This document shows, in pieces, positions 1 through 64,000 of a stretch of 64,000 nucleotides of DNA. How positions within the stretch are numbered: the first letter of the stretch is position 1; every line of letters starts with the position of its first letter. This DNA is from Microbacterium sp. ET2 (lineage in GTDB: Bacteria; Actinomycetota; Actinomycetes; Actinomycetales; Microbacteriaceae): contig NZ_CP128170.1 in NCBI RefSeq assembly GCF_030347395.1, positions 2,170,001 to 2,234,000 of the forward strand, given 5' to 3'. The notes beneath the pieces were generated by a model, which was given only the letters and a program-made list of their open reading frames with translations, did not search any database and was not told the origin of the DNA. The translations under genes were made by a program, and so were the position numbers.

Positions 1-2
1 CC

Positions 3-593
3 GTCACGAACCCGCCGGAGAGCATGGCGCTGGTCTTCCAGGAGTACGGCCGGTCGCTGTACCCGTGGCTGACGGTGCGCGGGAACGTCGAGCTGCCGCT
101 CAAGCACAAGCGGATGTCGCGGGCCGACCGCGACCGCCTCGTCGACGACGCCCTGAAGGCCGTCGGTCTCGATCACGCCGACAAGAGCTACCCCTGGCAG
201 CTGTCGGGCGGGATGCAGCAGCGCGTCGCGATCGCGCGGGCGGTGGCCTATCAGCCCGAGGTGCTGATCATGGACGAGCCTTTCGCCGCCGTCGACGCGC
301 AGACCCGTGCCGACCTCGAGGATCTCGTGCGGACCCTCCACCGCGAGCGCGGGATGTCGATCCTGTTCGTCACCCACGACATCGACGAGTCGGTGTACCT
401 GGGGGAGCGCGTCGTGGTGCTGTCGAAGTCGCCGACCTGGGTGCAGGAGGATCTGGCGATCGACCTGCCGCCGGCGCGCGATCAGATCACGACGCGGGCG
501 ATGCCACGATTCACCGAGCTGCGGACCCACGTGTACGAGCAGATCCAGCGCGCCAAGCGCGGCGAGGCCGTGAGGCCGGGCGCGGTGGCGTGA
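3..593 (+). CDS. ABC transporter ATP-binding protein, SsuB/TauB/NrtD type (5' truncated)
   Basis: Energises an ABC importer of the nitrate/sulfonate/taurine family. The reading frame is open to the window edge, so the N-terminus with Walker A is missing. Visible in order: Q-loop (LVFQEYGRSLYPW), signature LSGGMQQR, Walker B VLIMDEPF, D-loop AAVDAQTR and switch His in VTHD. The aromatic-rich Q-loop and the short C-terminus after the NBD are usual for the SsuB/TauB group. The substrate cannot be told; the partners lie outside the window. The stop overlaps the GTG start of the PaaX-like gene, so the two are probably cotranscribed. Confidence 0.9.
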   Translation, partial: VTNPPESMALVFQEYGRSLYPWLTVRGNVELPLKHKRMSRADRDRLVDDALKAVGLDHADKSYPWQLSGGMQQRVAIARAVAYQPEVLIMDEPFAAVDAQTRADLEDLVRTLHRERGMSILFVTHDIDESVYLGERVVVLSKSPTWVQEDLAIDLPPARDQITTRAMPRFTELRTHVYEQIQRAKRGEAVRPGAVA

Positions 594-1429
594 GCACTTC
601 TGCCCTCCGGTCGGCGCCGCCCGATCGCACCTTCCGCACGCGCAAGCCGCGCCAGCTGCTGCTGGCGTTCTTCGGCGAGTACGTCAGCGATCGGTACTTC
701 GAGCCGCTGCGCGCGAGCGTGCTGCTGGGGGTGCTGGAGGGAGCGGGGGTCACCGGCCCCGCGGTGCGGACGAACCTCGACCGGATGGTCTACAGCGGCC
801 TCGTCGAGCGCCGGCGCCTCGGCCGCGAGATCGGCTTCGTGCTGACTCCCCACGGCAGCGACGTGCTGCGCGAGGCATCGCACCGCGTGCACAGCCCCAC
901 CCCGTTCGCGCGGGAGGGGGAGGGATGGACGCTGGTGACCTTCAGTGTTCCCGAGCACCAGCGGACCCTTCGTCACCGCCTTCGCGCGGCCCTCACCTGG
1001 TCGGGATTCGCGCCGCTGCGCGACGGGCTGTGGATCGCCCCGGGAGAGGTCGACCTCGCTGCCGCGCTCGCCGCCATCATCCCGGATCTGAAGCCCGGGT
1101 CGGTGACGGCCTTCGCCGCGAGCCAGCTCGACGGCTTCCCGATGGGAGACGCGGTGCGCACCGCGTGGGACATCGAGTCGATCCGGCGTGCGCATCAGGA
1201 GTTCCTGTCGCAGTGGGATGACGACGTCGACCCCGATGCTCCCGGAGCCCTGGCCACCCGCATCCTGCTCGTGGCCGACTGGCTCGCGCTGCTGCGCGCC
1301 GACCCGGCGCTGCCGGCGCAGTACATGGATGACGACTGGCCGGCGGACCGCTCGCTGGAGCTGTTCACACGCCGTCACCGCGAGTTGGCCTTCCCCGCGG
1401 TGCGGGAGTTCGCCGCGCTCGTCGGGTGA
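590..1429 (+). CDS. PaaX-family transcriptional regulator
   Basis: A 279-aa protein with an N-terminal winged-helix region (RQLLLAFFGEYVSDR, then TGPAVRTNLDRMVYSGLVER) and a C-terminal segment (ALPAQYMDDDWPADRSLELF) typical of the PaaX C-terminal domain. PaaX proteins are usually acyl-CoA-responsive repressors of aromatic catabolism, classically phenylacetate. The GTG start is chosen because it overlaps the ABC ATPase stop and gives a full-length family member. The adjacent importer is the likely target, which is inferred from position only. Confidence 0.85.
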   Translation: MSTSALRSAPPDRTFRTRKPRQLLLAFFGEYVSDRYFEPLRASVLLGVLEGAGVTGPAVRTNLDRMVYSGLVERRRLGREIGFVLTPHGSDVLREASHRVHSPTPFAREGEGWTLVTFSVPEHQRTLRHRLRAALTWSGFAPLRDGLWIAPGEVDLAAALAAIIPDLKPGSVTAFAASQLDGFPMGDAVRTAWDIESIRRAHQEFLSQWDDDVDPDAPGALATRILLVADWLALLRADPALPAQYMDDDWPADRSLELFTRRHRELAFPAVREFAALVG

Positions 1430-1555
1430 GGGCACCCCGGACATCGTCATCGAAGGTGGCGCAGATGGCGACCTTGGGGCGCTGAACCTCGCCATGCGGG
1501 TCACTTCGGCGCGGGCTGCGACGAGCGGCGACAGGCGACGGCCGCCGTGCCCGCC

Positions 1556-3076
1556 TCACCGCGCGAAGCGCGTGCGAAGCTCGGCCTTCCGCACCTTCCC
1601 CGACGCGGTGCGGGGCAGCTCGTCGACCACCACGAGGTTCTTCGGGATCTTGTACCGCGCGATCCGTCCCTCGAGGTGCCCGCGCACGTCGTCGAGCGAC
1701 ACCTCCGTCCCGGGCGCCGTCGTGACGACGGCCCACGGCACCTCGCCCCAGCGCTCGTCGGGCACGCCGATCACGGCGACCCCCGTCACGCCGGCGACGT
1801 CGCTGATGAGGTTCTCGACCTCGGCGGGGTAGATGTTCTCGCCACCCGAGATGATCATGTCCTTCAGCCGATCGGCGATGAAGAGGTACCCGTCGGCGTC
1901 GAGGTACCCGAGGTCGCCCGAGCGGAACCAGCCGTCGGCGGTGAAGGCCGCGGCCGTGGCATCCGGCAGGTTCAGATAGCCCGCGAACACGTTCGGTCCG
2001 GAGATCTCGATCTCCCCCACGGTGCCGCGGGGCACCATCGCCCCTGACTCGTCGGCGATCCGCACCTCGGTGAAGAAGTGCGGCAGCCCCACGCTCCCCT
2101 GCTTCTCGCGCGTCTTCTCAGGCGAGAGCGACGTCGCCCCGGGCGAGGTCTCGGTCATGCCGTAGCCCTGCGAGAACGACATCCCGCGCGCCTCGTAGGC
2201 ATTGAGGATGCGGGTGGGGACGGCGGATCCGCCACAGGTGAGCTTCCGCAGGCTCGACAGGTCGGTGTCGGCCCAGTCGGGATGATCGGCCATCAGCTGA
2301 TACGTGGTGGGCACACCGCTGAGCATCGTCACCCGGTGCTGCGCGATGAGCGCGAGCGCCCGGCCGGGGTCGAAGCCCTTCTCGAGCACGAGCGTGCCGC
2401 CCTTGAGGAAGACCGGCAGCGCACCCATCCCGAGCGAGGCGACGTGGAAGAGCGGCGAGATCATCAGCGCGATGTCGGTGGAGACCACGTCGTAGTCGAT
2501 GATGCAATTCAGCGCCACCCATGTGAGGTTGCCGTGGGTGAGGACGGCGCCCTTCGCCTTCCCGGTCGTGCCGGAGGTGTAGATGATCGCCGCGGCGTCG
2601 TCGGGGCCGGCCTGCTCGTCGGCCTGGCCGCCGGAGGCCGCCCGGATCAGCAGATCCAATCCCGGATGCTGCGCGTCACCCTCACCGGTCTCGATGACGT
2701 CTCCGATGCGGGCCTGTTCGATCCCCGGCTGGGCGCGATCGCGGAGGGCCGGGTCGACGATCACGACATGCGCCCCCGAGTCGGCGAGCACATGGGCGAC
2801 CTCGGGCGGGGCGAGCCGGGTGTTGACCGGCACGAACACGGCACCCAGCTGTGCCGCGGCGAACATCACCTCGAGGAACTCGGGGCAGTTCTCACCGATG
2901 TACGCCACCGCCTCGCCGCGACCGAGGCCGCGATGACGCAGCACCGATGAGATGCGGTCGACCTGATCGGCGAACTGCCGATAGGTCACCTTCACGTCAC
3001 CGGCGACGATCGCCACCTTGTCGGGGCTCTTCAGGCGACGCGTCGCCGCCCATGCCCCGATGCCGTGGTTGTGCAT
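1556..3076 (-). CDS. Acyl-CoA ligase, CouL-like (ANL superfamily)
   Basis: Activates a carboxylic acid to its CoA thioester through an acyl-adenylate. The 506-aa protein has the AMP-binding loop (YTSGTTGKAKGAVLTHGN), GYGMTETSP, the hinge region DGWFRSGDLGYLDADGYLF followed by DRLKDMIISGGENIYP, and the C-terminal catalytic Lys in PRTASGKVRKAEL. The start at MHNHGIGAWAATRR has a purine-rich stretch (GAAGGAGAAG) just upstream. It is the last gene of the minus-strand SDR-amidohydrolase-dehydrogenase-MaoC-ligase operon. By gene order it is a candidate p-hydroxycinnamate:CoA ligase, although a medium-chain acid substrate is possible. Confidence 0.88.
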   Translation of the reverse strand: MHNHGIGAWAATRRLKSPDKVAIVAGDVKVTYRQFADQVDRISSVLRHRGLGRGEAVAYIGENCPEFLEVMFAAAQLGAVFVPVNTRLAPPEVAHVLADSGAHVVIVDPALRDRAQPGIEQARIGDVIETGEGDAQHPGLDLLIRAASGGQADEQAGPDDAAAIIYTSGTTGKAKGAVLTHGNLTWVALNCIIDYDVVSTDIALMISPLFHVASLGMGALPVFLKGGTLVLEKGFDPGRALALIAQHRVTMLSGVPTTYQLMADHPDWADTDLSSLRKLTCGGSAVPTRILNAYEARGMSFSQGYGMTETSPGATSLSPEKTREKQGSVGLPHFFTEVRIADESGAMVPRGTVGEIEISGPNVFAGYLNLPDATAAAFTADGWFRSGDLGYLDADGYLFIADRLKDMIISGGENIYPAEVENLISDVAGVTGVAVIGVPDERWGEVPWAVVTTAPGTEVSLDDVRGHLEGRIARYKIPKNLVVVDELPRTASGKVRKAELRTRFAR

Positions 3077-3123
3077 GCACTTCTCCTTCGAAGTCGGATG
3101 CCAGAGCCCGCCGTCCCGCGCGC

Positions 3124-3576
3124 TCAGGCGTAGAAGCGGTACAGGCCCCGGGCGACCACGGCGGGCTTCTCGGCACCCTCGATCTCGATCGTCTGGTCGA
3201 CGGCGAACTGGTATCCGCCCTTGACCTCGGTGACCTCGGCGATGACGGCCGTCATGCGCACGCGCGCGCCGACTTTCACCGGCGAGACGAAGCGCACCTT
3301 GTCCAGGCCGTAGTTGACGCGGGTGCTGACGCCGGTGACGTCGAACAGCTCCGACCAGAACTTCACCGTCAGCGACAGCGAGAGGAAGCCGTGCGCGATC
3401 GGGGCGCCGAACGGACCCTCGGTGGCGCGGGCGGGGTCGACGTGGATCCACTGGTGGTCGTCGGTGGCGTCGGCGAAGAGGTTCACCCGGTCCTGGGTGA
3501 CCTCGAGCCAGTCGGTGTAGCCGAGGTCGGTGCCGGCGAGGCCGGCGACGTCGTCGTAGCTGACGGTGGTGGTCAT
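3124..3576 (-). CDS. MaoC-family enoyl-CoA hydratase, CouM-like
   Basis: A 150-aa single hot-dog protein that would hydrate an enoyl-CoA. The hydratase motif is clear: DDHQWIHVDPARA carries the Asp/His pair, followed by PFGAPIAHGFLSLSL. It lies 47 bp upstream of the acyl-CoA ligase and 24 bp downstream of the acyl-CoA dehydrogenase in one operon. In Rhodococcus p-hydroxycinnamate catabolism a MaoC hydratase (CouM) performs this step, so hydration of a hydroxycinnamoyl-CoA is inferred. Confidence 0.87.
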   Translation of the reverse strand: MTTTVSYDDVAGLAGTDLGYTDWLEVTQDRVNLFADATDDHQWIHVDPARATEGPFGAPIAHGFLSLSLTVKFWSELFDVTGVSTRVNYGLDKVRFVSPVKVGARVRMTAVIAEVTEVKGGYQFAVDQTIEIEGAEKPAVVARGLYRFYA

Positions 3577-3600
3577 GGGATGTCTCCTTCGGTGGATGGA

Positions 3601-4794
3601 TCAGGTGAAGGCCGAGGCGCCGGTGAGCGCGCGCCCGACGATGAGGGCGTTGATCTCGTGCGTGCCCTCGTACGAGTACACGGCCTCGGCATCGGCGAAG
3701 AACCGCGCGACGTCGTGCGCGAGCAGGATGCCGTTGCCGCCGAGCACCTCGCGGCCGAGGGCGGCGGTCTCCCGTGCGAGGCGCGAGGTCTGCATCTTCG
3801 CCAGCGCCGAGTTCTCGTCGGCGAAGGTGCCCGAGGCGTCCTGGTGGAGCGACAGCTCCACGACGAGGGAGAGGGAGGCGACGGCGTTGCCGAGCATGCG
3901 GGCGAGCTTCTCCTGCACGAGCTGGAACCCGCCGAGCGTCCGATCGAACTGGCGCCGCTCACGCGCGTAGCGCACGGCCGCATCGAGCACGCCGGCCTGC
4001 AGACCCGCGGCGATCCAGGCGACATCCGATCTCATGGTCCGGAGGATCCGCGAGACGTCGCGCCAGCCGTCGACCCGCTGCAGGCGATCGCTCTCTCCCA
4101 CCCGCACGCCGTCGAGCGCGATGAGGGCGTTCTGCATCGGCCGAAGCGAGACCTTGCCGGTGATCGCCGCCATGCTGACCCCCGGGGCATCGGTCGGCAC
4201 GAGGAAGGCTTTGACGGCGGCGTCGGCGACGTCGCGGGCGAAGACCACCAGGACATCGGATGCCGCGGCGCCGCCGATCCAGGTCTTCGCGCCGTCGATC
4301 ACCCAGACGTCGCCGTCCCGGCGCGCGGTGGTCGCGAGGCCGCCGGCGACGTCGGAGCCGTGGTCGGGCTCGGTGAGGGCGAAGACGCCGGTGACGTCGA
4401 AGCTCCGCACGCGCGGATCGAGCTCGGCCGCCTGCTCGGGGGAGCCGCCGAGCGCCACGGCTGAGCGGAAGAGGCCCGACTGGGCGTTGTACAGGGTCGC
4501 CACCGAGACGTCGGTGCGGGCCAGGACGTAGTTGCGGAAGCCGGAGAACATCGTCGAGCGCGCCTCCGCGGCATCCATCCCCGACGGCTGCATGAGGTCG
4601 AGCGGGATCAGCGCCTCGAGGATCGCCTCGGGCATCACCGCCCGTTCCCAGGCGTCGGCGAGGAGGGGGCGCACCTCGCGATCGAGAGTCGCCTGCAGGC
4701 GCGCGAGCGCGTCGCGCGCGGCCGGGCTCAGGTGCCGCGCGGCGATCGCGTACGGGTCGAACCCGAACACCTCGTCCGCTTCGAGCGCGGGCAT
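3601..4794 (-). CDS. Acyl-CoA dehydrogenase
   Basis: A 397-aa FAD-dependent dehydrogenase introducing an alpha-beta double bond. Seen are FALTEPDHGSD and DGAKTWIGGA (flavin contacts), RYARERRQFDRTLGGFQL, and YSYEGTHEINALIVGRAL, whose Glu in YEGT is the usual catalytic base of the glutaryl-CoA dehydrogenase-like branch. The start at MPALEADEVFGFDPY lies 3 bp from the amidohydrolase stop. In a hydroxycinnamate operon it would let saturated phenylpropionates such as phloretate enter the pathway; this substrate is an inference. Confidence 0.88.
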   Translation of the reverse strand: MPALEADEVFGFDPYAIAARHLSPAARDALARLQATLDREVRPLLADAWERAVMPEAILEALIPLDLMQPSGMDAAEARSTMFSGFRNYVLARTDVSVATLYNAQSGLFRSAVALGGSPEQAAELDPRVRSFDVTGVFALTEPDHGSDVAGGLATTARRDGDVWVIDGAKTWIGGAAASDVLVVFARDVADAAVKAFLVPTDAPGVSMAAITGKVSLRPMQNALIALDGVRVGESDRLQRVDGWRDVSRILRTMRSDVAWIAAGLQAGVLDAAVRYARERRQFDRTLGGFQLVQEKLARMLGNAVASLSLVVELSLHQDASGTFADENSALAKMQTSRLARETAALGREVLGGNGILLAHDVARFFADAEAVYSYEGTHEINALIVGRALTGASAFT

Positions 4795-4796
4795 TG

Positions 4797-5681
4797 TCAG
4801 CGTCCGAGGCCGAGGAGCCGCACGGCGTTGTCCTTCAGGATGCCGGGCATCACCTCGGGCTTCAGCGTGGTCTCGGCGGCGTCGCGCTGCCAGCGGTCGG
4901 GAGTGAGGAGGGGGAAGTCCGAGCCGAACAGCACCCGCTTCTTCAGGTAGGAGTTCGCCGCCCTCACAAGCGACTCGGGGAAGTACTTCGGGCTCCACCC
5001 CGACAGGTCGATCCAGGTGTTGTGCTTGTGGGTCGCCACCGACAGCGCTTCGTCCTGCCAGGGCACGGAGGGGTGGGCCATGATGATCTGCAGCTCGGGG
5101 AAGTCGGCGGCGACGGGGTCGAGGAGCATGGGGTTCGACAGGCCCAGCCGCATGCCGCGCCCGCCCGGCAGACCCGCCCCGATGCCGGTCTGGCCGGTGT
5201 GGAAGAGGGCGACGACCCCGGCCTGCTGAAGGATCGCGTACAGCGGGTGCCAGCGCTCGTCCGACGGGTCGAAGCCCTGCACCGTGGGATGGAACTTGAA
5301 CCCGCGCACCCCTGCGTCCTCGATGAGGGCGCGCATGCGGTCGGCGGCGTCGTCGCGGTGCGGATCGACCGAGCCGAAGGGGATGAGGACGTCATTGTGA
5401 CGGGCGGCGCCCTCCGCGACCTCGGCGCTGGAGATCGGCGGATGGCCGAGCGTGTGCTCGGCGTCGACGGTGAAGACCACCGCAGCCATCCTCCGTTCGC
5501 GGTAGTAGTCCGCCACGGAGTCGAGGTCGGGGCGGGGGCCGTCGGCGGCGAAGTACCGGGATGCCGCGGCGACGAGGTCGTCGGGAAGGGAGTGGTGTCC
5601 GTGCCCGTCGACCTCGATGTGCACATGGACGTCGACGGCGGTGATCGCGTCGACGTCGATCGCGGGCTCGTAGCGGGTCAT
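4797..5681 (-). CDS. Amidohydrolase-2 family protein, CouO-like
   Basis: A 294-aa metal-dependent TIM-barrel hydrolase. Metal-site motifs are AVDVHVHIEVDG (HxH), GFKFHPT, IIMAHPSVPW and FGSDFPLL. In Rhodococcus and Corynebacterium hydroxycinnamate clusters an amidohydrolase of this kind (CouO) cleaves the beta-keto thioester and replaces a thiolase; no thiolase is present in this operon, which supports that role. Its start is 25 bp from the SDR stop. Confidence 0.82.
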   Translation of the reverse strand: MTRYEPAIDVDAITAVDVHVHIEVDGHGHHSLPDDLVAAASRYFAADGPRPDLDSVADYYRERRMAAVVFTVDAEHTLGHPPISSAEVAEGAARHNDVLIPFGSVDPHRDDAADRMRALIEDAGVRGFKFHPTVQGFDPSDERWHPLYAILQQAGVVALFHTGQTGIGAGLPGGRGMRLGLSNPMLLDPVAADFPELQIIMAHPSVPWQDEALSVATHKHNTWIDLSGWSPKYFPESLVRAANSYLKKRVLFGSDFPLLTPDRWQRDAAETTLKPEVMPGILKDNAVRLLGLGR

Positions 5682-5706
5682 GGGCGCCTCAGGGTCATCG
5701 CGCCGG

Positions 5707-6621
5707 TCAGCGCTGCAGATCCTCGGGGAGGGGCGGGAATTTCTCGCCGACCGTCTGCAGGTCGCCGACGGCCTCGCTGAAGCCCTCGACGAGGGCGTCG
5801 TAGGTCCAGCCCCCCTCTCGGTAGGCCGTCGCGACGGCCTCGGGATGCGACCACAGCTGCAGGCGGTCGCCGCCGATGCCGATCGCCTGGCCCGAGACGC
5901 TCGCGGCGGCGTCGGAGGCGAGGAAGGCGATGAGCCCGGCGACGTCGTCGGAGGTGCCGAACCCGAGGTCGTGGCGGAAGAAGGCGGGCATCGCCTCGCC
6001 CTTCTCCTCGGCCTCGACGGCGGCGGCGAAGTAGGGAACGGTCGCCGTCATCGCGGTCGCCGCCACCGGGATCACCGCGTTGGTGGTGATGCCGGCCTTC
6101 TTCAGCTCCAGCGCCCAGGTGCGGACCATCCCCACGATGCCGGCCTTGGCGGCGGCGTAGTTGGTCTGCCCGAAGTTGCCGCGCTGACCGGTGGGCGAGC
6201 CGATGCAGATGATGCGCCCCGCGATCTCATTCGCCCTCATGTAGGCAGCCGCGGCGCGGACGCAGGTGAAGGTGCCGCGCAGGTGCACGTTGATGACGGT
6301 GTCGAAGTCGTCGTCGCTCATCTTCCACAGCACGGTGTCGCGGAGGACTCCGGCGTTGGTGACGAGGATGTCGAGGCGCCCGAACGTGTCGACGGCCGTC
6401 TGCACGAGCTGCTCGGCGGTCTCGGTCGGGCCGACCGGGGCGACGACGGCGACAGCGGAGCCCCCGGCATCGGTGATCGTCTTCACGGCCGCGTCGGCGG
6501 TGGCGGCGTCGACGTCGTTGATGACGACCGAGGCGCCCTGTCGTGCGAGTTCCTGCGCGTAGGCCAGGCCCAGGCCGCGGCCCGAACCGGTGACGATGGC
6601 GACTTTGCCTTCGAGTGACAT
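5707..6621 (-). CDS. Short-chain dehydrogenase, CouN-like 3-hydroxyacyl-CoA dehydrogenase
   Basis: A 304-aa SDR with the NAD(P) motif TGSGRGLG, TNAGV, and the active-site stretch IGSPTGQRGNFGQTNYAAAK (Ser, then YxxxK). Its length and C-terminus resemble the dehydrogenase part of peroxisomal multifunctional enzyme type 2. The start at MSLEGKVAIVTG is preferred over upstream codons because GAAGGAG precedes it. It is the first gene of the minus-strand operon and is inferred to oxidise the 3-hydroxyacyl-CoA made by the MaoC hydratase. Confidence 0.87.
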   Translation of the reverse strand: MSLEGKVAIVTGSGRGLGLAYAQELARQGASVVINDVDAATADAAVKTITDAGGSAVAVVAPVGPTETAEQLVQTAVDTFGRLDILVTNAGVLRDTVLWKMSDDDFDTVINVHLRGTFTCVRAAAAYMRANEIAGRIICIGSPTGQRGNFGQTNYAAAKAGIVGMVRTWALELKKAGITTNAVIPVAATAMTATVPYFAAAVEAEEKGEAMPAFFRHDLGFGTSDDVAGLIAFLASDAAASVSGQAIGIGGDRLQLWSHPEAVATAYREGGWTYDALVEGFSEAVGDLQTVGEKFPPLPEDLQR

Positions 6622-6645
6622 GACTGCTCCTTCGGTCATCACCCA

Positions 6646-6674
6646 TTGAATCGGACGATGATTGAAGTTGTCAA
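6646..6674 (-). promoter_or_regulatory. Promoter of the hydroxycinnamate-type operon
   Basis: On the minus strand a perfect -35 TTGACA (6669-6674) is followed after exactly 17 bp by ATTCAA (6646-6651), about 25 bp upstream of the SDR start. This is the clearest sigma-70-like promoter in the window. Confidence 0.6.
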
Positions 6675-6681
6675 CTATTCA
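6661..6681. promoter_or_regulatory. Candidate MarR-type operator over the -35 box
   Basis: Imperfect inverted repeat centred on GTTG-T-CAAC with outer TTGAA / TATTCA arms. It covers the -35 hexamer of the SDR operon promoter, the position expected for a repressor site. CouR and PhdR, the regulators of comparable operons, are MarR proteins, and a MarR gene lies at 8204-8665. The link is inferred. Confidence 0.45.
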
Positions 6682-6698
6682 GCGTTGCGGGTGCGCTG

Positions 6699-8103
6699 TC
6701 AGGAGTCGAATCCCATCCCGACCGCATCGAGCGCGCGCAGGAGCAGGTTCCGACGCCCCTGGTTGTGGTCGGCGCGGTCGAGCGACCACTTGGTGAGGGT
6801 GACGCCGAGGGCAGCCGCCGGCTCGGGCGGGAAGGGGATGGGCTTGTCCCTGACCATCTTCAGCTCGGTGCGCTCGGTGGGCGATCCGGCGAGGAGGTCC
6901 AGCATGACGTCGGCGGCGAACCGCGTGGCGCCGACCCCGAGTCCTGTGAAGCCGGCGGCATAGGCGACGGTGCCGCCCCGGGCGACGCCGTAGAAGGCGC
7001 AGAACCGCGAGCAGGTGTCGATGGGGCCCGACCACCGGTGCGAGAAGCGGAGCCCTTCGAGCTGCGGGAAGGTGGTGAAGAAGTGCGACGCGAGGCTGCG
7101 GTAGCTCGACGGCCGTTCCTCATAGGCCGGGCGCACCTTCCGGCCGTAGTGGTAGATCGCGTCGTACCCGCCGAAGAGGATGCGGTCGTCGCGGGTGAGT
7201 CGGTAATAGTGGAACTGGTTGGCCAGGTCGGCGATGCCCTGGCGTCCCTCCCACCCGATCGCGGCCTTCTGCTCCGCGGTGAGCGGCTCGGTCATGAGCA
7301 CGTAGTCGTAGACCGGCACCGTGTAGAGCCGAGTGCGGGTCAGCAGCGACGGGAAGACGTTCGTCGCGAGCGCCACTCCGGCGGCCCGGACGGCGCCGTC
7401 GGCGGTGCGGACGATCGGCCGGCGCCCCGCCTCGGAGTCGATGCCGACCACGCGGGAGTGCTCGAAGATCTCCACTCCTGCCTCGGTCGCCACCCGTGCG
7501 AGCCTCGGCGGCGAGCTTGGCAGGGTGGACGAGCGCGGTCTCGTCGCGCTCCCAGGCGCCGGCGAGATAGGTGGGCGAGTCGACGAGGGCGCGGGTGGCC
7601 GCGGCATCCAGGAATCCCTCCTCCTCGGCCAGCCATTCGATCTGATGGGGTTCGACGGCCACCGACAGCGTGCCGGTGCGCTCGAACTCGGCGTCCATGG
7701 CGTAGCGGGCGACGGTGTCGCCGATCGCATCGAGGTTCTCGCGACCCAGTTCGTCGAGGCGGTCGATCTCGTCGGACCAGCGGGCGGCGCCGTTGTCATG
7801 GCCGTGGGTCAGGCTCGCCTCGCAGAAGCCGCCGTTGCGGCCGGAGGCCGCCCAGCCGACGGTGCGGGCCTCGACGACGACGACGCGTCGCCCGGGGTCG
7901 CGCTCCTTCGCGCGGAGCGCTGTCCAGAGCCCCGCGTACCCTGCTCCGACCACGACGAGGTCGGCGAGGTGCGTGCCGACCAGACGCGGATAGGAGGGCG
8001 GGGTGATGTCGTCGAGCCAGAACACGCTGTGGCGGGTCGCGCCGAGCGCGTGATCGATCACCGAGGCCGCCGGTGGTCGGCGTTCGAAGACGGTGGTGTG
8101 CAT
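6699..8103 (-). CDS. FAD-dependent amine/amino-acid oxidase, DAO family (frameshifted)
   Basis: Resembles gamma-glutamylputrescine oxidase/PuuB-type proteins. The N-terminal half carries the Rossmann motif VVVGAGYAGLWTA and GWAASGRNGGF; the C-terminal half carries LFGGYDAIYHYG and RFSHRWSGPIDTC. The two halves are in different frames. The break is at 7500-7506, where the minus strand reads GAGGCTC; removing one G restores GAGCTC and a continuous AAELARVATEAGVEIFEH. The gene is therefore probably intact in the organism. The amine substrate is unknown. Confidence 0.8.
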
Positions 8104-8203
8104 CGGGTCCTCCTCGAGCGTGGCGAAGGCCGCTCAGCACCACTGTGCACATCGACGGCATGGTTCGCCAGTGCCGCGGGTCGAGTGGGGAGTGCGTGTG
8201 CCG

Positions 8204-8665
8204 TCAGGAGGCGAAGGCGAGGCGGCGCAGGAGCGCCATGAGCGTGCGGCGCTCGTCGGCGTCGAGGTCGCCGTGCACCGCTTCCTCCGCGCGGCGCGCC
8301 GTCTGCTGCGCGTCGCGGGCGAGCTCCTGCCCGGCGGCGGTGGCGACCACGGCGTTCGCGCGCCTGTCGTTGGGGTCGGCGCGGCGTTCGACGAGGCCCC
8401 GCTTCTCGAGCTGGTCGATCAGTGCCACGACCTGGCTGGGATCCAGGCGCAGGAAGTCCGCGAGCTCGCGCTGCGACGGCGGCGGAGTGGCGCAGGCCGC
8501 GACCAGCACGGCGTATGAGCGGGCCTTCAGATCGTGCGCGGCGAGGGCGGCGTTGCCGGCGCTCAGCGACAGGGCGTTGGCGCGCGCGAGAAGGAAGCTG
8601 AGGTCGTCGCCGAGGACGGACGCCGCGAGCCCGGCTGTCGCGATGGCGTCGTCCTTTGTCGGCAT
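8204..8665 (-). CDS. MarR-family transcriptional regulator
   Basis: A 153-aa winged-helix regulator. The HTH and wing read QRELADFLRLDPSQVVALI and EKRGLVERRADPNDRRANAV, the conserved DxRxN wing of MarR proteins. It is encoded upstream of the oxidase and Cou-like operon on the same strand. MarR proteins repress p-hydroxycinnamate operons in Rhodococcus (CouR) and Corynebacterium (PhdR), so this is the best candidate repressor of 1556-6621. A 21-bp inverted repeat lies just upstream of its own start. Confidence 0.88.
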   Translation of the reverse strand: MPTKDDAIATAGLAASVLGDDLSFLLARANALSLSAGNAALAAHDLKARSYAVLVAACATPPPSQRELADFLRLDPSQVVALIDQLEKRGLVERRADPNDRRANAVVATAAGQELARDAQQTARRAEEAVHGDLDADERRTLMALLRRLAFAS

Positions 8666-8685
8666 GCCGCCGATCGTAGCGCCGA

Positions 8686-8706
8686 ATCGTTGAGTTTCCC
8701 AACGAT
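8686..8706. promoter_or_regulatory. Candidate MarR autoregulatory operator
   Basis: Perfect 7-bp inverted repeat ATCGTTG-N7-CAACGAT, 20 bp upstream of the MarR start and inside its promoter region. The half site GTTG/CAAC is shared with the candidate operator at 6661-6681. Confidence 0.5.
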
Positions 8707-8718
8707 ATGCGCAGGGGG

Positions 8719-9945
8719 TCACTCCAGCACGTATCGCGGGCGTCCCGCGAAGACGCCCACCGCGCTCTGACCGAGGAGGACGACGAGCAGCAGGCCGAGC
8801 GGCCACAGCCACGACCCGGTCGCGGAGTACAGTGCGCCGAAGACGATCGGTCCGGCCGCCGCGACGAGGTAGCCGACAGACTGCGCCATCCCCGACAGTG
8901 CCGACGAGGCGACGTGGTCGCGGGCGCGCTCCGCCATGAGCGTCAGCGACATGCCGAGCGACGCCCCCGACGACAGTCCGATGAGCACCACCCAGCCGGT
9001 GATGAGGCCGGGCGCGGCCATGAGCCCGACGGTACCGACCACCGCGAGCACCGGGACGGAGGCCGGGGCCCAGCGCTCGAATCGGCCGCGCAGGAGCAGC
9101 GGCAGCACCAGGGCGCCCGCGGTGGCGAAGAGCTGGTAGAGCATCACGTCGACGCCCGCTGCGACTTCGCTCCGCCCCGTCGAGACCGAGATCGCGGCGA
9201 ACCAGGTGACGCTCATGTAGAACATCGCCGACTGCAATCCCATGTAGGCCGCGACGAGCCAGGCCACGCGGTCGCGCCAGATCCCGGTGCTCCGCCGGGG
9301 CGGCCGCGCCGTGGCATCCGCTCTCTTCCGGCGCGATGCCGCGGCCCATCCCGCGATAGCCGGGGGGATGAGCACGCCGCCGACGAGGACCAGCGCCCAG
9401 CGCCAGCCGAGCTCGCCGCCGGCGGTCGACAGGTGCGAGAGCGGTACGACCACCCCCGACGCGAGGGCGCCGAAGCCGCCGAGGAGGGCGGTGTAGACCG
9501 CCATCATCAGCGGAACGCGGGCGGGGAAGTCGCGCTTGACCACCGCGGGCATGAGGACGTTGACCACGGCGAGCGCCATGCCGATGAGGGCCGTTCCGAT
9601 CCACAGCAGCGCGATGGGACCCGGGAGCGAGCGGACGACGGCGCCGACGAGCAGCAGCACGAGTGCCCCGAGGATCGCGCCGCCGAGGCCGAAGCGGCGC
9701 GCCACCTCGTGCGCGAGGGGGGAGAAGAGCGCCCAGGCGGCGAGCGGAACGGCGGCGAGAACGCCCAGCACGGCGAGCGAGAGACCGGTGTCAGCGCCGA
9801 TCTCGTCGAGCACCGGGCCGAGCGCGGTGATCGTCGGGCGCATGTTGGCTGCGACCAGGCACACCGCGAGGACCAGGATGACGGTGCGCGCCGTCGTGCG
9901 CGATGCCGTGCGCCCCGTTGTCCGCGCCGGTGAGGTCATGAGCAC
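8719..9945 (-). CDS. MFS transporter, CynX/NimT family
   Basis: About 408 aa with twelve predicted hydrophobic segments, starting with VILVLAVCLVAANMRPTITA. The NMRP...T..GP stretch in TM1 is typical of CynX/NimT carriers. It lies upstream of the MarR gene on the same strand and is divergent from a second CynX-type carrier. The start is uncertain between GTG at 9945 and ATG at 9939. TAGGTT a few bases upstream could be a -10 box giving a nearly leaderless transcript. Substrate unknown; an aromatic acid is plausible from context. Confidence 0.8.
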   Translation of the reverse strand: MLMTSPARTTGRTASRTTARTVILVLAVCLVAANMRPTITALGPVLDEIGADTGLSLAVLGVLAAVPLAAWALFSPLAHEVARRFGLGGAILGALVLLLVGAVVRSLPGPIALLWIGTALIGMALAVVNVLMPAVVKRDFPARVPLMMAVYTALLGGFGALASGVVVPLSHLSTAGGELGWRWALVLVGGVLIPPAIAGWAAASRRKRADATARPPRRSTGIWRDRVAWLVAAYMGLQSAMFYMSVTWFAAISVSTGRSEVAAGVDVMLYQLFATAGALVLPLLLRGRFERWAPASVPVLAVVGTVGLMAAPGLITGWVVLIGLSSGASLGMSLTLMAERARDHVASSALSGMAQSVGYLVAAAGPIVFGALYSATGSWLWPLGLLLVVLLGQSAVGVFAGRPRYVLE

Positions 9946-10052
9946 CGAACCTAGCCGAGCCCTGCGCCCGGTCGGACCCGCCGCTCACTCACCGGGACCG
10001 GGAGGGTGCAGGTGGGGTCGGGTGCCCTTGATCGCGCACTAGCCTGGGCGGG

Positions 10053-11273
10053 ATGTCCGTCCGACCGCCCCGCTCGACCGCGACCTCGCTGTGGGGCGTC
10101 GCGCTCACGATCGTGCTCACCGCGGCGGTGCTGCGCTCGCCGATCGTGGCGGTGGCGCCGGTGGCGCGTGACATCCAGGCCGACCTCGACGTCTCGGCGG
10201 GCGTCGTCGGGCTCCTCACCAGCATCCCCGTCCTGGCCTTCGCGGTCTGCGCGCCGCTCGCCGTCATGGCGATCCGACGACTCGGGCCCGACGCCGCGCT
10301 CAGCCTCGCCCTCGCGGGAGCGGTCATCGCGTCGATCGTGCGCTCCGCGGGCGGCCTTCCCGCGGTCATCCTCGGAACGGCCCTGCTGGGGGTCTTCCTC
10401 ACCGTCGGCAACGTCGTCGTGCCGCTCATCATCAAGCGGGAGTTCCCGCCGGAGCGGGTGCCGTGGATCACGAGCCTGTTCACCTCGGCCATGAACGTCG
10501 GCACGATGACGGTCACCCTGGCGACCGCACCGATCGCCGCCGTCACCGACTGGCGGGTCGCGATCGCGGTCTGGGGCGGTTTCGGGCTCGCCGCACTCGT
10601 CGTCTGGGTCGGCATCCGCCGCGGCGAGGCTGTGCGGGCCGCCCCCGAGCCGGTGACGACCGGGGCTGCCGGGCGCCCCGATGGGCGGGGGCGTGCCGCG
10701 GCCCTGACGCTCAGCACGTGGCTGCTCGCCCTCGCCTTCGCCGGCCAGGCGTTCGCCTTCTACGGAACCACCGCGTGGCTGCCCTCGCTCCTCATCGACG
10801 GCGGGATGCCGGCGGTGCAGGCCGGGGCGGTCGCGGCGATCTTCCAGGTGATGGGCGTCGCCGGCGCCCTGCTGACGCCCGTCCTCACCCGACGCTTCTC
10901 GGCCGCACCCGCGGCCGTCATCATCGGCGCGGGATGGCTCGCCATACCCCTGGGGTTCCTGCTGGCGCCGGACGGATGGCTCGCGTGGTGCCTCGTCGGA
11001 GGTCTCGCCCAGGGCGCGGGGATCACCTGGGTCTTCATCATGCTGAACGGCTTCGGAGGTGACGAGCGGGTGGTCGCAGGGCGGTCGGGGACGGTGCAGG
11101 GGATCGGGTACGCCGCGGGCGCTCTCGCACCTCCGCTGCTGGGAGGCGTGCACGATGCGACCGGTGACTGGACCCCGGCGCTTCTGCTCCTGCTCGGGGC
11201 GGTCGTGGTGCTCCTCGTCACCGGAGCCGTGGGCGCGAGGATCGGGGTGCGCGAGGCCCGCGACCGCTGGTGA
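10053..11273 (+). CDS. MFS transporter, CynX/NimT family
   Basis: A 406-aa twelve-helix carrier paralogous to the divergent neighbour: TM1 ALTIVLTAAVLRSPIVAVAP, and GNVVVPLIIKREFPPERVPW, which parallels NVLMPAVVKRDFPARVPLM in the other copy. A TAGCCT -10-like box ends about 7 bp before the ATG, suggesting a leaderless mRNA. Two divergent paralogues next to aromatic genes suggest uptake of different acids, which is only an inference. Confidence 0.8.
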   Translation: MSVRPPRSTATSLWGVALTIVLTAAVLRSPIVAVAPVARDIQADLDVSAGVVGLLTSIPVLAFAVCAPLAVMAIRRLGPDAALSLALAGAVIASIVRSAGGLPAVILGTALLGVFLTVGNVVVPLIIKREFPPERVPWITSLFTSAMNVGTMTVTLATAPIAAVTDWRVAIAVWGGFGLAALVVWVGIRRGEAVRAAPEPVTTGAAGRPDGRGRAAALTLSTWLLALAFAGQAFAFYGTTAWLPSLLIDGGMPAVQAGAVAAIFQVMGVAGALLTPVLTRRFSAAPAAVIIGAGWLAIPLGFLLAPDGWLAWCLVGGLAQGAGITWVFIMLNGFGGDERVVAGRSGTVQGIGYAAGALAPPLLGGVHDATGDWTPALLLLLGAVVVLLVTGAVGARIGVREARDRW

Positions 11274-11283
11274 GCCTGCCCGG

Positions 11284-11302
11284 CCGGCTGTGGTTGAGCC
11301 GG
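11284..11302. terminator. Possible bidirectional hairpin between convergent genes
   Basis: Six-bp stem CCGGCT/AGCCGG with a 7-nt loop in the 45-bp gap between the MFS and pobA stops. There is no strong T tract, so terminator function is uncertain. Confidence 0.35.
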
Positions 11303-11318
11303 ATGCCGCGGAGGGGCC

Positions 11319-12503
11319 TCAGCCCGCCTGCGGGAGCGGCCAGCCGGTGTAGGCCTCCGCCAGGTAGGTCTTCCCCGCCTCGGATTCCACCACCGAGCGC
11401 AGCTCGCCGATCTGCCGTCGCCGGTCGAAGTCGGTGGCGTCGGGCGCCACGTGGAGCATGCTCGTCATCCACCAGGAGAAGTGCTGAGCCTTCCAGATGC
11501 GGGCGAGTGCCGTCTCGGGGAAGGCCTCGATGAGCCGGGCGTCGTTCTCGAGCAGCAGGGCGCGCAGCGCCCGCTCGAGGACGATCACGTCGGCGATCGC
11601 GAGGTTCATGCCCTTCGCGCCGGTGGGCGGCACAGTGTGGGCGGCGTCGCCGATGAGGGCGACCCGGCCGCGCAGCAGTTCGTGGGCGACGAAGCTTCGG
11701 AACCGCAGCACGTCGCGCTGGAAGATCGGCCCCTGGTTCAGGGTCGTCCCCGGAACCCGCACCTGCAGCTCGTGCCAGAGCTGCTCCTCGCTGTACGAGG
11801 CGGGATCGACCTCGGGGTCGCACTGGAAGTACATCCGCTGCACGGTGGCGTTCCGCTGGCTGATCAGGGCGAAGCCGTCGGCGGAGTTGGAGTAGATCAG
11901 CTCCTCCGAGCTCGGCGGCGCCTCGCAGAGGATCCCGAACCACGCGAACGGGTACTCGCGGAAGTAGCCGCCGGTCGCCGATCCCGTGACCGCAGGACGC
12001 ACCACGCTGCGGGAGCCGTCGGAGCCCACCACGAAGTCGGCCTCGATCTCGAGCGGCTGACCGTCGGCATCGACGGCGATGACCCGCGGATGATCCGTCT
12101 CGGCGTCTTCCACCCGCTCGGCCGTGACCCCCAGGCGCAGGTCCTGCCCCTCGGCGAGGCGCACCGCGACGAGGTCTTTGAGCACCTCGTGCTGCGGGTA
12201 CAGCCAGACCGCACGGCCGGTCGCCGACGGGAAGTCGATGCGGTGCCCCTCGCCCTCGAAGCGCAGCTCGATGCCCTCGTGGCGGTTCCCGACGGTGCGC
12301 ACGCGGGAGGAGGCGCCGCTGGATTCGAGGATGTCGACGGTGCCCTGCTCGAGGATCCCCGCACGGATCGTCGTCTCGATCTCCTCGCGGGTGCGCTGGT
12401 CGATCACGATGGATTCGATGCCGGACTTGGCGAGCAGGTGCGACAGCAGCAGGCCGGCGGGGCCGGCGCCCACGATCGCGACGCGGGTGCGGATGCGGGT
12501 CAT
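11319..12503 (-). CDS. pobA: 4-hydroxybenzoate 3-monooxygenase
   Basis: NAD(P)H-dependent FAD hydroxylase converting 4-hydroxybenzoate to protocatechuate. The 394-aa length is right for PobA. Motifs are VAIVGAGPAGLLLSHLL, QRTREEIETTIRAGILEQGT, the DG motif in VVGSDGSRSVVR, and GDAAHTVPPTGAKGMNLAI. It links the Cou-like set, which would release 4-hydroxybenzoate, to the pca genes downstream. An IclR gene lies 113 bp upstream in the same direction and may regulate it. Confidence 0.95.
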   Translation of the reverse strand: MTRIRTRVAIVGAGPAGLLLSHLLAKSGIESIVIDQRTREEIETTIRAGILEQGTVDILESSGASSRVRTVGNRHEGIELRFEGEGHRIDFPSATGRAVWLYPQHEVLKDLVAVRLAEGQDLRLGVTAERVEDAETDHPRVIAVDADGQPLEIEADFVVGSDGSRSVVRPAVTGSATGGYFREYPFAWFGILCEAPPSSEELIYSNSADGFALISQRNATVQRMYFQCDPEVDPASYSEEQLWHELQVRVPGTTLNQGPIFQRDVLRFRSFVAHELLRGRVALIGDAAHTVPPTGAKGMNLAIADVIVLERALRALLLENDARLIEAFPETALARIWKAQHFSWWMTSMLHVAPDATDFDRRRQIGELRSVVESEAGKTYLAEAYTGWPLPQAG

Positions 12504-12522
12504 GACGTCTCCTTCGACGGAA

Positions 12523-12556
12523 GTCGGTGCGCGGCGACGGATGTCGGTGCGCGGCG
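12523..12556. repeat. 14-bp direct repeat in the pobA leader
   Basis: GTCGGTGCGCGGCG occurs twice, at 12523-12536 and 12543-12556, with a 20-bp period (two helical turns) just upstream of pobA. It could be a tandem regulator site or a chance duplication. Confidence 0.4.
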
Positions 12557-12609
12557 CTCGGCGCCGGTGCGACCAGTGTGCCGGGCCTCAGCCGCGCAGC
12601 ATCCACTCT

Positions 12610-12626
12610 TTCTCGTTCAATGAGAA
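12610..12626. promoter_or_regulatory. Candidate IclR operator upstream of pobA
   Basis: Inverted repeat TTCTC-N7-GAGAA overlapping the last codons of the upstream IclR gene, about 107 bp from the pobA start. Position and symmetry suit a regulator site; binding is not shown. Confidence 0.35.
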
Positions 12627-13375
12627 CCTGGTCGGAGTGCCTGCTCCACGCCCGCTGCGGCGGACCGCAGCTCGTCGAGTGCCCCGGCGGTCGGCGCGTC
12701 GCGGGGGAGGACGACCGAGAGCGCCGCGACCACGGGGCCCGTCCGGCCCTCGCGGACCGGCACCGCCACCCCGGTCGACACCGTCTCGACCGTGCCGGCG
12801 GCGACGACGAAGCGCTCGCGGCGGATCCGGGCGAGGAGGCGCCGGAGCTTCGCGGCATCCGTCACCGTCTCGGGAGCCACAGCAGCCAGGGGGCCCGACA
12901 GCACGTGCTCCTGCACCGTCTGATGGGCGAAGGCGAGGAGCACCAGTCCCGAGGAGGAGGCGTGGAGCGGCAACCGCCCCGCGACGCGGGTGATGTTCGC
13001 TCCGGCCTGCGGGTGGCTCAGGCGTTCGAGGAACAGCGCCTCGCCCTGCTCCAGAACGGCGAGCTGGGTGTGCTCTCGCACCCGCGCCTGCACCCGCTCC
13101 ATGAACGGCAGGGCGGCCTGGCGGAGGCGCAGGGCGAGCGATCCGCGTTCGGCGAGCTCCCACAGCCGCAGGCCCAGGCGCACCCGATGATCCTCATCGC
13201 GCTCGAGAAGCCCGGCGGCGACGAGGTCGCCGACGAGGCGGTGCGCGGTCGAGGGCGGAAGACCCGCGCGGCGACCGATCTCGGACGCCGTCTGCAGCGT
13301 CCGATCGGCGTCGAAGGTCTCGAGCACCCGTACCAGGCGGTCCAGACCCGAGTCGCCGGAGGGCGAGTTGGCCAT
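12617..13375 (-). CDS. IclR-family regulator, PobR-like
   Basis: A 252-aa IclR protein. The N-terminal winged helix reads LVRVLETFDADRTLQTASEI then GLPPSTAHRLVGDLVAAGLL; the effector domain covers about residues 90-245 (LHASSSGLVLLAFAH, then STGVAVPVREGRTGPVVAAL). It lies directly upstream of pobA on the same strand; IclR proteins often control pob and pca genes in actinobacteria. pobA is the probable target, from position. Confidence 0.88.
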   Translation of the reverse strand: MANSPSGDSGLDRLVRVLETFDADRTLQTASEIGRRAGLPPSTAHRLVGDLVAAGLLERDEDHRVRLGLRLWELAERGSLALRLRQAALPFMERVQARVREHTQLAVLEQGEALFLERLSHPQAGANITRVAGRLPLHASSSGLVLLAFAHQTVQEHVLSGPLAAVAPETVTDAAKLRRLLARIRRERFVVAAGTVETVSTGVAVPVREGRTGPVVAALSVVLPRDAPTAGALDELRSAAAGVEQALRPGSH

Positions 13376-13387
13376 GGTGACACCATC

Positions 13388-13876
13388 TCACGCGACCGAC
13401 CACCGCCCCAGGTGGTCGTCGGCGGTCAGCTGCCGGATGCCGTCGTCGTGGAGCACGAACTGCGCCCGGAGGTGCACGCCTTCGGCGCCGCACTCGACCG
13501 CCATCGCCCCCGCCCACGTCCGTTCATCCTCGGTGAATTCGCGCGATCCGCGTCGCTCCCACACGATCACCGCCTGGGCCGCGCCGATCGCCGCGAGCAG
13601 ACCGCCGATCCAGGCCGCGAGGATCTCAGCGCACGGCAGGGGCCCGAGGTCATCGGTCACCTCGAGCCCGAACGGATCGAGCGGGTAGTCGTCGCACGGC
13701 ATGACGGGGCCCGTGAGACGCTGGTCGGCGTCGAGGAAGAGCAGCCACACCTGCCGGGGGTTCAGCGCCCGGTCCAGGAGCAGTTCGAGCACCTCCTCCA
13801 GATCGCTGTCATGGCGGAGTGCGCGGTCGCGGCTGAGCCTGCTGTCGGGACCGAGTCGGGGATCCATCGTCGTCAT
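13388..13876 (-). CDS. Hypothetical protein between two IclR genes
   Basis: A 162-aa soluble, acidic protein I do not recognise. Visible features are PRQVWLLFLDADQRLTGPVM, CDDYPLDPFGLEV, a Gly/Ala-rich helix AAWIGGLLAAIGAAQAV, and ERRGSREFTEDERTWAGAM. There is no signal peptide or membrane span. It lies 12 bp upstream of the IclR gene at 12617-13375 on the same strand. Codon use matches its neighbours, so it is probably a real conserved gene of unknown role. Confidence 0.65.
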   Translation of the reverse strand: MTTMDPRLGPDSRLSRDRALRHDSDLEEVLELLLDRALNPRQVWLLFLDADQRLTGPVMPCDDYPLDPFGLEVTDDLGPLPCAEILAAWIGGLLAAIGAAQAVIVWERRGSREFTEDERTWAGAMAVECGAEGVHLRAQFVLHDDGIRQLTADDHLGRWSVA

Positions 13877-13979
13877 GCCCCCACGCTGGCCGAGCGCGCG
13901 GTGCGGATGAGGCCCCTCGACGGATCTGGGGACAGCTCGCCTCGCCGGGGCGCCTGTGCAGGAGCGGTTGCGGGGACCG

Positions 13980-13985
13980 TAATGT
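13980..13985 (+). promoter_or_regulatory. -10 box of a probable leaderless IclR transcript
   Basis: TAATGT ends 7 bp before the GTG start of the next gene, and no ribosome-binding site fits between them. This suggests transcription begins at the start codon. Confidence 0.4.
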
Positions 13986-13992
13986 CGGATGG

Positions 13993-14778
13993 GTGCGCGA
14001 AGCTGCCGAACAGCGGGACGACCGAGCCCCCTCGGGGGAGGGTCTCCTCGATCGCGCGCTGCGCGTCCTCGGGGCGTTCACCGAGGACGAGCCGGCGCTC
14101 ACGGCCGCCGAGCTCGGGGCCCGCGCCGCCCTGTCGTCGTCCACCCTGCACCGGCTGCTCGCCCGTCTGATCGATCAGGGCCTTCTCGTGCGGCTCCCCG
14201 ACCGCCGCTATGCGATCGGCCCGCGGCTCTGGGAGCTCGGCGAGCTTTCCCCCCTCGCCCTGAGGCTGCGCGAGACCGCGCTCCCGCACATGCTGCGCCT
14301 CTACGAGGCCACCGGCGAGAATGTGCATCTCGCCGTCCTCGACGGCCCGAGCCCGGCGGGCTCGGCGGCGCTCTACGTCGGCCGGGTCACCGGGCGGCAC
14401 TCGATCCCGACCCTCAGCCGCATGGGCGGCCGCGGGCCGCTGCACACCACCGGTGTCGGCAAGGCGCTGCTGATGACGAGGGATGGTGCGTGGCTGGCGC
14501 AGTACTTCACCGCTCCGCTCGAGCGCGAGACCGTCCACTCGCTCACCGACGAGAACGCGCTGCGCGCCGACGTGTCCCGCGCTCGCGCGCGGGGCTTCGC
14601 CACGACGCGCGAGGAGATGACGCTCGGAAACGTGTCGGTCGCAGCTCCCCTGCCGCGCATCGACGGGCTGCCGCCCGCGGCGATCGGACTCGTCGTACAC
14701 CTCGAGCGGGCCGATGAGCGCCGTCTCGGCCCCCTGGTGATCCAGACCGCGCGCGAGCTGGCCGACGACCTGCGCTGA
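13993..14778 (+). CDS. IclR-family regulator upstream of pcaHGBDC
   Basis: A 261-aa IclR protein with HTH AAELGARAALSSSTLHRLLA and effector domain (GRGPLHTTGVGKALLM, then LGNVSVAAPLPRIDGLPPAA). It precedes pcaH on the same strand with a 273-bp gap, and is a likely local regulator of the pcaHGBDC operon. The GTG at 13993 is chosen because the -10 box lies 7 bp upstream and it gives a typical family length. Confidence 0.87.
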   Translation: MREAAEQRDDRAPSGEGLLDRALRVLGAFTEDEPALTAAELGARAALSSSTLHRLLARLIDQGLLVRLPDRRYAIGPRLWELGELSPLALRLRETALPHMLRLYEATGENVHLAVLDGPSPAGSAALYVGRVTGRHSIPTLSRMGGRGPLHTTGVGKALLMTRDGAWLAQYFTAPLERETVHSLTDENALRADVSRARARGFATTREEMTLGNVSVAAPLPRIDGLPPAAIGLVVHLERADERRLGPLVIQTARELADDLR

Positions 14779-14881
14779 GGTCTCCCCGCCCGGCACAGCG
14801 GAGGAGATCGGCATGGCGGAGGCCAAGGCGCGCGCGAACCGCCTCCCTGCGGCGAACCTCCTCCCGTGTGCGGAGGGCCGG

Positions 14882-14938
14882 GGTGTGAGGGGTGAGGGTG
14901 AGCGCGCGTGAGGTGAGGGTGAGGGTGAGTGAGGGTGC
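14882..14938 (+). repeat. GTGAGG-rich tandem repeats in the pca leader
   Basis: A run of near-identical GTGAGG/GGTGAG units in the gap between the IclR gene and pcaH. Only G-rich, C-poor units occur on this strand, unlike the surrounding balanced sequence. It could be slippage-prone DNA or clustered regulator half sites. Nothing else clear was seen in the 14779-15051 gap. Confidence 0.5.
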
Positions 14939-15051
14939 GGGCGAGGCGCGGGCAGCGCTCGCCCTGCTCCCACTGAGTGAGACAGCGGCCGGGGTCCGCG
15001 ACCGCGCGGTGTCACCCTGGACGCACCCGGACCCGTCGAAGGAGACCGCCG

Positions 15052-15896
15052 ATGACACTCGCGGACCAGGCGCCCACGCCACCCGCCGCCGCGGCCGACG
15101 CCGCAGCCCCCGAGTCGCTGCTCGCGACCCCGGTGCAGGTGAGCCAGGCCGAGATCACCCAGGAGATCCGCGATCTCCACGCCGAGTACGACCGGCGCGA
15201 GGCCGCGGGCGAGACCCTCCCCGCCACGATGTGGGACTTCCCGCCCTACCGCTCGAGCATCCTGCGGCACCCGACGAAGAATCCCAAGCTCGTCGACCCC
15301 GAGACGATCGAGCCCTCTCCCCGGCCTTCGGTCAGCGCGACGTCGCTGCGATCGAGTCCGACCTCACGCTGCAGCACTCCGGTGAGCCGATGGGTGAGCG
15401 CATCACCGTCCGCGGTCGCCTGCTGGACTCGTGGGGTCGCCCGATCCCCAATCAGCTGATCGAGATCTGGCAGGCCAACGCCGCCGGTCGCTACATCCAC
15501 CAGCGCGACCAGCACCCCGCTCCGCTCGACCCGAACTTCACCGGTGCCGGGCGCACGGTGACCGACGATCGGGGCGAGTACCTCTTCACCACGATCAAGC
15601 CGGGGCCCTACCCGTGGAAGAACCACACCAACGCCTGGCGTCCGGCGCACATCCACTTCTCGGTGTTCGGGAGCGCCTTCACGCAGCGCATCGTCACCCA
15701 GATGTACTTCCCCGGCGACCCGCTGTTCGCCCTCGACCCGATCTACAACACCATCCGCCGCCAGCGCGATCGCGATGCCCTGATCAGCATCTACGACCAC
15801 GACCTCACCGTGCCGGAGTTCTCGATGGGCTACCGGTTCGACATCGTCGTGGACGGCCCCGACGCCACCTGGTTCGAGCCCGAGGAAGAGCACTGA
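15052..15896 (+). CDS. pcaH: Protocatechuate 3,4-dioxygenase beta subunit (frameshifted)
   Basis: Intradiol cleavage of protocatechuate to 3-carboxy-cis,cis-muconate with PcaG. The C-terminal part shows the Fe(III) ligands: Tyr in AAGRYIHQRD, Tyr in KPGPYPWKNH, and the His pair in PAHIHFSVFG. The first about 88 codons are in another frame; the break is near 15310-15317 (GAGCCCTC), where two extra C or one missing base would join PETIE to LSPAFGQRDV. It overlaps pcaG by one base. Confidence 0.87.
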
Positions 15897-16477
15897 TGCC
15901 CCGCCCCACCGGTCCGAAGACCCTCACCCCGTCAGCCGGCCAGACGGTCGGCCCGTTCTTCCACTACGGCGTGACCTACGACGCGATGCATCAGGTCGCC
16001 TTCCCGCACTCGCCGGGGGCGGTCGTGCTGTCGGGCACCGTCACCGACGGCGCGGGTGCGCCGATCCCCGACGCGCTCGTGGAGATCTGGTCGGCCGACA
16101 GCGACGGCACCGTCTCGCGCGCCCGCGGCGCGCTCCGCCGCGACGGCCACACCTTCACCGGGTACGGCCGCTCGGGCACGACCGACGACGGCCACTACGA
16201 GTTCTGGACCCGCAATCCGGGGGCCGAGGCCGGCAAGGCCCCGTTCTTCGCGGTGATCGTCTATGCCCGGGGCCTGCCGAACAAGCTGCACACCCGCATC
16301 TACCTGCCCGACGACGAGTCGCTCCTCGCCGCCGACCCGCTGCTGGCCTCACTCGACGCCGACGAGCGCGCTACGCTCATCGCAACGCGCACCCCCGACG
16401 GCCATCTGCGCCACGACATCCGGCTGCAGGGGGAGAAGGAGACCGTGTTCCTTGCCTTCCCCGACGCCCCCGCCTGA
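15896..16477 (+). CDS. pcaG: Protocatechuate 3,4-dioxygenase alpha subunit
   Basis: A 193-aa partner of PcaH. Family motifs are TPSAGQTVGPFFHYG, GYGRSGTTDDGHYEFW and LPNKLHTRIYLPDD; as usual the alpha subunit lacks the full set of iron ligands. It starts at the TGATG overlap with the pcaH stop, so translation is coupled. Confidence 0.93.
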   Translation: MPRPTGPKTLTPSAGQTVGPFFHYGVTYDAMHQVAFPHSPGAVVLSGTVTDGAGAPIPDALVEIWSADSDGTVSRARGALRRDGHTFTGYGRSGTTDDGHYEFWTRNPGAEAGKAPFFAVIVYARGLPNKLHTRIYLPDDESLLAADPLLASLDADERATLIATRTPDGHLRHDIRLQGEKETVFLAFPDAPA

Positions 16478-17864
16478 CACGCCTGACGACTTCGGCCCGA
16501 TCGACGTCGGTCTGCTCAGTCCCGTCACCGTCGGTCACGACGCGCGGGTCTCGGATGCCGCTGTGCTCGACGCCCTCGTGACGGCCGAGGTCGCCCTCAC
16601 CCGCGCCTACGCCCGGGTGGGCGCCGCCCCCGAGAGCGCCGTCACCGAGGTCGCCTCGACCTTCGGCTGGCAGGACGGGCAGAGCGGATGCCGCGGCCAC
16701 GACCTCGCACTCGGTGATCTCGTCGCCGCGTCGGTGGCCGGAGGCAACCCCGTCATCCCGCTCGTCAGCGCCCTGAAGTCGCGGGTCTCACCCTCGGCGG
16801 CGGTGTGGATCCACCGCGGGGCGACGAGTCAGGACATCCTCGACACCGCTCTGGTCCTCGTGGCGCGAGCCGCTGCGGCGGAGGTCCTCGCTTCGCTCGC
16901 GGCGGCCTCTGGGGCCCTCGCGCACCTCGCGCGCGCGCACCGCGACGAGGTCGCCGCGGCCCGCACGCTCACCCAGCACGCCGTGCCGACGACGGTCGGT
17001 GCCCGCGTCGCGGGCTGGCTCCGCGGGGTCGACCGCGCCCGGGCCAGGCTCGACGACGCGCGCGCTGCGCTTCCGGCCCAACTCGGCGGCGCAGCCGGGA
17101 CGGCCGCCGCCTTCGCCGAACACCTGGGATCCGACGCGGGCGCCACCGCGCTCATCGACGCCTACTCCGCCGAGCTCGGCCTCGCCGCACCGGCAGCCCC
17201 CTGGCACACCGAGCGCTGGCCGATCACCGAGCTCGGCGATGCGCTCGTGCAGGCGATCGACGCGGCCGGCAAGATCGCCGCCGACGCCGCCACCCTCAGC
17301 CGCACCGAGATCGGCGAGATCGCCGAGGGCGCCGGCGGCGGATCATCGGCCATGCCGCAGAAGCAGAACCCCGCGGCATCCGTCCTCATCCGCTCCGCGG
17401 CGCTGCGTGCCCCGCAGCTGGGGGCGACCCTGCACCTGGCCGCCGCGCTCGCCGCCGACGAGCGGCCCGACGGCGCGTGGCACGCCGAGTGGCCGACGCT
17501 GCGCGACCTCCTCCGGCTCGCCCTCGGCGCGGCCGCCACCGCCGCGCGGCTGGCCGGCGGCCTGCGGGTCGACGCCGGCGCGGTCGCGGACAACCTCGCC
17601 GCGACCGGCGGCCTCCTCGTCTCGGAGCGGCTCTCGATCATCCTCACCCCCCTGGTCGGCGCGACGCGCGTGCGCGAGATCGTCGCTGCCGCCGCACGCG
17701 GCGACGACCTCGCGGCTCTGCTTCGCGCCCTCCCCGAGCTCGACGGAACGGATGTCGCGGACCTCCTCGATCCCGCGGCCTACACCGGCCTCGCCGGCAC
17801 CTTCGTCGACCGCTCGGTCGCCGCCGCCTCGCCCGCCCCCGACGCCGCGGAGGACGCCCGATGA
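16452..17864 (+). CDS. pcaB: 3-carboxy-cis,cis-muconate cycloisomerase
   Basis: Converts 3-carboxy-cis,cis-muconate to 4-carboxymuconolactone. The 470-aa protein carries the fumarase/aspartase signature GSSAMPQKQNPAASVLI, and WIHRGATSQDILDTALVLV with ARTLTQHAVPTT from the other active-site regions. No ATG fits the N-terminus; TTG at 16452, 11 bp after GGAG, gives a start inside pcaG. It overlaps pcaD by ATGA. Confidence 0.92.
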   Translation: MPSPTPPPDTPDDFGPIDVGLLSPVTVGHDARVSDAAVLDALVTAEVALTRAYARVGAAPESAVTEVASTFGWQDGQSGCRGHDLALGDLVAASVAGGNPVIPLVSALKSRVSPSAAVWIHRGATSQDILDTALVLVARAAAAEVLASLAAASGALAHLARAHRDEVAAARTLTQHAVPTTVGARVAGWLRGVDRARARLDDARAALPAQLGGAAGTAAAFAEHLGSDAGATALIDAYSAELGLAAPAAPWHTERWPITELGDALVQAIDAAGKIAADAATLSRTEIGEIAEGAGGGSSAMPQKQNPAASVLIRSAALRAPQLGATLHLAAALAADERPDGAWHAEWPTLRDLLRLALGAAATAARLAGGLRVDAGAVADNLAATGGLLVSERLSIILTPLVGATRVREIVAAAARGDDLAALLRALPELDGTDVADLLDPAAYTGLAGTFVDRSVAAASPAPDAAEDAR

Positions 17865-18646
17865 CCCGCCCCGTGCTCACCCTCACCGATGCCGGCGGCC
17901 CGGCAGGCGCCCCGCTCGTGGTGCTCGGCAACTCGCTCGGCACCTCGACGATCCTGTGGGAGCAGGTCGTTCCGGCCCTTCGGGACCGGTTCCGGGTACG
18001 CGCGTTCGACCTCCCCGGTCACGGTGTGTCCCCGGCGGCGACCGACGCGTTCTCCGTCGCCGATCTCGCCGACGCCCTCGCCGAGGAGATCGCGGAACCG
18101 TTCCACTACGTGGGCGTGTCGCTCGGGGGCGCCGTCGGGTTGGAGCTGGCCCTGCGGCATCCGTCCCTCGTCCGCTCCGCAACGGTCATCGCCTCGGGTG
18201 CCAGGATCGGCACGGCCGAGGGATGGCAGGAGCGTGCCGCACAGGTGCGGCAGCAGTCGACGTCGTCGCTCATCATCGCCTCGGCGGGACGATGGTTCGC
18301 CCCCGACACCATCGCCGAGAAACCCGACCTGACCGGGCGGCTCCTGCATTCCCTGCGCGACGCCGACGCCGAGAGTTACGCCCGCTGCTGCGAAGCGCTC
18401 GCCGCCCACGACGTGCGCGACCGTTTGGGAGAGATCACCGTTCCCGTGCTGGCGGTGTGGGGCGGACACGACCAGGTCACCCCCGAGAGCTTCGCCCGCG
18501 AGATCGCCGACGGCGTCGCGCGAGGCCGCGCCACCGGCATCCCGACCGCCGCCCACCTGCCGCCCGCGGACGACCCGACCGCCACGGCGGCCGTGGTCGC
18601 CGAGTTCATCAGCGAGATCGAGAGGACATCGGATGACCCGGCCTGA
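17861..18646 (+). CDS. pcaD: 3-oxoadipate enol-lactonase
   Basis: A 261-aa alpha/beta hydrolase that opens 3-oxoadipate enol-lactone. Nucleophile Ser is in VGVSLGGAVG, the acid in VWGGHDQVTP, and His in AAHLPPADDP; LGNSLGTSTILWEQ forms the oxyanion region. It is a separate protein from PcaC, unlike the fused PcaL of many actinobacteria, but the genes overlap by 14 bp. Confidence 0.92.
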   Translation: MTRPVLTLTDAGGPAGAPLVVLGNSLGTSTILWEQVVPALRDRFRVRAFDLPGHGVSPAATDAFSVADLADALAEEIAEPFHYVGVSLGGAVGLELALRHPSLVRSATVIASGARIGTAEGWQERAAQVRQQSTSSLIIASAGRWFAPDTIAEKPDLTGRLLHSLRDADAESYARCCEALAAHDVRDRLGEITVPVLAVWGGHDQVTPESFAREIADGVARGRATGIPTAAHLPPADDPTATAAVVAEFISEIERTSDDPA

Positions 18647-19034
18647 CGGCGAAGGACTGACCGACCAGGAGCGATACGACCAGGGCATGTCGGTGCGCCG
18701 CGAGGTGCTCTCACACGCCCACGTCGACCGCGCGATCGCGGGGACGACTCCGCTGACGGCGGACTTCCAGGACTTCATCACCCGCGTCGCCTGGGGGGAC
18801 GTGTGGTCGCGCCCGGGGCTCGATCGCCGCGCCCGCTCGGTGGCCGTGCTGACCGCTCTCATCGCGCTCGGCCATCACGAGGAGCTGGCGATGCACCTGC
18901 GGGCCGCGCTTCGCAATGGCCTCACCGTCGACGAGGTGCGCGAGGTCATCCTGCAGTCGGCGGTGTACTGCGGGGTGCCCGCCGCCAACACGGCGTTCCG
19001 CATCGCTGCGGAGGTCTACGCCGACGGGCCATGA
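18633..19034 (+). CDS. pcaC: 4-carboxymuconolactone decarboxylase
   Basis: A 133-aa CMD-family decarboxylase giving 3-oxoadipate enol-lactone. Typical segments are DFQDFITRVAWGDVWSRPGL, GHHEELAMHLRAALRNGL and QSAVYCGVPAANTAFR. It overlaps the 3' end of pcaD, so it is translationally coupled. Confidence 0.93.
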   Translation: MTRPDGEGLTDQERYDQGMSVRREVLSHAHVDRAIAGTTPLTADFQDFITRVAWGDVWSRPGLDRRARSVAVLTALIALGHHEELAMHLRAALRNGLTVDEVREVILQSAVYCGVPAANTAFRIAAEVYADGP

Positions 19035-19041
19035 TGTCAGC

Positions 19042-20035
19042 ATGAGCGCTGAGCCGCCCGTGACGGATGCCGCCGCCCCCGCCGATCGCGTGACGATGCG
19101 CTTTCTCGCGCTTCCGCACGACGCCGCCGCCGGCGGCCTCTCCGTCGCTGCGGGAAGCGTGATGGAGTGGATCGACCAGGCCGGGTATGCCTGCGCGGTC
19201 GGCTGGAGCGGGCGGTACTGCGTCACGGCGTACGTCGGGAACGTGCAGCACACGCGGCCGATCGCACCCGGGTCTCTCGTGGCGGTCCACGCGCGGGTCG
19301 TGCACACGGGCCGGTCGAGCGTGCACGTCGCCGTGACCGTCGAGGCCGCCGACATCCGCTCCCGCCGATACGAGCCGGCGACCACCTGCATGCTCGTCTT
19401 CGTCGCCGTCGATGACGATCGCCGGCCCGCGTCCGTGCCCGAGTGGACGCCGCGCACCGACGCCGACCGCGCACTCGGGGCGATCGCGACGTCGCGTATC
19501 GCCGCGCGCGACACCATCAAGAAGGCCATGCTCTCCCAGGTCTACACCGACGACACCGCGGCACCCCGGTCGCAGATGCGCTTCCTCGCCCCGCCGAGCG
19601 CGGTGAACTTCGGCGGCGCCGCGCACGGCGGCACGGTGATGGGCTGGATCGACGAGGCCGCCTTCGCGTGCGCAGCCGCGTGGTCGTCCGACAAGGCCGT
19701 GGCGGTGTACTCCGGGGGAATCCATTTCCTCGCGCCGGTGCGGATCGGTCACGTCGTCGAGCCTCGACGCCCGCCTGATCTACACCGGGCCCCGCAGCAT
19801 GCACATCGTCGTGCGGGTGCTCTCCGCCGACCCCCGGATGCCCGCCGAGACGACCCTCACCACGCAGTGCATCATGGTCTTCGTCGATCCCGGCCAGGAC
19901 GGCCGTGCCCGCGCCGTTCCACGCTGGGAGCCCGAGCTCGCTGAGGACGTGCGGCTCGTGAGGCATGCGGTCGAGCTCATTCACGAGCGGGAGCGGATCG
20001 TGCCGATCCCCGCCGAGCTGACCCTCCAGGACTGA
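19042..20035 (+). CDS. Double hot-dog acyl-CoA thioesterase (frameshifted)
   Basis: About 330 aa with two hot-dog repeats: GSVMEWIDQAGYACAVGW in the first and GGTVMGWIDEAAFACAAAW in the second. Acot-type thioesterases of this layout hydrolyse acyl-CoAs. The break is at 19759-19765, where GAGCCTC replaces GAGCTC; removing one C gives HVVELDARLIYTGPRSM in frame. It closes the pcaHGBDC operon and may recycle CoA from pathway intermediates, which is inferred. Confidence 0.82.
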
Positions 20036-20215
20036 ATCCCGCCGCGTCGCCCCCCACCGCTCGCCTGTCGCGATCGGCGATCCCGCACCGCGCATCGTGC
20101 CCACCGAAGCACGGTCACGGTCATTCGCCTGTCGCGAACGGTGCACGGGGGAGCCGTTCGGGCCAGGTGAACGATGGCGTCTTCGAGAGGGGTCGCGGTA
20201 GGGGCGGCCCCGGCG

Positions 20216-20250
20216 TACGATAGGTCCGTCATACGTACACGTGTACGTAT
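20216..20250 (+). promoter_or_regulatory. pcaIJFR promoter with a perfect 20-bp palindrome
   Basis: TACGAT (20216-20221) is a good -10 candidate. Just downstream, 20231-20250 is a perfect 20-bp palindrome (ATACGTACAC / GTGTACGTAT). A site covering the transcription start suits a repressor; the IclR protein encoded at the operon end is the natural candidate. The rest of the 20036-20282 gap shows nothing clear. Confidence 0.6.
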
Positions 20251-20282
20251 CGCGAACACTTGCGGAGAAGGCAGGAGCCGGT

Positions 20283-21011
20283 GTGATCGACAAAACCGTG
20301 GCGGGCGTCGCAGACGCCGTCGCCGACATCCCCGACGGGGCGACCATCATGATCGGCGGGTTCGGCCGCGCCGGTCAGCCGGTCGAGCTCATCGACGCCC
20401 TCATCGCGCAGGGCGCGAAGGACCTGACGATCGTCAACAACAACGCCGGGAACGGCGATGTGGGGCTCGCAGCCCTCCTCGCCAAGAGGCGGGTGCGCAA
20501 GATCATCTGCTCGTTTCCGCGCCAGAGCGACTCGTGGGTGTTCGACGGACTGTACCGCGACGGCGACATCGAGCTCGAGCTCGTGCCGCAGGGGAACCTC
20601 GCCGAACGCATCCGCGCCGCCGGCGCCGGGATCGGCGCCTTCTTCTCACCGACCGGGGTGGGCACCGAGCTCGCCGAGGGCAAGGAGGCCCGCGAGATCG
20701 ACGGTCGCACCTACGTGCTGGAGTACCCGATCAAGGCTGACGTCGCGCTGATCAGCGCGCTCACGGGCGACCGGTGGGGCAACCTCGTCTTCCGCGAGAC
20801 GGCCCGCAACTTCGGCCCGATCATGGCCACAGCGGCGACCCGCACGATCGCGCAGGTCGACCAGATCGTCCCGCTCGGAAGCCTCGATCCCGAGGCTGTG
20901 GTGACCCCCGGAATCTTCGTCGACCGCGTCGTCGCGGTCGGCGAGCGCCCCTGGCTGAAAGACGGCGCCTTCGTGGGCGGCGTCGACCTGGAAGGACGGC
21001 CCGTCCGATGA
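20283..21011 (+). CDS. pcaI: 3-oxoadipate CoA-transferase subunit A
   Basis: Moves CoA from succinyl-CoA to 3-oxoadipate with PcaJ. The 242-aa protein has the family start DGATIMIGGFGRAGQPVELI and KDLTIVNNNAGNGDVGLAAL. GTG at 20283 is chosen because GGAG lies 6 bp upstream; a longer version would run into the palindrome. The stop overlaps the pcaJ start. Confidence 0.92.
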   Translation: MIDKTVAGVADAVADIPDGATIMIGGFGRAGQPVELIDALIAQGAKDLTIVNNNAGNGDVGLAALLAKRRVRKIICSFPRQSDSWVFDGLYRDGDIELELVPQGNLAERIRAAGAGIGAFFSPTGVGTELAEGKEAREIDGRTYVLEYPIKADVALISALTGDRWGNLVFRETARNFGPIMATAATRTIAQVDQIVPLGSLDPEAVVTPGIFVDRVVAVGERPWLKDGAFVGGVDLEGRPVR

Positions 21012-21658
21012 GCACCCGCATCTCGCGAGACGACCTCGCCCGCCGCATCGCCGCCGACATCCCCGAGGGCGCCTACGTCAACCTCGGCATCGGCGCCCCC
21101 ACCCTCGTGGCGAACTTCCTCCCCGCCGACCTCGAGATCATCCTCCACACCGAGAACGGGCTCCTGGGAATGGGGCCCGCGCCCGAGGCGGGCGCCGTGG
21201 ACCCCGACCTGATCAACGCCGGCAAGCAGGCCGTCACCGCCCTCCCGGGTGCGGCGTACTTCCATCACGCCGATTCCTTCGGCATGATGCGCGGCGGGCA
21301 CCTCGACGTCTGCGTGCTGGGGGCGTTCCAGGTCTCGGAGACCGGCGATCTGGCGAACTGGTCGACGGGGGCGCCCGGCGCGATCCCCGCCGTCGGCGGG
21401 GCGATGGATCTCGCCATCGGCGCGAAGGATGTCTACGTCATGACCGACCTGCTCACCAAGTCCGGGGAGTCCAAACTCGTCACGGCCTGCACGTATCCGC
21501 TCACCGGCGTGGGCTGCGTCACCCGTGTGTACACCGACCACGCGATCTTCGACGTGACCCCGGGGGGGTTCGCGGTACGGGAGGCGTTCGGCGACAACAC
21601 CGTCGCCTCACTCGAAGAACTCACCGGCCTCAGCCTGGCCCCGGCGGAAGGACACTGA
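21008..21658 (+). CDS. pcaJ: 3-oxoadipate CoA-transferase subunit B
   Basis: The 216-aa catalytic subunit; the nucleophilic Glu lies in HTENGLLGMGP, matching the SENG/TENG motif of class I CoA-transferases. GGHLDVCVLGAFQVSETGDL is also typical. It sits between pcaI (ATGA overlap) and pcaF (2-bp gap). Confidence 0.93.
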   Translation: MSTRISRDDLARRIAADIPEGAYVNLGIGAPTLVANFLPADLEIILHTENGLLGMGPAPEAGAVDPDLINAGKQAVTALPGAAYFHHADSFGMMRGGHLDVCVLGAFQVSETGDLANWSTGAPGAIPAVGGAMDLAIGAKDVYVMTDLLTKSGESKLVTACTYPLTGVGCVTRVYTDHAIFDVTPGGFAVREAFGDNTVASLEELTGLSLAPAEGH

Positions 21659-21660
21659 CC

Positions 21661-22831
21661 ATGCCCGCGACCTACATCTACGACGCGGTCCGCACCCCGT
21701 TCGGCCGCGCGGGCGGCGCGCTCTCGGGCGTGCGTCCCGACGACCTGGCCGCCGTGGCGATGAAGGCGGCCGTCGAGCGGACGGGCCTCGACCCCGCCCG
21801 CATCGACGACGTGATCTTCGGCGACGCCAACCAGGCCGGTGAGGACAACCGCAACGTCGCGCGGTTCGGCGCCCTCCTCGCGGGGTTCCCCACCACGGTG
21901 CCGGGTGTCACCGTCAACCGCCTCTGCGGCTCGAGCATGGAGGCCGTCATCCAGGGCTCCCGCGCGATCGAGTCCGGCGATGCCGACGTCATCCTGGCCG
22001 GGGGCGTGGAGTCGATGAGCCGCGCGCCGTTCGTGGTGGAGAAGTCGCCGAAGCCGTGGCCGGCCACCGGCAACCAGACGATGTGGAACACCTCGATCGG
22101 CTGGCGCATGACGAACAAGGCGCTGCCGAAGGAGTGGACGATCTCCAACGGCGAGTCCGCCGAGAAGCTCGCCTCGATCTACGGGATCTCCCGAGAAGAA
22201 CAGGATGCCTTCGCGCTGCGCAGCCACGAACGTGCCGCCCGGGCCTGGGCGGACGGCGTCTTCGACGGAGAGATCACCCAGGTCCCCGGCGCCGAGCTCA
22301 CCCGCGACGAGGGCATCCGCGCCGACACGACCCTCGACAAGCTCGCGGGTCTGCGCGCGCTCTTCGCCGCCGACGGCACGGTCACCGCCGGCAACTCGTC
22401 GTCGATCAACGACGGCGCCGCAGCCATCGTCCTGGGCGCCGAGGGGGCGCTGGACGCCGAGCCGCTGGCGCGGATCACCGGCCGCGCCGCCTTCGGCAAC
22501 GACCCCGACGTGTTCGGCGTCGCCCCGGTCGAGGCCGCCCATCGGGCCCTCGCCCGCGCCGGCCGGACGTGGGCCGATGTCGACGTCATGGAGCCTCAAC
22601 GAGGCGTTCGCGTCGCAGAGCCTCGCGTGCCTGAAGCTGTGGACCGAGCTCGACCCCGAGAAGGCGAACGTGCACGGCGGTGCGATCGCGATCGGGCACC
22701 CGCTGGGCGCCTCGGGTGCCCGCGTCATCGGCCGCGCAGCGCACGAGCTCGCCCGTCGCGGCTCGGGTGTCGCGGTGGCCGCACTCTGCATCGGCGTCGG
22801 TCAGGGGCTCGCGGTGGTCCTCGAGCGGTGA
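21661..22831 (+). CDS. pcaF: 3-oxoadipyl-CoA thiolase (frameshifted)
   Basis: Thiolytic cleavage of 3-oxoadipyl-CoA to succinyl-CoA and acetyl-CoA. The nucleophilic Cys is in [14 protein letters not shown]; the catalytic His is in [11 protein letters not shown] and the second Cys in [10 protein letters not shown]. The break is at 22591-22597, where GAGCCTC should read GAGCTC to give [16 protein letters not shown], the expected NEAF motif. The stop overlaps the IclR start. Confidence 0.9.
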
Positions 22832-23607
22832 GCGGCGAAGGACCCGAGCCCTCGAGCGAGTTCGTTCAGTCGCTGGCGCGCGGACTCGGCGTCATCCGCG
22901 CCTTCGACGCGGAGCACCCGTCGCTCACCCTCAGCGACGTCGCGCGCCGCACCGATCTGACCCGCGCCGCGGCGCGACGGTTCCTGCACACGCTGCAGAC
23001 GCTTGGATACGTCCGCAGCGACGGTCGTGCCTTCGCACTGACGCCGAAGGTGCTCGAGCTCGGGTTCAGCTACCTGTCGGCGCTGTCGCTGCCCGAGGTC
23101 GTGCAGCCGCACCTCGAGGCGCTCTCGCGCGAGGTCGACGAGAGCGTCTCGGCGGCCGTCCTCGCCGGCGCGGAGGTCGTGTACGTCGCCCGCGTGCCCA
23201 CGCGTCGCATCATGAGCGTCCGCATCACGATCGGCACGAGGTTCCCCGCCTACGCCACGTCGATGGGACGGGTGCTGCTGGCCGCCCTGCCGGAGGCGGC
23301 GGTCGCCGGCATCCTCTCCCTCCTTCCGCCCGCGCACCTCACCGACCGCACCCTCACCGATCCCGAGGCGCTCGCCGCCGAGCTCGCGCGCGTGCGCACG
23401 CAGGGGTGGTCGCTCGTCGACGGCGAGCTGGAGCCGGGCCTCCGCTCGGTCGCCGCACCGGTCCGCGACCGCACCGGCTCGGTGGTGGCCGCCGTGAACA
23501 TCTCCACCAGCGCGACGCGCGACACCGTCGACCGGGTGCGCGAGACCTATCTCCCCGCGCTCCTGGCGGCCACTCGGGCGATCGAGGCGGATCTGCGGCT
23601 GGTGTAG
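22828..23607 (+). CDS. pcaR: IclR-family regulator, PcaR-like
   Basis: A 259-aa IclR protein with [23 protein letters not shown] and effector domain ([18 protein letters not shown], then [20 protein letters not shown]). It resembles PcaR/PobR proteins, whose HTH contains the [12 protein letters not shown] run. As last gene of pcaIJFR it is probably autoregulated through the palindrome at 20231-20250. The symbol rests on context and this motif. Confidence 0.85.
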
Positions 23608-23610
23608 CGG

Positions 23611-23653
23611 GGCTGAGGCGTTTCGTCTCGCTGCGCTCGCTCGACGACCGGCA
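23611..23653. repeat. Intergenic GC-rich repeat-like element
   Basis: After pcaR the sequence contains TTTCGTCTCGCTGCGCTCGC and then TCGACGACCGG. This resembles a short dispersed element I recall from Microbacteriaceae intergenic regions; only one copy is in this window, so the repeat status is from memory. Confidence 0.3.
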
Positions 23654-23686
23654 GCATCGGCCACCTCAATGCGGATATCGATCCTT

Positions 23687-23709
23687 CTTATGCGCGAAAA
23701 TGACAGATC
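23687..23709 (+). promoter_or_regulatory. CTTAnGT-N9-ACnTnAG operator, site 1
   Basis: CTTATGC, then GCGAAAATG, then ACAGATC: one of six 23-bp sites with the same spacing and a CGAAA core. It lies about 80 bp upstream of the first fused deglycosidase, next to a TAGCCT -10 candidate. Confidence 0.5.
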
Positions 23710-23790
23710 GGTCTAGCCTGGGGGTGGGCCTGTCGAGGCCCCGTGCCGGCGTCGCCGCCGTGCCGGACCATCCCGACGAAGTGAGCATCG

Positions 23791-25092
23791 ATGCTTCTCG
23801 AACGAGACATCCTCCAATCCATCGGCTTCCGCAACGTCCGTGAGGGCGACCGCGTGACCGGCTTCCAGATCCGCCTGCGCATGCCGTCGTATCGCGGCAT
23901 GGCGGCCTCGCTCATCGACGGGGTCGCGGTGCGCGTCGGCGACCTCCTCGATGTCGGTCCCGACGTTCCACGCTGGACGCTGCAGGGCCGCACGTACACC
24001 CTCCAGGAGTTGTGGGACTCCGAGGGTGTGCGGTGGCCGCTGGAGGATGCCGCGGTGATCACCGTTCCCTTCGACGGCGGCCTCCCGGAGGGCACCCACG
24101 AGGTGTCGATCGAGCTGCGGCTGCGGATGTCGTACATCCCCGTCGAGCATCAGCCGTCGACATACCGCGAGACGCGGCACATCACCCTGAGCTCCGACCT
24201 CGACGGCGGGCCCTTCAAGTACGGCGTCTCGCTGTACAGCTTCATGCACGACTTCGGCACGGTGCTCGACCTCGAGTCGGCGCTCGCACACGTCGCCGAC
24301 GTCGGCGCCACCGGGGTCGAGATCCTCGGGGAGGGGCACATCGCGGGCTACCCCGAGCCGTCGACCGCCTGGATCGACACGTGGTTCACGCTGCTGGAGA
24401 AGTACCGGCTCGAGCCGACGAACTACGGCTCGTGGATCGACACGCGCCTGCACTCCAGCGGCGCGAACGCGCGCGACCTCACCGCCGCTGAAGGAGCAGC
24501 GATGCTCCAACGCGACCTGCGGCTCGCCCGTCGCCTGGGATTCGGGTTCGTCCGTCCCAAGATCGGTGTGATCTCCAGCGACCTCGTGCCTCACCCGACG
24601 TGGACGGAGGCCGTGGAGCGGAGCCTCGACCTCGCCGCCGAGCTCGACGTGATCATCTGCCCCGAGATCCACTCGCCGACCCCCATCAAGCACGAGGTGG
24701 TCGACGACTACATCGGGCTCATCCAGCGCACCGGCACGAAGCATTTCGGTCTGCTGCTGGACACCGGCATCTTCCAGGACCGGCCGATTCCGCTCCGCCC
24801 CGGGGAGCTTCCGGGTCAGCGCCCGGCCTTCCTCGACGGCATCGGGGTCGACCCGGCCGACATCGCCGACATCGCCGAGTACGTCGTGTTCATCCAGGCG
24901 AAGTTCCACGACATCGACGAGGACCAGGTCGATCAGCAGATCCCGTGGGAGCCGGTGCTCCGTGCTCTGAAGGACGCGGGGTACTCCGGCTACCTCTCCA
25001 GCGAGTACGAGGGCGATCGCGCGCCGTGGCGCGCGATCGAGCAGGTGCGAAGGCAGCACAGCCTCATCCGCCGCATCGCCTCCGGCCTCTGA
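23791..25092 (+). CDS. Single-chain C-glycoside deglycosidase (beta-alpha fusion)
   Basis: A 433-aa natural fusion. Residues about 1-135 are a DUF6379-type beta domain (FQIRLRMPSYRGMAASLIDG, then THEVSIELRLRMSYIPV); about 140-433 are a xylose-isomerase-like TIM barrel (KYGVSLYSFMHDFGTVLDLE). Likely metal ligands are Glu in CPEIHSPT, Asp in LLLDTGIF, Gln in FIQAKFHDI and Glu in LSSEYEGDRA; the third position is Gln where most paralogues here have His. CarBC/DgpBC/DfgAB enzymes use separate subunits to cleave the C-C bond of 3-oxo-C-glycosides. It is the first gene of a five-gene operon. The exact substrate is unknown. Confidence 0.82.
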   Translation: MLLERDILQSIGFRNVREGDRVTGFQIRLRMPSYRGMAASLIDGVAVRVGDLLDVGPDVPRWTLQGRTYTLQELWDSEGVRWPLEDAAVITVPFDGGLPEGTHEVSIELRLRMSYIPVEHQPSTYRETRHITLSSDLDGGPFKYGVSLYSFMHDFGTVLDLESALAHVADVGATGVEILGEGHIAGYPEPSTAWIDTWFTLLEKYRLEPTNYGSWIDTRLHSSGANARDLTAAEGAAMLQRDLRLARRLGFGFVRPKIGVISSDLVPHPTWTEAVERSLDLAAELDVIICPEIHSPTPIKHEVVDDYIGLIQRTGTKHFGLLLDTGIFQDRPIPLRPGELPGQRPAFLDGIGVDPADIADIAEYVVFIQAKFHDIDEDQVDQQIPWEPVLRALKDAGYSGYLSSEYEGDRAPWRAIEQVRRQHSLIRRIASGL

Positions 25093-25105
25093 CGAGGAGC
25101 AGCCC

Positions 25106-26591
25106 ATGCCCAATGGACTCATCGCCGACGACAGCCTCCGCCCGCACCCCGAGGGCTTCGCGCTCGCGCTCACCCTCCCCTGGTACCGAAGCCTTTGGCT
25201 GTCGTCGGTCTCGACGCTCGCCGTCACCATCGACGGCGCGAAGGTCGCGGCATCCGATCTGTCCTTCGAGCTCGCCGGGCGCCGCTACGCGATCGACGAG
25301 CTGTCCGCGCAGAGCGAGACGCTGTGGTTCCTGCAGGCGCATCCCCTGCTCATCGTCCGCCGCGACGAGAAGGTCACCGTCGGCGACACCCACGCGGTGA
25401 CGGTTCACGGCGAGCTGCGGCTGCCCTACATGCAGATCGCGCCCGGGGACGAGGGCGGCCCGGGCCTGTACGTGCCCAATGTGGTGCATCAGACGCTCAC
25501 CCTCACGGCCACCGACGTCGACGCCGCGCCTCCCGCGCTCGTGCGCGATGTCGCACCGCCGCCGTCTGCGACCGACAGTGATCCGTTCCAGCTGGGGCTG
25601 ACCCTCTACTCCGCGAGCGCCGAATTCCGCGCTGGCTGGTACGACTTCGATGGCCTGCTCGACCGGGTCGCCGAGCTCGGCATCGGCCCCGGCATCGAGA
25701 TCGTCGCGTCGCAGATGGTACCCACCTACCCGGTCGTCTCGGATGACTTCGTCCGCACGTGGCGCGACGCCTTCGACCGGCACGGGTTCGCGGCGAGCCT
25801 CCTTCGGTGCCAACCTCGACATGGGCCGACGCCGCGATCGCGACATGACGCCCGACGAGGAGTTCGCGTTCTCGGTGGAGATGTTCCGCGGCGCGAAGAA
25901 GCTCGGGTTCCCTCTGGTGCGCATCCAATCGGCGAAGCCCGCGCTGCTGCGGCGGCTGCTTCCGGTGGCCGAGGAACTCCAGCTCACGCTCGCCTACGAG
26001 ATCCACGCGCCACTCGGTCCGAACGCGCCCGAGATCATGAAGGTGCGCGACACCTACGCCGAGCTCGATTCGCCCCTTCTCGGGTTCGTCGCCGATTTCT
26101 CCTCGACGATGCACGCGATGTCGCCGACGCTGCTGCGCGCGGTGCGGCGGGCGGGGCTCGACGACCCTGCCGTGGAAAGGCTGCAGGAGATCTGGGCCAC
26201 AGACGCGTCGATGCGCGATCGGCAGCAGGAGTTCATCGCCTATCTGCACGGCCGGGATTTCGATCCCGGGCGGCTCGGGGCCTTCGCCCACCTCGCTTTC
26301 AACATGCACGGCCACGTCGACCCGCGGGAGTGGGCCGACATCATGCCGCAGATCCTCCACGTGCACGCGAAGTTCTACGACATCGACGACAACGGGCAGG
26401 AGCCGGCGATCGACTATCCCGCCCACGTGCGGGTGTTCGTCGAGGGAGGCTACCGCGGCTTCTGGTCCAGCGAGTGGGAGGGTCACGCGTTCGCCGAGCT
26501 CGGCGAGGTCGACCCGCTCCTCCTCGTCCGGCGACAGCATGACCTCATCCGCTCGGCGATGCGGGCTGCGACGGAGCCGGCACGTGCCTGA
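25106..26591 (+). CDS. Second single-chain beta-alpha C-glycoside deglycosidase (frameshifted)
   Basis: About 494 aa. The beta domain (ALTLPWYRSLWLSSVSTLAV, then LRLPYMQIAPGDEGGPGLYV) is joined by an Ala/Pro/Asp linker to a TIM barrel with NLDMGRRRDRDMTPDEE, YEIHAPLG, VADFSSTMHA, LHVHAKFYDID and WSSEWEGHAF. The break is at 25795-25801 (GAGCCTC for GAGCTC) and removing one C gives FAASSFGANLDMG. The two parts match the separate beta at 44310 and alpha at 42475, so this is the fused form of that pair. RBS GAGGAG precedes it. Confidence 0.8.
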
Positions 26592-27501
26592 GACAGACAC
26601 TGATTTTCGCTCCCTGCCCCTTACGGAGCTTCTGCGGCTGCTGCGTGAGGAGGGTGAGCCGTCCGACCCGCGCACCGACATCGACACCGCATCTCTGAAA
26701 CGCCGGTTCCCGAGGCTCGCCGAGGTGGCGATGCGCGACCTCTCGTTCGACGGTGGCGAGGGTCGTGCGGTCCCGGCGAGGGTGTATCGGGATGTCACGG
26801 CGCCGGCCTCGGGCCGGGCGCTCGTCTGGGTCCACGGCGGGGCCTTCATCGGCGGTCACCTCGACATGCCCGAGTCGCACTGGGTCGCGATGGAGCTCGC
26901 CGCACGCGGCACTCCTGTCCTCACGCTCGACTACGTCAAGTGCCTCGGTGCAACCCACTTCCCCGAGCCCTCCGACGACGTGCTGGCAGGATGGTGGTGC
27001 GCTGTCGCCCACGCCGAGGAGCTCTTCGGGCTCCCTGCATCCGCGGTTCTTCTTGGCGGCGCGAGCGCTGGCGGCAATCTGACCGCAGGGGTCACCGCCC
27101 GCCTGCGTGACGCAGGAGACGCCATGCCGGCGGGGCTCGTCCTCGTCTACCCTGTGGTTCATCCCAACGGGCCGGAGGCCACCGCCGAGGTCGACCCGTC
27201 CTCCCGCCACGGGGAAATGGTGCTGAATTTCGCGGGCACGATCGAGGTCCTCGCCGACCCGCATGCGTTCGCGGCGCTCGGTCCGGCGGCGGGCTTCCCG
27301 CCGACGCTGGTGTTGGTGTGCGAGCACGACGAGCTCCGCCCGTCAGGCGAGGCGTTCGCACGGCAGCTCGGCGATGCCGGCGTGCCCGTCTCGCTGCGGG
27401 TGGAGCCCGGCGCAGCGCACGGTCACATCAACGAGCCGTCCGACCCCACCGCCCTCCCCACCGTCAAGGCGATCGCGGACTGGATCGGAGGACTTCCGTG
27501 A
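26584..27501 (+). CDS. Alpha/beta hydrolase, HSL-type esterase
   Basis: A 305-aa hormone-sensitive-lipase-type esterase. Oxyanion motif HGG in LVWVHGGAFIGGH, nucleophile Ser in GGASAGGNLTA, acid in VCEHDELRPSG and His in GAAHGHINEPSD. The GTG start overlaps the upstream stop. In this operon it may remove acyl groups from decorated glycosides before the glycosidases act, which is inferred. Confidence 0.85.
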   Translation: MPETDTDFRSLPLTELLRLLREEGEPSDPRTDIDTASLKRRFPRLAEVAMRDLSFDGGEGRAVPARVYRDVTAPASGRALVWVHGGAFIGGHLDMPESHWVAMELAARGTPVLTLDYVKCLGATHFPEPSDDVLAGWWCAVAHAEELFGLPASAVLLGGASAGGNLTAGVTARLRDAGDAMPAGLVLVYPVVHPNGPEATAEVDPSSRHGEMVLNFAGTIEVLADPHAFAALGPAAGFPPTLVLVCEHDELRPSGEAFARQLGDAGVPVSLRVEPGAAHGHINEPSDPTALPTVKAIADWIGGLP

Positions 27502-29204
27502 GCACGTCAGGCAATCACTCACGTTGGGCGTTCGACGACGACATGCGTCTGCGACAGGGGAACGAGCTTCGTCTCCTTCTCGGCGGGCAGGTACACAACT
27601 CGTCCAGTTCCTCGGCGGCGACAATCCGCCGGTCATTCGCGCACACCCGACGCCTGGGCGCCAATGCGGTGCTCGCCCCGGTCAGCTGGGCGCTGACAGA
27701 GCCGCAGGAGGGCGTCTTCGATTTCGACCTCGTGGACACGATGATCGAGGAGGCGCGCCGGCTGAGTCTGCGCCTCGTGCCACTGTGGTTCGGTGCGTTC
27801 AAGAACGCTGCCTCAACGTACGCGCCGCGGTGGGTTCGCGCAGACCTCGAGAGGTTTCCGCGAGCCGTGGTGCAAGCCAAGGTCCGCGGCAACGCGTTCC
27901 ACTACTCCGGAGTGACGCCCACACCCGTGCTTTCGGTGTTCAGCGAGAACCTCCGCGCGGCCGATGCTGCGGCGTTCGAGGCGTTCCTGGCACACGTGGC
28001 GAAGGTTGACGCGACCGACGTCGTCGCCATGGTCCAGGTCGAGAACGAGTCGGGCATCCTCCGCGACAGCCGAGATCGAAGCGCACTCGCCGAGGAGGCT
28101 TGGGCCGGCCAGGTCCCGTCCGAACTGATCGTGCTCGCACGCGCTGGTCGCGCCGACTCGTTGCTGCGCGAGCTCTGGACAGCGCACGGGGAACGGGAGA
28201 GCGGAACCTGGGCCGAAGTGTTCGGTGAGGGGTCCGGAGCCGACGAGGTCTTCATGGCGTGGTCCATAGGCTCATACGTGCAGCACGTCGCCGAACGTGG
28301 ACGTGTGCACAGGCGTGTCCCGATGTACACCAACGCGTGGCTCGGGCCGCAGCCGGGGCAGGACGAGCCGGGACGGTGGCCGAGTGGCGGCCCCGCCAGC
28401 CGGGTCGTGGATGTATGGCGCACTGCGGCTCCCTCGCTGTCGTTCGTCGCCCCCGACATCTACGTCGACGACGCTGATTCGGCGATGCGGGTCTACACCT
28501 CCCACAACCAGCCGTTCTTCGTCCCGGAAAGCCGGTTGCGCGCAGGCGAGCTCGTCCGTGCGATCGGCAGCTACCGCGCCATCGGCTGGTCGGCGTTCGG
28601 CATCGATGGCGCGAACCCCGATGGCCAGGTCGCGGCCGTGCTCACGTTTCTCAGCGCCCTCGAGTCGGACATCGCCGAGGCTCAGCGCGCCCGTCGCATC
28701 GGAGCCGTCGTCGTCGAGCGCGGCTCTTCACCTGCCGAGACTCGGGTCGGCGATCTCACGGTCTCGGCCCGCGGCCTCAACGACATCGTGCGCACTTTCC
28801 TCCTCGACGTCGGTGTGCAGCTGCCCGACGCAGCACTCCCCGTTCCTGACGAGACGCTCCCGCAAGAGCCCGTCCCGACGCCCGGTGAGCAGCGACCGTT
28901 CGCCCTGGTCTTCGCAGTAGCCGACGACGAGCTGGTCGTCGTGGGACAGGGGGTCAAACTGGACTTCGCCACTTCCGACGGCGATGTCGAAATCGACTCC
29001 GTCACGGAACTGCTCGTCGAAAAAGGAGAGCTCGTGCCGGGCAGGGTCCTCAATGGCGATGAACGCCTGCAGGTCGTGCCGGTGGACCGCGTCGGCGCTG
29101 CGAAAATCACTCTGCTCAGGCTTTCTCAGAATCAATGGGTCCGGGCGGTTCGCCCGAGCGTCACCGAGTGGCGTGCAGGAGGGGGACGTGGATCAGGAAG
29201 CTGA
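27498..29204 (+). CDS. GH35/DUF5597-type beta-galactosidase-like glycosidase
   Basis: A 568-aa clan GH-A glycosidase. N-terminal TIM barrel with LGANAVLAPVSWALTEPQEG; acid/base Glu in MVQVENESG; nucleophile Glu in QPFFVPESR. The last about 130 residues form a beta-rich domain consistent with DUF5597. There is no signal peptide, so it is probably cytoplasmic and acts after uptake. The GTG start overlaps the esterase stop (GTGA). Likely trims O-linked hexosyl units; substrate not assignable. Confidence 0.8.
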   Translation: MSTSGNHSRWAFDDDMRLRQGNELRLLLGGQVHNSSSSSAATIRRSFAHTRRLGANAVLAPVSWALTEPQEGVFDFDLVDTMIEEARRLSLRLVPLWFGAFKNAASTYAPRWVRADLERFPRAVVQAKVRGNAFHYSGVTPTPVLSVFSENLRAADAAAFEAFLAHVAKVDATDVVAMVQVENESGILRDSRDRSALAEEAWAGQVPSELIVLARAGRADSLLRELWTAHGERESGTWAEVFGEGSGADEVFMAWSIGSYVQHVAERGRVHRRVPMYTNAWLGPQPGQDEPGRWPSGGPASRVVDVWRTAAPSLSFVAPDIYVDDADSAMRVYTSHNQPFFVPESRLRAGELVRAIGSYRAIGWSAFGIDGANPDGQVAAVLTFLSALESDIAEAQRARRIGAVVVERGSSPAETRVGDLTVSARGLNDIVRTFLLDVGVQLPDAALPVPDETLPQEPVPTPGEQRPFALVFAVADDELVVVGQGVKLDFATSDGDVEIDSVTELLVEKGELVPGRVLNGDERLQVVPVDRVGAAKITLLRLSQNQWVRAVRPSVTEWRAGGGRGSGS

Positions 29205-30681
29205 CGGACCGGGAGCTGCGCGGAGCTACACCAACCCAGTCCTCGGGGGAGACCGGCCCGACCCCGCGGTCATCAAGGTGGGGGACGAGTACTGGATGAC
29301 GTACTCGTCGTTCGAGGCGGCTCCCGGGCTGCTCCTGTACCGCTCGGACGACCTCGTCACCTGGACGTACGTCACAGCCGCGCTCCCCGAACCTCTCGGC
29401 AGCACGTTCGCCGTCGACGTCGCCGAGCATGACGGCCGCTTCTTCATCTACATCCCCTTCATCCCGACACCGTGGTCGTCCCTCACCGACGCCTCGATCT
29501 TCGTCATCCACGCCGACGCGATGGCCGGTCCCTGGTCGGAGCCGATCGATCTCGGCGTCCGGGGAGCCATCGACCCCGGCCACGTGGTCGGCGAGGACGG
29601 CCGGCGCTACCTGTTCCTCAGCGGCATTCGCCGGGTCGCCCTGTGCGACGACGGACTGTCGACCGTGGGGGAGATCGAGCAGGTCTACGACGGCTGGCGG
29701 TACCCCGACGACTGGATCACCGAGGCCTACGCCCTCGAGGGCCCCAAGCTGTTCCGGCGCGGGGAGTGGTTCTACCTCGTCAGTGCGGTCGGCGGCACGG
29801 CTGGCCCGCCGACCGGTCATATGGTGATCGTCGCCCGATCGCGGTCGGTGCACGGTCCGTGGGAGAACCACCCGGGTAACCCGATCGCTCGCACCCGCAG
29901 CGCGGACGAGCGCTGGTGGTCGCGCGGGCACGCCACGATCCTCGAAGTCCCGGGCGAGCAGTGGTACATGCTGTCGCACGGGTACGAGAACGGCTACCGC
30001 ACTCTCGGTCGGCAGATCCTGCTCGAGCAGGTTGCGTGGACGGAGGACGGATGGCCCGTGGCGGCCGCCGACGACGTCGGCGGTGCGCTTCCCCTCCCCG
30101 AGGGGGCAGCCCCGCAGCATCCGCTTCTCCCACCGGCCGAAGAGATCCCCGGCTTCCGCCTCGGGGAGCGCTGGGCCTTCCACGCCCCGTTACCGGGCGA
30201 GTCCGGGCGCCTCACCGTCGCCGACGACGTGCTGGTCCTCCGCGGCAAGGGGGTGGGGCCCGGAGACTCCTCGCCGCTCGCCCTCGTCACCGGCGACCAC
30301 GCTTACGAGATCGAGGTCGACGTCGAGCTGGAGGGGCCCGTCGAGGCGGGGCTGCTGCTGTTCTTCAACGGGCGCCTCTTCTGCGGGATGGGCATCGACG
30401 GTGCGGGGATGCGCAGCTACTCCGGGGGCATCCGCACGCACTGGCGGGAGCCCGCGCCGGCCGGGCGCCGCCTGTCGCTTCGCCTGCGGAACGACCACCA
30501 CATCGTCACGGGCTGGTGGCGCGAGCAGGGCGGCGAGTGGACACGGCACGGCGTCCGCTACGAGACGTCGGGCTACCACGCCAACACGATCGGCGACCTG
30601 CTGAGCCTCCGTCCGGCCATCTACGCCGCCGGTGACGGGTCGGCGCGCTTCCGCGACCTGCGCTACCGCCGCCTGGCCTGA
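29188..30681 (+). CDS. GH43-like beta-xylosidase/arabinofuranosidase
   Basis: A 497-aa protein with a five-bladed propeller and a C-terminal beta-sandwich (about residues 320-495) as in GH43. Catalytic base Asp is in GGDRPDPAVIKV, the pKa-setting Asp in GAIDPGHVV, and acid Glu in YALEGPKLF. GTG at 29188 is preferred because AGGAGGGGG lies just upstream; it overlaps the previous gene by 17 bp. No signal peptide. Removes pentosyl groups by family; the actual sugar is unknown. Confidence 0.85.
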   Translation: MDQEADGPGAARSYTNPVLGGDRPDPAVIKVGDEYWMTYSSFEAAPGLLLYRSDDLVTWTYVTAALPEPLGSTFAVDVAEHDGRFFIYIPFIPTPWSSLTDASIFVIHADAMAGPWSEPIDLGVRGAIDPGHVVGEDGRRYLFLSGIRRVALCDDGLSTVGEIEQVYDGWRYPDDWITEAYALEGPKLFRRGEWFYLVSAVGGTAGPPTGHMVIVARSRSVHGPWENHPGNPIARTRSADERWWSRGHATILEVPGEQWYMLSHGYENGYRTLGRQILLEQVAWTEDGWPVAAADDVGGALPLPEGAAPQHPLLPPAEEIPGFRLGERWAFHAPLPGESGRLTVADDVLVLRGKGVGPGDSSPLALVTGDHAYEIEVDVELEGPVEAGLLLFFNGRLFCGMGIDGAGMRSYSGGIRTHWREPAPAGRRLSLRLRNDHHIVTGWWREQGGEWTRHGVRYETSGYHANTIGDLLSLRPAIYAAGDGSARFRDLRYRRLA

Positions 30682-30784
30682 CGCGCTGCCCGTCGGCTGG
30701 CACACGGAAGGAGATCGGCGCGCAGGAGGTCGACGCCGCCCGTCTCGTCCTCCGCTGTGCCGATGTCCTCCGGGGCGCGCGCGG

Positions 30785-31750
30785 CTATACCGCGACGGCC
30801 GCCTCGGGCATCGAGGCGACGTGGGCGCCGGAGTCGACGATGCGTCCGGCCTCGACGAAGAGGTCGCGCATCCAGGCGTGCTCGGGGTCGCGCCCGTGCA
30901 CCGGATGCCACCACAGGGCGTTCGTGAGCGGTGTCGGCTCGAACGGCAGCCCGACCGCGCGCACCCCGCCGGCCCGGGTGGCGAGGTGGGCGATCGCCTT
31001 CTGGATGACGCCGATGCGGCGCGTTCCGGCGATGAAGTGGCTCATCGCGAGGAAGCTCTCCACGATTGCCTCGATGCGCGGCTCGATCCCGAGCTGCTGC
31101 ACCTGCCTCCCCGCCGAGGTGAACGCCGAGCGGGTCTGATACGTCATCACCCAGGGGAGCTCGGCGAGCTGGTCACGGGTGAGTTCGCTGCCGACCTCGT
31201 CGTTATCGGTGGCGACGAGGGCGGTCCAGTCGTCATGCCAGAGGTCGACGAACGGATGATCAGAGATCGGCCCGTGGGGGATGATCATGCCGTCCACCGA
31301 CCGCAGCCGGGTCGCCGCGTCGTCGACGATCGTGGGGTTGTGGAGCATGAAACGGAAGCGCACGCCCGGCGCTCGCTCGGCGGCGAGGCGCGACACGACA
31401 CTGCCGACGGTGACGAAGCCGTAGTCGGAGCCGTAGATGGAGAACTCACGCGTGGACTCCTCGGGTGACCAGGTCGCCTGCGACTCGAAGACGCGACGGG
31501 CGGCTTCGAGGGCCGAGGTCGTGTGCTCGCTGAGGCGTACGGCGAAGGGCGTCAGTTCGTAGGTGTTGCCGCGGCGGGCGAGGATCGGGTCGCCGAAGTG
31601 GGTGCGCAAGCGTGCGAGCGAGGCGCTGAGGGCGGGCTGGCTGAGGTGCAGCCGCTCCGCGGCCCGGGTGACGCTCCGCTCGGTGAGGAGAGCGTCCAGG
31701 GAGACCAGCAGGTTCAGGTCGAGGCGGGAGAGCGGCATCTGGTCGGTCAC
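30785..31750 (-). CDS. LysR-family transcriptional regulator
   Basis: About 321 aa. HTH: TERSVTRAAERLHLSQPALS, then LARLRTHFGDPILARRGNTY; the substrate-binding domain follows from about residue 100. The fingerprint DPILARRG resembles the NodD/NahR/LinR branch, which responds to aromatics. GTG at 31750 is chosen because AAGGAT lies upstream. It faces the end of the glycosidase operon (103-bp convergent gap, 30682-30784, nothing clear). Target unknown. Confidence 0.87.
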   Translation of the reverse strand: MTDQMPLSRLDLNLLVSLDALLTERSVTRAAERLHLSQPALSASLARLRTHFGDPILARRGNTYELTPFAVRLSEHTTSALEAARRVFESQATWSPEESTREFSIYGSDYGFVTVGSVVSRLAAERAPGVRFRFMLHNPTIVDDAATRLRSVDGMIIPHGPISDHPFVDLWHDDWTALVATDNDEVGSELTRDQLAELPWVMTYQTRSAFTSAGRQVQQLGIEPRIEAIVESFLAMSHFIAGTRRIGVIQKAIAHLATRAGGVRAVGLPFEPTPLTNALWWHPVHGRDPEHAWMRDLFVEAGRIVDSGAHVASMPEAAVAV

Positions 31751-31774
31751 GGCGGTGTGATCCTTCGGTCGGGG

Positions 31775-31789
31775 ATACACCAACCGTAT
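31775..31789. promoter_or_regulatory. LysR box upstream of the LysR gene
   Basis: ATAC-N7-GTAT inverted repeat, a perfect T-N11-A LysR motif, 24 bp upstream of the chosen start. It probably serves autoregulation; no divergent gene is present to share it. Confidence 0.55.
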
Positions 31790-31855
31790 CAATCGGCTCT
31801 ATGTTCGTGCTATCCCTTATCGGCGCCAGCGATGCGCCTGGTCGCACGAGACAAA

Positions 31856-31890
31856 CGTCGCCGCCCGGGAGGAGGACCCGGGCGGCGACG
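31856..31890 (-). terminator. Rho-independent terminator of the sugar-binding protein gene
   Basis: Perfect 14-bp stem (CGTCGCCGCCCGGG and its complement) with a 7-nt loop, 31 bp after the binding-protein stop. On the minus strand it is followed by TTTGTCT, giving a short T-rich tail. It is the strongest hairpin noticed in the window. Confidence 0.8.
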
Positions 31891-31921
31891 GTTCGACGCA
31901 AGGCGTCAGGGATGTGCGGAG

Positions 31922-33232
31922 TTACTCACCCCATGCGGCATCCATCTCATCGAGCACCTGGTCGACGGTCTTCTGTCCGGTGAGCAGACCCTGGACACCC
32001 ACGCCGAGCGTGTCGTAGACGTCGGGGTTCGGCCACGTGGCGTTCGGAAGACCCGCGTAGTCGCCGTTCTCGAGCAGCTGGCCGATCGGCGAGTAGATCG
32101 GCAGCAGGTTGTCGGCCGTGGCGCCGGTGATCGGGACGAAGCCCGACAGGTCGGCGAAGGCCTGCGACTCCTCGGGGGTCGCCAGCCAGTCGAGGAACTC
32201 CTGTGCGGACGCCTTCACGGCGTCGTCAGCCGAGGCGTTCACGGCCCAGGCGTAGTTGGCCGAGGCCAGCCCGTAGGGCGCGCCGCCGTCTGCGGGCGGG
32301 AAGGCCTGGACCGTCAGGTCGAGGCCGGTGCCGGCGCTGATCGACGTCGCCGCCGAGCCGGGAACCGCCGCGGTGAGCGAGGCCTGCGATCCGATGCCCT
32401 GCGTGATGGAGTCGAAGGTGCCGCCGGCGACACCGTCCTGGAAGCAGCCGCCCTCGTTCATCTCCAGGATGTCCTCGAGCACGTCGCGCCATCCGCTGTC
32501 GGCGAAGGTCACATCGCCCGCCGCGCGCTGCTCGTTCCAATCGGGGGTCTCGGCGTACACGCGGGTCGCGGAGATCAGCATCGAGAACAGGCCGGTGTTG
32601 AACGGCACGCTTCCGGCGAGCACCGTGAAGGTCTTGCCGCCGTCGCGTGCCGTGGTGCACGCCTCGAGCAGGTCGTCGTAGGTCTCGGGGTAGGCGTCGA
32701 TACCGACCTCTTCGCCGCCGGCGCCGTTGTAGATGAAGCCGACAGGCACGAGCGCGGCGGGCTGGGCGTACACATCACCGTCGAAGGAGTACTCGGCCTC
32801 GGTCCCGGCGGGGATCGTGCCGCTGGAGGTCTCGTTCAGCGGCTCGAGGAAGCCCGCCTCTGCGAGGTTGACGACCGAGATCGGCTGCCCGGTGCCGGGT
32901 GCGAGCACCATCATGTCGGCGGCGTTCCCGGCCTGCAGCTGGGTGGTCACCTGCGTGTTGTACGCGTCGGAGGGGTAGGGGATCACCTCGATCTCGACGC
33001 CGGTCTGCTCGGTGTACTTCGCGGCGGTCTCGGCCCAGTAGTCGTCCTGGTCGTTGGCCTGAGCGACCATGAGGCTGAAGTTCGCAGAGGTCTCGTCGCC
33101 GGAGTCTCCTCCGCTGTCGGACCCGCCGTTGTCGGAACCGCCGCCCGAGCAGCCCGCGAGGACGAGAGCGCCGGCGGCGCCCACAGCCAGGAGGGACCAA
33201 CGGAGGCGCCGGATGTCGGAATGCTGTGACAT
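31922..33232 (-). CDS. ABC sugar-binding lipoprotein
   Basis: A 436-aa extracellular solute-binding protein (family 1). Signal peptide with lipobox LVLAGC at residues 23-28, then a Gly/Ser/Asp linker and the binding fold (KYTEQTGVEIEVIPYPSDAY, LQAGNAADMMVLAPGTGQ). It probably delivers glycosides or sugars to the permeases at 36728-38530, which are on the other strand 3.5 kb away. An operator-like 23-bp site lies 78 bp upstream of its start. Confidence 0.9.
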   Translation of the reverse strand: MSQHSDIRRLRWSLLAVGAAGALVLAGCSGGGSDNGGSDSGGDSGDETSANFSLMVAQANDQDDYWAETAAKYTEQTGVEIEVIPYPSDAYNTQVTTQLQAGNAADMMVLAPGTGQPISVVNLAEAGFLEPLNETSSGTIPAGTEAEYSFDGDVYAQPAALVPVGFIYNGAGGEEVGIDAYPETYDDLLEACTTARDGGKTFTVLAGSVPFNTGLFSMLISATRVYAETPDWNEQRAAGDVTFADSGWRDVLEDILEMNEGGCFQDGVAGGTFDSITQGIGSQASLTAAVPGSAATSISAGTGLDLTVQAFPPADGGAPYGLASANYAWAVNASADDAVKASAQEFLDWLATPEESQAFADLSGFVPITGATADNLLPIYSPIGQLLENGDYAGLPNATWPNPDVYDTLGVGVQGLLTGQKTVDQVLDEMDAAWGE

Positions 33233-33309
33233 GTCGACCTTTCATGACGTCGTTGTCGCCAGTGCAGAACTGGCGCGGCTTCGGATCTGCCGCACCATCA
33301 GCCTGACAC

Positions 33310-33332
33310 GATATGCCGCTTTTCGACATAAC
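33310..33332 (-). promoter_or_regulatory. CTTAnGT-N9-ACnTnAG operator, site 2
   Basis: On the minus strand GTTATGT, then CGAAAAGCG, then GCATATC. It starts at the last base of the GH106 stop codon and lies upstream of the binding-protein gene. Confidence 0.5.
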
Positions 33333-36300
33333 TAGTGCTTATGTATAGCCATAGTCCTGCTGATTCGCCGGTCTGGGCCCAGAACGAGTGACACCGGCCC
33401 GGCGATCCCGGCGGGCCGAGGGGTCGCGTCCACGGTGAAGACCGTCGTCATCGGTTCATAGACCTCCCCGGTCGGTGCCTTCGCCTCGGCGATGAGCCGG
33501 TTGCGCCACCCCGTCGCCACGCGGACCGTCACGTCGTTCTGCCCCTCGCCGACCAGACCCGTGATGTCGAGACGCCAGGGCGCTGTCCACACCACTCCGG
33601 CGCTCTCCCCGCCCACGAGGATCTCCGCGATGTCATGGACGGCCTCGAACTCCACGCTCACCCGCCCCTGCAGATCCGCGGCCGAGAGGGTGAACCGCGT
33701 CTCGTAGGTGCCGACCCCCGAGAAGCCGACAGCCTCCGGGTGCTGCGTCCACGGCTCGGGCCCGGTGGTGAACTCTCGAGGTGCGAGCCCGGGCAGTGTC
33801 ATCCGCCATGGCCCCTCGAGGGGCACCGACCGCTCGTCGACCTCGGAGACGAGGGGCGCGTCTGCTCCGGACAGCAGGAACGCAGAACCGAAGGGCCCGA
33901 GCGTCAGCTCGAAGGTCGTCGGGTCGTCGTCCGGCGCGCTCTCGAGCGCTGTGACCATCGTGGTGGCCGCGTCCCAGCGGGCGATGCGCTCCGCGTCGCC
34001 GATCGACACCGTGGTCGTGATCGGGGCGGCGGAGGGATTGGCCACGAAGGTCAGCAGCTGTCCGTCGATCCGCCGCGACAGGGTGCGGACGGAGGGGTCG
34101 GCGACGGTGACCGGGGGCGCGATGCCGAGCCCCCGAAGCGCGCCATGGAGATCGGATGTTGCCACGAGGCGTCCCCCATGATCAGAGCCCCAGATCCGGT
34201 CGCGGACACGGGTGAACGTCTCGACGTCGTCCGCGAGCGACGGAGAAGCGGCCGGTGGACGCCCCACCACGGTTGCGCCGGCAGCGAGGAGGCGCTCGAT
34301 GTGAGCGAGGGCGGTGAGTGTCATCCGGTGTGAGGTGCCGCCGAGGAACAGGGCGGCATAGGAGGCGCCGCGCGCCATGACCCGCCCGCCCTCGACCCGG
34401 AGGACGTTCGCCAGGGCGTCGGCTCCGACGTAGTCGAAGCCGTACCCCGGGGGCACGGTCTCGTCCGATGCCTCGCCGAAAAGGCCCGTGACCGGTGCCT
34501 CCTCGCCGACGAACACTGCGACGTCCACAACCGGCTCGCCCTCGGCGAGCAGCGCCGAGCATCGCGCGAGGTAATCGGTCCACGGTCTCGCCATTCGAGC
34601 CCATGTCTCGTTTCGAGAGAAGGTCTGCCCGAGGAAGGGCGCGAGAGCCATCCCGGGAGGCGGAACCGTCGTGGGCTGATGCGGTGACGAGTGGATGCAG
34701 AACCGGGTCACACCGAGGGTGAGCTGCAGATCGGCGACGTGCTTGAGGCTGCCGGGTGTCGCCGTCCACGGGTCTTCGAAGGCGGTGAACGCCTCTGATC
34801 CGGTGCGGGAGGCTCCGTACACATGCGCCACCGACGCAGCGCCGCGCAGGTCGGCGACGTACGTCGGTCTGGGCCCGTCCTCCGGCGCGAAGGTCCACAT
34901 CGCGCCCATCGGCACGTCGGCCGCTGCCCGCATCGCCAGGTCGTCGCCGAGCTGCGGGCGACGATCTTCCAGCGCTTCGGCGTAGAGGGTCCAGCCCCGC
35001 TCGTGCGCGACCGCGGCGAGGGTGCCGTAGTAGTGCTCGGCGAGAAGCTCGGCGAGCGTGCGTCGATAGTCGTACAGGAACGCGTCGGCGCGGCCCGCGT
35101 CGCCCACCACCCATCCGAGGAGGCACGGTAGCCACGGCGTCGGATCGTAGCCGCGCCGCGCGGCGAACTCTTCGGCGATGGCATCGGTCCAGTTCTGCAG
35201 CCCCGCCTCGATGCTGTCGCTGAGGAGCGCCGAGACGGCCTCTGCCGCCGCCCCGGCGAAGCGCGCCAGGTGGGTCTCGAGATAGCTGCGCACCCGGCGG
35301 CCGTCGAGCTTGTCGACCTCGAGACCCGTCGCATCGGGAAGTGCCGGGCCGTTGACCGCGCCCGTGGTCGAGGCTCCGAGTCGCAGGACGCGCCAGCGTC
35401 CCGGCGGGGGAGCCCAGTGCAGGATGCCGTCTGAGACGTGTCCGGTGAGGTCGACCACCTCCGCCGGATCGATCACTCCGGCCGCCGCGTCGGGGGAGTC
35501 GAGCGCGTAGTAGTCGGATGCGACGCCGAAGCCGGCCTTCGCTTCGCTCATGTGCACACGGGACGCGCTGAACAGGGCGAACTCGCTGACCTCGAAGGTG
35601 TGGGCGGGGCGGAGCACGGGTGGTGTGGCGAGGCCGTCGGCCGTCGGAGGCAGCGCCGCTGCGGCAGGCTCGCCGTGCAGCCGAAGCCGGAACACGCGGG
35701 AGGTCACGGGCGCGAAGGAGGCCGATCGCACCGGCGCGCGGGTGTCGATGAGCTCGGAGATCGAGGCCCACACGCCGTCGACCCGCTCCGCCTCGAGCAC
35801 CGCGCCCGCCGGCGGCGCGGCGCCGAAGCCGCGGGGACCGGGCAGTCCCACGACTACCGAGCGCACGGTGACCGGCTCGTCGAACCTCTGCACGATCCAG
35901 GCCTCAGACGGCCGATCGGGATCACGGGCCAGTGCGACGCCGGCGACGAAGGAGCCGTCGGTGAGGACCTCCGGCGACCCGACGGCGCCTGCAGACGTGT
36001 CGACCGTCTCGGCACGCAGCGGCAGGCGATCGACATCCTCGGGTACGGCGAGAACCCGCCACGGAGCCGTGAACCGCCGCTCCGGGTCATCCGATCCGCA
36101 ATCCTGGTACGCGCCCACGGCGTCGGGTAGCGGGGGGAGAGGGACGCGCACCGGTGTGCCACCCTCGACGATCGCCTGCGACCACACGACCTTCTTCATC
36201 GCGTTGACGGGCTCCACCCAGGGCCCGCCCGAGGCACTCCACCCTGAGGAGGTGGCCACCGCCACCTCGAGTCCGAGCTCCCGCGCCCGTGCTGTCGCTG

Positions 36301-36556
36301 CGGTCATCGCTTCGTCCCATGCCGGTGTTCCCGGTCGCACCGGCGCTGCGACCACCGACGGAAGCCCCATGCCGCCGTCGAAGATCTGCACGCCGCCGAC
36401 GCCGACCTCGCGCATCCACTCGAGGTCGGCGAGAAGACCGGGAATGTCGATGTTGCCGTCCATCCAGTGCCACCACACGTGGGGTCGCGCATCGGCGGGC
36501 GGGTCGAGGAACACCCGGCGGAGGCGGGCGACGGTGTCTGGGGCGGGCTCGATCAC
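33332..36556 (-). CDS. GH106-like alpha-L-rhamnosidase
   Basis: A 1074-aa glycosyl hydrolase. N-terminal TIM-barrel motifs typical of GH106: PHVWWHWMDGNID, then LEWMREVGVGGVQIFDGG, and ATSSGWSASGGPWVEPVNAM. The C-terminal beta-sandwich region VSVEFEAVHDIAEILVGGES, with WTAPWRLDITG, is also characteristic. No signal peptide, so intracellular. Rhamnosyl-C-glycosyl flavonoids are common plant metabolites, so removal of O-linked rhamnose before C-glycoside cleavage is plausible. GTG start; divergent from the permease gene. Confidence 0.82.
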   Translation of the reverse strand: MIEPAPDTVARLRRVFLDPPADARPHVWWHWMDGNIDIPGLLADLEWMREVGVGGVQIFDGGMGLPSVVAAPVRPGTPAWDEAMTAATARARELGLEVAVATSSGWSASGGPWVEPVNAMKKVVWSQAIVEGGTPVRVPLPPLPDAVGAYQDCGSDDPERRFTAPWRVLAVPEDVDRLPLRAETVDTSAGAVGSPEVLTDGSFVAGVALARDPDRPSEAWIVQRFDEPVTVRSVVVGLPGPRGFGAAPPAGAVLEAERVDGVWASISELIDTRAPVRSASFAPVTSRVFRLRLHGEPAAAALPPTADGLATPPVLRPAHTFEVSEFALFSASRVHMSEAKAGFGVASDYYALDSPDAAAGVIDPAEVVDLTGHVSDGILHWAPPPGRWRVLRLGASTTGAVNGPALPDATGLEVDKLDGRRVRSYLETHLARFAGAAAEAVSALLSDSIEAGLQNWTDAIAEEFAARRGYDPTPWLPCLLGWVVGDAGRADAFLYDYRRTLAELLAEHYYGTLAAVAHERGWTLYAEALEDRRPQLGDDLAMRAAADVPMGAMWTFAPEDGPRPTYVADLRGAASVAHVYGASRTGSEAFTAFEDPWTATPGSLKHVADLQLTLGVTRFCIHSSPHQPTTVPPPGMALAPFLGQTFSRNETWARMARPWTDYLARCSALLAEGEPVVDVAVFVGEEAPVTGLFGEASDETVPPGYGFDYVGADALANVLRVEGGRVMARGASYAALFLGGTSHRMTLTALAHIERLLAAGATVVGRPPAASPSLADDVETFTRVRDRIWGSDHGGRLVATSDLHGALRGLGIAPPVTVADPSVRTLSRRIDGQLLTFVANPSAAPITTTVSIGDAERIARWDAATTMVTALESAPDDDPTTFELTLGPFGSAFLLSGADAPLVSEVDERSVPLEGPWRMTLPGLAPREFTTGPEPWTQHPEAVGFSGVGTYETRFTLSAADLQGRVSVEFEAVHDIAEILVGGESAGVVWTAPWRLDITGLVGEGQNDVTVRVATGWRNRLIAEAKAPTGEVYEPMTTVFTVDATPRPAGIAGPVSLVLGPDRRISRTMAIHKH

Positions 36557-36635
36557 GCGCCGATCCTGCCACCGCGCCGCATCGGGGCGGCACCCTCCCG
36601 CGCCTCGCGCCCACTTATATCCGATATCGCAAAAA

Positions 36636-36658
36636 CTAATGTGCGGTTTCGACGCAAG
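36636..36658 (-). promoter_or_regulatory. CTTAnGT-N9-ACnTnAG operator, site 3 (divergent promoter)
   Basis: On the minus strand CTTGCGT, then CGAAACCGC, then ACATTAG. It lies in the 171-bp gap between the divergent GH106 and permease genes and could control both. A second CTTATAT arm lies 23 bp away at about 36613. Confidence 0.55.
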
Positions 36659-36727
36659 CGTGTGATCCTGAATCGACGGCGCCCCGAAACTGCTGCGGGC
36701 GCGCAGACGACGACGAGGTCAGGGCGA

Positions 36728-37690
36728 ATGACAGCGACGATGCAGGACGATCAGAGCACCCGGGCGGTGACCGTGCCGCCGAAGAACCGTCGGGCGAGCA
36801 CCCGCGTGAAGGGGCGCCGGCCGCTCATCAGCTACGGCCACTGGTGGTGGGCGCTGCCCGCCGTGATCTTCGTCATCGGGGTGCACTACGTCGCAACCCT
36901 GACGGGCGGGTTCTTCGCCTTCACCAACTGGACGGGCCTCGGCGACTGGGAATTCATCGGCGTCGACAACTTCGTCCGCATCTTCAGCGACCCGCTTCTG
37001 CTCGGCTCGGTCTGGAACACCCTGTTCCTCGCGATCGGCTCCGTGGTGCTGACAAACGTTCTGGGCCTCCTCTACGCCCTCGCCATCAACCGCATGCTGA
37101 AGACCCGCTACATCCTGCGGACGCTGTTGTTCATGCCGGTGGTGCTGAGCCCCCTGGCGGTGTCGTACGTGTGGAAGTTCATCTTCCAGTTCGATGGGCC
37201 GCTCAACGACTTCCTCGGCCTCATCGGCCTGCAGTCGTGGCAGAAGGTGTGGCTGGCCGACCCCACCTACTCGATCTGGGCGATCCTCATCGTCATCGTC
37301 TGGCAGCAGACCGGCTTCACCATGGTGATCTACCTCGCGGGACTGGCGTCGGTGCCCGTCGAAGTCGAAGAGGCCGCGGCGCTCGACGGCGCGAACCTCT
37401 GGCAGCGCTTCCGGCATGTCGTCGCTCCTGCCATCCGTCCCTCGATCGCCATCGCGACGACCCTCGGCATCATCCAGGGGCTGCGGGTGTTCGACCAGAT
37501 CCTCGCCCTCACGGGCGGTGGACCCGCCGGAGTCACCGAGACCCTCGCCACCCAGGTCTACAAGCAGGCGTTCTCACTCGGTCAGTTCGGCTTCGGTTCG
37601 GCGCTCGCGCTCGTGCTGACGGTCATCATCCTCGTCTTCGCCATCTTCCAGCAGTGGCTCACCCGCGACCGCTCGGTCGGAAAGGCCTGA
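36728..37690 (+). CDS. Sugar ABC transporter permease (MalF/UgpA type)
   Basis: A 320-aa protein with a cytoplasmic N-terminal tail of about 40 residues, six hydrophobic segments, and the EAA loop VEVEEAAALDGANLWQRF that contacts the ATPase. It pairs with the next permease (3-bp gap). No ATPase gene lies nearby, so a shared MsmK/UgpC-type ATPase encoded elsewhere is expected. Confidence 0.92.
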   Translation: MTATMQDDQSTRAVTVPPKNRRASTRVKGRRPLISYGHWWWALPAVIFVIGVHYVATLTGGFFAFTNWTGLGDWEFIGVDNFVRIFSDPLLLGSVWNTLFLAIGSVVLTNVLGLLYALAINRMLKTRYILRTLLFMPVVLSPLAVSYVWKFIFQFDGPLNDFLGLIGLQSWQKVWLADPTYSIWAILIVIVWQQTGFTMVIYLAGLASVPVEVEEAAALDGANLWQRFRHVVAPAIRPSIAIATTLGIIQGLRVFDQILALTGGGPAGVTETLATQVYKQAFSLGQFGFGSALALVLTVIILVFAIFQQWLTRDRSVGKA

Positions 37691-37693
37691 GAC

Positions 37694-38530
37694 ATGTTCC
37701 GCTACACCAAACTCACTGCCACGCGCGAGGTCTTCGTCTGGGTGGTGACCCTCCTCGGACTCCTTCCTTTCTGGATCCTCATCATGACGTCGCTGAAGTC
37801 CGACCAGGAGGCCCTGACCTCCAGCGCCGTCGCCCCGCCCACCGCCCCGACCTTCAACGCCTTCGTCGAGGTGCTCACCACCACGGGGCGCAACAGCATC
37901 CCCCTCAGCATCCTCAACAGCGCTCTCATCACCGCAGGGTCGATCTTCCTGCTCGTGCTGCTCGGGTCGGTGTCGGCCTACGTCATCGCGCGGCGCACCC
38001 GCACCTGGACGACCCTCACCTACTACCTCGTGCTGATCGCGATCATCCTCCCCGCGCAGCTGGGCACCGTGCCGCTGTACATCGGTGCCCGCAGCGTCGG
38101 TCTGACCGGGTCGGTGCTTGGCATGGTGCTGCTGTGGGCCGGAATCCTCCTGCCGCTGTCGGTCTTCCTCTACGCCAGCTTCTTCCGAGGTTTGTCGACC
38201 GAGTACGAAGAAGCCGCCGTCATCGACGGCGCCTCGCCCACGCAGGCGTTCTTCCGGGTCGTGCTTCCTCTCATGGCGCCGGCGACCGGGACGGTGGCGA
38301 TCCTCACCGGCCTCATCATCTGGAACGACTTCTTCAACTCGCTGATCTTCCTCGGCGGCACCACGACGCAGACCCTTCCGGTGGCCATGTACACCTACGT
38401 CGGCGGCCTGGTGTCGGCGTGGAACAAGATCTTCGCCGTCGTGATCATCTCGATGATCCCGATCCTGGCCTTCTACATGTTCGCCCAGAAGCGCTTCATC
38501 CAGGGCTTCGCCGGCGGGCTCAAGGGCTGA
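37694..38530 (+). CDS. Sugar ABC transporter permease (MalG/UgpE type)
   Basis: A 278-aa partner permease with six hydrophobic segments and EAA loop YEEAAVIDGASPTQAFFRVV. Ends with FAQKRFIQGFAGGLKG, the usual MalG-type C-terminus. Cotranscribed with the upstream permease and the isomerase/CarA-like genes, which implies the imported compound is a substrate for those enzymes. Confidence 0.93.
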   Translation: MFRYTKLTATREVFVWVVTLLGLLPFWILIMTSLKSDQEALTSSAVAPPTAPTFNAFVEVLTTTGRNSIPLSILNSALITAGSIFLLVLLGSVSAYVIARRTRTWTTLTYYLVLIAIILPAQLGTVPLYIGARSVGLTGSVLGMVLLWAGILLPLSVFLYASFFRGLSTEYEEAAVIDGASPTQAFFRVVLPLMAPATGTVAILTGLIIWNDFFNSLIFLGGTTTQTLPVAMYTYVGGLVSAWNKIFAVVIISMIPILAFYMFAQKRFIQGFAGGLKG

Positions 38531-38579
38531 GCCCTCACCCGCCCGTCGACCCACCCGCATCCCGTCAGGAGACCTTTCC

Positions 38580-39374
38580 GTGTATCAGCTCGCCCCCAAT
38601 ATCGAACTCCTCTTCACCGAAGCCGGTGACTACCACGATCGCGTCCGCGCGGCCGCGGCCGCCGGGTTCACCGCCGTGGAGATGTGGGGTCCCACCGGTG
38701 TCGACGCTCCGGCGCAGCCGAAAGACCTGCCGGCGCTGAAGGCGGCGCTCGAGGAGACCGGAACTCAACTGACCGCACAGCTGTCGGAGCCGCGCACCCA
38801 GTTCATGATTCCGCCGTGGGACCACACCGAGTTCTTCCGCAAGCTCGACGAGGGCGTGGAGATCGCCCAGGACCTCGGCTGCCCGCGCATCGTTGTCGGC
38901 AGCGGCACGGGGTTCGGCGGGTGGAAGCGCCAGGTGCAGCTGGACAAGCTCGTCGAGATCTACCAGAAGGCCATCGCACAGATCGACGGCTCAGGCATCA
39001 CGCTCGTGCTCGAGCCGGTGAACGTGCGGGTCGATCACCCCGGCTCCCTCCTGGACCGCACTGCCGAGGCGGTCTACGTCGCCCGGGGTGTCGACTCGCC
39101 CTTCTTCGGGGTGCTCTACGACGTCTACCACTCCGCGGTGGAGGGCGAAGACATGGCCGCCGAACTGGCGAACGCGGGCGACCTCGTGAAATACGTCCAA
39201 TTGGCGGATGCACCGGGCCGGGGTGAGCCCGGATCCGGCGGCCTCGACTGGACTGAGCGTCTGGGCGTCCTGCGCGCTTCCGGCTACGACGGACCCATCG
39301 GCCTGGAGTACTACCCCACCATCGAGTCCGCCGCCTCGGTCGCGCGCATCGTCGAATGGGCAGCATCGGCATGA
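38580..39374 (+). CDS. Hydroxypyruvate-isomerase-like TIM-barrel protein
   Basis: A 264-aa Hyi-like sugar isomerase. Expected metal ligands are Glu in LVLEPVNV, Asp in VLYDVYHS, Gln in KYVQLADAPGRGEP and Glu in IGLEYYPT; the E-D-Q-E set is that of the Hyi/YgbM group. GTG start with AGGAGA upstream. The stop overlaps the CarA-like gene, suggesting it acts on the keto sugar released from C-glycosides; this is inferred. Confidence 0.8.
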   Translation: MYQLAPNIELLFTEAGDYHDRVRAAAAAGFTAVEMWGPTGVDAPAQPKDLPALKAALEETGTQLTAQLSEPRTQFMIPPWDHTEFFRKLDEGVEIAQDLGCPRIVVGSGTGFGGWKRQVQLDKLVEIYQKAIAQIDGSGITLVLEPVNVRVDHPGSLLDRTAEAVYVARGVDSPFFGVLYDVYHSAVEGEDMAAELANAGDLVKYVQLADAPGRGEPGSGGLDWTERLGVLRASGYDGPIGLEYYPTIESAASVARIVEWAASA

Positions 39375-40879
39375 CGCGGTACCCCTCCGAGGTCGATGTC
39401 GCCATCGTCGGCAGTGGTCCGACCGGCGCGGCGTACGCGCGCGTCCTCAGCGAGCAGGCGCCGAACGCCACGATCGCGATGTTCGAGGTGGGTCCCACGG
39501 TGTCCGACCCGCCGGGCGCCCATGTGAAGAACATCGCCGACCCCGAGGCCCGCGCCCGCGCGCAAGCCGCTTCCGAAGGCCCCGGCGAACGCGGCGAGAA
39601 GGTGGCCAACCCCGGCCAGGCGAAGGCCGGCATGCGCGCCGCTCGACCGGGCACGTTCCTCCTCGAGGACGGCTTCCGATTCCCGGACGAGGACGGGATG
39701 CCGGTGGCGGCGATGTCCAGCAACGTCGGCGGCATGGCCGCGCACTGGACTGGTGCCTGCCCGCGGCCCGGCGGCAGCGAGCGGATCGCCTTCCTCCCCG
39801 ACCTCGACGACCTGCTGACCGAGGCGGAGCGCCTGCTCGGCGTCACCACCGACGCCTTCGACGCCGCGCCCTTCGGCAAGATCGTGAGGGATCGCCTCGC
39901 CGTCGCGGTCGACGAAGGCCGGACGGCGGAGGCGAAAGTGCAGCGCATGCCGCTGGCCGCGCACCGCCGCGCCGACGGCCGGCTGGTCTGGTCGGGATCG
40001 GATGTGGTGCTCGGCGACGTCACTCGCGACAACCCCATCTTCGACCTGTTCGATGAGTCGCTCGTCACGCGGGTGCTCACAGGCGATAGTCGCGCGACGG
40101 GCGTGGAGGTTCGGGATCTCCGGTCCGGAGAGACCCACCGGGTGGCGGCGCGGTTCGTGGTGGTCGCCGCCGATGCGCTGCGCACTCCGCAGGTGCTCTG
40201 GGCCTCCGGCATCCGTCCCCCCGCCCTCGGGCGCTATCTCAACGATCAGGCGCAGATCGTCTTCGCCTCGCGGCTGCGCGGCGTCGAGACCCTCGGCGCC
40301 GATGCGCCGACCACGGGGCTGGCGGAGTACAGCGGCGTCAGCTGGGTGCCGTTCACCGACGAGGTGCCCTTCCACGGGCAGATCATGCAGCTCGACGCCT
40401 CGCCGATCCCCCTCGCCGAGGACGACCCGGTCGTCCCGGGCTCCATCGTCGGGCTCGGACTCTTCTGCGCGAAGGATCTGCAGGCCGATGACCGCGTCGA
40501 GTTCGATGACGATGCGCATGATGGCTACGGCATGCCGGCGCTGCGGATCCACTACCGGCTCACCCCGCGCGACCACGAGGTGATCGATCGGGCCCGTACC
40601 GAGATCGTTCGCCTCGGAGAGGCGATCGGCAACCCGCTGGACAGCCGGCCGTTCACCCTGCCGCTCGGCTCGTCGCTGCACTATCAGGGCACGACGCGCA
40701 TGGGCCGGACGGATGACGGCACGAGCGTCTGCGGACCCGACAGCCAGGTCTGGGGCGTGCCCGGCCTGTACGTCGCCGGCAACGGTGTGATCCCCACGCC
40801 GACGGCGTGCAACCCGACCCTCACCTCGGTCGCCCTCGCGGTGGCCGGGGCTCGTTCCCTTGCTGCCGCACTTGCTTAG
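39371..40879 (+). CDS. CarA-like FAD-dependent C-glycoside 3-oxidase (GMC family)
   Basis: A 502-aa GMC-superfamily flavoprotein with dinucleotide motif VAIVGSGPTGAAYARVL, and SNVGGMAAHWTGACPRPG, which places it in the pyranose-oxidase-like branch to which CarA belongs. The catalytic region has GSSLHYQGTTRMG (His) and TACNPTLTSVALA (Asn). CarA enzymes oxidise the C3 hydroxyl of the C-linked sugar, a prerequisite for beta/alpha cleavage; beta/alpha genes follow directly. A second copy begins at 63695. Confidence 0.85.
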   Translation: MTRYPSEVDVAIVGSGPTGAAYARVLSEQAPNATIAMFEVGPTVSDPPGAHVKNIADPEARARAQAASEGPGERGEKVANPGQAKAGMRAARPGTFLLEDGFRFPDEDGMPVAAMSSNVGGMAAHWTGACPRPGGSERIAFLPDLDDLLTEAERLLGVTTDAFDAAPFGKIVRDRLAVAVDEGRTAEAKVQRMPLAAHRRADGRLVWSGSDVVLGDVTRDNPIFDLFDESLVTRVLTGDSRATGVEVRDLRSGETHRVAARFVVVAADALRTPQVLWASGIRPPALGRYLNDQAQIVFASRLRGVETLGADAPTTGLAEYSGVSWVPFTDEVPFHGQIMQLDASPIPLAEDDPVVPGSIVGLGLFCAKDLQADDRVEFDDDAHDGYGMPALRIHYRLTPRDHEVIDRARTEIVRLGEAIGNPLDSRPFTLPLGSSLHYQGTTRMGRTDDGTSVCGPDSQVWGVPGLYVAGNGVIPTPTACNPTLTSVALAVAGARSLAAALA

Positions 40880-40897
40880 GTGCGAAAGAGACATTAG
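40875..40897 (+). promoter_or_regulatory. CTTAnGT-N9-ACnTnAG operator, site 4
   Basis: CTTAGGT, then GCGAAAGAG, then ACATTAG. It overlaps the CarA-like stop codon, 59 bp upstream of the beta-subunit gene, and suggests an internal promoter for the deglycosidase genes. Confidence 0.55.
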
Positions 40898-40956
40898 AGT
40901 GTGTGAAACATGACAAAGCAGTCTGCGGCGCTCGCCGCCGTGACAAGGAGGTCGCT

Positions 40957-41361
40957 GTGATTCCCGATCGCATAATCGAGCAGGGAACGCTCACCACCGG
41001 GAGCGGCCGTGCCGCCGTCGAGGTGCGCCTGCCCTGGTACCGCGCCTTGCCGGGATCGTGCATCGCCGGTGCGAAGCTGGCCGTCGACGGAGTGGAAGCG
41101 CCGGCGGAGTCCGTTCGCTGGCGGATGAACGGCACCGACTTCACCTTCGACGAGCTGAAGACGAACACCGACGAGTGGTGGTTCCCGACCGACTCGGCGG
41201 TGCTCTCCGGCGATCTCGAGGTCGCCGGCAGCGGCGAGCACGAGGTGAGCGTCGAGCTCGTCCTCTACATCCCGTACATCATCATCTCCGACGACGAGGT
41301 GCTGCACATCGAGGAGCGCGACACGAAGAAGATGACCGTCCGCCAGGAGGTTTCGGCATGA
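40957..41361 (+). CDS. C-glycoside deglycosidase beta subunit (DUF6379, CarB/DgpB-like)
   Basis: A 134-aa beta-rich protein: AAVEVRLPWYRALPGSCIAG, DEWWFPTDSAVLSGD and HEVSVELVLYIPYIII match the DUF6379 family, the small subunit of C-glycoside deglycosidases. GTG at 40957 follows AAGGAGGTC with ideal spacing; longer frames run into the preceding gene. The ATGA overlap with the alpha gene implies a 1:1 complex. Confidence 0.87.
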   Translation: MIPDRIIEQGTLTTGSGRAAVEVRLPWYRALPGSCIAGAKLAVDGVEAPAESVRWRMNGTDFTFDELKTNTDEWWFPTDSAVLSGDLEVAGSGEHEVSVELVLYIPYIIISDDEVLHIEERDTKKMTVRQEVSA

Positions 41362-42467
41362 CCGCCGCCGCCACACCGGGCACGCCCATCCAGGGCGTCA
41401 CCCTGTACAGCTTCACCCGTGCGTTCCACGGCCGGGAATACGACCTCGACCAGCTGATCCGCAAGGTCGCCGACGAGGGGTACGGCCCCGGCCTGGAGAT
41501 CATCGGGTTCTCGAGCTTCCGTGGTTTCCCCGAGATCGACGATGCGTACGCGGCATCCTTCTCCGACCTCGTGGACGAGGCCGGCCTCGTGCGCACCTCC
41601 CTCGCGGTCAACGCCGACATCGGTATCCACCGCGACCGGCTGCTCAACCAAGACGAGCTGCTGGAGTACATGAGGCGCCAGATCCAGGCCGCCGCCAAGC
41701 TCGGCTTCCCCATCGCGCGCGTGCAGATCTCGATCACGCCCGACTCGATGGAGGCGCTCGCACCCATCGCCGAGGAGTACGGCGTCACCCTCGCACTCGA
41801 GGTGCACGCCGACCAGTACGCGTCGCACCCGCGCATCCTCGCCCTCCGCGACCGCTACGAGAAGGTCGGCTCGCCCTTCCTCGGCTTCACGATGGACTGG
41901 GGTGCCACCGTCTCGGGCTTCGCTCCTTCGCTCATCGAGGCCTACCGTCGCCGCGGCGCCTCCGAGGAGTTCCTCACCGCGGTCGTCGAGCTGTGGAACG
42001 ACTTCTACGAGCAGGGACCCCCCGCCGATCAGGCCGAGCACGGCCAGCGTTTCGGACGCTTCATCGGGCTCGCGCACCAGCACGGCCGCCCCGACCTCGG
42101 CATCGACGTCGGCATCAACGGCACGGGGCTGTTCGGTCCCGCCCGCGTCGATGACTGGCTGGAGATCTTCCCCTGGATCCGTCATGTTCATGGCAAGTTC
42201 TTCGGCATCGACGAGAACCACCAGGAGCCGTCGGTGCCCGTCACCGAACTCACCACCCTGCTGGTCGAGAACGGCTACAGCGGCGCGATCTCGAGCGAGT
42301 ACGAGGGCTGGCACTGGAACCACTGGCAGAGCCCGTTCGAGATCATCCGCGACGAGCAGGCGATCCAGCGTGCGGCCGCTCAGGCTGCGGGCTCCCGAAT
42401 GATCACGGATGCTGCGGAGGCCCGCCGCATCCTCGATTCCCACCTCGCGCACGCTGTGCGCTCCTGA
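41358..42467 (+). CDS. C-glycoside deglycosidase alpha subunit (CarC/DgpC-like)
   Basis: A 369-aa TIM-barrel protein. Likely metal ligands are Glu in LALEVHADQ, Asp in FTMDWGATVS, His in HVHGKFFGID and Glu in ISSEYEGWHW; the GVTLYSFTRAFHG start is shared with the other alphas here. Known alpha subunits bind a divalent metal and deprotonate the 3-oxo sugar to break the C-C bond. Coupled to the beta gene, with the 42475 paralogue following. Confidence 0.86.
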   Translation: MTAAATPGTPIQGVTLYSFTRAFHGREYDLDQLIRKVADEGYGPGLEIIGFSSFRGFPEIDDAYAASFSDLVDEAGLVRTSLAVNADIGIHRDRLLNQDELLEYMRRQIQAAAKLGFPIARVQISITPDSMEALAPIAEEYGVTLALEVHADQYASHPRILALRDRYEKVGSPFLGFTMDWGATVSGFAPSLIEAYRRRGASEEFLTAVVELWNDFYEQGPPADQAEHGQRFGRFIGLAHQHGRPDLGIDVGINGTGLFGPARVDDWLEIFPWIRHVHGKFFGIDENHQEPSVPVTELTTLLVENGYSGAISSEYEGWHWNHWQSPFEIIRDEQAIQRAAAQAAGSRMITDAAEARRILDSHLAHAVRS

Positions 42468-42474
42468 GAGGACG

Positions 42475-43524
42475 ATGATGAGCGAAGGTATCGCCGGAAC
42501 CGGCATCAAGCTCGGCACCACCCTGTATTCGATGACCAGCGAGTTCGCTGCGGGCCTGTACACGCCCGAGACGCTCATCAAGGCCGTCTACGACGAGGGC
42601 ATCGGCCCGGGTGTGGAGTTCAACATCGCCCAGCTGCTGCGCACGTACCCCGATGTGGATCAGGAGTTCGTGAAGCTGTGGTTCGATTCGCTGGAGAAGT
42701 ACGGCCTTGAAGCCAGCGCGGTCGGCACGAACCTCGACATGGGTCGTCGCAAAGACCGCGACATGACCCCCGACGAGGAGCACGACTTCCTCGCCCGGCA
42801 GCTCAAGACCGCGCACACGCTGGGCTTCAAGAGAGTGGTCATCCGCTCGCACGGCAAGGAGCTCCTGCGCGGCCTCCTGCCGCTCGCCGAGGAGTACGAC
42901 CAGTACCTCGGCTACGAGATCCATGCACCGTCAGGGCCGAACGACCCGCAGGTGCTGCAGATGCGCGAGATGTACGACGAGTTGCAGTCCGAGCGCCTCG
43001 GCTTCACCGCCGACTTCTCCTCGACGATGCACAGCCTCTCGCCGACGCTGCTCGCGCAGCTCGGCAAGATGGGCATGGACGAGAAGCACTTCTCCGTCAT
43101 GGACGAGATCTGGCACGAGCCGACGCCCATGCACGTGCGCAACCAGAAGTTCGAGGACTACCTCGTCAGCGAGGGTGTCGACCCCTTGACCTTCGGTCCG
43201 TTCACGCGCCTCGCCTTCAACATGCACGGTCTCGTGCCGGCGGAGGAGTGGCTCGACATCATGCCGCAGATCTTCCACGTGCATGCGAAGTTCTACGACA
43301 TCGGTGCCGACGGCGAAGAGCCGGCGATGGACATCCCGCGCATCGTCAAGCAGTTCGTCGTGGGCGGCTACGAGGGATATCTCTCCAGCGAGTGGGAGGG
43401 CCACGCCTTCCAGGATCTCGGCGAGGCCGACCCCATCGATCTCGTGAAGAAGCAGCATGCGCTCATGCGCAAAGCCATCGAAGACACCGTCGCCGAGCAG
43501 TCGAAGGAGACCGCCAATGTCTGA
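42475..43524 (+). CDS. C-glycoside deglycosidase alpha subunit paralogue
   Basis: A 349-aa TIM-barrel protein with GTTLYSMTSEF, NLDMGRRKDRDMTPDEE, LGYEIHAPSG, TADFSSTMHS, FHVHAKFYDIG and LSSEWEGHAF. It is much closer to the barrel of the fused 25106 gene than to its neighbour at 41358. Its matching beta is therefore probably 44310, separated by the NTF2-like gene. Start ATG at 42475 or 42478. Confidence 0.84.
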   Translation: MMSEGIAGTGIKLGTTLYSMTSEFAAGLYTPETLIKAVYDEGIGPGVEFNIAQLLRTYPDVDQEFVKLWFDSLEKYGLEASAVGTNLDMGRRKDRDMTPDEEHDFLARQLKTAHTLGFKRVVIRSHGKELLRGLLPLAEEYDQYLGYEIHAPSGPNDPQVLQMREMYDELQSERLGFTADFSSTMHSLSPTLLAQLGKMGMDEKHFSVMDEIWHEPTPMHVRNQKFEDYLVSEGVDPLTFGPFTRLAFNMHGLVPAEEWLDIMPQIFHVHAKFYDIGADGEEPAMDIPRIVKQFVVGGYEGYLSSEWEGHAFQDLGEADPIDLVKKQHALMRKAIEDTVAEQSKETANV

Positions 43525-44299
43525 CACCGCCACCGACGTCTCGGTCGCGGAGCTCGCCGCCGAGCTCGCCGCCCTCCGCGAGGAGGTCGTCGCCGCCCGC
43601 GCTTTCGCGCAGCGCGCCGAGGACCGTGGACAGGTCGAGAACCTGTTCAACCGCTACATGTACCTCCACAACGCCTTCGAGGACGAGCAGATCATCCCGC
43701 TCTGGGTGAAGGAAGGGACGGAGGGCATTCGCGCCCGCTACACCAACGCCGGTCAGTACACGACGTGGAAGAGCGTCACCGAGTACCACCGTGGTCGGCC
43801 CCACCCGGAGGGCAAGCTCATCCTGCACGCGACGACGACCCCGGTCATCGAGGTAGCTGCCGACGGCAAGACCGCCAAGGGCGTGTGGTTGATGGCAGGA
43901 ACCGAGTCCGGCCTCACGGACCCCGAGGTCGCTGAGGCCTTCCCCGACATGTACTCCCCCGACGAGGTGCTCGGCAAGAAGGTCTGGGCGCACTGGGTGT
44001 GGTGCAAGTACGCCATCGACTTCCTCAAGCAGGACGGCGAGTGGAAGTTCTGGAAGTTCCGCTGCTACGAGCTCGCCCGCGCGCCGTTCGAGGAGAACTG
44101 GGTCAGCTTCGGCCTGAAGAACCAGGGCGCGTTCGACCTCGACCTCATGTATTTCGGCGATGACGGCAAGCCGGTCTTCATGCCGCCCGCCGACGAGCCC
44201 GTGCCGTCGACCAACCACCCGTACAGCCCCGAGACGGTGCAGAAGCTCGAGCCGGCCCCGCCGGTTCCGCACGACACCTTCACCGACACCTACGCCTGA
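43517..44299 (+). CDS. NTF2/SnoaL-like protein
   Basis: A 260-aa protein: an N-terminal helix that may form a coiled coil (VAELAAELAALREEVVAARA), then a SnoaL-like cone (QVENLFNRYMYLHNAFEDEQ, KVWAHWVWCKYAIDFLKQDG, EWKFWKFRCYELARAPF). It overlaps the alpha gene by 8 bp and is 10 bp from a beta gene, so it is embedded between two deglycosidase subunits. NTF2-like folds include isomerases and lyases; an accessory or aglycone-acting role is possible. Function not known. Confidence 0.72.
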   Translation: MSDTATDVSVAELAAELAALREEVVAARAFAQRAEDRGQVENLFNRYMYLHNAFEDEQIIPLWVKEGTEGIRARYTNAGQYTTWKSVTEYHRGRPHPEGKLILHATTTPVIEVAADGKTAKGVWLMAGTESGLTDPEVAEAFPDMYSPDEVLGKKVWAHWVWCKYAIDFLKQDGEWKFWKFRCYELARAPFEENWVSFGLKNQGAFDLDLMYFGDDGKPVFMPPADEPVPSTNHPYSPETVQKLEPAPPVPHDTFTDTYA

Positions 44300-44309
44300 G
44301 GAAAAGATC

Positions 44310-44727
44310 ATGGCCACGCACGACTCCCTCTTCCGCGACGACGACGTCCGTCGCACCGATGACGGCCTGGCCGTCTCGCTGCAGATCCCCTGGTACCGGA
44401 GTCTCTGGCTCTCTGCGGTCGACGACGTCGCTGCGACCGTCAACGGCGTGGAGGTCGCCACCGAAGACCTGCGCTTCGTGCTCGAGGGACGTGAGTACCG
44501 CATCGAGGAGCCTCCCCGAGCAGTGGGACACCCTCTGGTTCGTCGCCGAGCGCCCCGATGTCCTGATCCGCCTCGATGACCCGCCTGCCGCCGGTGAGAA
44601 GGTCACCGTCGGGGTGGTGCTCACCATGCGCCTGCTGTACATGCAGATCATGCCGGGCGTGGACGGCGGACCCGGCCGGTACGTGACCAACCGTGTGCCT
44701 GTGGAACGGGAGCTGGTGCTGGCATGA
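44310..44727 (+). CDS. C-glycoside deglycosidase beta subunit, DUF6379 (frameshifted)
   Basis: About 138 aa. LAVSLQIPWYRSLWLSAVDD and MRLLYMQIMPGVDGGPGRYV closely match the beta domain of the fused 25106 protein. The break is at 44508-44514, where GAGCCTC should be GAGCTC, giving YRIEELPEQWDTLWFVAE. Likely partner of the alpha at 42475. ATGA overlap with the next oxidoreductase. Confidence 0.8.
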
Positions 44728-45911
44728 CCAGGCCGCTCCGCGTCGCCATGATCGGCTACGGCTTCATGGGGGCTGCGCACTCGGTGGGCTGGCGCCAGGC
44801 GCCGCGGGTGTTCACCCTGCCCGAAGCCGTCGAGATGGCCGTCGTGGTCGGTCGAAACGCGCGGGCGGTGGCGGATGCCGCGGCCCAGTGGGGCTGGCAG
44901 GAGTCGGCGACCGACTGGCGCGAGGTGATCGCACGTGACGACATCGACATCGTCGACATCGTGACGCCCGGCGACTCGCACGCCGAGATCGCGATCGCCG
45001 CCCTGGAGGCGGGCAAGCACGTCCTGTGCGAGAAGCCGCTGGCGAACACGGTCGCAGAGGCCCAGGCGATGACGGATGCCGCGGAGCGGGCGTCCGAACG
45101 CGGGATGCGCGCCATGGTGGGCTTCACCTATCGGCGGGTTCCGGCGGTCACGCTGATGCGGGACATGATCGCCGAGGGTGCCGTGGGAACGGTGCAGCAG
45201 GTGCGGGCTGCGTATCGGCAGGACTGGCTCGTCGATCCGGCGATGCCGCTGGCGTGGCGCCTGCAGAAGGAGCACGCCGGAACCGGCGCGCTCGGCGACA
45301 TCGGCGCGCACATCATCGACATGACGCAGTTCGTCACCGGGCAGGCAGTTGAGCGCGTGAGCGGCACGCTGGAGACGATCGTCTCGGAGCGTCCGCTGCA
45401 GGCGGCCGGCTCGGGCCTCAGCGGCGAGGCCGGTGCGGGTACGGGCACGGTCACCGTCGACGACCTCGCGATCTTCACCGGCCGACTCTCCGGAGGGTCG
45501 CTCGCCTCCTTCGAGGCGACGCGCTTCGCGACGGGGCGCAAGAACGCGCTCACCGTCGAGGTCTCCGGTGACCGCGGCGCGCTCGCGTTCGACCTCGAGG
45601 ACCTCAACAGCCTGCGCTACTACGACCGCACAGCCCCCGAGGGGCGGCAGGGCTTCACCCAGATCCTCGTCACCGAAGCCGTGCACCCGTACGTGGCGGC
45701 ATGGTGGCCGGCCGGCCACATGCTCGGATATGAGCACGGCTTCAGCCACCAGGTGGTCGATCTCGTCACCGCGATCGCCGAAGGCACCGACCCGCACCCG
45801 AGCTTCGCCGAAGGCCTCAGCGTGCAGCGGGTGCTCGACGCGGTCGAGCGGTCGAGCGAGAACGACGCCGCCTGGACGCCGGTCGCGACCAACGCGCCGG
45901 TCGCGGTCTGA
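44724..45911 (+). CDS. Gfo/Idh/MocA-family oxidoreductase
   Basis: A 395-aa NAD(P)-dependent sugar dehydrogenase. Rossmann motif [17 protein letters not shown] motif in [10 protein letters not shown]; the C-terminal domain starts with [16 protein letters not shown] and includes [14 protein letters not shown]. Translationally coupled to the beta subunit. Members of this family reduce or oxidise 3-keto sugars (for example ThuB), fitting the handling of sugars released from C-glycosides; the substrate is inferred. Confidence 0.87.
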
Positions 45912-45934
45912 TCTCTCTACTGAAGGAGCCTGAC

Positions 45935-46942
45935 ATGGCACGACCGATCACGTTGTTCACGGGTCAGTGGGCGGATCTTCCGTTCGAGGAGGTGGCGCGG
46001 CTGGCGGGTGAGTGGGGGTACGACGGGCTGGAGATCGCCTGCTGGGGTGATCATCTGGATGTGTCGCGGTGGGATGACGCGGAGTACGTGGCGTCGCGGA
46101 AGGAGATTTTGGAGCGCAACGGTCTGGGGGTGTGGGCGATCTCGAATCATCTGACCGGTCAGGCGGTGTGCGATGACCCGATCGATCAGCGGCATCGTGA
46201 CATCCTGTCCGACCGGGTGTGGGGCGACGGCGATCCCGAGGGGGTCCGGCAGCGCGCGGCGGAGGATCTGAAGGACACCGCGCGGATGGCGGCGAAGCTC
46301 GGTGTGATGACGGTGAACGGGTTCAGCGGGTCATCCATCTGGAAAGCGGTGGCGATGTTCCCGCCGGCCTCGGACGAGTGGATCGACGCGGGGTACCAGG
46401 ACTTCGCCGACCGGTGGAACCCGATCCTCGACGTGTTCGAGGAGGAGGGCGTGCGGTTCGGTCTCGAGGTGCACCCGTCCGAGATCGCCTACGACTACTG
46501 GACCGCCAAGCGCACCCTCGAAGCGATCGGCCACCGGGCATCGTTCGGCCTCAACTTCGACCCGTCGCACTTCATGTGGCAGCAGCTGGATCCCGTCGCC
46601 TTCGTCCTGGACTTCGCCGACCACATCTTCCACGTGCACGTCAAGGAATCGATCACGAACCTCGACGGCCGCAACGGCGTGCTGGGCTCCCACCTGGGGT
46701 GGGCCAACCCGCGCCGGGGGTGGACGTTCGTCTCGACCGGTCACGGTGCCGTGCCGTGGGAGCCGCTGTTCCGTGCCCTGAACGCGATCGGCTACGACGG
46801 ACCCACGAGCGTGGAGTGGGAGGACGCCGGCATGGACCGCCTCATCGGCGCCCCCGAAGCCCTGCAGTTCGTCCGCAAGCTCAACGCCATCACCCCACCC
46901 GCCGCAGCGTTCGACGCCGCGTTCTCGACCAGGGCGGATTGA
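45935..46942 (+). CDS. Sugar phosphate isomerase/epimerase-like TIM-barrel protein
   Basis: A 335-aa xylose-isomerase-like protein. Ligand candidates are Glu in FGLEVHPSE, Asp in NFDPSHFMW, His in [10 protein letters not shown] and Glu in TSVEWEDAG. It begins [20 protein letters not shown], a type common beside Gfo/Idh and ThuA genes. The first about 450 bp use more G- and T-ending codons (GCG, CGG, GGT, GTG) than the rest, hinting at a mosaic gene. Probable keto-sugar isomerase; substrate unknown. Confidence 0.82.
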
Positions 46943-46945
46943 CGA

Positions 46946-47818
46946 ATGACCGACATCCTGAACGTCCTCATCCTCTCGGGCCACATGACGCGAGAGCACG
47001 ACAACGAGCACCGCAGCTTCCGCCTGCACAACCAGTGGATCACGACCCTGCTCGAGGACACCGGCCGCTTCAAGGTGCGCGTCGTGGAAGACCCGCGAGG
47101 GCTCGGTGCCGACATCATCGACAAGTACGACGTGCTGATCGTCGTCTTCGAGGGACGCGACGGCTTCTTCGAGAAGGCCGTCGGGTTCGGCGCGGAGACC
47201 GACGCGGCGATCCTGAAGTTCGTCCACGACGACGGCAAGGGCATCGTCTGGTTCCACGGCTCGGCCGCACAGGAGGACCGCTGGGGCTACCCCGAGGAGT
47301 ACAACATCATGCGCGGCGCCAAGCTCAGCGCGTATGAGACCGGCCTGCGTCCCCGCCCGTGGGGCGAGGCACAGCTCGACACGGTCGAGCCGCGGCATCC
47401 GATCACCGAAGGGATCAGCGCCCGCTGGACGGTGACCGGTGACGACATCCTCACCGGCGTCGACCTCTACGAGGGCGCCCAGGTGCTGCTGACGACCTTC
47501 GACGATCTCGAGGCGTACGAGAACGCGCCGATGTGGCCGATGTCGCACTACCCGGTCGAGATCCCCGAGGGGGGGATCGCTGCGCTCAACGGCATGAACA
47601 CCGACCAGCCGATCGCCTGGATCAACGAGTACGGCGAGGGGCGGTCGTTCACGATCACGATCGGACACGACATCGACACGTTCCGGCGCATCGAGTTCAT
47701 CCGCATGTTCCCGCGCGGTGTCGAATGGGCGGCCACCGGCGAGGTCACCCTCGAGGGTCCCGATCGCCGTGGCGAGCGCCGCTTCCTCCCCTGGCCCTAC
47801 TACAACCGCGAGGGCTGA
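46946..47818 (+). CDS. ThuA-like domain protein
   Basis: A 290-aa protein with the class I amidotransferase-like ThuA fold: LNVLILSGHMTREHDNE, IVWFHGSAAQEDRWGYPEEY, and GHDIDTFRRIEFIRMFPRGV near the C-terminus. In rhizobia ThuA works with the Gfo/Idh protein ThuB on 3-keto disaccharides. Here it is flanked 3 bp on each side by a TIM-barrel isomerase and a Gfo/Idh gene, forming a likely 3-keto-sugar processing unit. Confidence 0.83.
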   Translation: MTDILNVLILSGHMTREHDNEHRSFRLHNQWITTLLEDTGRFKVRVVEDPRGLGADIIDKYDVLIVVFEGRDGFFEKAVGFGAETDAAILKFVHDDGKGIVWFHGSAAQEDRWGYPEEYNIMRGAKLSAYETGLRPRPWGEAQLDTVEPRHPITEGISARWTVTGDDILTGVDLYEGAQVLLTTFDDLEAYENAPMWPMSHYPVEIPEGGIAALNGMNTDQPIAWINEYGEGRSFTITIGHDIDTFRRIEFIRMFPRGVEWAATGEVTLEGPDRRGERRFLPWPYYNREG

Positions 47819-47820
47819 AC

Positions 47821-48813
47821 GTGGCGAACAAGCCGCTGCGGGTCGGGATCTTCGGCTCGGGCGGTATCGCCGAGCGGGCCATGGTGGAGCCGGCTGCATT
47901 CATCGAAGGCGTCGAGGTGGTCACCGTGGGATCACGCGACCCTGAGCGTGCGCGCGCGTTCGCCGACCGGTTCGGCATCCCCTCGGCCGGCGGTTACGCC
48001 GACGTGATGGCCGACGCCGACGTGGATCTGATCTACGTGGCGCTCCCGCCCGCCGTGCACGCCGAGTGGGCGACGGCCGCCCTCCGCGCCGGCAAACACG
48101 TGCTCTGCGAGAAGCCGCTGGCGGCCAATGGTGCCGACGCGCGCCGCATCGCCGAGGCAGCGGAAGAGAACGGCCGCGCGGCGTTCGTGGGCTTCCACTA
48201 TCGTCTGCACTCGTTCACGCGCCGGGTGCTCAACGTCCTGGGCTCGGGCGTCCTCGGCGACATCCACGACGTCGAGGTCGACTTCAGCATCCCCCACTTC
48301 GTCGTGAAGCCCGGCAACATCCGGCTCGACGGCGACCTCGGGGGAGGGGCGGTCATGGATGTCGGCTGCTATGCGATCGACCTGCTGCGCGCGGCGTGGG
48401 GCGACGCCGAGGTGGTGTCATCGGTATCGCGTGTGTACGAGGCCGACCCGCGGGTCGATCTCGAGACCGACTTCGTGCTGGCCTTCTCCCGCGGCGGGAC
48501 GGCCCGGGTGCGTGCGTCGTTCCTCGGCGACGACGAGGGACGGATGCATCTGCACGTCGTCGGCTCCGCGGCGACGCTGCACGCGACGAGTGTCATCGTG
48601 CCGCAGTGGGGAGCGACGCTCCGCGTCACCGCGGGCGACGATGTGCTCATCGACGAGAAGGCCGACGTGACGGAATCGAGCTACGCGGCGCAGCTGCGGC
48701 ATCTCGTCGAGGTGGTGCCCGACGGGCCGTCGCCGCTCCGGGCCGCCGACGCGGTGCGGACGATGGAGCTCGTCGATGACGTCTACCGCGCGGCGGGCCT
48801 GCAGCCGCGCTGA
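47821..48813 (+). CDS. Gfo/Idh/MocA-family oxidoreductase
   Basis: A 330-aa NAD(P)-dependent oxidoreductase: VGIFGSGGIAERAM, EKP motif [26 protein letters not shown] and MDVGCYAIDLLRAAWG. GTG start 2 bp after the ThuA stop. ThuB-like partner by context. Confidence 0.87.
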   Translation: MANKPLRVGIFGSGGIAERAMVEPAAFIEGVEVVTVGSRDPERARAFADRFGIPSAGGYADVMADADVDLIYVALPPAVHAEWATAALRAGKHVLCEKPLAANGADARRIAEAAEENGRAAFVGFHYRLHSFTRRVLNVLGSGVLGDIHDVEVDFSIPHFVVKPGNIRLDGDLGGGAVMDVGCYAIDLLRAAWGDAEVVSSVSRVYEADPRVDLETDFVLAFSRGGTARVRASFLGDDEGRMHLHVVGSAATLHATSVIVPQWGATLRVTAGDDVLIDEKADVTESSYAAQLRHLVEVVPDGPSPLRAADAVRTMELVDDVYRAAGLQPR

Positions 48814-48862
48814 CGGGCTGCGGTGATCGGACTTCGCGGCCAGGGCAGGGCAGGATGAAAGG

Positions 48863-49483
48863 GTGATGAGCACCGCGAGCACTGAACCCCGGGGAACGAT
48901 GGTCCTCGTCCGACACGGCGAGACCGAGTGGAGCAAGATCGGGCGCCACACCGGTCTCACCGACATTCCGCTCACCGAGACCGGCGTCTACAAGTCCGAG
49001 CTCGCCGGCACGCTCCTCGCCGCCCGTCGCTTCGACCGCGTGCTCACCAGTCCGCTCCGCCGTGCCGTCGAGACCGCGCGGTATGCCGGGTTCCCCGACG
49101 CCGAGCCCGATGAGCGCCTCCACGAGTGGGACTACGGCGCGTACGAGGGGCTCACCACCCCCGAGATCATCGCGCAGCTCGGCCGCCCGTGGTCGATCTG
49201 GGATGACGGGGCGCCCGCGGGCGAGACTCCCGGCGAGAGCATCGCTGCCGTCACCGCCCGCGCCGAGTCGCTGCTGGGCGACATCCGTCCGCACCTCGAG
49301 CGCGGCGAGCACGTGCTGATGTTCTCCCACGCCCACTTCATCCGCGCCCTCACCGGCACCTGGCTCGGACTCACCGCCGCCGGCGGCCGCTACTTCTGGC
49401 TCGGCACCTCAGCGGTGAACGAGCTCGGCTTCGAGCACGGGCGGCCCGTCGTGCTGCAGTGGAACCACGTGCGCGGCCGCTGA
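48863..49483 (+). CDS. Histidine phosphatase family protein
   Basis: A 206-aa phosphoglycerate-mutase-like acid phosphatase. Phospho-acceptor His in LVRHGETEWSK, then SPLRRAVETA, catalytic acid in EWDYGAYEGLT and second His in MFSHAHFIRAL. Forty-nine bp separate it from the sugar operon; it may be an independent housekeeping gene. Confidence 0.9.
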   Translation: MMSTASTEPRGTMVLVRHGETEWSKIGRHTGLTDIPLTETGVYKSELAGTLLAARRFDRVLTSPLRRAVETARYAGFPDAEPDERLHEWDYGAYEGLTTPEIIAQLGRPWSIWDDGAPAGETPGESIAAVTARAESLLGDIRPHLERGEHVLMFSHAHFIRALTGTWLGLTAAGGRYFWLGTSAVNELGFEHGRPVVLQWNHVRGR

Positions 49484-49516
49484 CGGTCAGCGCGCTGTCA
49501 TCCCGAAGACGCGCAT

Positions 49517-49651
49517 GATCGAGGTGGCGAATCTGGTCGCCGGCAAGCTCGAGATCCGACCATCTTCGTCACCTCGATCGCACCACTGCCATCGAGGTGG
49601 CACAAAATGCCGCCCGCGCCGCTGAGCGGCGACCAATTCCGCCACCTCGGT
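49517..49651. repeat. Two degenerate tandem copies of a ~72-bp hairpin element
   Basis: Copy 1: GATCGAGGTG (49517-49526) pairs perfectly with CACCTCGATC (49570-49579). Copy 2: ATCGAGGTGGC (49591-49601) pairs 10 of 11 with GCCACCTCGGT (49641-49651). The right halves are also alike (CGACCATCTTCGTCACCTCG against CGACCAATTCCGCCACCTCG). It fills the gap between the phosphatase gene and dinB and may be a REP- or MITE-like element. Confidence 0.6.
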
Positions 49652-49731
49652 CACGCAGCCTGCCGGCCCGGCCGCCTCCGGCCCGCGATGTCACACCCCC
49701 GTGCGACGATGCGCACGGGAGAGGGAGTGAC

Positions 49732-50940
49732 ATGCGCGACGCCGCGACGGTGCTGCACGCCGACCTCGATGCGTTCTACGCCTCGGTCGAGCAGCGCGAC
49801 GCACCCGCCCTCCGCGGCCGCCCCGTGATCGTCGGCGGCGGGGTCGTCCTCGCCGCCAGCTACGAAGCGAAGGCGCGCGGGGTGCGCACCGCGATGGGCG
49901 GGCGTCAGGCGCGGGAGCTCTGCCCCGATGCGATCGTCGTGCCCCCGCGCATGGAGGCGTACTCGGCGGCGAGCAAGGCGGTGTTCGAGATCTTCTGCGA
50001 CACCACCCCGCTGGTCGAGGGGCTCTCGATCGACGAGGCCTTCCTCGAGGTCGGCGGACTCCGACGCATCGCCGGCCCTCCCGCCGACATCGCTGCGCGC
50101 CTGCGCGAACGCGTCCGCGCCGAGGTCGGCCTTCCGATCTCGGTCGGCGTCGCCCGCACGAAGTTCCTCGCCAAGGTCGCCAGCGCCGTCAGCAAGCCCG
50201 ACGGGCTCCTCATCGTCGAGCCCGGCGACGAGGAAGCCTTCCTCCTGCCGCTGCCGGTCGAGCGACTGTGGGGTGTGGGGGCGAAGACGGCCGAGAAGCT
50301 GCACGGCCTCGGCATCCGCACGGTCGGTCAGCTCGCCGAGCTCGAGGCCGCGACCGCCGAACGCCTCCTCGGAAGGGCGGCGGGTGCGCACCTCCATGCG
50401 CTCGCGCGCCTGCGCGACGCGCGACCGGTCGACACCACCCGCCGGCGCCGCTCGATCGGGTCGCAGCGGGCGCTGGGCACCCGCCCCCGCACCCCCGACG
50501 AGCTCGACGTCATCCTCAGCCAGATCGTCGACCGGCTGGCCCGGCGGCTCCGCGACGGCGACCGCGTCTGCCGGAGCATCGTTCTCCGCCTCCGCTTCGG
50601 CGACTACACGAAGGCGACGAGGTCTCGCACGCTCCGGTTTCCGACCGACCGCACGTCGCTGCTGCTCGACACGGCACGGATGCTGCTGGCCGCCGCCCTT
50701 CCGGCGATCACCGAGCGGGGCATCACCCTCATCGGTCTTTCGCTGTCGCACCTCGAGCGCGCCGACGGCGTCCAGCCCGAGCTGCCCCTCGACTTCAGCG
50801 GGGAGGATGAGGTCGACGGCGCCCTCGACACCGTGCTCGACCGCCTCCGCGATCGCTTCGGTTCCACCGCGGTCGCCCGCGCCACGCAGCTCGGTCGTGA
50901 TCCGGGGTGGTCGACCCCGATCCTCCCCGAGCACGAGTGA
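49732..50940 (+). CDS. dinB: DNA polymerase IV
   Basis: A 402-aa Y-family translesion polymerase. Catalytic carboxylates in LHADLDAFYASVEQR and GLSIDEAFLEVGG; VGVARTKFLAKVASAVSKPD and the HhH region LWGVGAKTAEKLHGLGIRTV follow, then the little-finger domain. It lacks an obvious C-terminal beta-clamp QLxLF motif, though QPELPLDF at about residue 345 could serve. Start ATG 49732 follows GGGAGAGGGAG. It is an unrelated housekeeping gene within the catabolic island. Confidence 0.94.
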   Translation: MRDAATVLHADLDAFYASVEQRDAPALRGRPVIVGGGVVLAASYEAKARGVRTAMGGRQARELCPDAIVVPPRMEAYSAASKAVFEIFCDTTPLVEGLSIDEAFLEVGGLRRIAGPPADIAARLRERVRAEVGLPISVGVARTKFLAKVASAVSKPDGLLIVEPGDEEAFLLPLPVERLWGVGAKTAEKLHGLGIRTVGQLAELEAATAERLLGRAAGAHLHALARLRDARPVDTTRRRRSIGSQRALGTRPRTPDELDVILSQIVDRLARRLRDGDRVCRSIVLRLRFGDYTKATRSRTLRFPTDRTSLLLDTARMLLAAALPAITERGITLIGLSLSHLERADGVQPELPLDFSGEDEVDGALDTVLDRLRDRFGSTAVARATQLGRDPGWSTPILPEHE

Positions 50941-50955
50941 CGACCGAGACCCCGC

Positions 50956-51960
50956 TCACTCGATCCCGAGGGCCTTGCGGGCCCCTGCGATGTGCGCCCG
51001 CGTCATCTCGGTGGGGTCGGCGTCGAGCCACTCATGACCGCCCCATTCGCTGGTCAGTACGCCGTCGAACCCGCTCCCCGCGAGCTGCGCGCCGAGGTCT
51101 CGCACCGGCTGCCACACGCGGCCGTCCGCATCCTCGAGATCCCAGAATTTGAGGTGGAATCCAGCCACCAGGGGCAGAACCGGACGGATGACGTCGACCG
51201 ACGACCGCCCGAAGCGGACGACCATGTCCATGTACAGCGTGCGAACCGGTCCCGGGACCCCGCCCGACCGCAGCAGCTGGACGACTACGCCCAGCGTGGC
51301 GGGATCGCGCCAGTGGTCGCGCACGCGCTCACGCAGTGAAGCCGGCACACCCCCGCGCTCGAGCTCGGAGAGGTAGCTGACCGGCACCGCGGGCATGAGC
51401 ATGCTGATGTCGATGAGGAGGCGCACGTGGCGATCGTCAAGTTCGGCGATCACGTCATACGCTTCCGCCGACGTCGGAGACTGCGGAGTCTGCGACCCCT
51501 GCGCCTCCTCGAACAGCACGAGATCGAGCTCGTGGAGGAGGGGCAGCAGTCGTCGGAGGAGCTCGGGCCCCGCCTGCCCGATCGGCAGGCGCACACCGAT
51601 GGCACCGAGTGCATGCGCGGCATGCAGCTGGGGCACGAGGAACTCCAGGCGCTCCTCCTCGGTGCGACGCCGCGTCGGCGACATCCAGTCATCCAGACTC
51701 GCGCCGACGATGGTGACCCGCCCTCCGACCGCCGCGAGGTGCTCGCGCAGGAGCGCGGCCTCGTCGACACGGGTGACCGGGAACGATCGCCACAGCTGGC
51801 CGGGCTCGACCTCGACGAGCGTGCTCACCCCCTCGGCGACGATGTCCACGGTGATGTCGGTCGCGGCGTGCTCGGCGCGGATGACCTCAGGGGTCCAGTT
51901 GAAGGCGCTCGCCCCGATCTTCAGGGTGGGGGGAAGGGATGCTGCGGCATCAGGCGACAT
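50956..51960 (-). CDS. C-glycoside deglycosidase alpha-like TIM-barrel protein (third split pair)
   Basis: A 334-aa xylose-isomerase-like barrel, more divergent than the other alphas. Ligand candidates are Glu in LVLFEEAQGS, Asp in LLIDISMLMPA, His in AGFHLKFWDLED and Glu in LTSEWGGHEW. Start at MSPDAAASLPPTLK, overlapping the beta gene by 11 bp. It converges on dinB with a 15-bp gap and no terminator hairpin. Confidence 0.78.
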   Translation of the reverse strand: MSPDAAASLPPTLKIGASAFNWTPEVIRAEHAATDITVDIVAEGVSTLVEVEPGQLWRSFPVTRVDEAALLREHLAAVGGRVTIVGASLDDWMSPTRRRTEEERLEFLVPQLHAAHALGAIGVRLPIGQAGPELLRRLLPLLHELDLVLFEEAQGSQTPQSPTSAEAYDVIAELDDRHVRLLIDISMLMPAVPVSYLSELERGGVPASLRERVRDHWRDPATLGVVVQLLRSGGVPGPVRTLYMDMVVRFGRSSVDVIRPVLPLVAGFHLKFWDLEDADGRVWQPVRDLGAQLAGSGFDGVLTSEWGGHEWLDADPTEMTRAHIAGARKALGIE

Positions 51961-52360
51961 CGCGCGACACCGTCCCCATGGCGGGCGCGTCCAGCAGAAG
52001 GGTGCGCGCGGAGGAGAACGGGAGGCTGAGCGGCCCGTCACCACCCGCGTCGAGGTAGGGCACGATCAGCCGGAAACCGAGCATCACCTCATGGACGCCG
52101 GGTGCCAGCATCCGTCGTCCCTCGAGCCGGAGTCGATCCTGCACGAACCACCAACCGCGCTCGAAGGCGAGCGCGGAGGGGGCGACGCGGCGATCGCCGA
52201 TCCCCACAGCCGACACGCCGACGGGATCGCCGTCGACGGCCAGCTCCAGCGAGTTCACGCTCCACACCGGCAGCGACCTGATCCACGGCAGAGAGATCCG
52301 CAGCTCGAAGCCGACGTCCGTGGAGCTCAGGGCGTCATCGCGCAGGCTGGGCAGACTCAT
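51950..52360 (-). CDS. C-glycoside deglycosidase beta-like protein (DUF6379)
   Basis: A 136-aa protein: FELRISLPWIRSLPVWSVNS, ERGWWFVQDRLRLEGRRML and HEVMLGFRLIVPYLDAGGDG keep the LPW-R-L, WWF and P-Y elements of the other betas. It precedes and overlaps the alpha-like gene, forming a third split pair. An operator-like site lies 42 bp upstream of its start. Confidence 0.78.
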   Translation of the reverse strand: MSLPSLRDDALSSTDVGFELRISLPWIRSLPVWSVNSLELAVDGDPVGVSAVGIGDRRVAPSALAFERGWWFVQDRLRLEGRRMLAPGVHEVMLGFRLIVPYLDAGGDGPLSLPFSSARTLLLDAPAMGTVSRDVA

Positions 52361-52401
52361 GAAGCACGTCCTCGTGGTGTCTTTGACCTAGAAGATACAT
52401 G

Positions 52402-52424
52402 CTTACGTCGAAATCAGGTAAAAG
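52402..52424 (+). promoter_or_regulatory. CTTAnGT-N9-ACnTnAG operator, site 5
   Basis: CTTACGT, then CGAAATCAG, then GTAAAAG. It overlaps the 3' end of the ROK gene and lies in the promoter region of the minus-strand beta/alpha pair. Confidence 0.5.
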
Positions 52425-53688
52425 CGATCCGCTCGCTCGTCGGTCGACCGTCGGCGAACCACCGGGCGAAGGTGACCTCGAACAGCTGTTCCCGCGCGAG
52501 TTCTGCCCCGCCCCGGAGCGGTGCGTTGGGATCATTCACCGATTGGACGATCTCGAGGTCCCGGGTCGCGAGCGGCAGCGAGAGCTCGTACACCCGCTGT
52601 CTCACTTCGGCGAGATAGAGCTCGCCGGCTGAGGCGACCGCCCCGCCGATCACGATGATGCCCGGGTTGAAGACGTTGACCAGTGTCGCGATGGATCCGC
52701 CCACCACCCGCGCCGAGGCCTGCAGCAGCGAGATGGCCAGCGCGTCCCCGTCCTCGGCCGCCAGCGAGATCGTCTCGGCGCTGAGGTCGTCGGGGGACAG
52801 GCGACTGGCTTCCCCCGCCTGAATGCGCGCCTGCGCCTCGCGCACGAGCGCCCAGCCGCCGGCGACGGCCTCGAGGCACCCGATCTTCCCGCAGCGGCAT
52901 GGCGCGTCCGACTCCGGGACCCGGACGTGCCCGATGTCGCCTGCCGACCCGTTCGCGCCGCGATGGATCCTTCCGCGCGAGAGCAGGCCTGCGCCGATTC
53001 CCGTGCCGATCTTGATGTAGACGAGGTCGGCGTGGTGGCGGTGCCGTTCGGCGCGCTCGCCGAGAGCGAGGAGATTCACGTCGTTGTCGACCCAGACGGG
53101 GGCGTCGAAGCGCTGCTCGAAGCGTCGCCGGATGTCGAAACCGTTCCAGCCCGGCATGATCGGCGGGGCGACGGGACGGCCTGTCTCGAAATCGACCGGA
53201 CCAGGCACGCCGACGGCGACCGACCAGACCGGGGCGTCGCCGGTGCGTTCGAGCACCTCGTCGATCATGCTCATCACCACATCGAGGGTGTCGGCGGGGC
53301 CGCGGGAGATCTCCCACGACCGGTGCACCTCGGCGAGGACATCCCCGTCGAGGGCGGCGACGCCGACGTGGATGTGCAGTGCGCCGAGGGCGCAGACGAT
53401 GATGCGGCCCTGGTCGGCGCGGAAGTGGAGCGTGCGCGGCGCGCGACCCCCCGACGACGGGCCGAAGTCGCCATCGGCGAGAAATCCCATGTCGATCGCC
53501 TGATCGACCCGCTGCGTCACGACGCCGCGGCCGAGTCCGGTGATGCGTCCGATCTCCGGGCGGGTCGCCGCCTCCCCGGTTCGAACGAGGTTCACGATCC
53601 GCAACAGGCTGGTCACTTCATCGGTCTGCGCCGCGAATCGGAGGGTGCTGTCTCTCGCCACGCTCGATTCTGACACAACGGATGCCAC
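52414..53688 (-). CDS. ROK-family transcriptional regulator
   Basis: A 424-aa NagC/Mlc/XylR-type protein. N-terminal winged helix (RIVNLVRTGEAATRPEIGRI, then GLGRGVVTQRVDQAIDMGFL); ROK fold with ATP-site-like DNDVNLLALGER, and the Zn-binding signature GHVRVPESDAPCRCGKIGCL with its Cys cluster and His. It senses a sugar by family. Encoded next to the 51950/50956 pair and divergent from a Gfo/Idh gene, it is the best local candidate to bind the repeated 23-bp sites. Start GTG at 53688 (53676 also possible). Confidence 0.88.
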   Translation of the reverse strand: MASVVSESSVARDSTLRFAAQTDEVTSLLRIVNLVRTGEAATRPEIGRITGLGRGVVTQRVDQAIDMGFLADGDFGPSSGGRAPRTLHFRADQGRIIVCALGALHIHVGVAALDGDVLAEVHRSWEISRGPADTLDVVMSMIDEVLERTGDAPVWSVAVGVPGPVDFETGRPVAPPIMPGWNGFDIRRRFEQRFDAPVWVDNDVNLLALGERAERHRHHADLVYIKIGTGIGAGLLSRGRIHRGANGSAGDIGHVRVPESDAPCRCGKIGCLEAVAGGWALVREAQARIQAGEASRLSPDDLSAETISLAAEDGDALAISLLQASARVVGGSIATLVNVFNPGIIVIGGAVASAGELYLAEVRQRVYELSLPLATRDLEIVQSVNDPNAPLRGGAELAREQLFEVTFARWFADGRPTSERIAFT

Positions 53689-53807
53689 GAAGAGCCCATA
53701 TCACCGATGACTAATGCCGAACTCGCCTAGCCTTCTGTATTGTTCAGACCGAAGCGCCGGTGTTCGGGCTTGGGTATCACGGGGTGCGCGTCGACGAGGG
53801 GGCCGCC

Positions 53808-54839
53808 ATGCGAGGAGTCGGGCTGGTCGGTGCCGGGCCGGGCGGGTGGGCGCTGCATGCGCCGACGCTCGCGCGTCTGGGGGGCGTTTTCCGCCTCGTC
53901 CACGTCGCCGACGGCGGCAGTGGTCGTGCCGCCGAGATCGCCGCCGCGTGGGGCGCGCGGAGCTCGGCCGGGATCGACGGGCTCCTCGCGGATCCCGCCG
54001 TGGAGGTCGTGGCGATCTGCTCCCCACCCGACGCGCATGCGGCCCAGATCCTCGCCGCCGTGGACGCCGGCGTCCGCGTCATCCTCTGCGAGAAGCCGCT
54101 GGCCACCTCCATCGCCGACGCCGAGCGGGTGATCGAACGCTGCCGCGAGGCCCGCGTCGCGTTGGTCGTCGGCACGCACCACCTCTTCGATCCGGCCTGG
54201 GGCCGGGCCACCCACCACCTCACCGCCCTGTCCGGCCAGGTGCGGAGCGTGACGGTCACGCTCGCGCTGCCGCCGAACGACCGATACCACCGCGTGGTGA
54301 GCGACGCCGCCCTCCCTCCTTCGCCGCCGCGCCCGCGGCCGGATCTCTCGAACGCCGCCGTCGCCGCACAGGTCGCCCGAGCCCTCGTCTCCGGGCTTGT
54401 GATCCACGACCTTCCGCTCGTGCGGGATCTCGCCCGTGGCGTCCCGCAGCTGACCTATGCGACGCTCCTCCCGCCGATCGGCGTGGCGCTCGGGTGGACA
54501 GCCGGCGAGGTGGCGGTGCGTTCCTCCGCGGTCATGGTGCAGGGCGGCGCGGATGCGCTCTGGCGGCTGACCGTGCAGACCGACCGTGACCGCCTCGACA
54601 TCGCGTTCCCACCCGCCTTCGTGCACGCCGGGAGTGCGACGGTCACGGTGCGAAGCGCCGACGGCACCCGGACGATCCACCCCGCCGACGCCGACGACGG
54701 GTACGTCGCCGAGTGGCGGAACCTCGCCGCGCTCGCGCGAGGCGAGGACGTGGTCGAATACGACGAGATCCTCGCCGATGCGCGCTTCGCGATCGACCTG
54801 GCGGATGCCGCGGCTGCGGCGATCGGATCGGACTCGTGA
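53808..54839 (+). CDS. Gfo/Idh/MocA-family oxidoreductase
   Basis: A 343-aa protein: GVGLVGAGPGGWALHAPTLA, CSPPDAHAAQILAAVDAG and EKP in VILCEKPLAT. ATG at 53808 follows GACGAGGGGG and gives the Rossmann motif near the N-terminus; longer frames lack support. Divergent from the ROK gene; its stop overlaps the next start. Upstream, CTAATGC then CGAAC at 53711 faintly resembles the operator series. Confidence 0.84.
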   Translation: MRGVGLVGAGPGGWALHAPTLARLGGVFRLVHVADGGSGRAAEIAAAWGARSSAGIDGLLADPAVEVVAICSPPDAHAAQILAAVDAGVRVILCEKPLATSIADAERVIERCREARVALVVGTHHLFDPAWGRATHHLTALSGQVRSVTVTLALPPNDRYHRVVSDAALPPSPPRPRPDLSNAAVAAQVARALVSGLVIHDLPLVRDLARGVPQLTYATLLPPIGVALGWTAGEVAVRSSAVMVQGGADALWRLTVQTDRDRLDIAFPPAFVHAGSATVTVRSADGTRTIHPADADDGYVAEWRNLAALARGEDVVEYDEILADARFAIDLADAAAAAIGSDS

Positions 54840-55657
54840 TCGCGGTGTGGGCCTCCCCGGGCATCGCCCGCCAGGCCGCCGTCGCGGTGGGCTCACTCAC
54901 GGCCCACGCCGTCACGACGACGAAGGCCGCCGACGCGCTCGCCGTCGTCGGGGGAGCGGCCTGGTGCTCCGATGCGACGGCCGCCCTCCAGGCCGGAGCC
55001 CGGGCAGTGCTGGCCGTGCACCCCGAGGGCGGCACCGCCGCCGACCTCCACGCGGTCCGCGCGGTCGCCGATGGCCGCCGGGTGTGGGTCGAGCGGCGAC
55101 TCCGACCCGCCCGACTCGCCGCGCAGGTGCGTGAGCTTCTCGCTGCGCCGCGATCGGCCCTCTTGCCCCCCTCGCTCATCGAGATCGACGTCGCGGCCGC
55201 GGGAGCGGATCTGGCCGATGCGCTCGCCGACGCGATCTCGTGGGTCGGCGTCGTCGTCCACGATCCCGTCGTGCGCCTCGAGGGCAGCGCGGCGACGCGC
55301 TACGGGGCGATCGCGCGGCTGACGGCGCTCACCGGGGTCGGCGACGCTGCGGCGTCGACGACCGTCGTCGTGACCGCGACTGCCGTTCGAGCGGGCGCCG
55401 GCGTACTTCGCGCGACCCTCCTCGCTCCTGCGCGCGTGGAGGTGGAGATCGACCTCGATGCCCGAACGCAGGCGGTCACCGTCACCGATGAGCAGGGTGC
55501 GATGACCCTCGCTCCCTCGTTCGACGATCCCCTGCGTCACGCCCTCCGACGGGCGATCGAGCGCCTCGACAGCGCCGAGCCCACCCATGATCTCGACGCT
55601 CTTGTCGACGATCGCGCAGCCGCAACGGGCATCTTCCGGCCGACCGACTATGCATAA
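54836..55657 (+). CDS. Hypothetical protein coupled to a Gfo/Idh oxidoreductase
   Basis: A 273-aa Ala-rich protein not confidently recognised. The N-terminal half looks like a Gfo/Idh fold without the GxGxxG and EKP motifs: AALQAGARAVLAVHPEGGTA falls where [26 protein letters not shown] is expected, and the end RHALRRAIERLDSAEPTHDL resembles the family C-terminus. It may be a catalytically degenerate subunit of the preceding enzyme. GTG start in the upstream stop. Confidence 0.6.
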   Translation: MIAVWASPGIARQAAVAVGSLTAHAVTTTKAADALAVVGGAAWCSDATAALQAGARAVLAVHPEGGTAADLHAVRAVADGRRVWVERRLRPARLAAQVRELLAAPRSALLPPSLIEIDVAAAGADLADALADAISWVGVVVHDPVVRLEGSAATRYGAIARLTALTGVGDAAASTTVVVTATAVRAGAGVLRATLLAPARVEVEIDLDARTQAVTVTDEQGAMTLAPSFDDPLRHALRRAIERLDSAEPTHDLDALVDDRAAATGIFRPTDYA

Positions 55658-55694
55658 AACAGGCTGATATCTGGCATCCGCATATTCGGATTCC

Positions 55695-55717
55695 CTTATG
55701 TCTTTAATCGACCGATA
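55695..55717 (+). promoter_or_regulatory. Weak match to the 23-bp operator series
   Basis: CTTATGT (perfect left arm), then CTTTAATCG, then ACCGATA. It lacks the CGAAA core. It lies 57 bp upstream of the extradiol dioxygenase, so the ring-cleavage operon may belong to the same regulon. Confidence 0.3.
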
Positions 55718-55773
55718 GTGGATCTGGGCGCCGAAGTGACACGCCCCCCAGAGCTTTTTCGAAAGGGTCGAAG

Positions 55774-56784
55774 ATGATCAAGCTTCTCTCTCACCTGTCC
55801 TATATCTCCATCACGACGCCCGACGTCGAGGCGTCGGTGAAGTTCTACGAGGAGGAGGTCGGACTCACCGTCGTCGACCGCGTCGACGGACGCGTGTACC
55901 TCCGCTGCTGGGGTGACTACTACGCCTACTCGGTGGTCGTGGTTCCCGGCGACGAGCCGACGCTGGAGACGATGGCGTGGCGCACCTCGAGCGAGGAGGC
56001 CCTCGACGAGGCCGTCAAGCGCATCGAGGCGGCGGGCGTTCAGGGCGAGTGGTTCGAGGCGCACAAGATCGGGCGCGCATACCGCTTCGTCGGTCCGCAG
56101 GGTCACCCCATGACCCTCCACTGGAACGTCACGCGCCACCAGGCGCCGGGACACACCGCGTCGATCTACCCCGACCGCCCCGAGAAGCGCAGCAAGATCG
56201 CCGGTGCACCCCGCCAGCTCGACCACGTCACGATCGCTGCGCGCGACGTCGACGAGTTCGCGAAGTGGTACAACGAGGTGCTGGGCTTCCGCATCATGGC
56301 CCGCACCGTCCTCGACCAGGCCCCGATCTCGGTGTTCAGCGTGCTGACCACCAACGAGAAGTCGCATGACCTCGGCGTCGTCCTGGACGGTTCGACCCGG
56401 CCCGGCCGCATCAATCACTACGCGTTCTGGGTCGACACCTACGAAGAGCTCCTCATCGCCGCCGACACGCTCATGGAGCGCGACATCCCGATCGAGTACG
56501 GCCCATCCATCCACGGCATCGGCGAGCAGACGTTCCTGTATTACCGCGAGCCGTCCTCGATGCGCATCGAGCTGAACACCGGCGGCTACCGCAACTACGT
56601 GCCGGACTGGACGCCCAACACCTGGAAGCCCTCGCTCGGATCGAGCAACATGTACCGCAACGGCGCCATGCCGATGTCGATGACGGAATCGTTCCCGTCC
56701 GCCGACGGCCCGAGCGCGACCGAGGAGGGCGTGCCCGACGAGATCCGTGACGCGCTCATCAACCCGTACACCACGACCGGCTGA
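55774..56784 (+). CDS. VOC-family extradiol ring-cleavage dioxygenase
   Basis: A 336-aa two-domain type I extradiol dioxygenase. Fe(II) ligands in the C-terminal domain: His in RQLDHVTIAARDVD, His in GRINHYAFWVDTYE and Glu in MRIELNTGG; the N-terminal vestigial domain starts LSYISITTPDVEASVKFYEE. Cuts a catechol-type ring next to the diol; the substrate is unknown. First gene of a ring-cleavage operon. Confidence 0.87.
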   Translation: MIKLLSHLSYISITTPDVEASVKFYEEEVGLTVVDRVDGRVYLRCWGDYYAYSVVVVPGDEPTLETMAWRTSSEEALDEAVKRIEAAGVQGEWFEAHKIGRAYRFVGPQGHPMTLHWNVTRHQAPGHTASIYPDRPEKRSKIAGAPRQLDHVTIAARDVDEFAKWYNEVLGFRIMARTVLDQAPISVFSVLTTNEKSHDLGVVLDGSTRPGRINHYAFWVDTYEELLIAADTLMERDIPIEYGPSIHGIGEQTFLYYREPSSMRIELNTGGYRNYVPDWTPNTWKPSLGSSNMYRNGAMPMSMTESFPSADGPSATEEGVPDEIRDALINPYTTTG

Positions 56785-56798
56785 TCACGTGCTCCACT

Positions 56799-56829
56799 CC
56801 TGGGGCGGTCGTTCGGCGGCCGCCCCAGG
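56799..56829. terminator. Strong hairpin between dioxygenase and FAH genes
   Basis: Perfect 10-bp stem CCTGGGGCGG / CCGCCCCAGG with an 11-nt spacer in the 72-bp gap. There is no T tract, so it may be an mRNA-stabilising or attenuating element rather than a full terminator. Confidence 0.5.
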
Positions 56830-56856
56830 CACCACGTCAGGATTCGAGGAGGACTC

Positions 56857-57824
56857 ATGACGACACCACCCCCCGCTCCCTTCGCTCTCGCCCGCTACCG
56901 CGAGGGCGATTCCGTGCGTCTGGGCCTCGTCGCCGGCGACCGCATCCGACCGCTCGGAGAGACCGAGCTCGGCGCGGCGAGCGTCAACGGTTTCCTCGCC
57001 GCACCCGACTGGTCGCGGCTGCAGAAGCTGGCGGAGCAGACGGATGCCGCGTGGCGGCCGCTCGACGAGGTCACCCTGACTGCTCCGGTGGAACCCCGGC
57101 AGGTGCTGCAAGCCGGTGCGAACTACCGCACCCACGTGGTGCAGCTGATCATGGCGGGGCTGACGAAGGGCGGCGAGTCGGAACTGAGCCCCGACGAGGT
57201 GCGCGCGAAGGCCGAGAAGATCATGGACGCCCGGGCCGCGAGCGGTCGGCCCTTCATCTTCCTCGGCCTCGCGCAGTGCGTCGTCGGTGACGACGCACCA
57301 CTGGAGCTCCCCTCCTACAGCGACACCCACGACTGGGAGCTGGGCTCGCCGTGGTGATCGGCCGGGAAGCGTTCCGGGTGACCCCGGAGAGCGCGCTCGA
57401 CCACGTCGCCGGCTACACGATCGTCAACGACATCACCACGCGCGACCGCGTGTTCCCGCCCGACGTGGGAGACATCGGCGCGGACTGGTTCCGCTCGAAG
57501 AACGCGCCCGGATTCCTCCCGACGGGCCCGTACCTCGTGCCGGCTCCGTTCGTCGACCCGAGCGACCTGTCCGTGCGCCTCGAGCTGAACGGCGAGGTCA
57601 TGCAGGACGCGACGACGGCGGAGCTCGTCTTCGACGTGCCGACCCTCATCTCCGCCGCATCGCAGACCCTCCCCCTTCTCCCGGGCGACCTCCTCCTCAC
57701 GGGCAGCCCCGCCGGCAACGGCCAGCACTGGAAGCGGTTCCTCCGCGACGGCGACGTCATGACCGGCACGATCGAGGGCCTGGGAACCCAGGTCCTCCGC
57801 TGCGTGGCGGAGGTCGGCGCGTGA
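56857..57824 (+). CDS. Fumarylacetoacetate hydrolase family protein (frameshifted)
   Basis: About 322 aa. FAH-type motifs: VLQAGANYRTHVVQ, GYTIVNDITTRDRVFPPDVG, SKNAPGFLPTGPYLVPAPF and GDLLLTGSPAGNGQHWKRFL. The break is near 57342-57344, where GAGCTGGGCTCG lacks one A; restoring it gives a GAGCTC and WELELAVVIGREAF. After extradiol cleavage such enzymes hydrolyse or decarboxylate the oxo acid. Overlaps the next gene by GTGA. Confidence 0.82.
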
Positions 57825-58838
57825 GCGGGCACACCGAGACGACACGTCCGTCCGAGAACCCGGCCGACCTCGACCGCACCGATCCCGAGGGCGAGATCGC
57901 GGCACGTGCCGCGGCCTACCGCAACTGGGGGCGCTGGGGTGAGGACGACGTGCTCGGGACCCTCAACTTCATCGATGCCGAGGCGCGCGTCGCCGCGGCA
58001 TCCCTCGTCCGTGAGGGGATCGTGGTCTCCCTCGCGCAGGCCTTCGACACCGACGGGCCCCAGACCGGCTGGCGGCGCCGCACGAACCCGGTCCATACGA
58101 TGACCGACACCGGCACCGACGCCGAGCGGGGCAACCAGGGCTTCCCGCACGGCATCGGCGGCGCTGACGACGTGATCGCGATGCCGCTGCAGTGCTCGAC
58201 GCAGTGGGACGGTCTCGGGCACATCTTCGACCACGGCATGGCGTGGAACGGTCGTCGTGCGGGCGACGTCGTCACCAGCGACGGCGACCTCGTCACCGGC
58301 ATCGAGCACACCCGCACCTCGTTCGTCACCCGCGGCGTGCTGCTCGATGTCGCCGCGCACCTGCGCCCCGACACGGGCGAGCCTCGAGGACGGCTACGCC
58401 ATCTCGGCCGCCGATCTCGAGGCCACGATCGCCGCGCAGGGGCCGTCGAGCCGGGTGGGTCGCGGGGACATCGTCGTGGTGCGCACCGGGCGCTATGCGC
58501 GCACGCGCCGCGAGGGCTGGAACGGCTACGCCGGAGGCTCGGCGGCGGGGCTCTCGCTCACCACCGCCGGGTGGCTCCACCGCACCGAGATCGCCGGGAT
58601 CGCCACCGATACGTGGGGCTTCGAGGTGCGGCCGAACGAGTTCGACGTACCCTCCTTCCAACCCCTCCACCAGGTCGTGATCCCCAACATGGGACTCTCG
58701 ATCGGTGAGATGTGGAACCTGGAAGAGCTCGCCGAGACCTGCCACGGTCTCGGCCGGTTCGACTTCTTCCTCGCCGCACCGACCCTGCCGATCACCGGCG
58801 CGGTCGGATCGCCCGTCAATCCCGTCGCCGTCCTGTAG
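57821..58838 (+). CDS. Cyclase-family metal-dependent hydrolase (frameshifted)
   Basis: About 338 aa of the kynurenine-formamidase-like cyclase family. Metal motif in STQWDGLGHIFDHGMAW (the HxGTHxD region is varied); PNEFDVPSFQPLHQVVIPNM follows. The break is at 58379-58385 (GAGCCTC for GAGCTC); correction gives DTGELEDGYAISAADLE. Probably hydrolyses a ring-cleavage product or lactone; the substrate is unknown. Confidence 0.8.
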
Positions 58839-58874
58839 ACGGCGCGCACACCCACAGAACAGGGAGGTTCTGAA

Positions 58875-60041
58875 ATGACCGAGCAGCATGACGATGCCGT
58901 TCAGGACAATGCCGTGCAGAAGGTCGCGATCGCCGGTGCCGGCGTCGCGGGACTCGCCGCCGCGATCCGGTTGGCGGCGAACGGCGTCGACGTCGACCTG
59001 TACGAATCCAAGCCCGAGCTCACGGCCCTGGGGTCGGGGATCTCGCTGCAGGGGAATGCGCTCCGGGTCTTCGACGCCCTCGGTGCGTGGGACGACATCC
59101 GTGCCGCCGGTTTCGCGTTCGAGGGCCTGACGCTGCGCGCCCCCGGACCCGAAGCCCCCGTGGTGGCGAACCTCCCCGACGTCAAGACCGGCGGTCCGGA
59201 CTATCCGGCGGCGATGGGGATGCCGCGGCCTGACCTCGCGCGAATCCTGCTCGAGCACGCCGAGAAGGCGGGTGCCCGGGTGCACTTCGGTCGCTCGATC
59301 ACCGGTATCGATGCCCGCGCGAACGACGCGGTGGAGGTCTTCGTCGACGGCGAGTCGGCCGGCGAGTACGACCTGCTGATCGGCGCCGACGGGCTGAACT
59401 CCGCGATCCGAGAGATGATCGGCATCACCGAGAAGCCCGAGCCGACCGGGATGGGCATCTGGCGCACCTTCGTCTCCCGCCCCGCCGAGGTCGAGCGCAG
59501 CGAGCTCTACTACGGCGGGCCCGTCTACATCGCCGGGTACACCCCCACCGGTGAGAACTCGATGTACGCCTTCCTCGTCGAGAAGGCGCAGGACCGTCAG
59601 GGCGTGTCCGATGAGGAGGCGACCCGCATCATGATCGAGGAGTCGCGCGCGTACGGCGGCCCCTGGAACGCGATCCGCGCCGACCTGGAGAAGGGTGCGC
59701 ACGCCAACTACACATGGTTCACCAAGCACCTCGTCGACGGACCGTGGAACCGCGGCCGCGTCGTCATCATCGGCGACGCCGCGCACAGCTGCCCTCCGAC
59801 GATCGCCCAGGGCGCGGCCCAGGGTCTGGAGGACGCCCTCGTGCTGACCGAGCTCCTCACCACCCGCGACACGGTCGATCAGGACCTCTGGGACACCTTC
59901 CACGCGCGGCGCCTGCCGCGGGCGAAGGCGGTGGTCGAGGCATCCGTCCAGCTCGGACAGTGGCAGATCGACGGCAATCGTGATGCCGACGCCGGCGGCC
60001 TCATCTTCGGCATCGCCCAGCAGATGGCCCAGCCCGCATGA
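58875..60041 (+). CDS. FAD-dependent aromatic monooxygenase
   Basis: A 388-aa group A flavin hydroxylase: VAIAGAGVAGLAAAIRLAAN, LLIGADGLNSAIREM (DG motif), and GDAAHSCPPTIAQGAAQGLE. Closest in pattern to salicylate or 6-hydroxynicotinate hydroxylases. It probably supplies the dihydroxy substrate for the dioxygenase. RBS GGGAGG. ATGA overlap with the next gene. Confidence 0.87.
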   Translation: MTEQHDDAVQDNAVQKVAIAGAGVAGLAAAIRLAANGVDVDLYESKPELTALGSGISLQGNALRVFDALGAWDDIRAAGFAFEGLTLRAPGPEAPVVANLPDVKTGGPDYPAAMGMPRPDLARILLEHAEKAGARVHFGRSITGIDARANDAVEVFVDGESAGEYDLLIGADGLNSAIREMIGITEKPEPTGMGIWRTFVSRPAEVERSELYYGGPVYIAGYTPTGENSMYAFLVEKAQDRQGVSDEEATRIMIEESRAYGGPWNAIRADLEKGAHANYTWFTKHLVDGPWNRGRVVIIGDAAHSCPPTIAQGAAQGLEDALVLTELLTTRDTVDQDLWDTFHARRLPRAKAVVEASVQLGQWQIDGNRDADAGGLIFGIAQQMAQPA

Positions 60042-61057
60042 GCGCCGTCGCCCCGATCACCGACGTACACGCGCACGTGCTGCTGCCGGCGCTGCACGCC
60101 GAGGTCGAGCGACGAGCGCCGGACGAGGTGCGCGCCGCCGCCGAGCTGGACCTGCGTCGAAACGGCGCCGAGAGCCAGGCGGTGTCGGGCCCGATGGTGG
60201 GTTCGCGCATCCCGAAGCTCACCGACGTCGCCGTGCGGCTGGCCGATATGGATGCCCAGGGCGTCGATCGCCAGTGGGTGAGCGCGTCGCCGAACCACTT
60301 CTACCCGTGGGCGAACGAAGGACTGTCGGTGTGGATCGCGATGGAGGCCAACCGCCTCATCGCCGAACACATCGCCGAGGCCCCCGACCGTCTCACCGGT
60401 CTCGGCGTCGTCCCGCTCCAGCACCCCGAACGGATCGTCGAGTGCCTCGACGACGCCGTCCTCGGTCGCGGACTCGCGGGGGTGGAGATCTCCTCCTTCG
60501 CCGGCGACGTCGAGCTCTCGGACGAGCGGCTCGAGCCGTTCTGGGCACGGGCGGCCGAACTCGGCGTCGTGATCTTCCTGCACCCCTTCGGCTGCAGCCT
60601 CGACGAGCGGCTCGACCGGTTCTATCTCGCCAACACGGTGGGACAGCCGGTGGAGAATGCCGTGGCGCTGTCGCACCTCATCTTCTCGGGCGTGCTCGAC
60701 CGGCATCCGGATCTGAAGATCGTCGCCGCGCACGGCGGCGGGTATCTTCCCACGGTGATCGGGCGCTCCGATCACGCCTGGCGGGTGCGGCCCGACGCGC
60801 GGCGCTGTGCGCACCTGCCGTCGACGTACCTGTCGAAGCTGTGGTTCGACACCGTGGTGCACGACGCGCGGACGCTCCGCGCCCTCGTGGACGTCGCGGG
60901 CGGCACCAAGGTCGTCCTCGGCAGCGACTACCCCTTCGACATGGGACTGGAAGACCCGGTCTCCTTCGTGCAGGACGCAGACCTGTCCGAGGAGACCACC
61001 CGGCGGATCCTGTCGGAGAACGCCGCCGAGCTCCTGCGGACGCGGGTGAAGGTATGA
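60038..61057 (+). CDS. Amidohydrolase, ACMSD/gamma-resorcylate decarboxylase-like
   Basis: A 339-aa amidohydrolase-2 protein: TDVHAHVLLP (HxH), IFLHPFGCS, IVAAHGGGYLPT and VLGSDYPFDMG. The layout matches ACMSD-type non-oxidative decarboxylases. Between a monooxygenase and an FAH gene, decarboxylation of an aromatic acid or ring-fission product is likely; not assignable further. Confidence 0.83.
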   Translation: MSAVAPITDVHAHVLLPALHAEVERRAPDEVRAAAELDLRRNGAESQAVSGPMVGSRIPKLTDVAVRLADMDAQGVDRQWVSASPNHFYPWANEGLSVWIAMEANRLIAEHIAEAPDRLTGLGVVPLQHPERIVECLDDAVLGRGLAGVEISSFAGDVELSDERLEPFWARAAELGVVIFLHPFGCSLDERLDRFYLANTVGQPVENAVALSHLIFSGVLDRHPDLKIVAAHGGGYLPTVIGRSDHAWRVRPDARRCAHLPSTYLSKLWFDTVVHDARTLRALVDVAGGTKVVLGSDYPFDMGLEDPVSFVQDADLSEETTRRILSENAAELLRTRVKV

Positions 61058-62038
61058 AGATCGCACGTTGGACGGGTGGGGGCGAGGGCTTCATCATCGG
61101 CGATCGCGTCGTGCCGTTCCCCGACGGACTGACCGTCGCGCGGGTGCTCGCGGGCGGACTGCCGCTCGCGCAGGCGCTGCACCATCGCGTCAGCGACAGC
61201 CGCACGATCGCCGATCACGGCCGGCCGCTGGAGGATGTCACGCTGCTCGCGCCGCTGCAGCCGGCGTCGGTCCGCGACTTCGTGACCTTCGAAGAGCACG
61301 TCGAAGGCGTGAGCGCCGGCGTCGAGGGCAAGAGCAACGTCGCCGATGAGTGGTACCAGGCGCCGACGTTCTACTTCACCAATCCGCACACCATCCTCGG
61401 CCCTGACGAGACGGTGGATCCACCCGTCACCGAGCGCCTCGACTTCGAGCTCGAAGTCGCCGTCGTCATCGGCGACGTCGCCGGATCGACAGGCTCGAAC
61501 CTCGACGCCGAGCAGGCGGCGGCGCACATCTTCGGCTACACGATCATGAACGACTGGTCGGCCCGCGACCTTCAGGCGCGTGAGATGAAGGTGCGCCTCG
61601 GACCCGCGAAGGGCAAGGACTTCGGCACGAGCCTCGGTCCCTGGATCGTCACCGCCGACGAACTCGCGCACCATCTCGACGACGACGGCTTCCTCGCGAT
61701 CCGCGCCGAGGTGCGGGTCAACGGCGAGCTCATCGGCGAAGATCTCGTGTCGAACATGGGCTGGCCCTTCCCCGAGGCTCGTCGCCTACGCCTCGCGCAA
61801 CTCGCGCGTCGCGTCGGGGGACGTGCTCGGTTCGGGGACGGTCGGCAACGGCGGATGCCTCGGCGAGCTGTGGGGCCGCAACGGCGACCTGACACCGCCG
61901 CCCCTGAAGCCCGGCGATGTCGTGACGATGTCGGTCGAGGGCCTGGGTGAGTTGAGCGGTCGGGTGGGGGAGTACGTCCGGGCCCCCGAGCTGCCCGTCG
62001 CTCGTCCCCGCCCACGGCTGCGGCGGCGACCACTTTAG
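61054..62038 (+). CDS. Fumarylacetoacetate hydrolase family protein (frameshifted)
   Basis: About 328 aa, FAA-like: VRDFVTFEEHVEG, YQAPTFYFTNPHTILGPDE, IFGYTIMNDWSARDLQAREM (metal site), and GSGTVGNGGCLGELWGRNG. The break is at 61774-61780 (GAGGCTC for GAGCTC); correction gives WPFPELVAYASRASRVASG. It differs from the first FAH (56857), so the two act on different acids. Ends in the 23-bp site ahead of the MFS gene. Confidence 0.83.
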
Positions 62039-62055
62039 TTGCTTTTCGACTGAAG
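62033..62055 (-). promoter_or_regulatory. CTTAnGT-N9-ACnTnAG operator, site 6
   Basis: On the minus strand CTTCAGT, then CGAAAAGCA, then ACTAAAG. It lies between the FAH stop and the MFS start, linking the carrier and second CarA gene to the presumed regulon. Confidence 0.5.
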
Positions 62056-62065
62056 CAGGCCTAAG

Positions 62066-63664
62066 ATGGACATGACGTCGGGGTCCTCCGGGCCCGTTCC
62101 CGCCGTGATGGATCGGATGGGGCACACCGAGTCGCGTCGACGGCCCGATCGATCGGGCACATCGAATATGCCGCTCTCCCGCGCCAGGCTCCGCCTGCTC
62201 GTCTTCTCCCTTCTGACCGCCGCCTTCCTCGGCGCCCTCGACCACACGGTCGTCGCGACCTCACTGGCCACCGTGGCCGGTGACCTCGGTGCCCTCGAAC
62301 ACATGAGCTGGGTGGTCGTCGGCTACACCCTCGCCGCGACGGTGCTGCTCCCCGTCCTCGGCAAGCTCGGCGACATCCTGGGCCCGCGGGCGGTGTTCCT
62401 GACCTCCCTCGTCGTCTTCATCGTCGCCTCGCTCGCGTGCGGCTTCTCCCAGGACATGACCCAGCTCGTCATCGCGCGTGTGCTGCAGGGGGCCAGCTCG
62501 GCGGGGCTTCAGCTGATGTCGCAGACGATCGTCGCGTATGTCACCACTCCGCGCGAGCGGCCGCGGTACCTCGCCATCATCGGAGCCGCGTTCCCGGTCG
62601 CCATCGTGCTCGGCCCCCTCTTCGGCGGTCTCATCACCGACTTCTGGGGCTGGCCGTGGGTGTTCTGGGTCAACGTGCCCGTGGGCCTGGTCGCCCTCGT
62701 GCTGGCCGTCGTCGCGGTGCCGCACGTCGAGCCGTCGGGGAGGCGCAGCTTCGACGTCCCGGGCGCGGTCCTGTTCACCGTGGCGATGGTCGCCCTCGTG
62801 CTCGCCGTCAGCTGGGTCGGCGACCCCGCGGCATCCGTCCCGGTGCTCATCGCCTTCGCGGTCGCCGGCGTGACCTTCACGGCGTTCTTCGTGGTGGAGG
62901 CGCGGGTGGCCGAGCCCTTCGTGCCGCTGCGCGCCTTCCGCAGCCGCACGGTCGCTGCCGGCATCGCCCTGTCGGGGATCATCGGCATCGGCCTGTTCTC
63001 GGTCACCGCGTACCTTCCGACGTACTTCCAGATGGCCTACGGCACCACCGCGACCGTGTCGGGGCTCGTCCCCATCGCCACGGTGTTCGGGATGCTGGTG
63101 GCCAACCTCGGCACCGGATGGCTCGCCAGCCGCACGGGGCGCTACCGGCCCTATCCGATCATCGGCACGACCCTCGGTGCCATCGGACTCTTCACCATGT
63201 CGCTCCTTCCGGTCGGGCTCCCCCTCTGGGTGCCGATGGTGGTCATGGCCGTGGTCGGGCTCGGCACCGGGAGCTTCATGAGCCTCGTGATCGCCGTCGT
63301 GCAGTCGGCCACGCCGCGCAGCGAGACCGGCAGCATCACCGCGACGATCAACCTCGTCCGCCAGGTGGGCTCGACGGTCGCGACCGCCGTCATCGGGGGA
63401 GTGGTCGGTTTCGGCGTCGCGGCGCGCCTGCCGTCGATGATTGATCCGAACGGGCTCACGCCGCAGGTCGTGCGCGAATCCTCCCTCGCCGTCCAGACCG
63501 AGGTCGCCGCGATCTACCGCGACGTGCTGGCCCCGGTCTTCCTCGCCCTCGCCGTGGTCTACGCCCTCGGCATCATCGCCGCGCTGCTCCTTCCCGGCGG
63601 CCGGCTCTCCGACGAGGCGCCGGCCGACACCCCCGTCGACGCCGACCGCGTCACCACGCCCTGA
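62066..63664 (+). CDS. MFS transporter, DHA2 (EmrB/QacA) family
   Basis: About 532 aa with about 14 hydrophobic segments: LFSLLTAAFLGALDHTVVAT (TM1, motif D type), GDILGPRAVFLTSLVVFIVA, and RVLQGASSAGLQLMSQTI (motif C region nearby). This family exports drugs or takes up acids and sugars by proton coupling. The start is uncertain: ATG 62066 has no RBS, and ATG 62168 (MPLSRARLRL) would still keep all helices. Probably cotranscribed with the CarA-like gene. Confidence 0.85.
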   Translation: MDMTSGSSGPVPAVMDRMGHTESRRRPDRSGTSNMPLSRARLRLLVFSLLTAAFLGALDHTVVATSLATVAGDLGALEHMSWVVVGYTLAATVLLPVLGKLGDILGPRAVFLTSLVVFIVASLACGFSQDMTQLVIARVLQGASSAGLQLMSQTIVAYVTTPRERPRYLAIIGAAFPVAIVLGPLFGGLITDFWGWPWVFWVNVPVGLVALVLAVVAVPHVEPSGRRSFDVPGAVLFTVAMVALVLAVSWVGDPAASVPVLIAFAVAGVTFTAFFVVEARVAEPFVPLRAFRSRTVAAGIALSGIIGIGLFSVTAYLPTYFQMAYGTTATVSGLVPIATVFGMLVANLGTGWLASRTGRYRPYPIIGTTLGAIGLFTMSLLPVGLPLWVPMVVMAVVGLGTGSFMSLVIAVVQSATPRSETGSITATINLVRQVGSTVATAVIGGVVGFGVAARLPSMIDPNGLTPQVVRESSLAVQTEVAAIYRDVLAPVFLALAVVYALGIIAALLLPGGRLSDEAPADTPVDADRVTTP

Positions 63665-63694
63665 ACCCCCTCACCCGCACCACCAGGAGTCACC

Positions 63695-64000
63695 ATGTCC
63701 GACACCCGCACCGTCGCCATCGTGGGCAGCGGCCCGATCGGCAGCGCCTATGCGCGCACCATCCTCGAAGGCTCGCCCGACACCCGCGTCATCATGTTCG
63801 AGGCGGGACCGACGCTCACCGACCCCCCGGGTCAGAGCGTCCGCAACATCGCCGATCCCGACGCCAAGGCCCGCGCACGCGAGATGTCGCAGGGCCCGCA
63901 GGCCGGCGACTACCGCTCGGAGCTCGGGATTCCCGAGTCGGTCGTCGTGGAGGGGATGTTCACCGCCCGTCAGGGCACGCACCTGCTGGACTTCGGGGGC
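63695..64000 (+). CDS. Second CarA-like C-glycoside 3-oxidase (3' truncated by window)
   Basis: The first 102 codons of a GMC-type flavoprotein: VAIVGSGPIGSAYARTILEG, FEAGPTLTDPPGQSV, NIADPDAKARAREMSQGP. It is clearly paralogous to 39371-40879 along this stretch. RBS CCAGGAG precedes the ATG. It continues beyond the window; the beta/alpha partners may lie outside or be those described here. Confidence 0.85.
   Translation, partial: MSDTRTVAIVGSGPIGSAYARTILEGSPDTRVIMFEAGPTLTDPPGQSVRNIADPDAKARAREMSQGPQAGDYRSELGIPESVVVEGMFTARQGTHLLDFGG

What the first reader, a model, noticed from the sequence alone, without database searches (positions are those of the whole stretch)
23791..52360. Five different C-glycoside deglycosidase systems in one island
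Beta (DUF6379) and alpha (TIM-barrel) modules occur five times: fused at 23791 and 25106, split at 40957/41358, 44310/42475 and 51950/50956. Described systems (Car, Dgp, Dfg) generally have one or two pairs. The divergence between pairs suggests each handles a different aglycone or sugar. With the CarA-like oxidases, importer, glycosidases and keto-sugar enzymes it looks like a complete and versatile C-glycoside utilisation locus.
Basis: partly seen in the sequence, partly recalled or inferred. Interest (0 to 1): 0.85.

Follow-up and report, generated by a model that had tools for sequence, protein, structure and literature searches.

The report
Conserved five-member C-glycoside breakdown island
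A soil-type bacterium carries, as many of its relatives do, a fixed set of five related enzyme modules for stripping sugars off plant C-glycosides; four look like known sugar-cleaving enzymes, while the fifth has kept the metal site but lost the cleaving residues, so it probably does something else in the same pathway.

Summary
Five beta (PF19906/CGDB) plus alpha (TIM-barrel) modules lie at the stated places. Four betas pass Pfam's cut-off; the fifth is confirmed by an ortholog profile and by fold. Two modules (the fused one at 25106, the beta at 44310) change frame here; the relatives read keep them open and other genes of this assembly split likewise, so I suspect assembly indels.

The island is not unique. 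All five types occur in conserved order in 13 of 14 fetched same-genus (Microbacterium) genomes. PF19906 occurs in 80 of 366 genomes of the genus, each with 3-7 matches. Type A is nearly a solved M. testaceum enzyme; type D is an AgCGD2 ortholog.

Five cleaving systems is only partly supported. Module E keeps all five metal ligands but has Gln for catalytic His149, Gly for Glu307 and Ile for the phenol-activating Tyr39-beta; the alpha changes are fixed in 120 of 120 listed homologs. E is under purifying selection and travels with the other CGDs (77 of 80 positive genomes, 0 of 286 others). My bold, untested guess is a 2-keto/3-keto-C-glycoside isomerase that returns the off-pathway 2-keto form to the cleaving enzymes.

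The parts
23791..25092 (+). Type A: fused beta-alpha C-glycoside deglycosidase, intact, 433 aa
   Evidence: PF19906 107.1 bits + PF01261 58.6 bits; 8qrz_A M. testaceum CGD, E 1.7e-236
25106..26591 (+). Type B: fused beta-alpha CGD, AgCGD2-like; frame changes near 25785-25800 in this assembly
   Evidence: PF19906 55.8 bits; pieces; one frame in 14 of 14 relatives
26600..30681 (+). Accessory hydrolases: alpha/beta hydrolase, GH35/42-like with DUF5597, GH43
   Evidence: Pfam; missing from most of the 14 relatives' stretches
30785..31792 (-). LysR-type regulator
   Evidence: Pfam; present in the island of relatives
31922..33232 (-). ABC sugar-binding protein
   Evidence: Pfam
33332..36556 (-). GH106 alpha-L-rhamnosidase, accessory
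   Evidence: Pfam 732 bits; found in 3 of 14 relatives' stretches
36467..38530 (+). Two ABC permeases (36467-37690; 37694-38530)
   Evidence: Pfam
38580..39374 (+). Hydroxypyruvate-isomerase-like TIM barrel (xi1)
   Evidence: TIGR03234 153 bits, below cut-off 353; PDB 3ngf 2.4e-19
39356..40879 (+). GMC oxidase, pyranose/C-glycoside-3-oxidase-like (gmc1)
   Evidence: PF05199/PF00732; TIGR02462 216 bits, below cut-off 545
40957..41361 (+). Type C beta subunit
   Evidence: PF19906 63.9 bits; Tyr39-beta equivalent kept
41358..42467 (+). Type C alpha subunit; start overlaps the beta stop
   Evidence: PF01261; 7dnm_A 1.4e-54; catalytic set kept; overlap
42475..43524 (+). Type D alpha subunit, AgCGD2 ortholog
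   Evidence: 7dnm_A 1.5e-183, 78% identical; catalytic set kept
43457..44299 (+). SnoaL-like protein between D alpha and D beta
   Evidence: PF13577 60 bits; same place in 11 relatives
44310..44727 (+). Type D beta subunit; frame changes near 44505 in this assembly
   Evidence: PF19906 37.4 bits on the first piece; one frame in 13 of 13 relatives with type D
44724..45911 (+). Gfo/Idh/MocA oxidoreductase, levoglucosan-dehydrogenase-like (gfo1)
   Evidence: NF052479 357 bits, below cut-off 650
45935..46942 (+). TIM-barrel homolog of 2-hydroxy-3-keto-glucal hydratase (xi2)
   Evidence: 8ro4_A 3.5e-36; 2zds_A 8.1e-154
46946..47818 (+). ThuA-family protein
   Evidence: PF06283 95 bits
50956..51960 (-). 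Type E alpha subunit: metal ligands kept, His149 to Gln, Glu307 to Gly, Tyr17 to Phe
51950..52360 (-). Type E beta subunit: Tyr39-beta equivalent is Ile; its 3' end overlaps E alpha
   Evidence: profile match 8umc_B 7.9e-14; PWIR in 13 of 13
52414..53688 (-). ROK-family protein (kinase or NagC-type regulator) upstream of E beta
   Evidence: PF00480 195 bits; NagC and glucokinase models below cut-off
53760..54839 (+). Second Gfo/Idh/MocA oxidoreductase (gfo2)
   Evidence: PF01408
55774..61057 (+). Aglycone-ring genes: extradiol dioxygenase, FAA hydrolase (two frames), cyclase, FAD monooxygenase, amidohydrolase
   Evidence: Pfam/NCBIfam
62066..63664 (+). MFS transporter; an ORF at 63695-65287, ending outside the window, sits where relatives have a second GMC oxidase
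11319..23607 (.). Flanking 4-hydroxybenzoate/protocatechuate genes: pobA, protocatechuate dioxygenase beta, pcaB-, pcaI-, pcaF- and pcaR-like
   Evidence: NCBIfam; pcaB and pcaF matches below their cut-offs

Best explanation
This is a conserved C-glycoside catabolic island of Microbacterium and related Microbacteriaceae. Inferred pathway: importer; GMC oxidase makes the 3-keto-C-glycoside; four metal-dependent alpha/beta deglycosidases (A, B, C, D) release the aglycone by beta-elimination; the xi2 hydratase and a Gfo/Idh/MocA reductase return the 2-hydroxy-3-keto-glucal to glucose; flanking ring-cleavage genes take the aglycone. A to D differ most likely in C6/C8 regiochemistry and aglycone fit (D and B AgCGD2-like; A EuCGD-like; C more distant, nearest AgCGD2 and the D. 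aerius enzyme). The fifth pair E is a CGD-derived paralog that keeps the metal site and the alpha/beta architecture but not the residues that carry out C-C cleavage. Most likely it is not a C-glycoside lyase but an enzyme for the keto-sugar intermediate; my leading guess is a metal-dependent 2-keto/3-keto-C-glycoside isomerase working through the same enediol. Shown here: anatomy, conservation, residue losses, co-occurrence. Inferred: every reaction, and above all the isomerase role.
For: Families and fold. Residues: at AgCGD2 positions 147/149/179/269/271/305/307, types B, C, D read E-H-D-H-K-E-E; A reads E-H-D-Q-K-E-E in 14 of 14; E reads E-Q-D-H-K-E-G in 14 of 14 and in 120 of 120 listed homologs, the window's own included. 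Q149 and G307 occur together in 47 of 47 fetched sequences, some of them from one genome fetched twice. The Tyr39-beta column is Tyr in every A-D sequence aligned and Ile in 14 of 14 E. E forms one clade, 46 of 46, support 1.0. E is constrained, dN/dS 0.22 (alpha) and 0.26 (beta). A match at 1e-30 or better that is clearly E occurs in 77 of 80 CGDB-positive and 0 of 286 CGDB-negative genomes of the genus. Papers: PMC8563793 (Results and Discussion read): Ala for the base His left 10.4% (PuCGD) and 1.8% (MiCGD) activity, Ala for the helper Glu 49.8% and 1.9%. PMC10628242 (abstract and passages seen): Tyr39-beta to Phe loses >99% of C-cleavage; OGE is dead without its His; 3-keto-nothofagin turns into 2-keto, increasingly as pH rises to 7; PuCGE does not use 2-keto-nothofagin. 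Hydratase homolog.
Against: No activity of any module is shown. E could use another base or a metal-bound hydroxide, so residue loss does not prove loss of cleavage; Ala for the helper Glu left half the activity in PuCGD (PMC8563793). The isomerase guess has no direct homology support: E's closest folds are the CGD alphas, and hhalign of E with the island's two other isomerase-like barrels was uninformative. The 2-/3-keto exchange of puerarin is spontaneous and fast (PMC10628242), so an isomerase may not be needed for every substrate. E is less constrained than A, C alpha and D alpha (0.22-0.26 against 0.05-0.10; the second piece of broken B is 0.27). Three CGDB-positive genomes of the genus lack a strong E match (G096, G213, G232), as does G420 in the family. 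In the genus search only six first-look candidates per genome were scored. Type A lacks ligand His269, so the ligand set is not strictly required. B and D beta are not open frames in this assembly, so this strain may not make them.
Confidence: 0.6

Rival explanations
1. One reading: all five pairs are deglycosidases, each for a different aglycone or sugar, E with an unusual base.
For: All five are homologous alpha/beta pairs, and E keeps the metal ligands; types are 20-52% identical; related soil and gut enzymes differ in C6/C8 specificity (PMC8563793). Ala for the helper Glu left half the activity in PuCGD.
Against: E lacks the base, its helper Glu and the phenol-activating Tyr; the two alpha changes are fixed in all 120 listed homologs and the beta change in 14 of 14. 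Ala for the base left 10.4% and 1.8% activity (PMC8563793), and Phe for the Tyr under 1% of C-cleavage (PMC10628242).
Confidence: 0.15
2. E is a non-catalytic partner: a substrate sensor, chaperone or scaffold, perhaps linked to the adjacent ROK-family protein.
For: E beta and E alpha lie directly downstream of the ROK gene on the same strand, in relatives too; dN/dS is higher than in A, C alpha and D alpha; catalytic residues are lost.
Against: All five metal ligands are kept in 120 of 120 listed homologs, which a mere scaffold would not need.
Confidence: 0.2
3. E is a pseudogene-like remnant of a duplicated deglycosidase.
For: Catalytic residues lost; faster evolution than A, C alpha and D alpha; a stop inside in G353 and split matches in G365 and G069.
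Against: Other listed matches of the genus have no stop inside; dN/dS 0.22-0.26; the replacements are fixed in 120 of 120 listed homologs; 77 of 80 co-occurrence.
Confidence: 0.04
4. The frame changes in B and D beta are real and this strain is losing part of the island.
For: 8 of the 14 split genes in 196 kb lie inside the 64-kb window; the relatives read have B and D beta in one frame.
Against: 6 of the 14 lie outside the window; the pieces of both genes are still 91-98% identical to intact orthologs with dN/dS 0.02-0.27. Assembly indels explain this more simply.
Confidence: 0.2

Closest known systems
Microbacterium testaceum C-glucosyl deglycosidase, PDB 8QRZ/8UN2
   Same: Type A: same fused beta-alpha layout, E 1.7e-236 over residues 1-431 of 433; both have Gln at the His269 position
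   Different: A deposited structure of one enzyme; I found no held paper on it
AgCGD2 (AgCarB2-C2) of Arthrobacter globiformis, PDB 7DNM/7DNN
   Same: Type D alpha 78% identical, catalytic set kept; the paper reports activity on one C8-glycoside only of those tested (PMC8563793)
   Different: In the island D alpha and beta are separated by a SnoaL-like gene; type B is a fused relative, 56% identical to AgCGD2 over its barrel part
CarBC (MiCGD), AgCGD1, MtCGD, PurBC
   Same: Soil actinobacterial alpha/beta C-C cleaving enzymes; [quoted passage not shown]
   Different: Mori et al. report one pair in Microbacterium sp. 5-2b; sequences not compared here. Type C may be this kind, since the residue at the Met249 place looks small as they describe (read by eye)
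Pseudarthrobacter siccitolerans G3Ox cluster
   Same: Oxidase with two CGD pairs nearby (PMC10646112, passages)
   Different: Two pairs, not five types in fixed order
Agrobacterium O-glycoside eliminase AtOGE and its putative hydratase
   Same: Same 3-keto, beta-elimination, hydration logic (PMC10628242, passages); xi2 is a homolog of a chain named 2-hydroxy-3-keto-glucal hydratase (8ro4)
   Different: OGE is a single-domain barrel and needs its His; E lacks it

Membership tests
C-glycoside deglycosidase (CGD), types A-D | PF19906 beta domain plus xylose-isomerase-like TIM-barrel alpha, adjacent or fused | tested here: met
   B and D beta broken in frame here, one frame in relatives
C-glycoside deglycosidase (CGD), types B, C, D | Metal ligands E147, D179, H269, K271, E305 | tested here: met
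C-glycoside deglycosidase (CGD), type A | Metal ligands E147, D179, H269, K271, E305 | tested here: not met
   Gln at 269 in 14 of 14, other four kept; solved M. testaceum CGD 8QRZ has the same Gln, so this does not exclude it
C-glycoside deglycosidase (CGD), types A-D | Base His149, helper Glu307 and Tyr39-beta | tested here: met
C-glycoside deglycosidase (CGD), types A-D | Cleaves 3-keto-C-glycosides | not testable with these tools
   needs assay
C-glycoside deglycosidase (CGD), type E | alpha/beta architecture and CGD fold | tested here: met
   below both Pfam cut-offs
C-glycoside deglycosidase (CGD), type E | Metal ligands E147, D179, H269, K271, E305 | tested here: met
   14 of 14, 120 of 120 listed
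C-glycoside deglycosidase (CGD), type E | Base His149 and helper Glu307 | tested here: not met
   Gln and Gly in all examined
C-glycoside deglycosidase (CGD), type E | Tyr39-beta that activates the phenol | tested here: not met
   Ile in 14 of 14; PWIR in 34 of 36 fused homologs, motif not found in 2
O-glycoside eliminase (OGE) | Catalytic His next to the first metal ligand | tested here: not met
   Gln in type E; His need from PMC10628242 passages
Ketose 3-epimerase-like isomerase (D-tagatose 3-epimerase kind) | Glu-Asp-His-Glu metal set with the two Glu as acid/base (recalled) | tested here: inconclusive
C-glycoside/pyranose oxidase (CarA, G3Ox), gmc1 | GMC oxidoreductase of the pyranose-oxidase sequence space | tested here: inconclusive
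   GMC Pfam met; TIGR02462 216 bits, below cut-off 545; CarA not compared

The most novel reading that the evidence does not exclude
Module E is a new activity grown out of the C-glycoside deglycosidase scaffold: a heterodimeric (in some species fused) metal-dependent 2-keto/3-keto-C-glycoside isomerase. It would return the spontaneously formed 2-keto C-glycosides to the 3-keto form that the neighbouring deglycosidases need, which would explain why it travels with multi-deglycosidase islands and was not found in genomes of the genus without them.
Probability: 0.25. Interest if true: 0.75.

Novelty: new variant of a known kind. Interest (0 to 1): 0.55.

Why it matters
Characterised C-glycoside loci that I could read about have one or two deglycosidase pairs. 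This one is an ordered set of four canonical types plus a rewired fifth, shared by part of a genus and by further genera of its family, so it offers a natural panel for learning what sets C6/C8 and aglycone choice. The fifth module points to an overlooked step: how cells deal with 3-keto intermediates that drift to unusable 2-keto forms at neutral pH. Many records of its alpha subunit carry the label 'restriction endonuclease subunit R', so it is easily missed.

Tried and rejected
Rejected: that five pairs are a peculiarity of this genome; that E-beta is outside the CGDB family because it misses the Pfam cut-off; that E is decaying.

Led nowhere: hhalign of the E-alpha profile with the island's two other isomerase-like barrels (probability 0.3 each); paper searches for 8QRZ, DUF6379, the hydratase by name and an M. 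testaceum deglycosidase found no held paper. Searches that could have shown a described five-pair locus listed none by title or start of abstract; only PMC8563793, PMC12724307, PMC10628242, PMC10646112, PMC10807413 and PMC11673046 were opened, all in part. The fused-E model aligns with 8QRZ over both domains only at rmsd 17, so its domain orientation says nothing. In one search the column at AgCGD2 position 248 is shifted for type C, so I did not use it.

Disregard: the second Fisher test used denominators that I had not counted. The first Fisher test there treats related genomes as independent, so I give the counts only.

Full report
What is there. The window is G000:C1:2170001-2234000 of a 3.6-Mb single-contig genome. 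Pfam finds the CGDB beta domain (PF19906) at 23791, 25106, 40957 and in the 44310 frame above its cut-off, and weakly at 51950; TIM-barrel alphas accompany them. I call the modules A (23791, fused), B (25106, fused), C (40957/41358), D (44310/42475) and E (51950/50956, minus strand). The PF19906 search of the own genome lists A-D only, all in this island; E is below that profile's reach.

Two modules are broken here. B changes frame near 25785-25800 and the D beta near 44505. With intact G215 proteins as queries, B is one frame in 14 of 14 same-genus relatives read (G215 itself included) and D beta in 13 of 13 that have D. Over 196 kb, 14 of 144 G215 ORFs with a match split over frames in this genome, 8 in the window and 6 outside; that scan used ORFs of 120 aa or more and did not list D beta. 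The reverse scan found 19 of 144 G000 ORFs with a match split on G215, partly the same places. I lean to assembly indels but cannot exclude real losses.

The island is standard for part of the genus. PF19906 occurs in 80 of 366 genomes of the genus, this one included; each of those has 3 to 7 matches, none 1 or 2. Of 14 relatives whose islands I fetched (chosen from the positives, not at random), 13 hold all eight parts of the five types in conserved order; G068 lacks type D and has only a distant A. In a sample of 398 genomes of the family, own genus included, 27 have PF19906, in 13 of 85 genera, mostly 3-6 copies; four have one copy and one has 11. In a sample of 396 genomes of the phylum, 5 have it including this one, 3 of them over the cut-off. 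Named records with types C and D include Leifsonia, Agromyces, Herbiconiux, Pseudolysinimonas and Amnibacterium; of these, the two Agromyces stretches show no E within 10 kb of D alpha, and Amnibacterium only a distant E-like protein (31-34%). The Stenotrophomonas-labelled contig L064 also carries type D and a Q/G alpha; I suspect a misassigned contig and did not pursue it. Mori et al. (PMC8563793, Results and Discussion read) found no CGD beyond CarBC in Microbacterium sp. 5-2b, which differs from the 3-7 seen in every positive genome here; Taborda et al. (PMC10646112, passages) report two pairs in P. siccitolerans. I did not see a five-type set described in what I read of the papers opened.

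What the modules resemble. A matches the solved fused M. testaceum CGD 8QRZ (1.7e-236; named) and next EuCGD (1.1e-60). D alpha is 78% identical to AgCGD2, the B barrel part 56%, and C about 30% to AgCGD2 and to the D. aerius enzyme. Between types, alphas are 21-52% and betas 20-51% identical.

Catalytic residues. Using AgCGD2 numbering and the residues that Mori et al. mutated, types B, C and D keep ligands E147, D179, H269, K271, E305 and the pair H149/E307. A has Gln for H269 in 14 of 14, as 8QRZ does. E keeps all five ligands but has Q149 and G307 in 14 of 14, and Phe for Tyr17. A profile search gave 693 matches at 1e-20 or better, which may include other CGD alphas; the 120 best, listed, all show the E pattern. 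Across 47 fetched alphas with either change, some from one genome fetched twice, both changes are always present. In the beta subunit, the tyrosine that Bitter et al. (PMC10628242, passages) call Tyr39-beta aligns with the Tyr of PWYR/PSYR; it is Tyr in all A-D sequences aligned and Ile in 14 of 14 E, and PWIR is seen in 34 of 36 fused E homologs with the motif not found in 2. The equation of that Tyr with Tyr39-beta is my inference from the phmmer offset of A to DgpB (query 12-119 on chain 17-123).

How it most likely works. Pathway from the papers read: the oxidase makes the 3-keto glycoside, CGD cleaves by metal-assisted beta-elimination, and the product 2-hydroxy-3-keto-glucal becomes 3-keto-glucose and then glucose. 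The island has a candidate for each step: gmc1 and probably an oxidase past the window end, A-D, xi2 (homolog of a chain named 2-hydroxy-3-keto-glucal hydratase), gfo1/gfo2, plus importer, regulators and aromatic-ring genes on both flanks. In the fetched stretches of 14 relatives, GH106 is found in 3, GH43 in 4 and the GH35-like gene in 2, so they are accessory.

What E does is inference. The three losses are those that published work ties to proton abstraction and phenol activation, although Ala for the helper Glu left half the activity in PuCGD, while the metal site that holds the keto sugar stays. Bitter et al. report that 3-keto-nothofagin turns into the 2-keto form, increasingly as pH rises to 7, and that PuCGE does not use 2-keto-nothofagin; for puerarin the exchange is fast and spontaneous, which argues against a need there. 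An enzyme that keeps the metal-held enediol but cannot cleave would suit 2-keto/3-keto exchange. In ketose epimerases two metal-bound Glu do such proton transfers (recalled); E keeps the corresponding order Glu-Asp-His-Glu. I give this about one in four. A sensor role near the ROK protein is the main alternative.

Verdict. The five modules are there; four fit known deglycosidases and the fifth fails the membership test as a cleaving enzyme while remaining a clear structural relative. The island is a known kind of system in a larger, conserved form with one new variant.

Noticed in passing
window 50956-51960 and its homologs: Many E alpha homologs are named 'restriction endonuclease subunit R' in public records, an evident misannotation; others are hypothetical proteins or sugar phosphate isomerases.
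   Followed up: partly
window 21661-23607: A thiolase (pcaF-like, its end missing) and an IclR-type regulator (pcaR-like) read as one ORF here, whereas they map to different frames of G215; part of the frame noise of this assembly.
   Followed up: partly
window 56857-57824: An FAA-hydrolase gene is split over two frames here; in G215 the two matches start a multiple of three apart.
   Followed up: no
L058-L059 (genome G352): A second, divergent CGD cluster with importer-like and GMC-like genes and an E-like alpha 33% identical that also has Q149/G307.
   Followed up: no
G722 (L111-L113): 11 PF19906 matches, some repeated with identical scores near both contig ends, perhaps an uncut circular overlap; its close type E alpha is split over frames.
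   Followed up: no
L064: A contig labelled Stenotrophomonas maltophilia carries a type D alpha 87% identical to this window's and a Q/G alpha; probably a misassigned contig.
   Followed up: no
window 43457-44299: A SnoaL-like protein sits between D alpha and D beta in 11 relatives (88-97% identical); G260 lacks it, G068 has it without type D, and G352 was not checked; function unknown.
   Followed up: no
type A in relatives: Metal ligand His269 is Gln in 14 of 14 type A enzymes aligned and in solved 8QRZ, so the published ligand set is not universal.
   Followed up: partly
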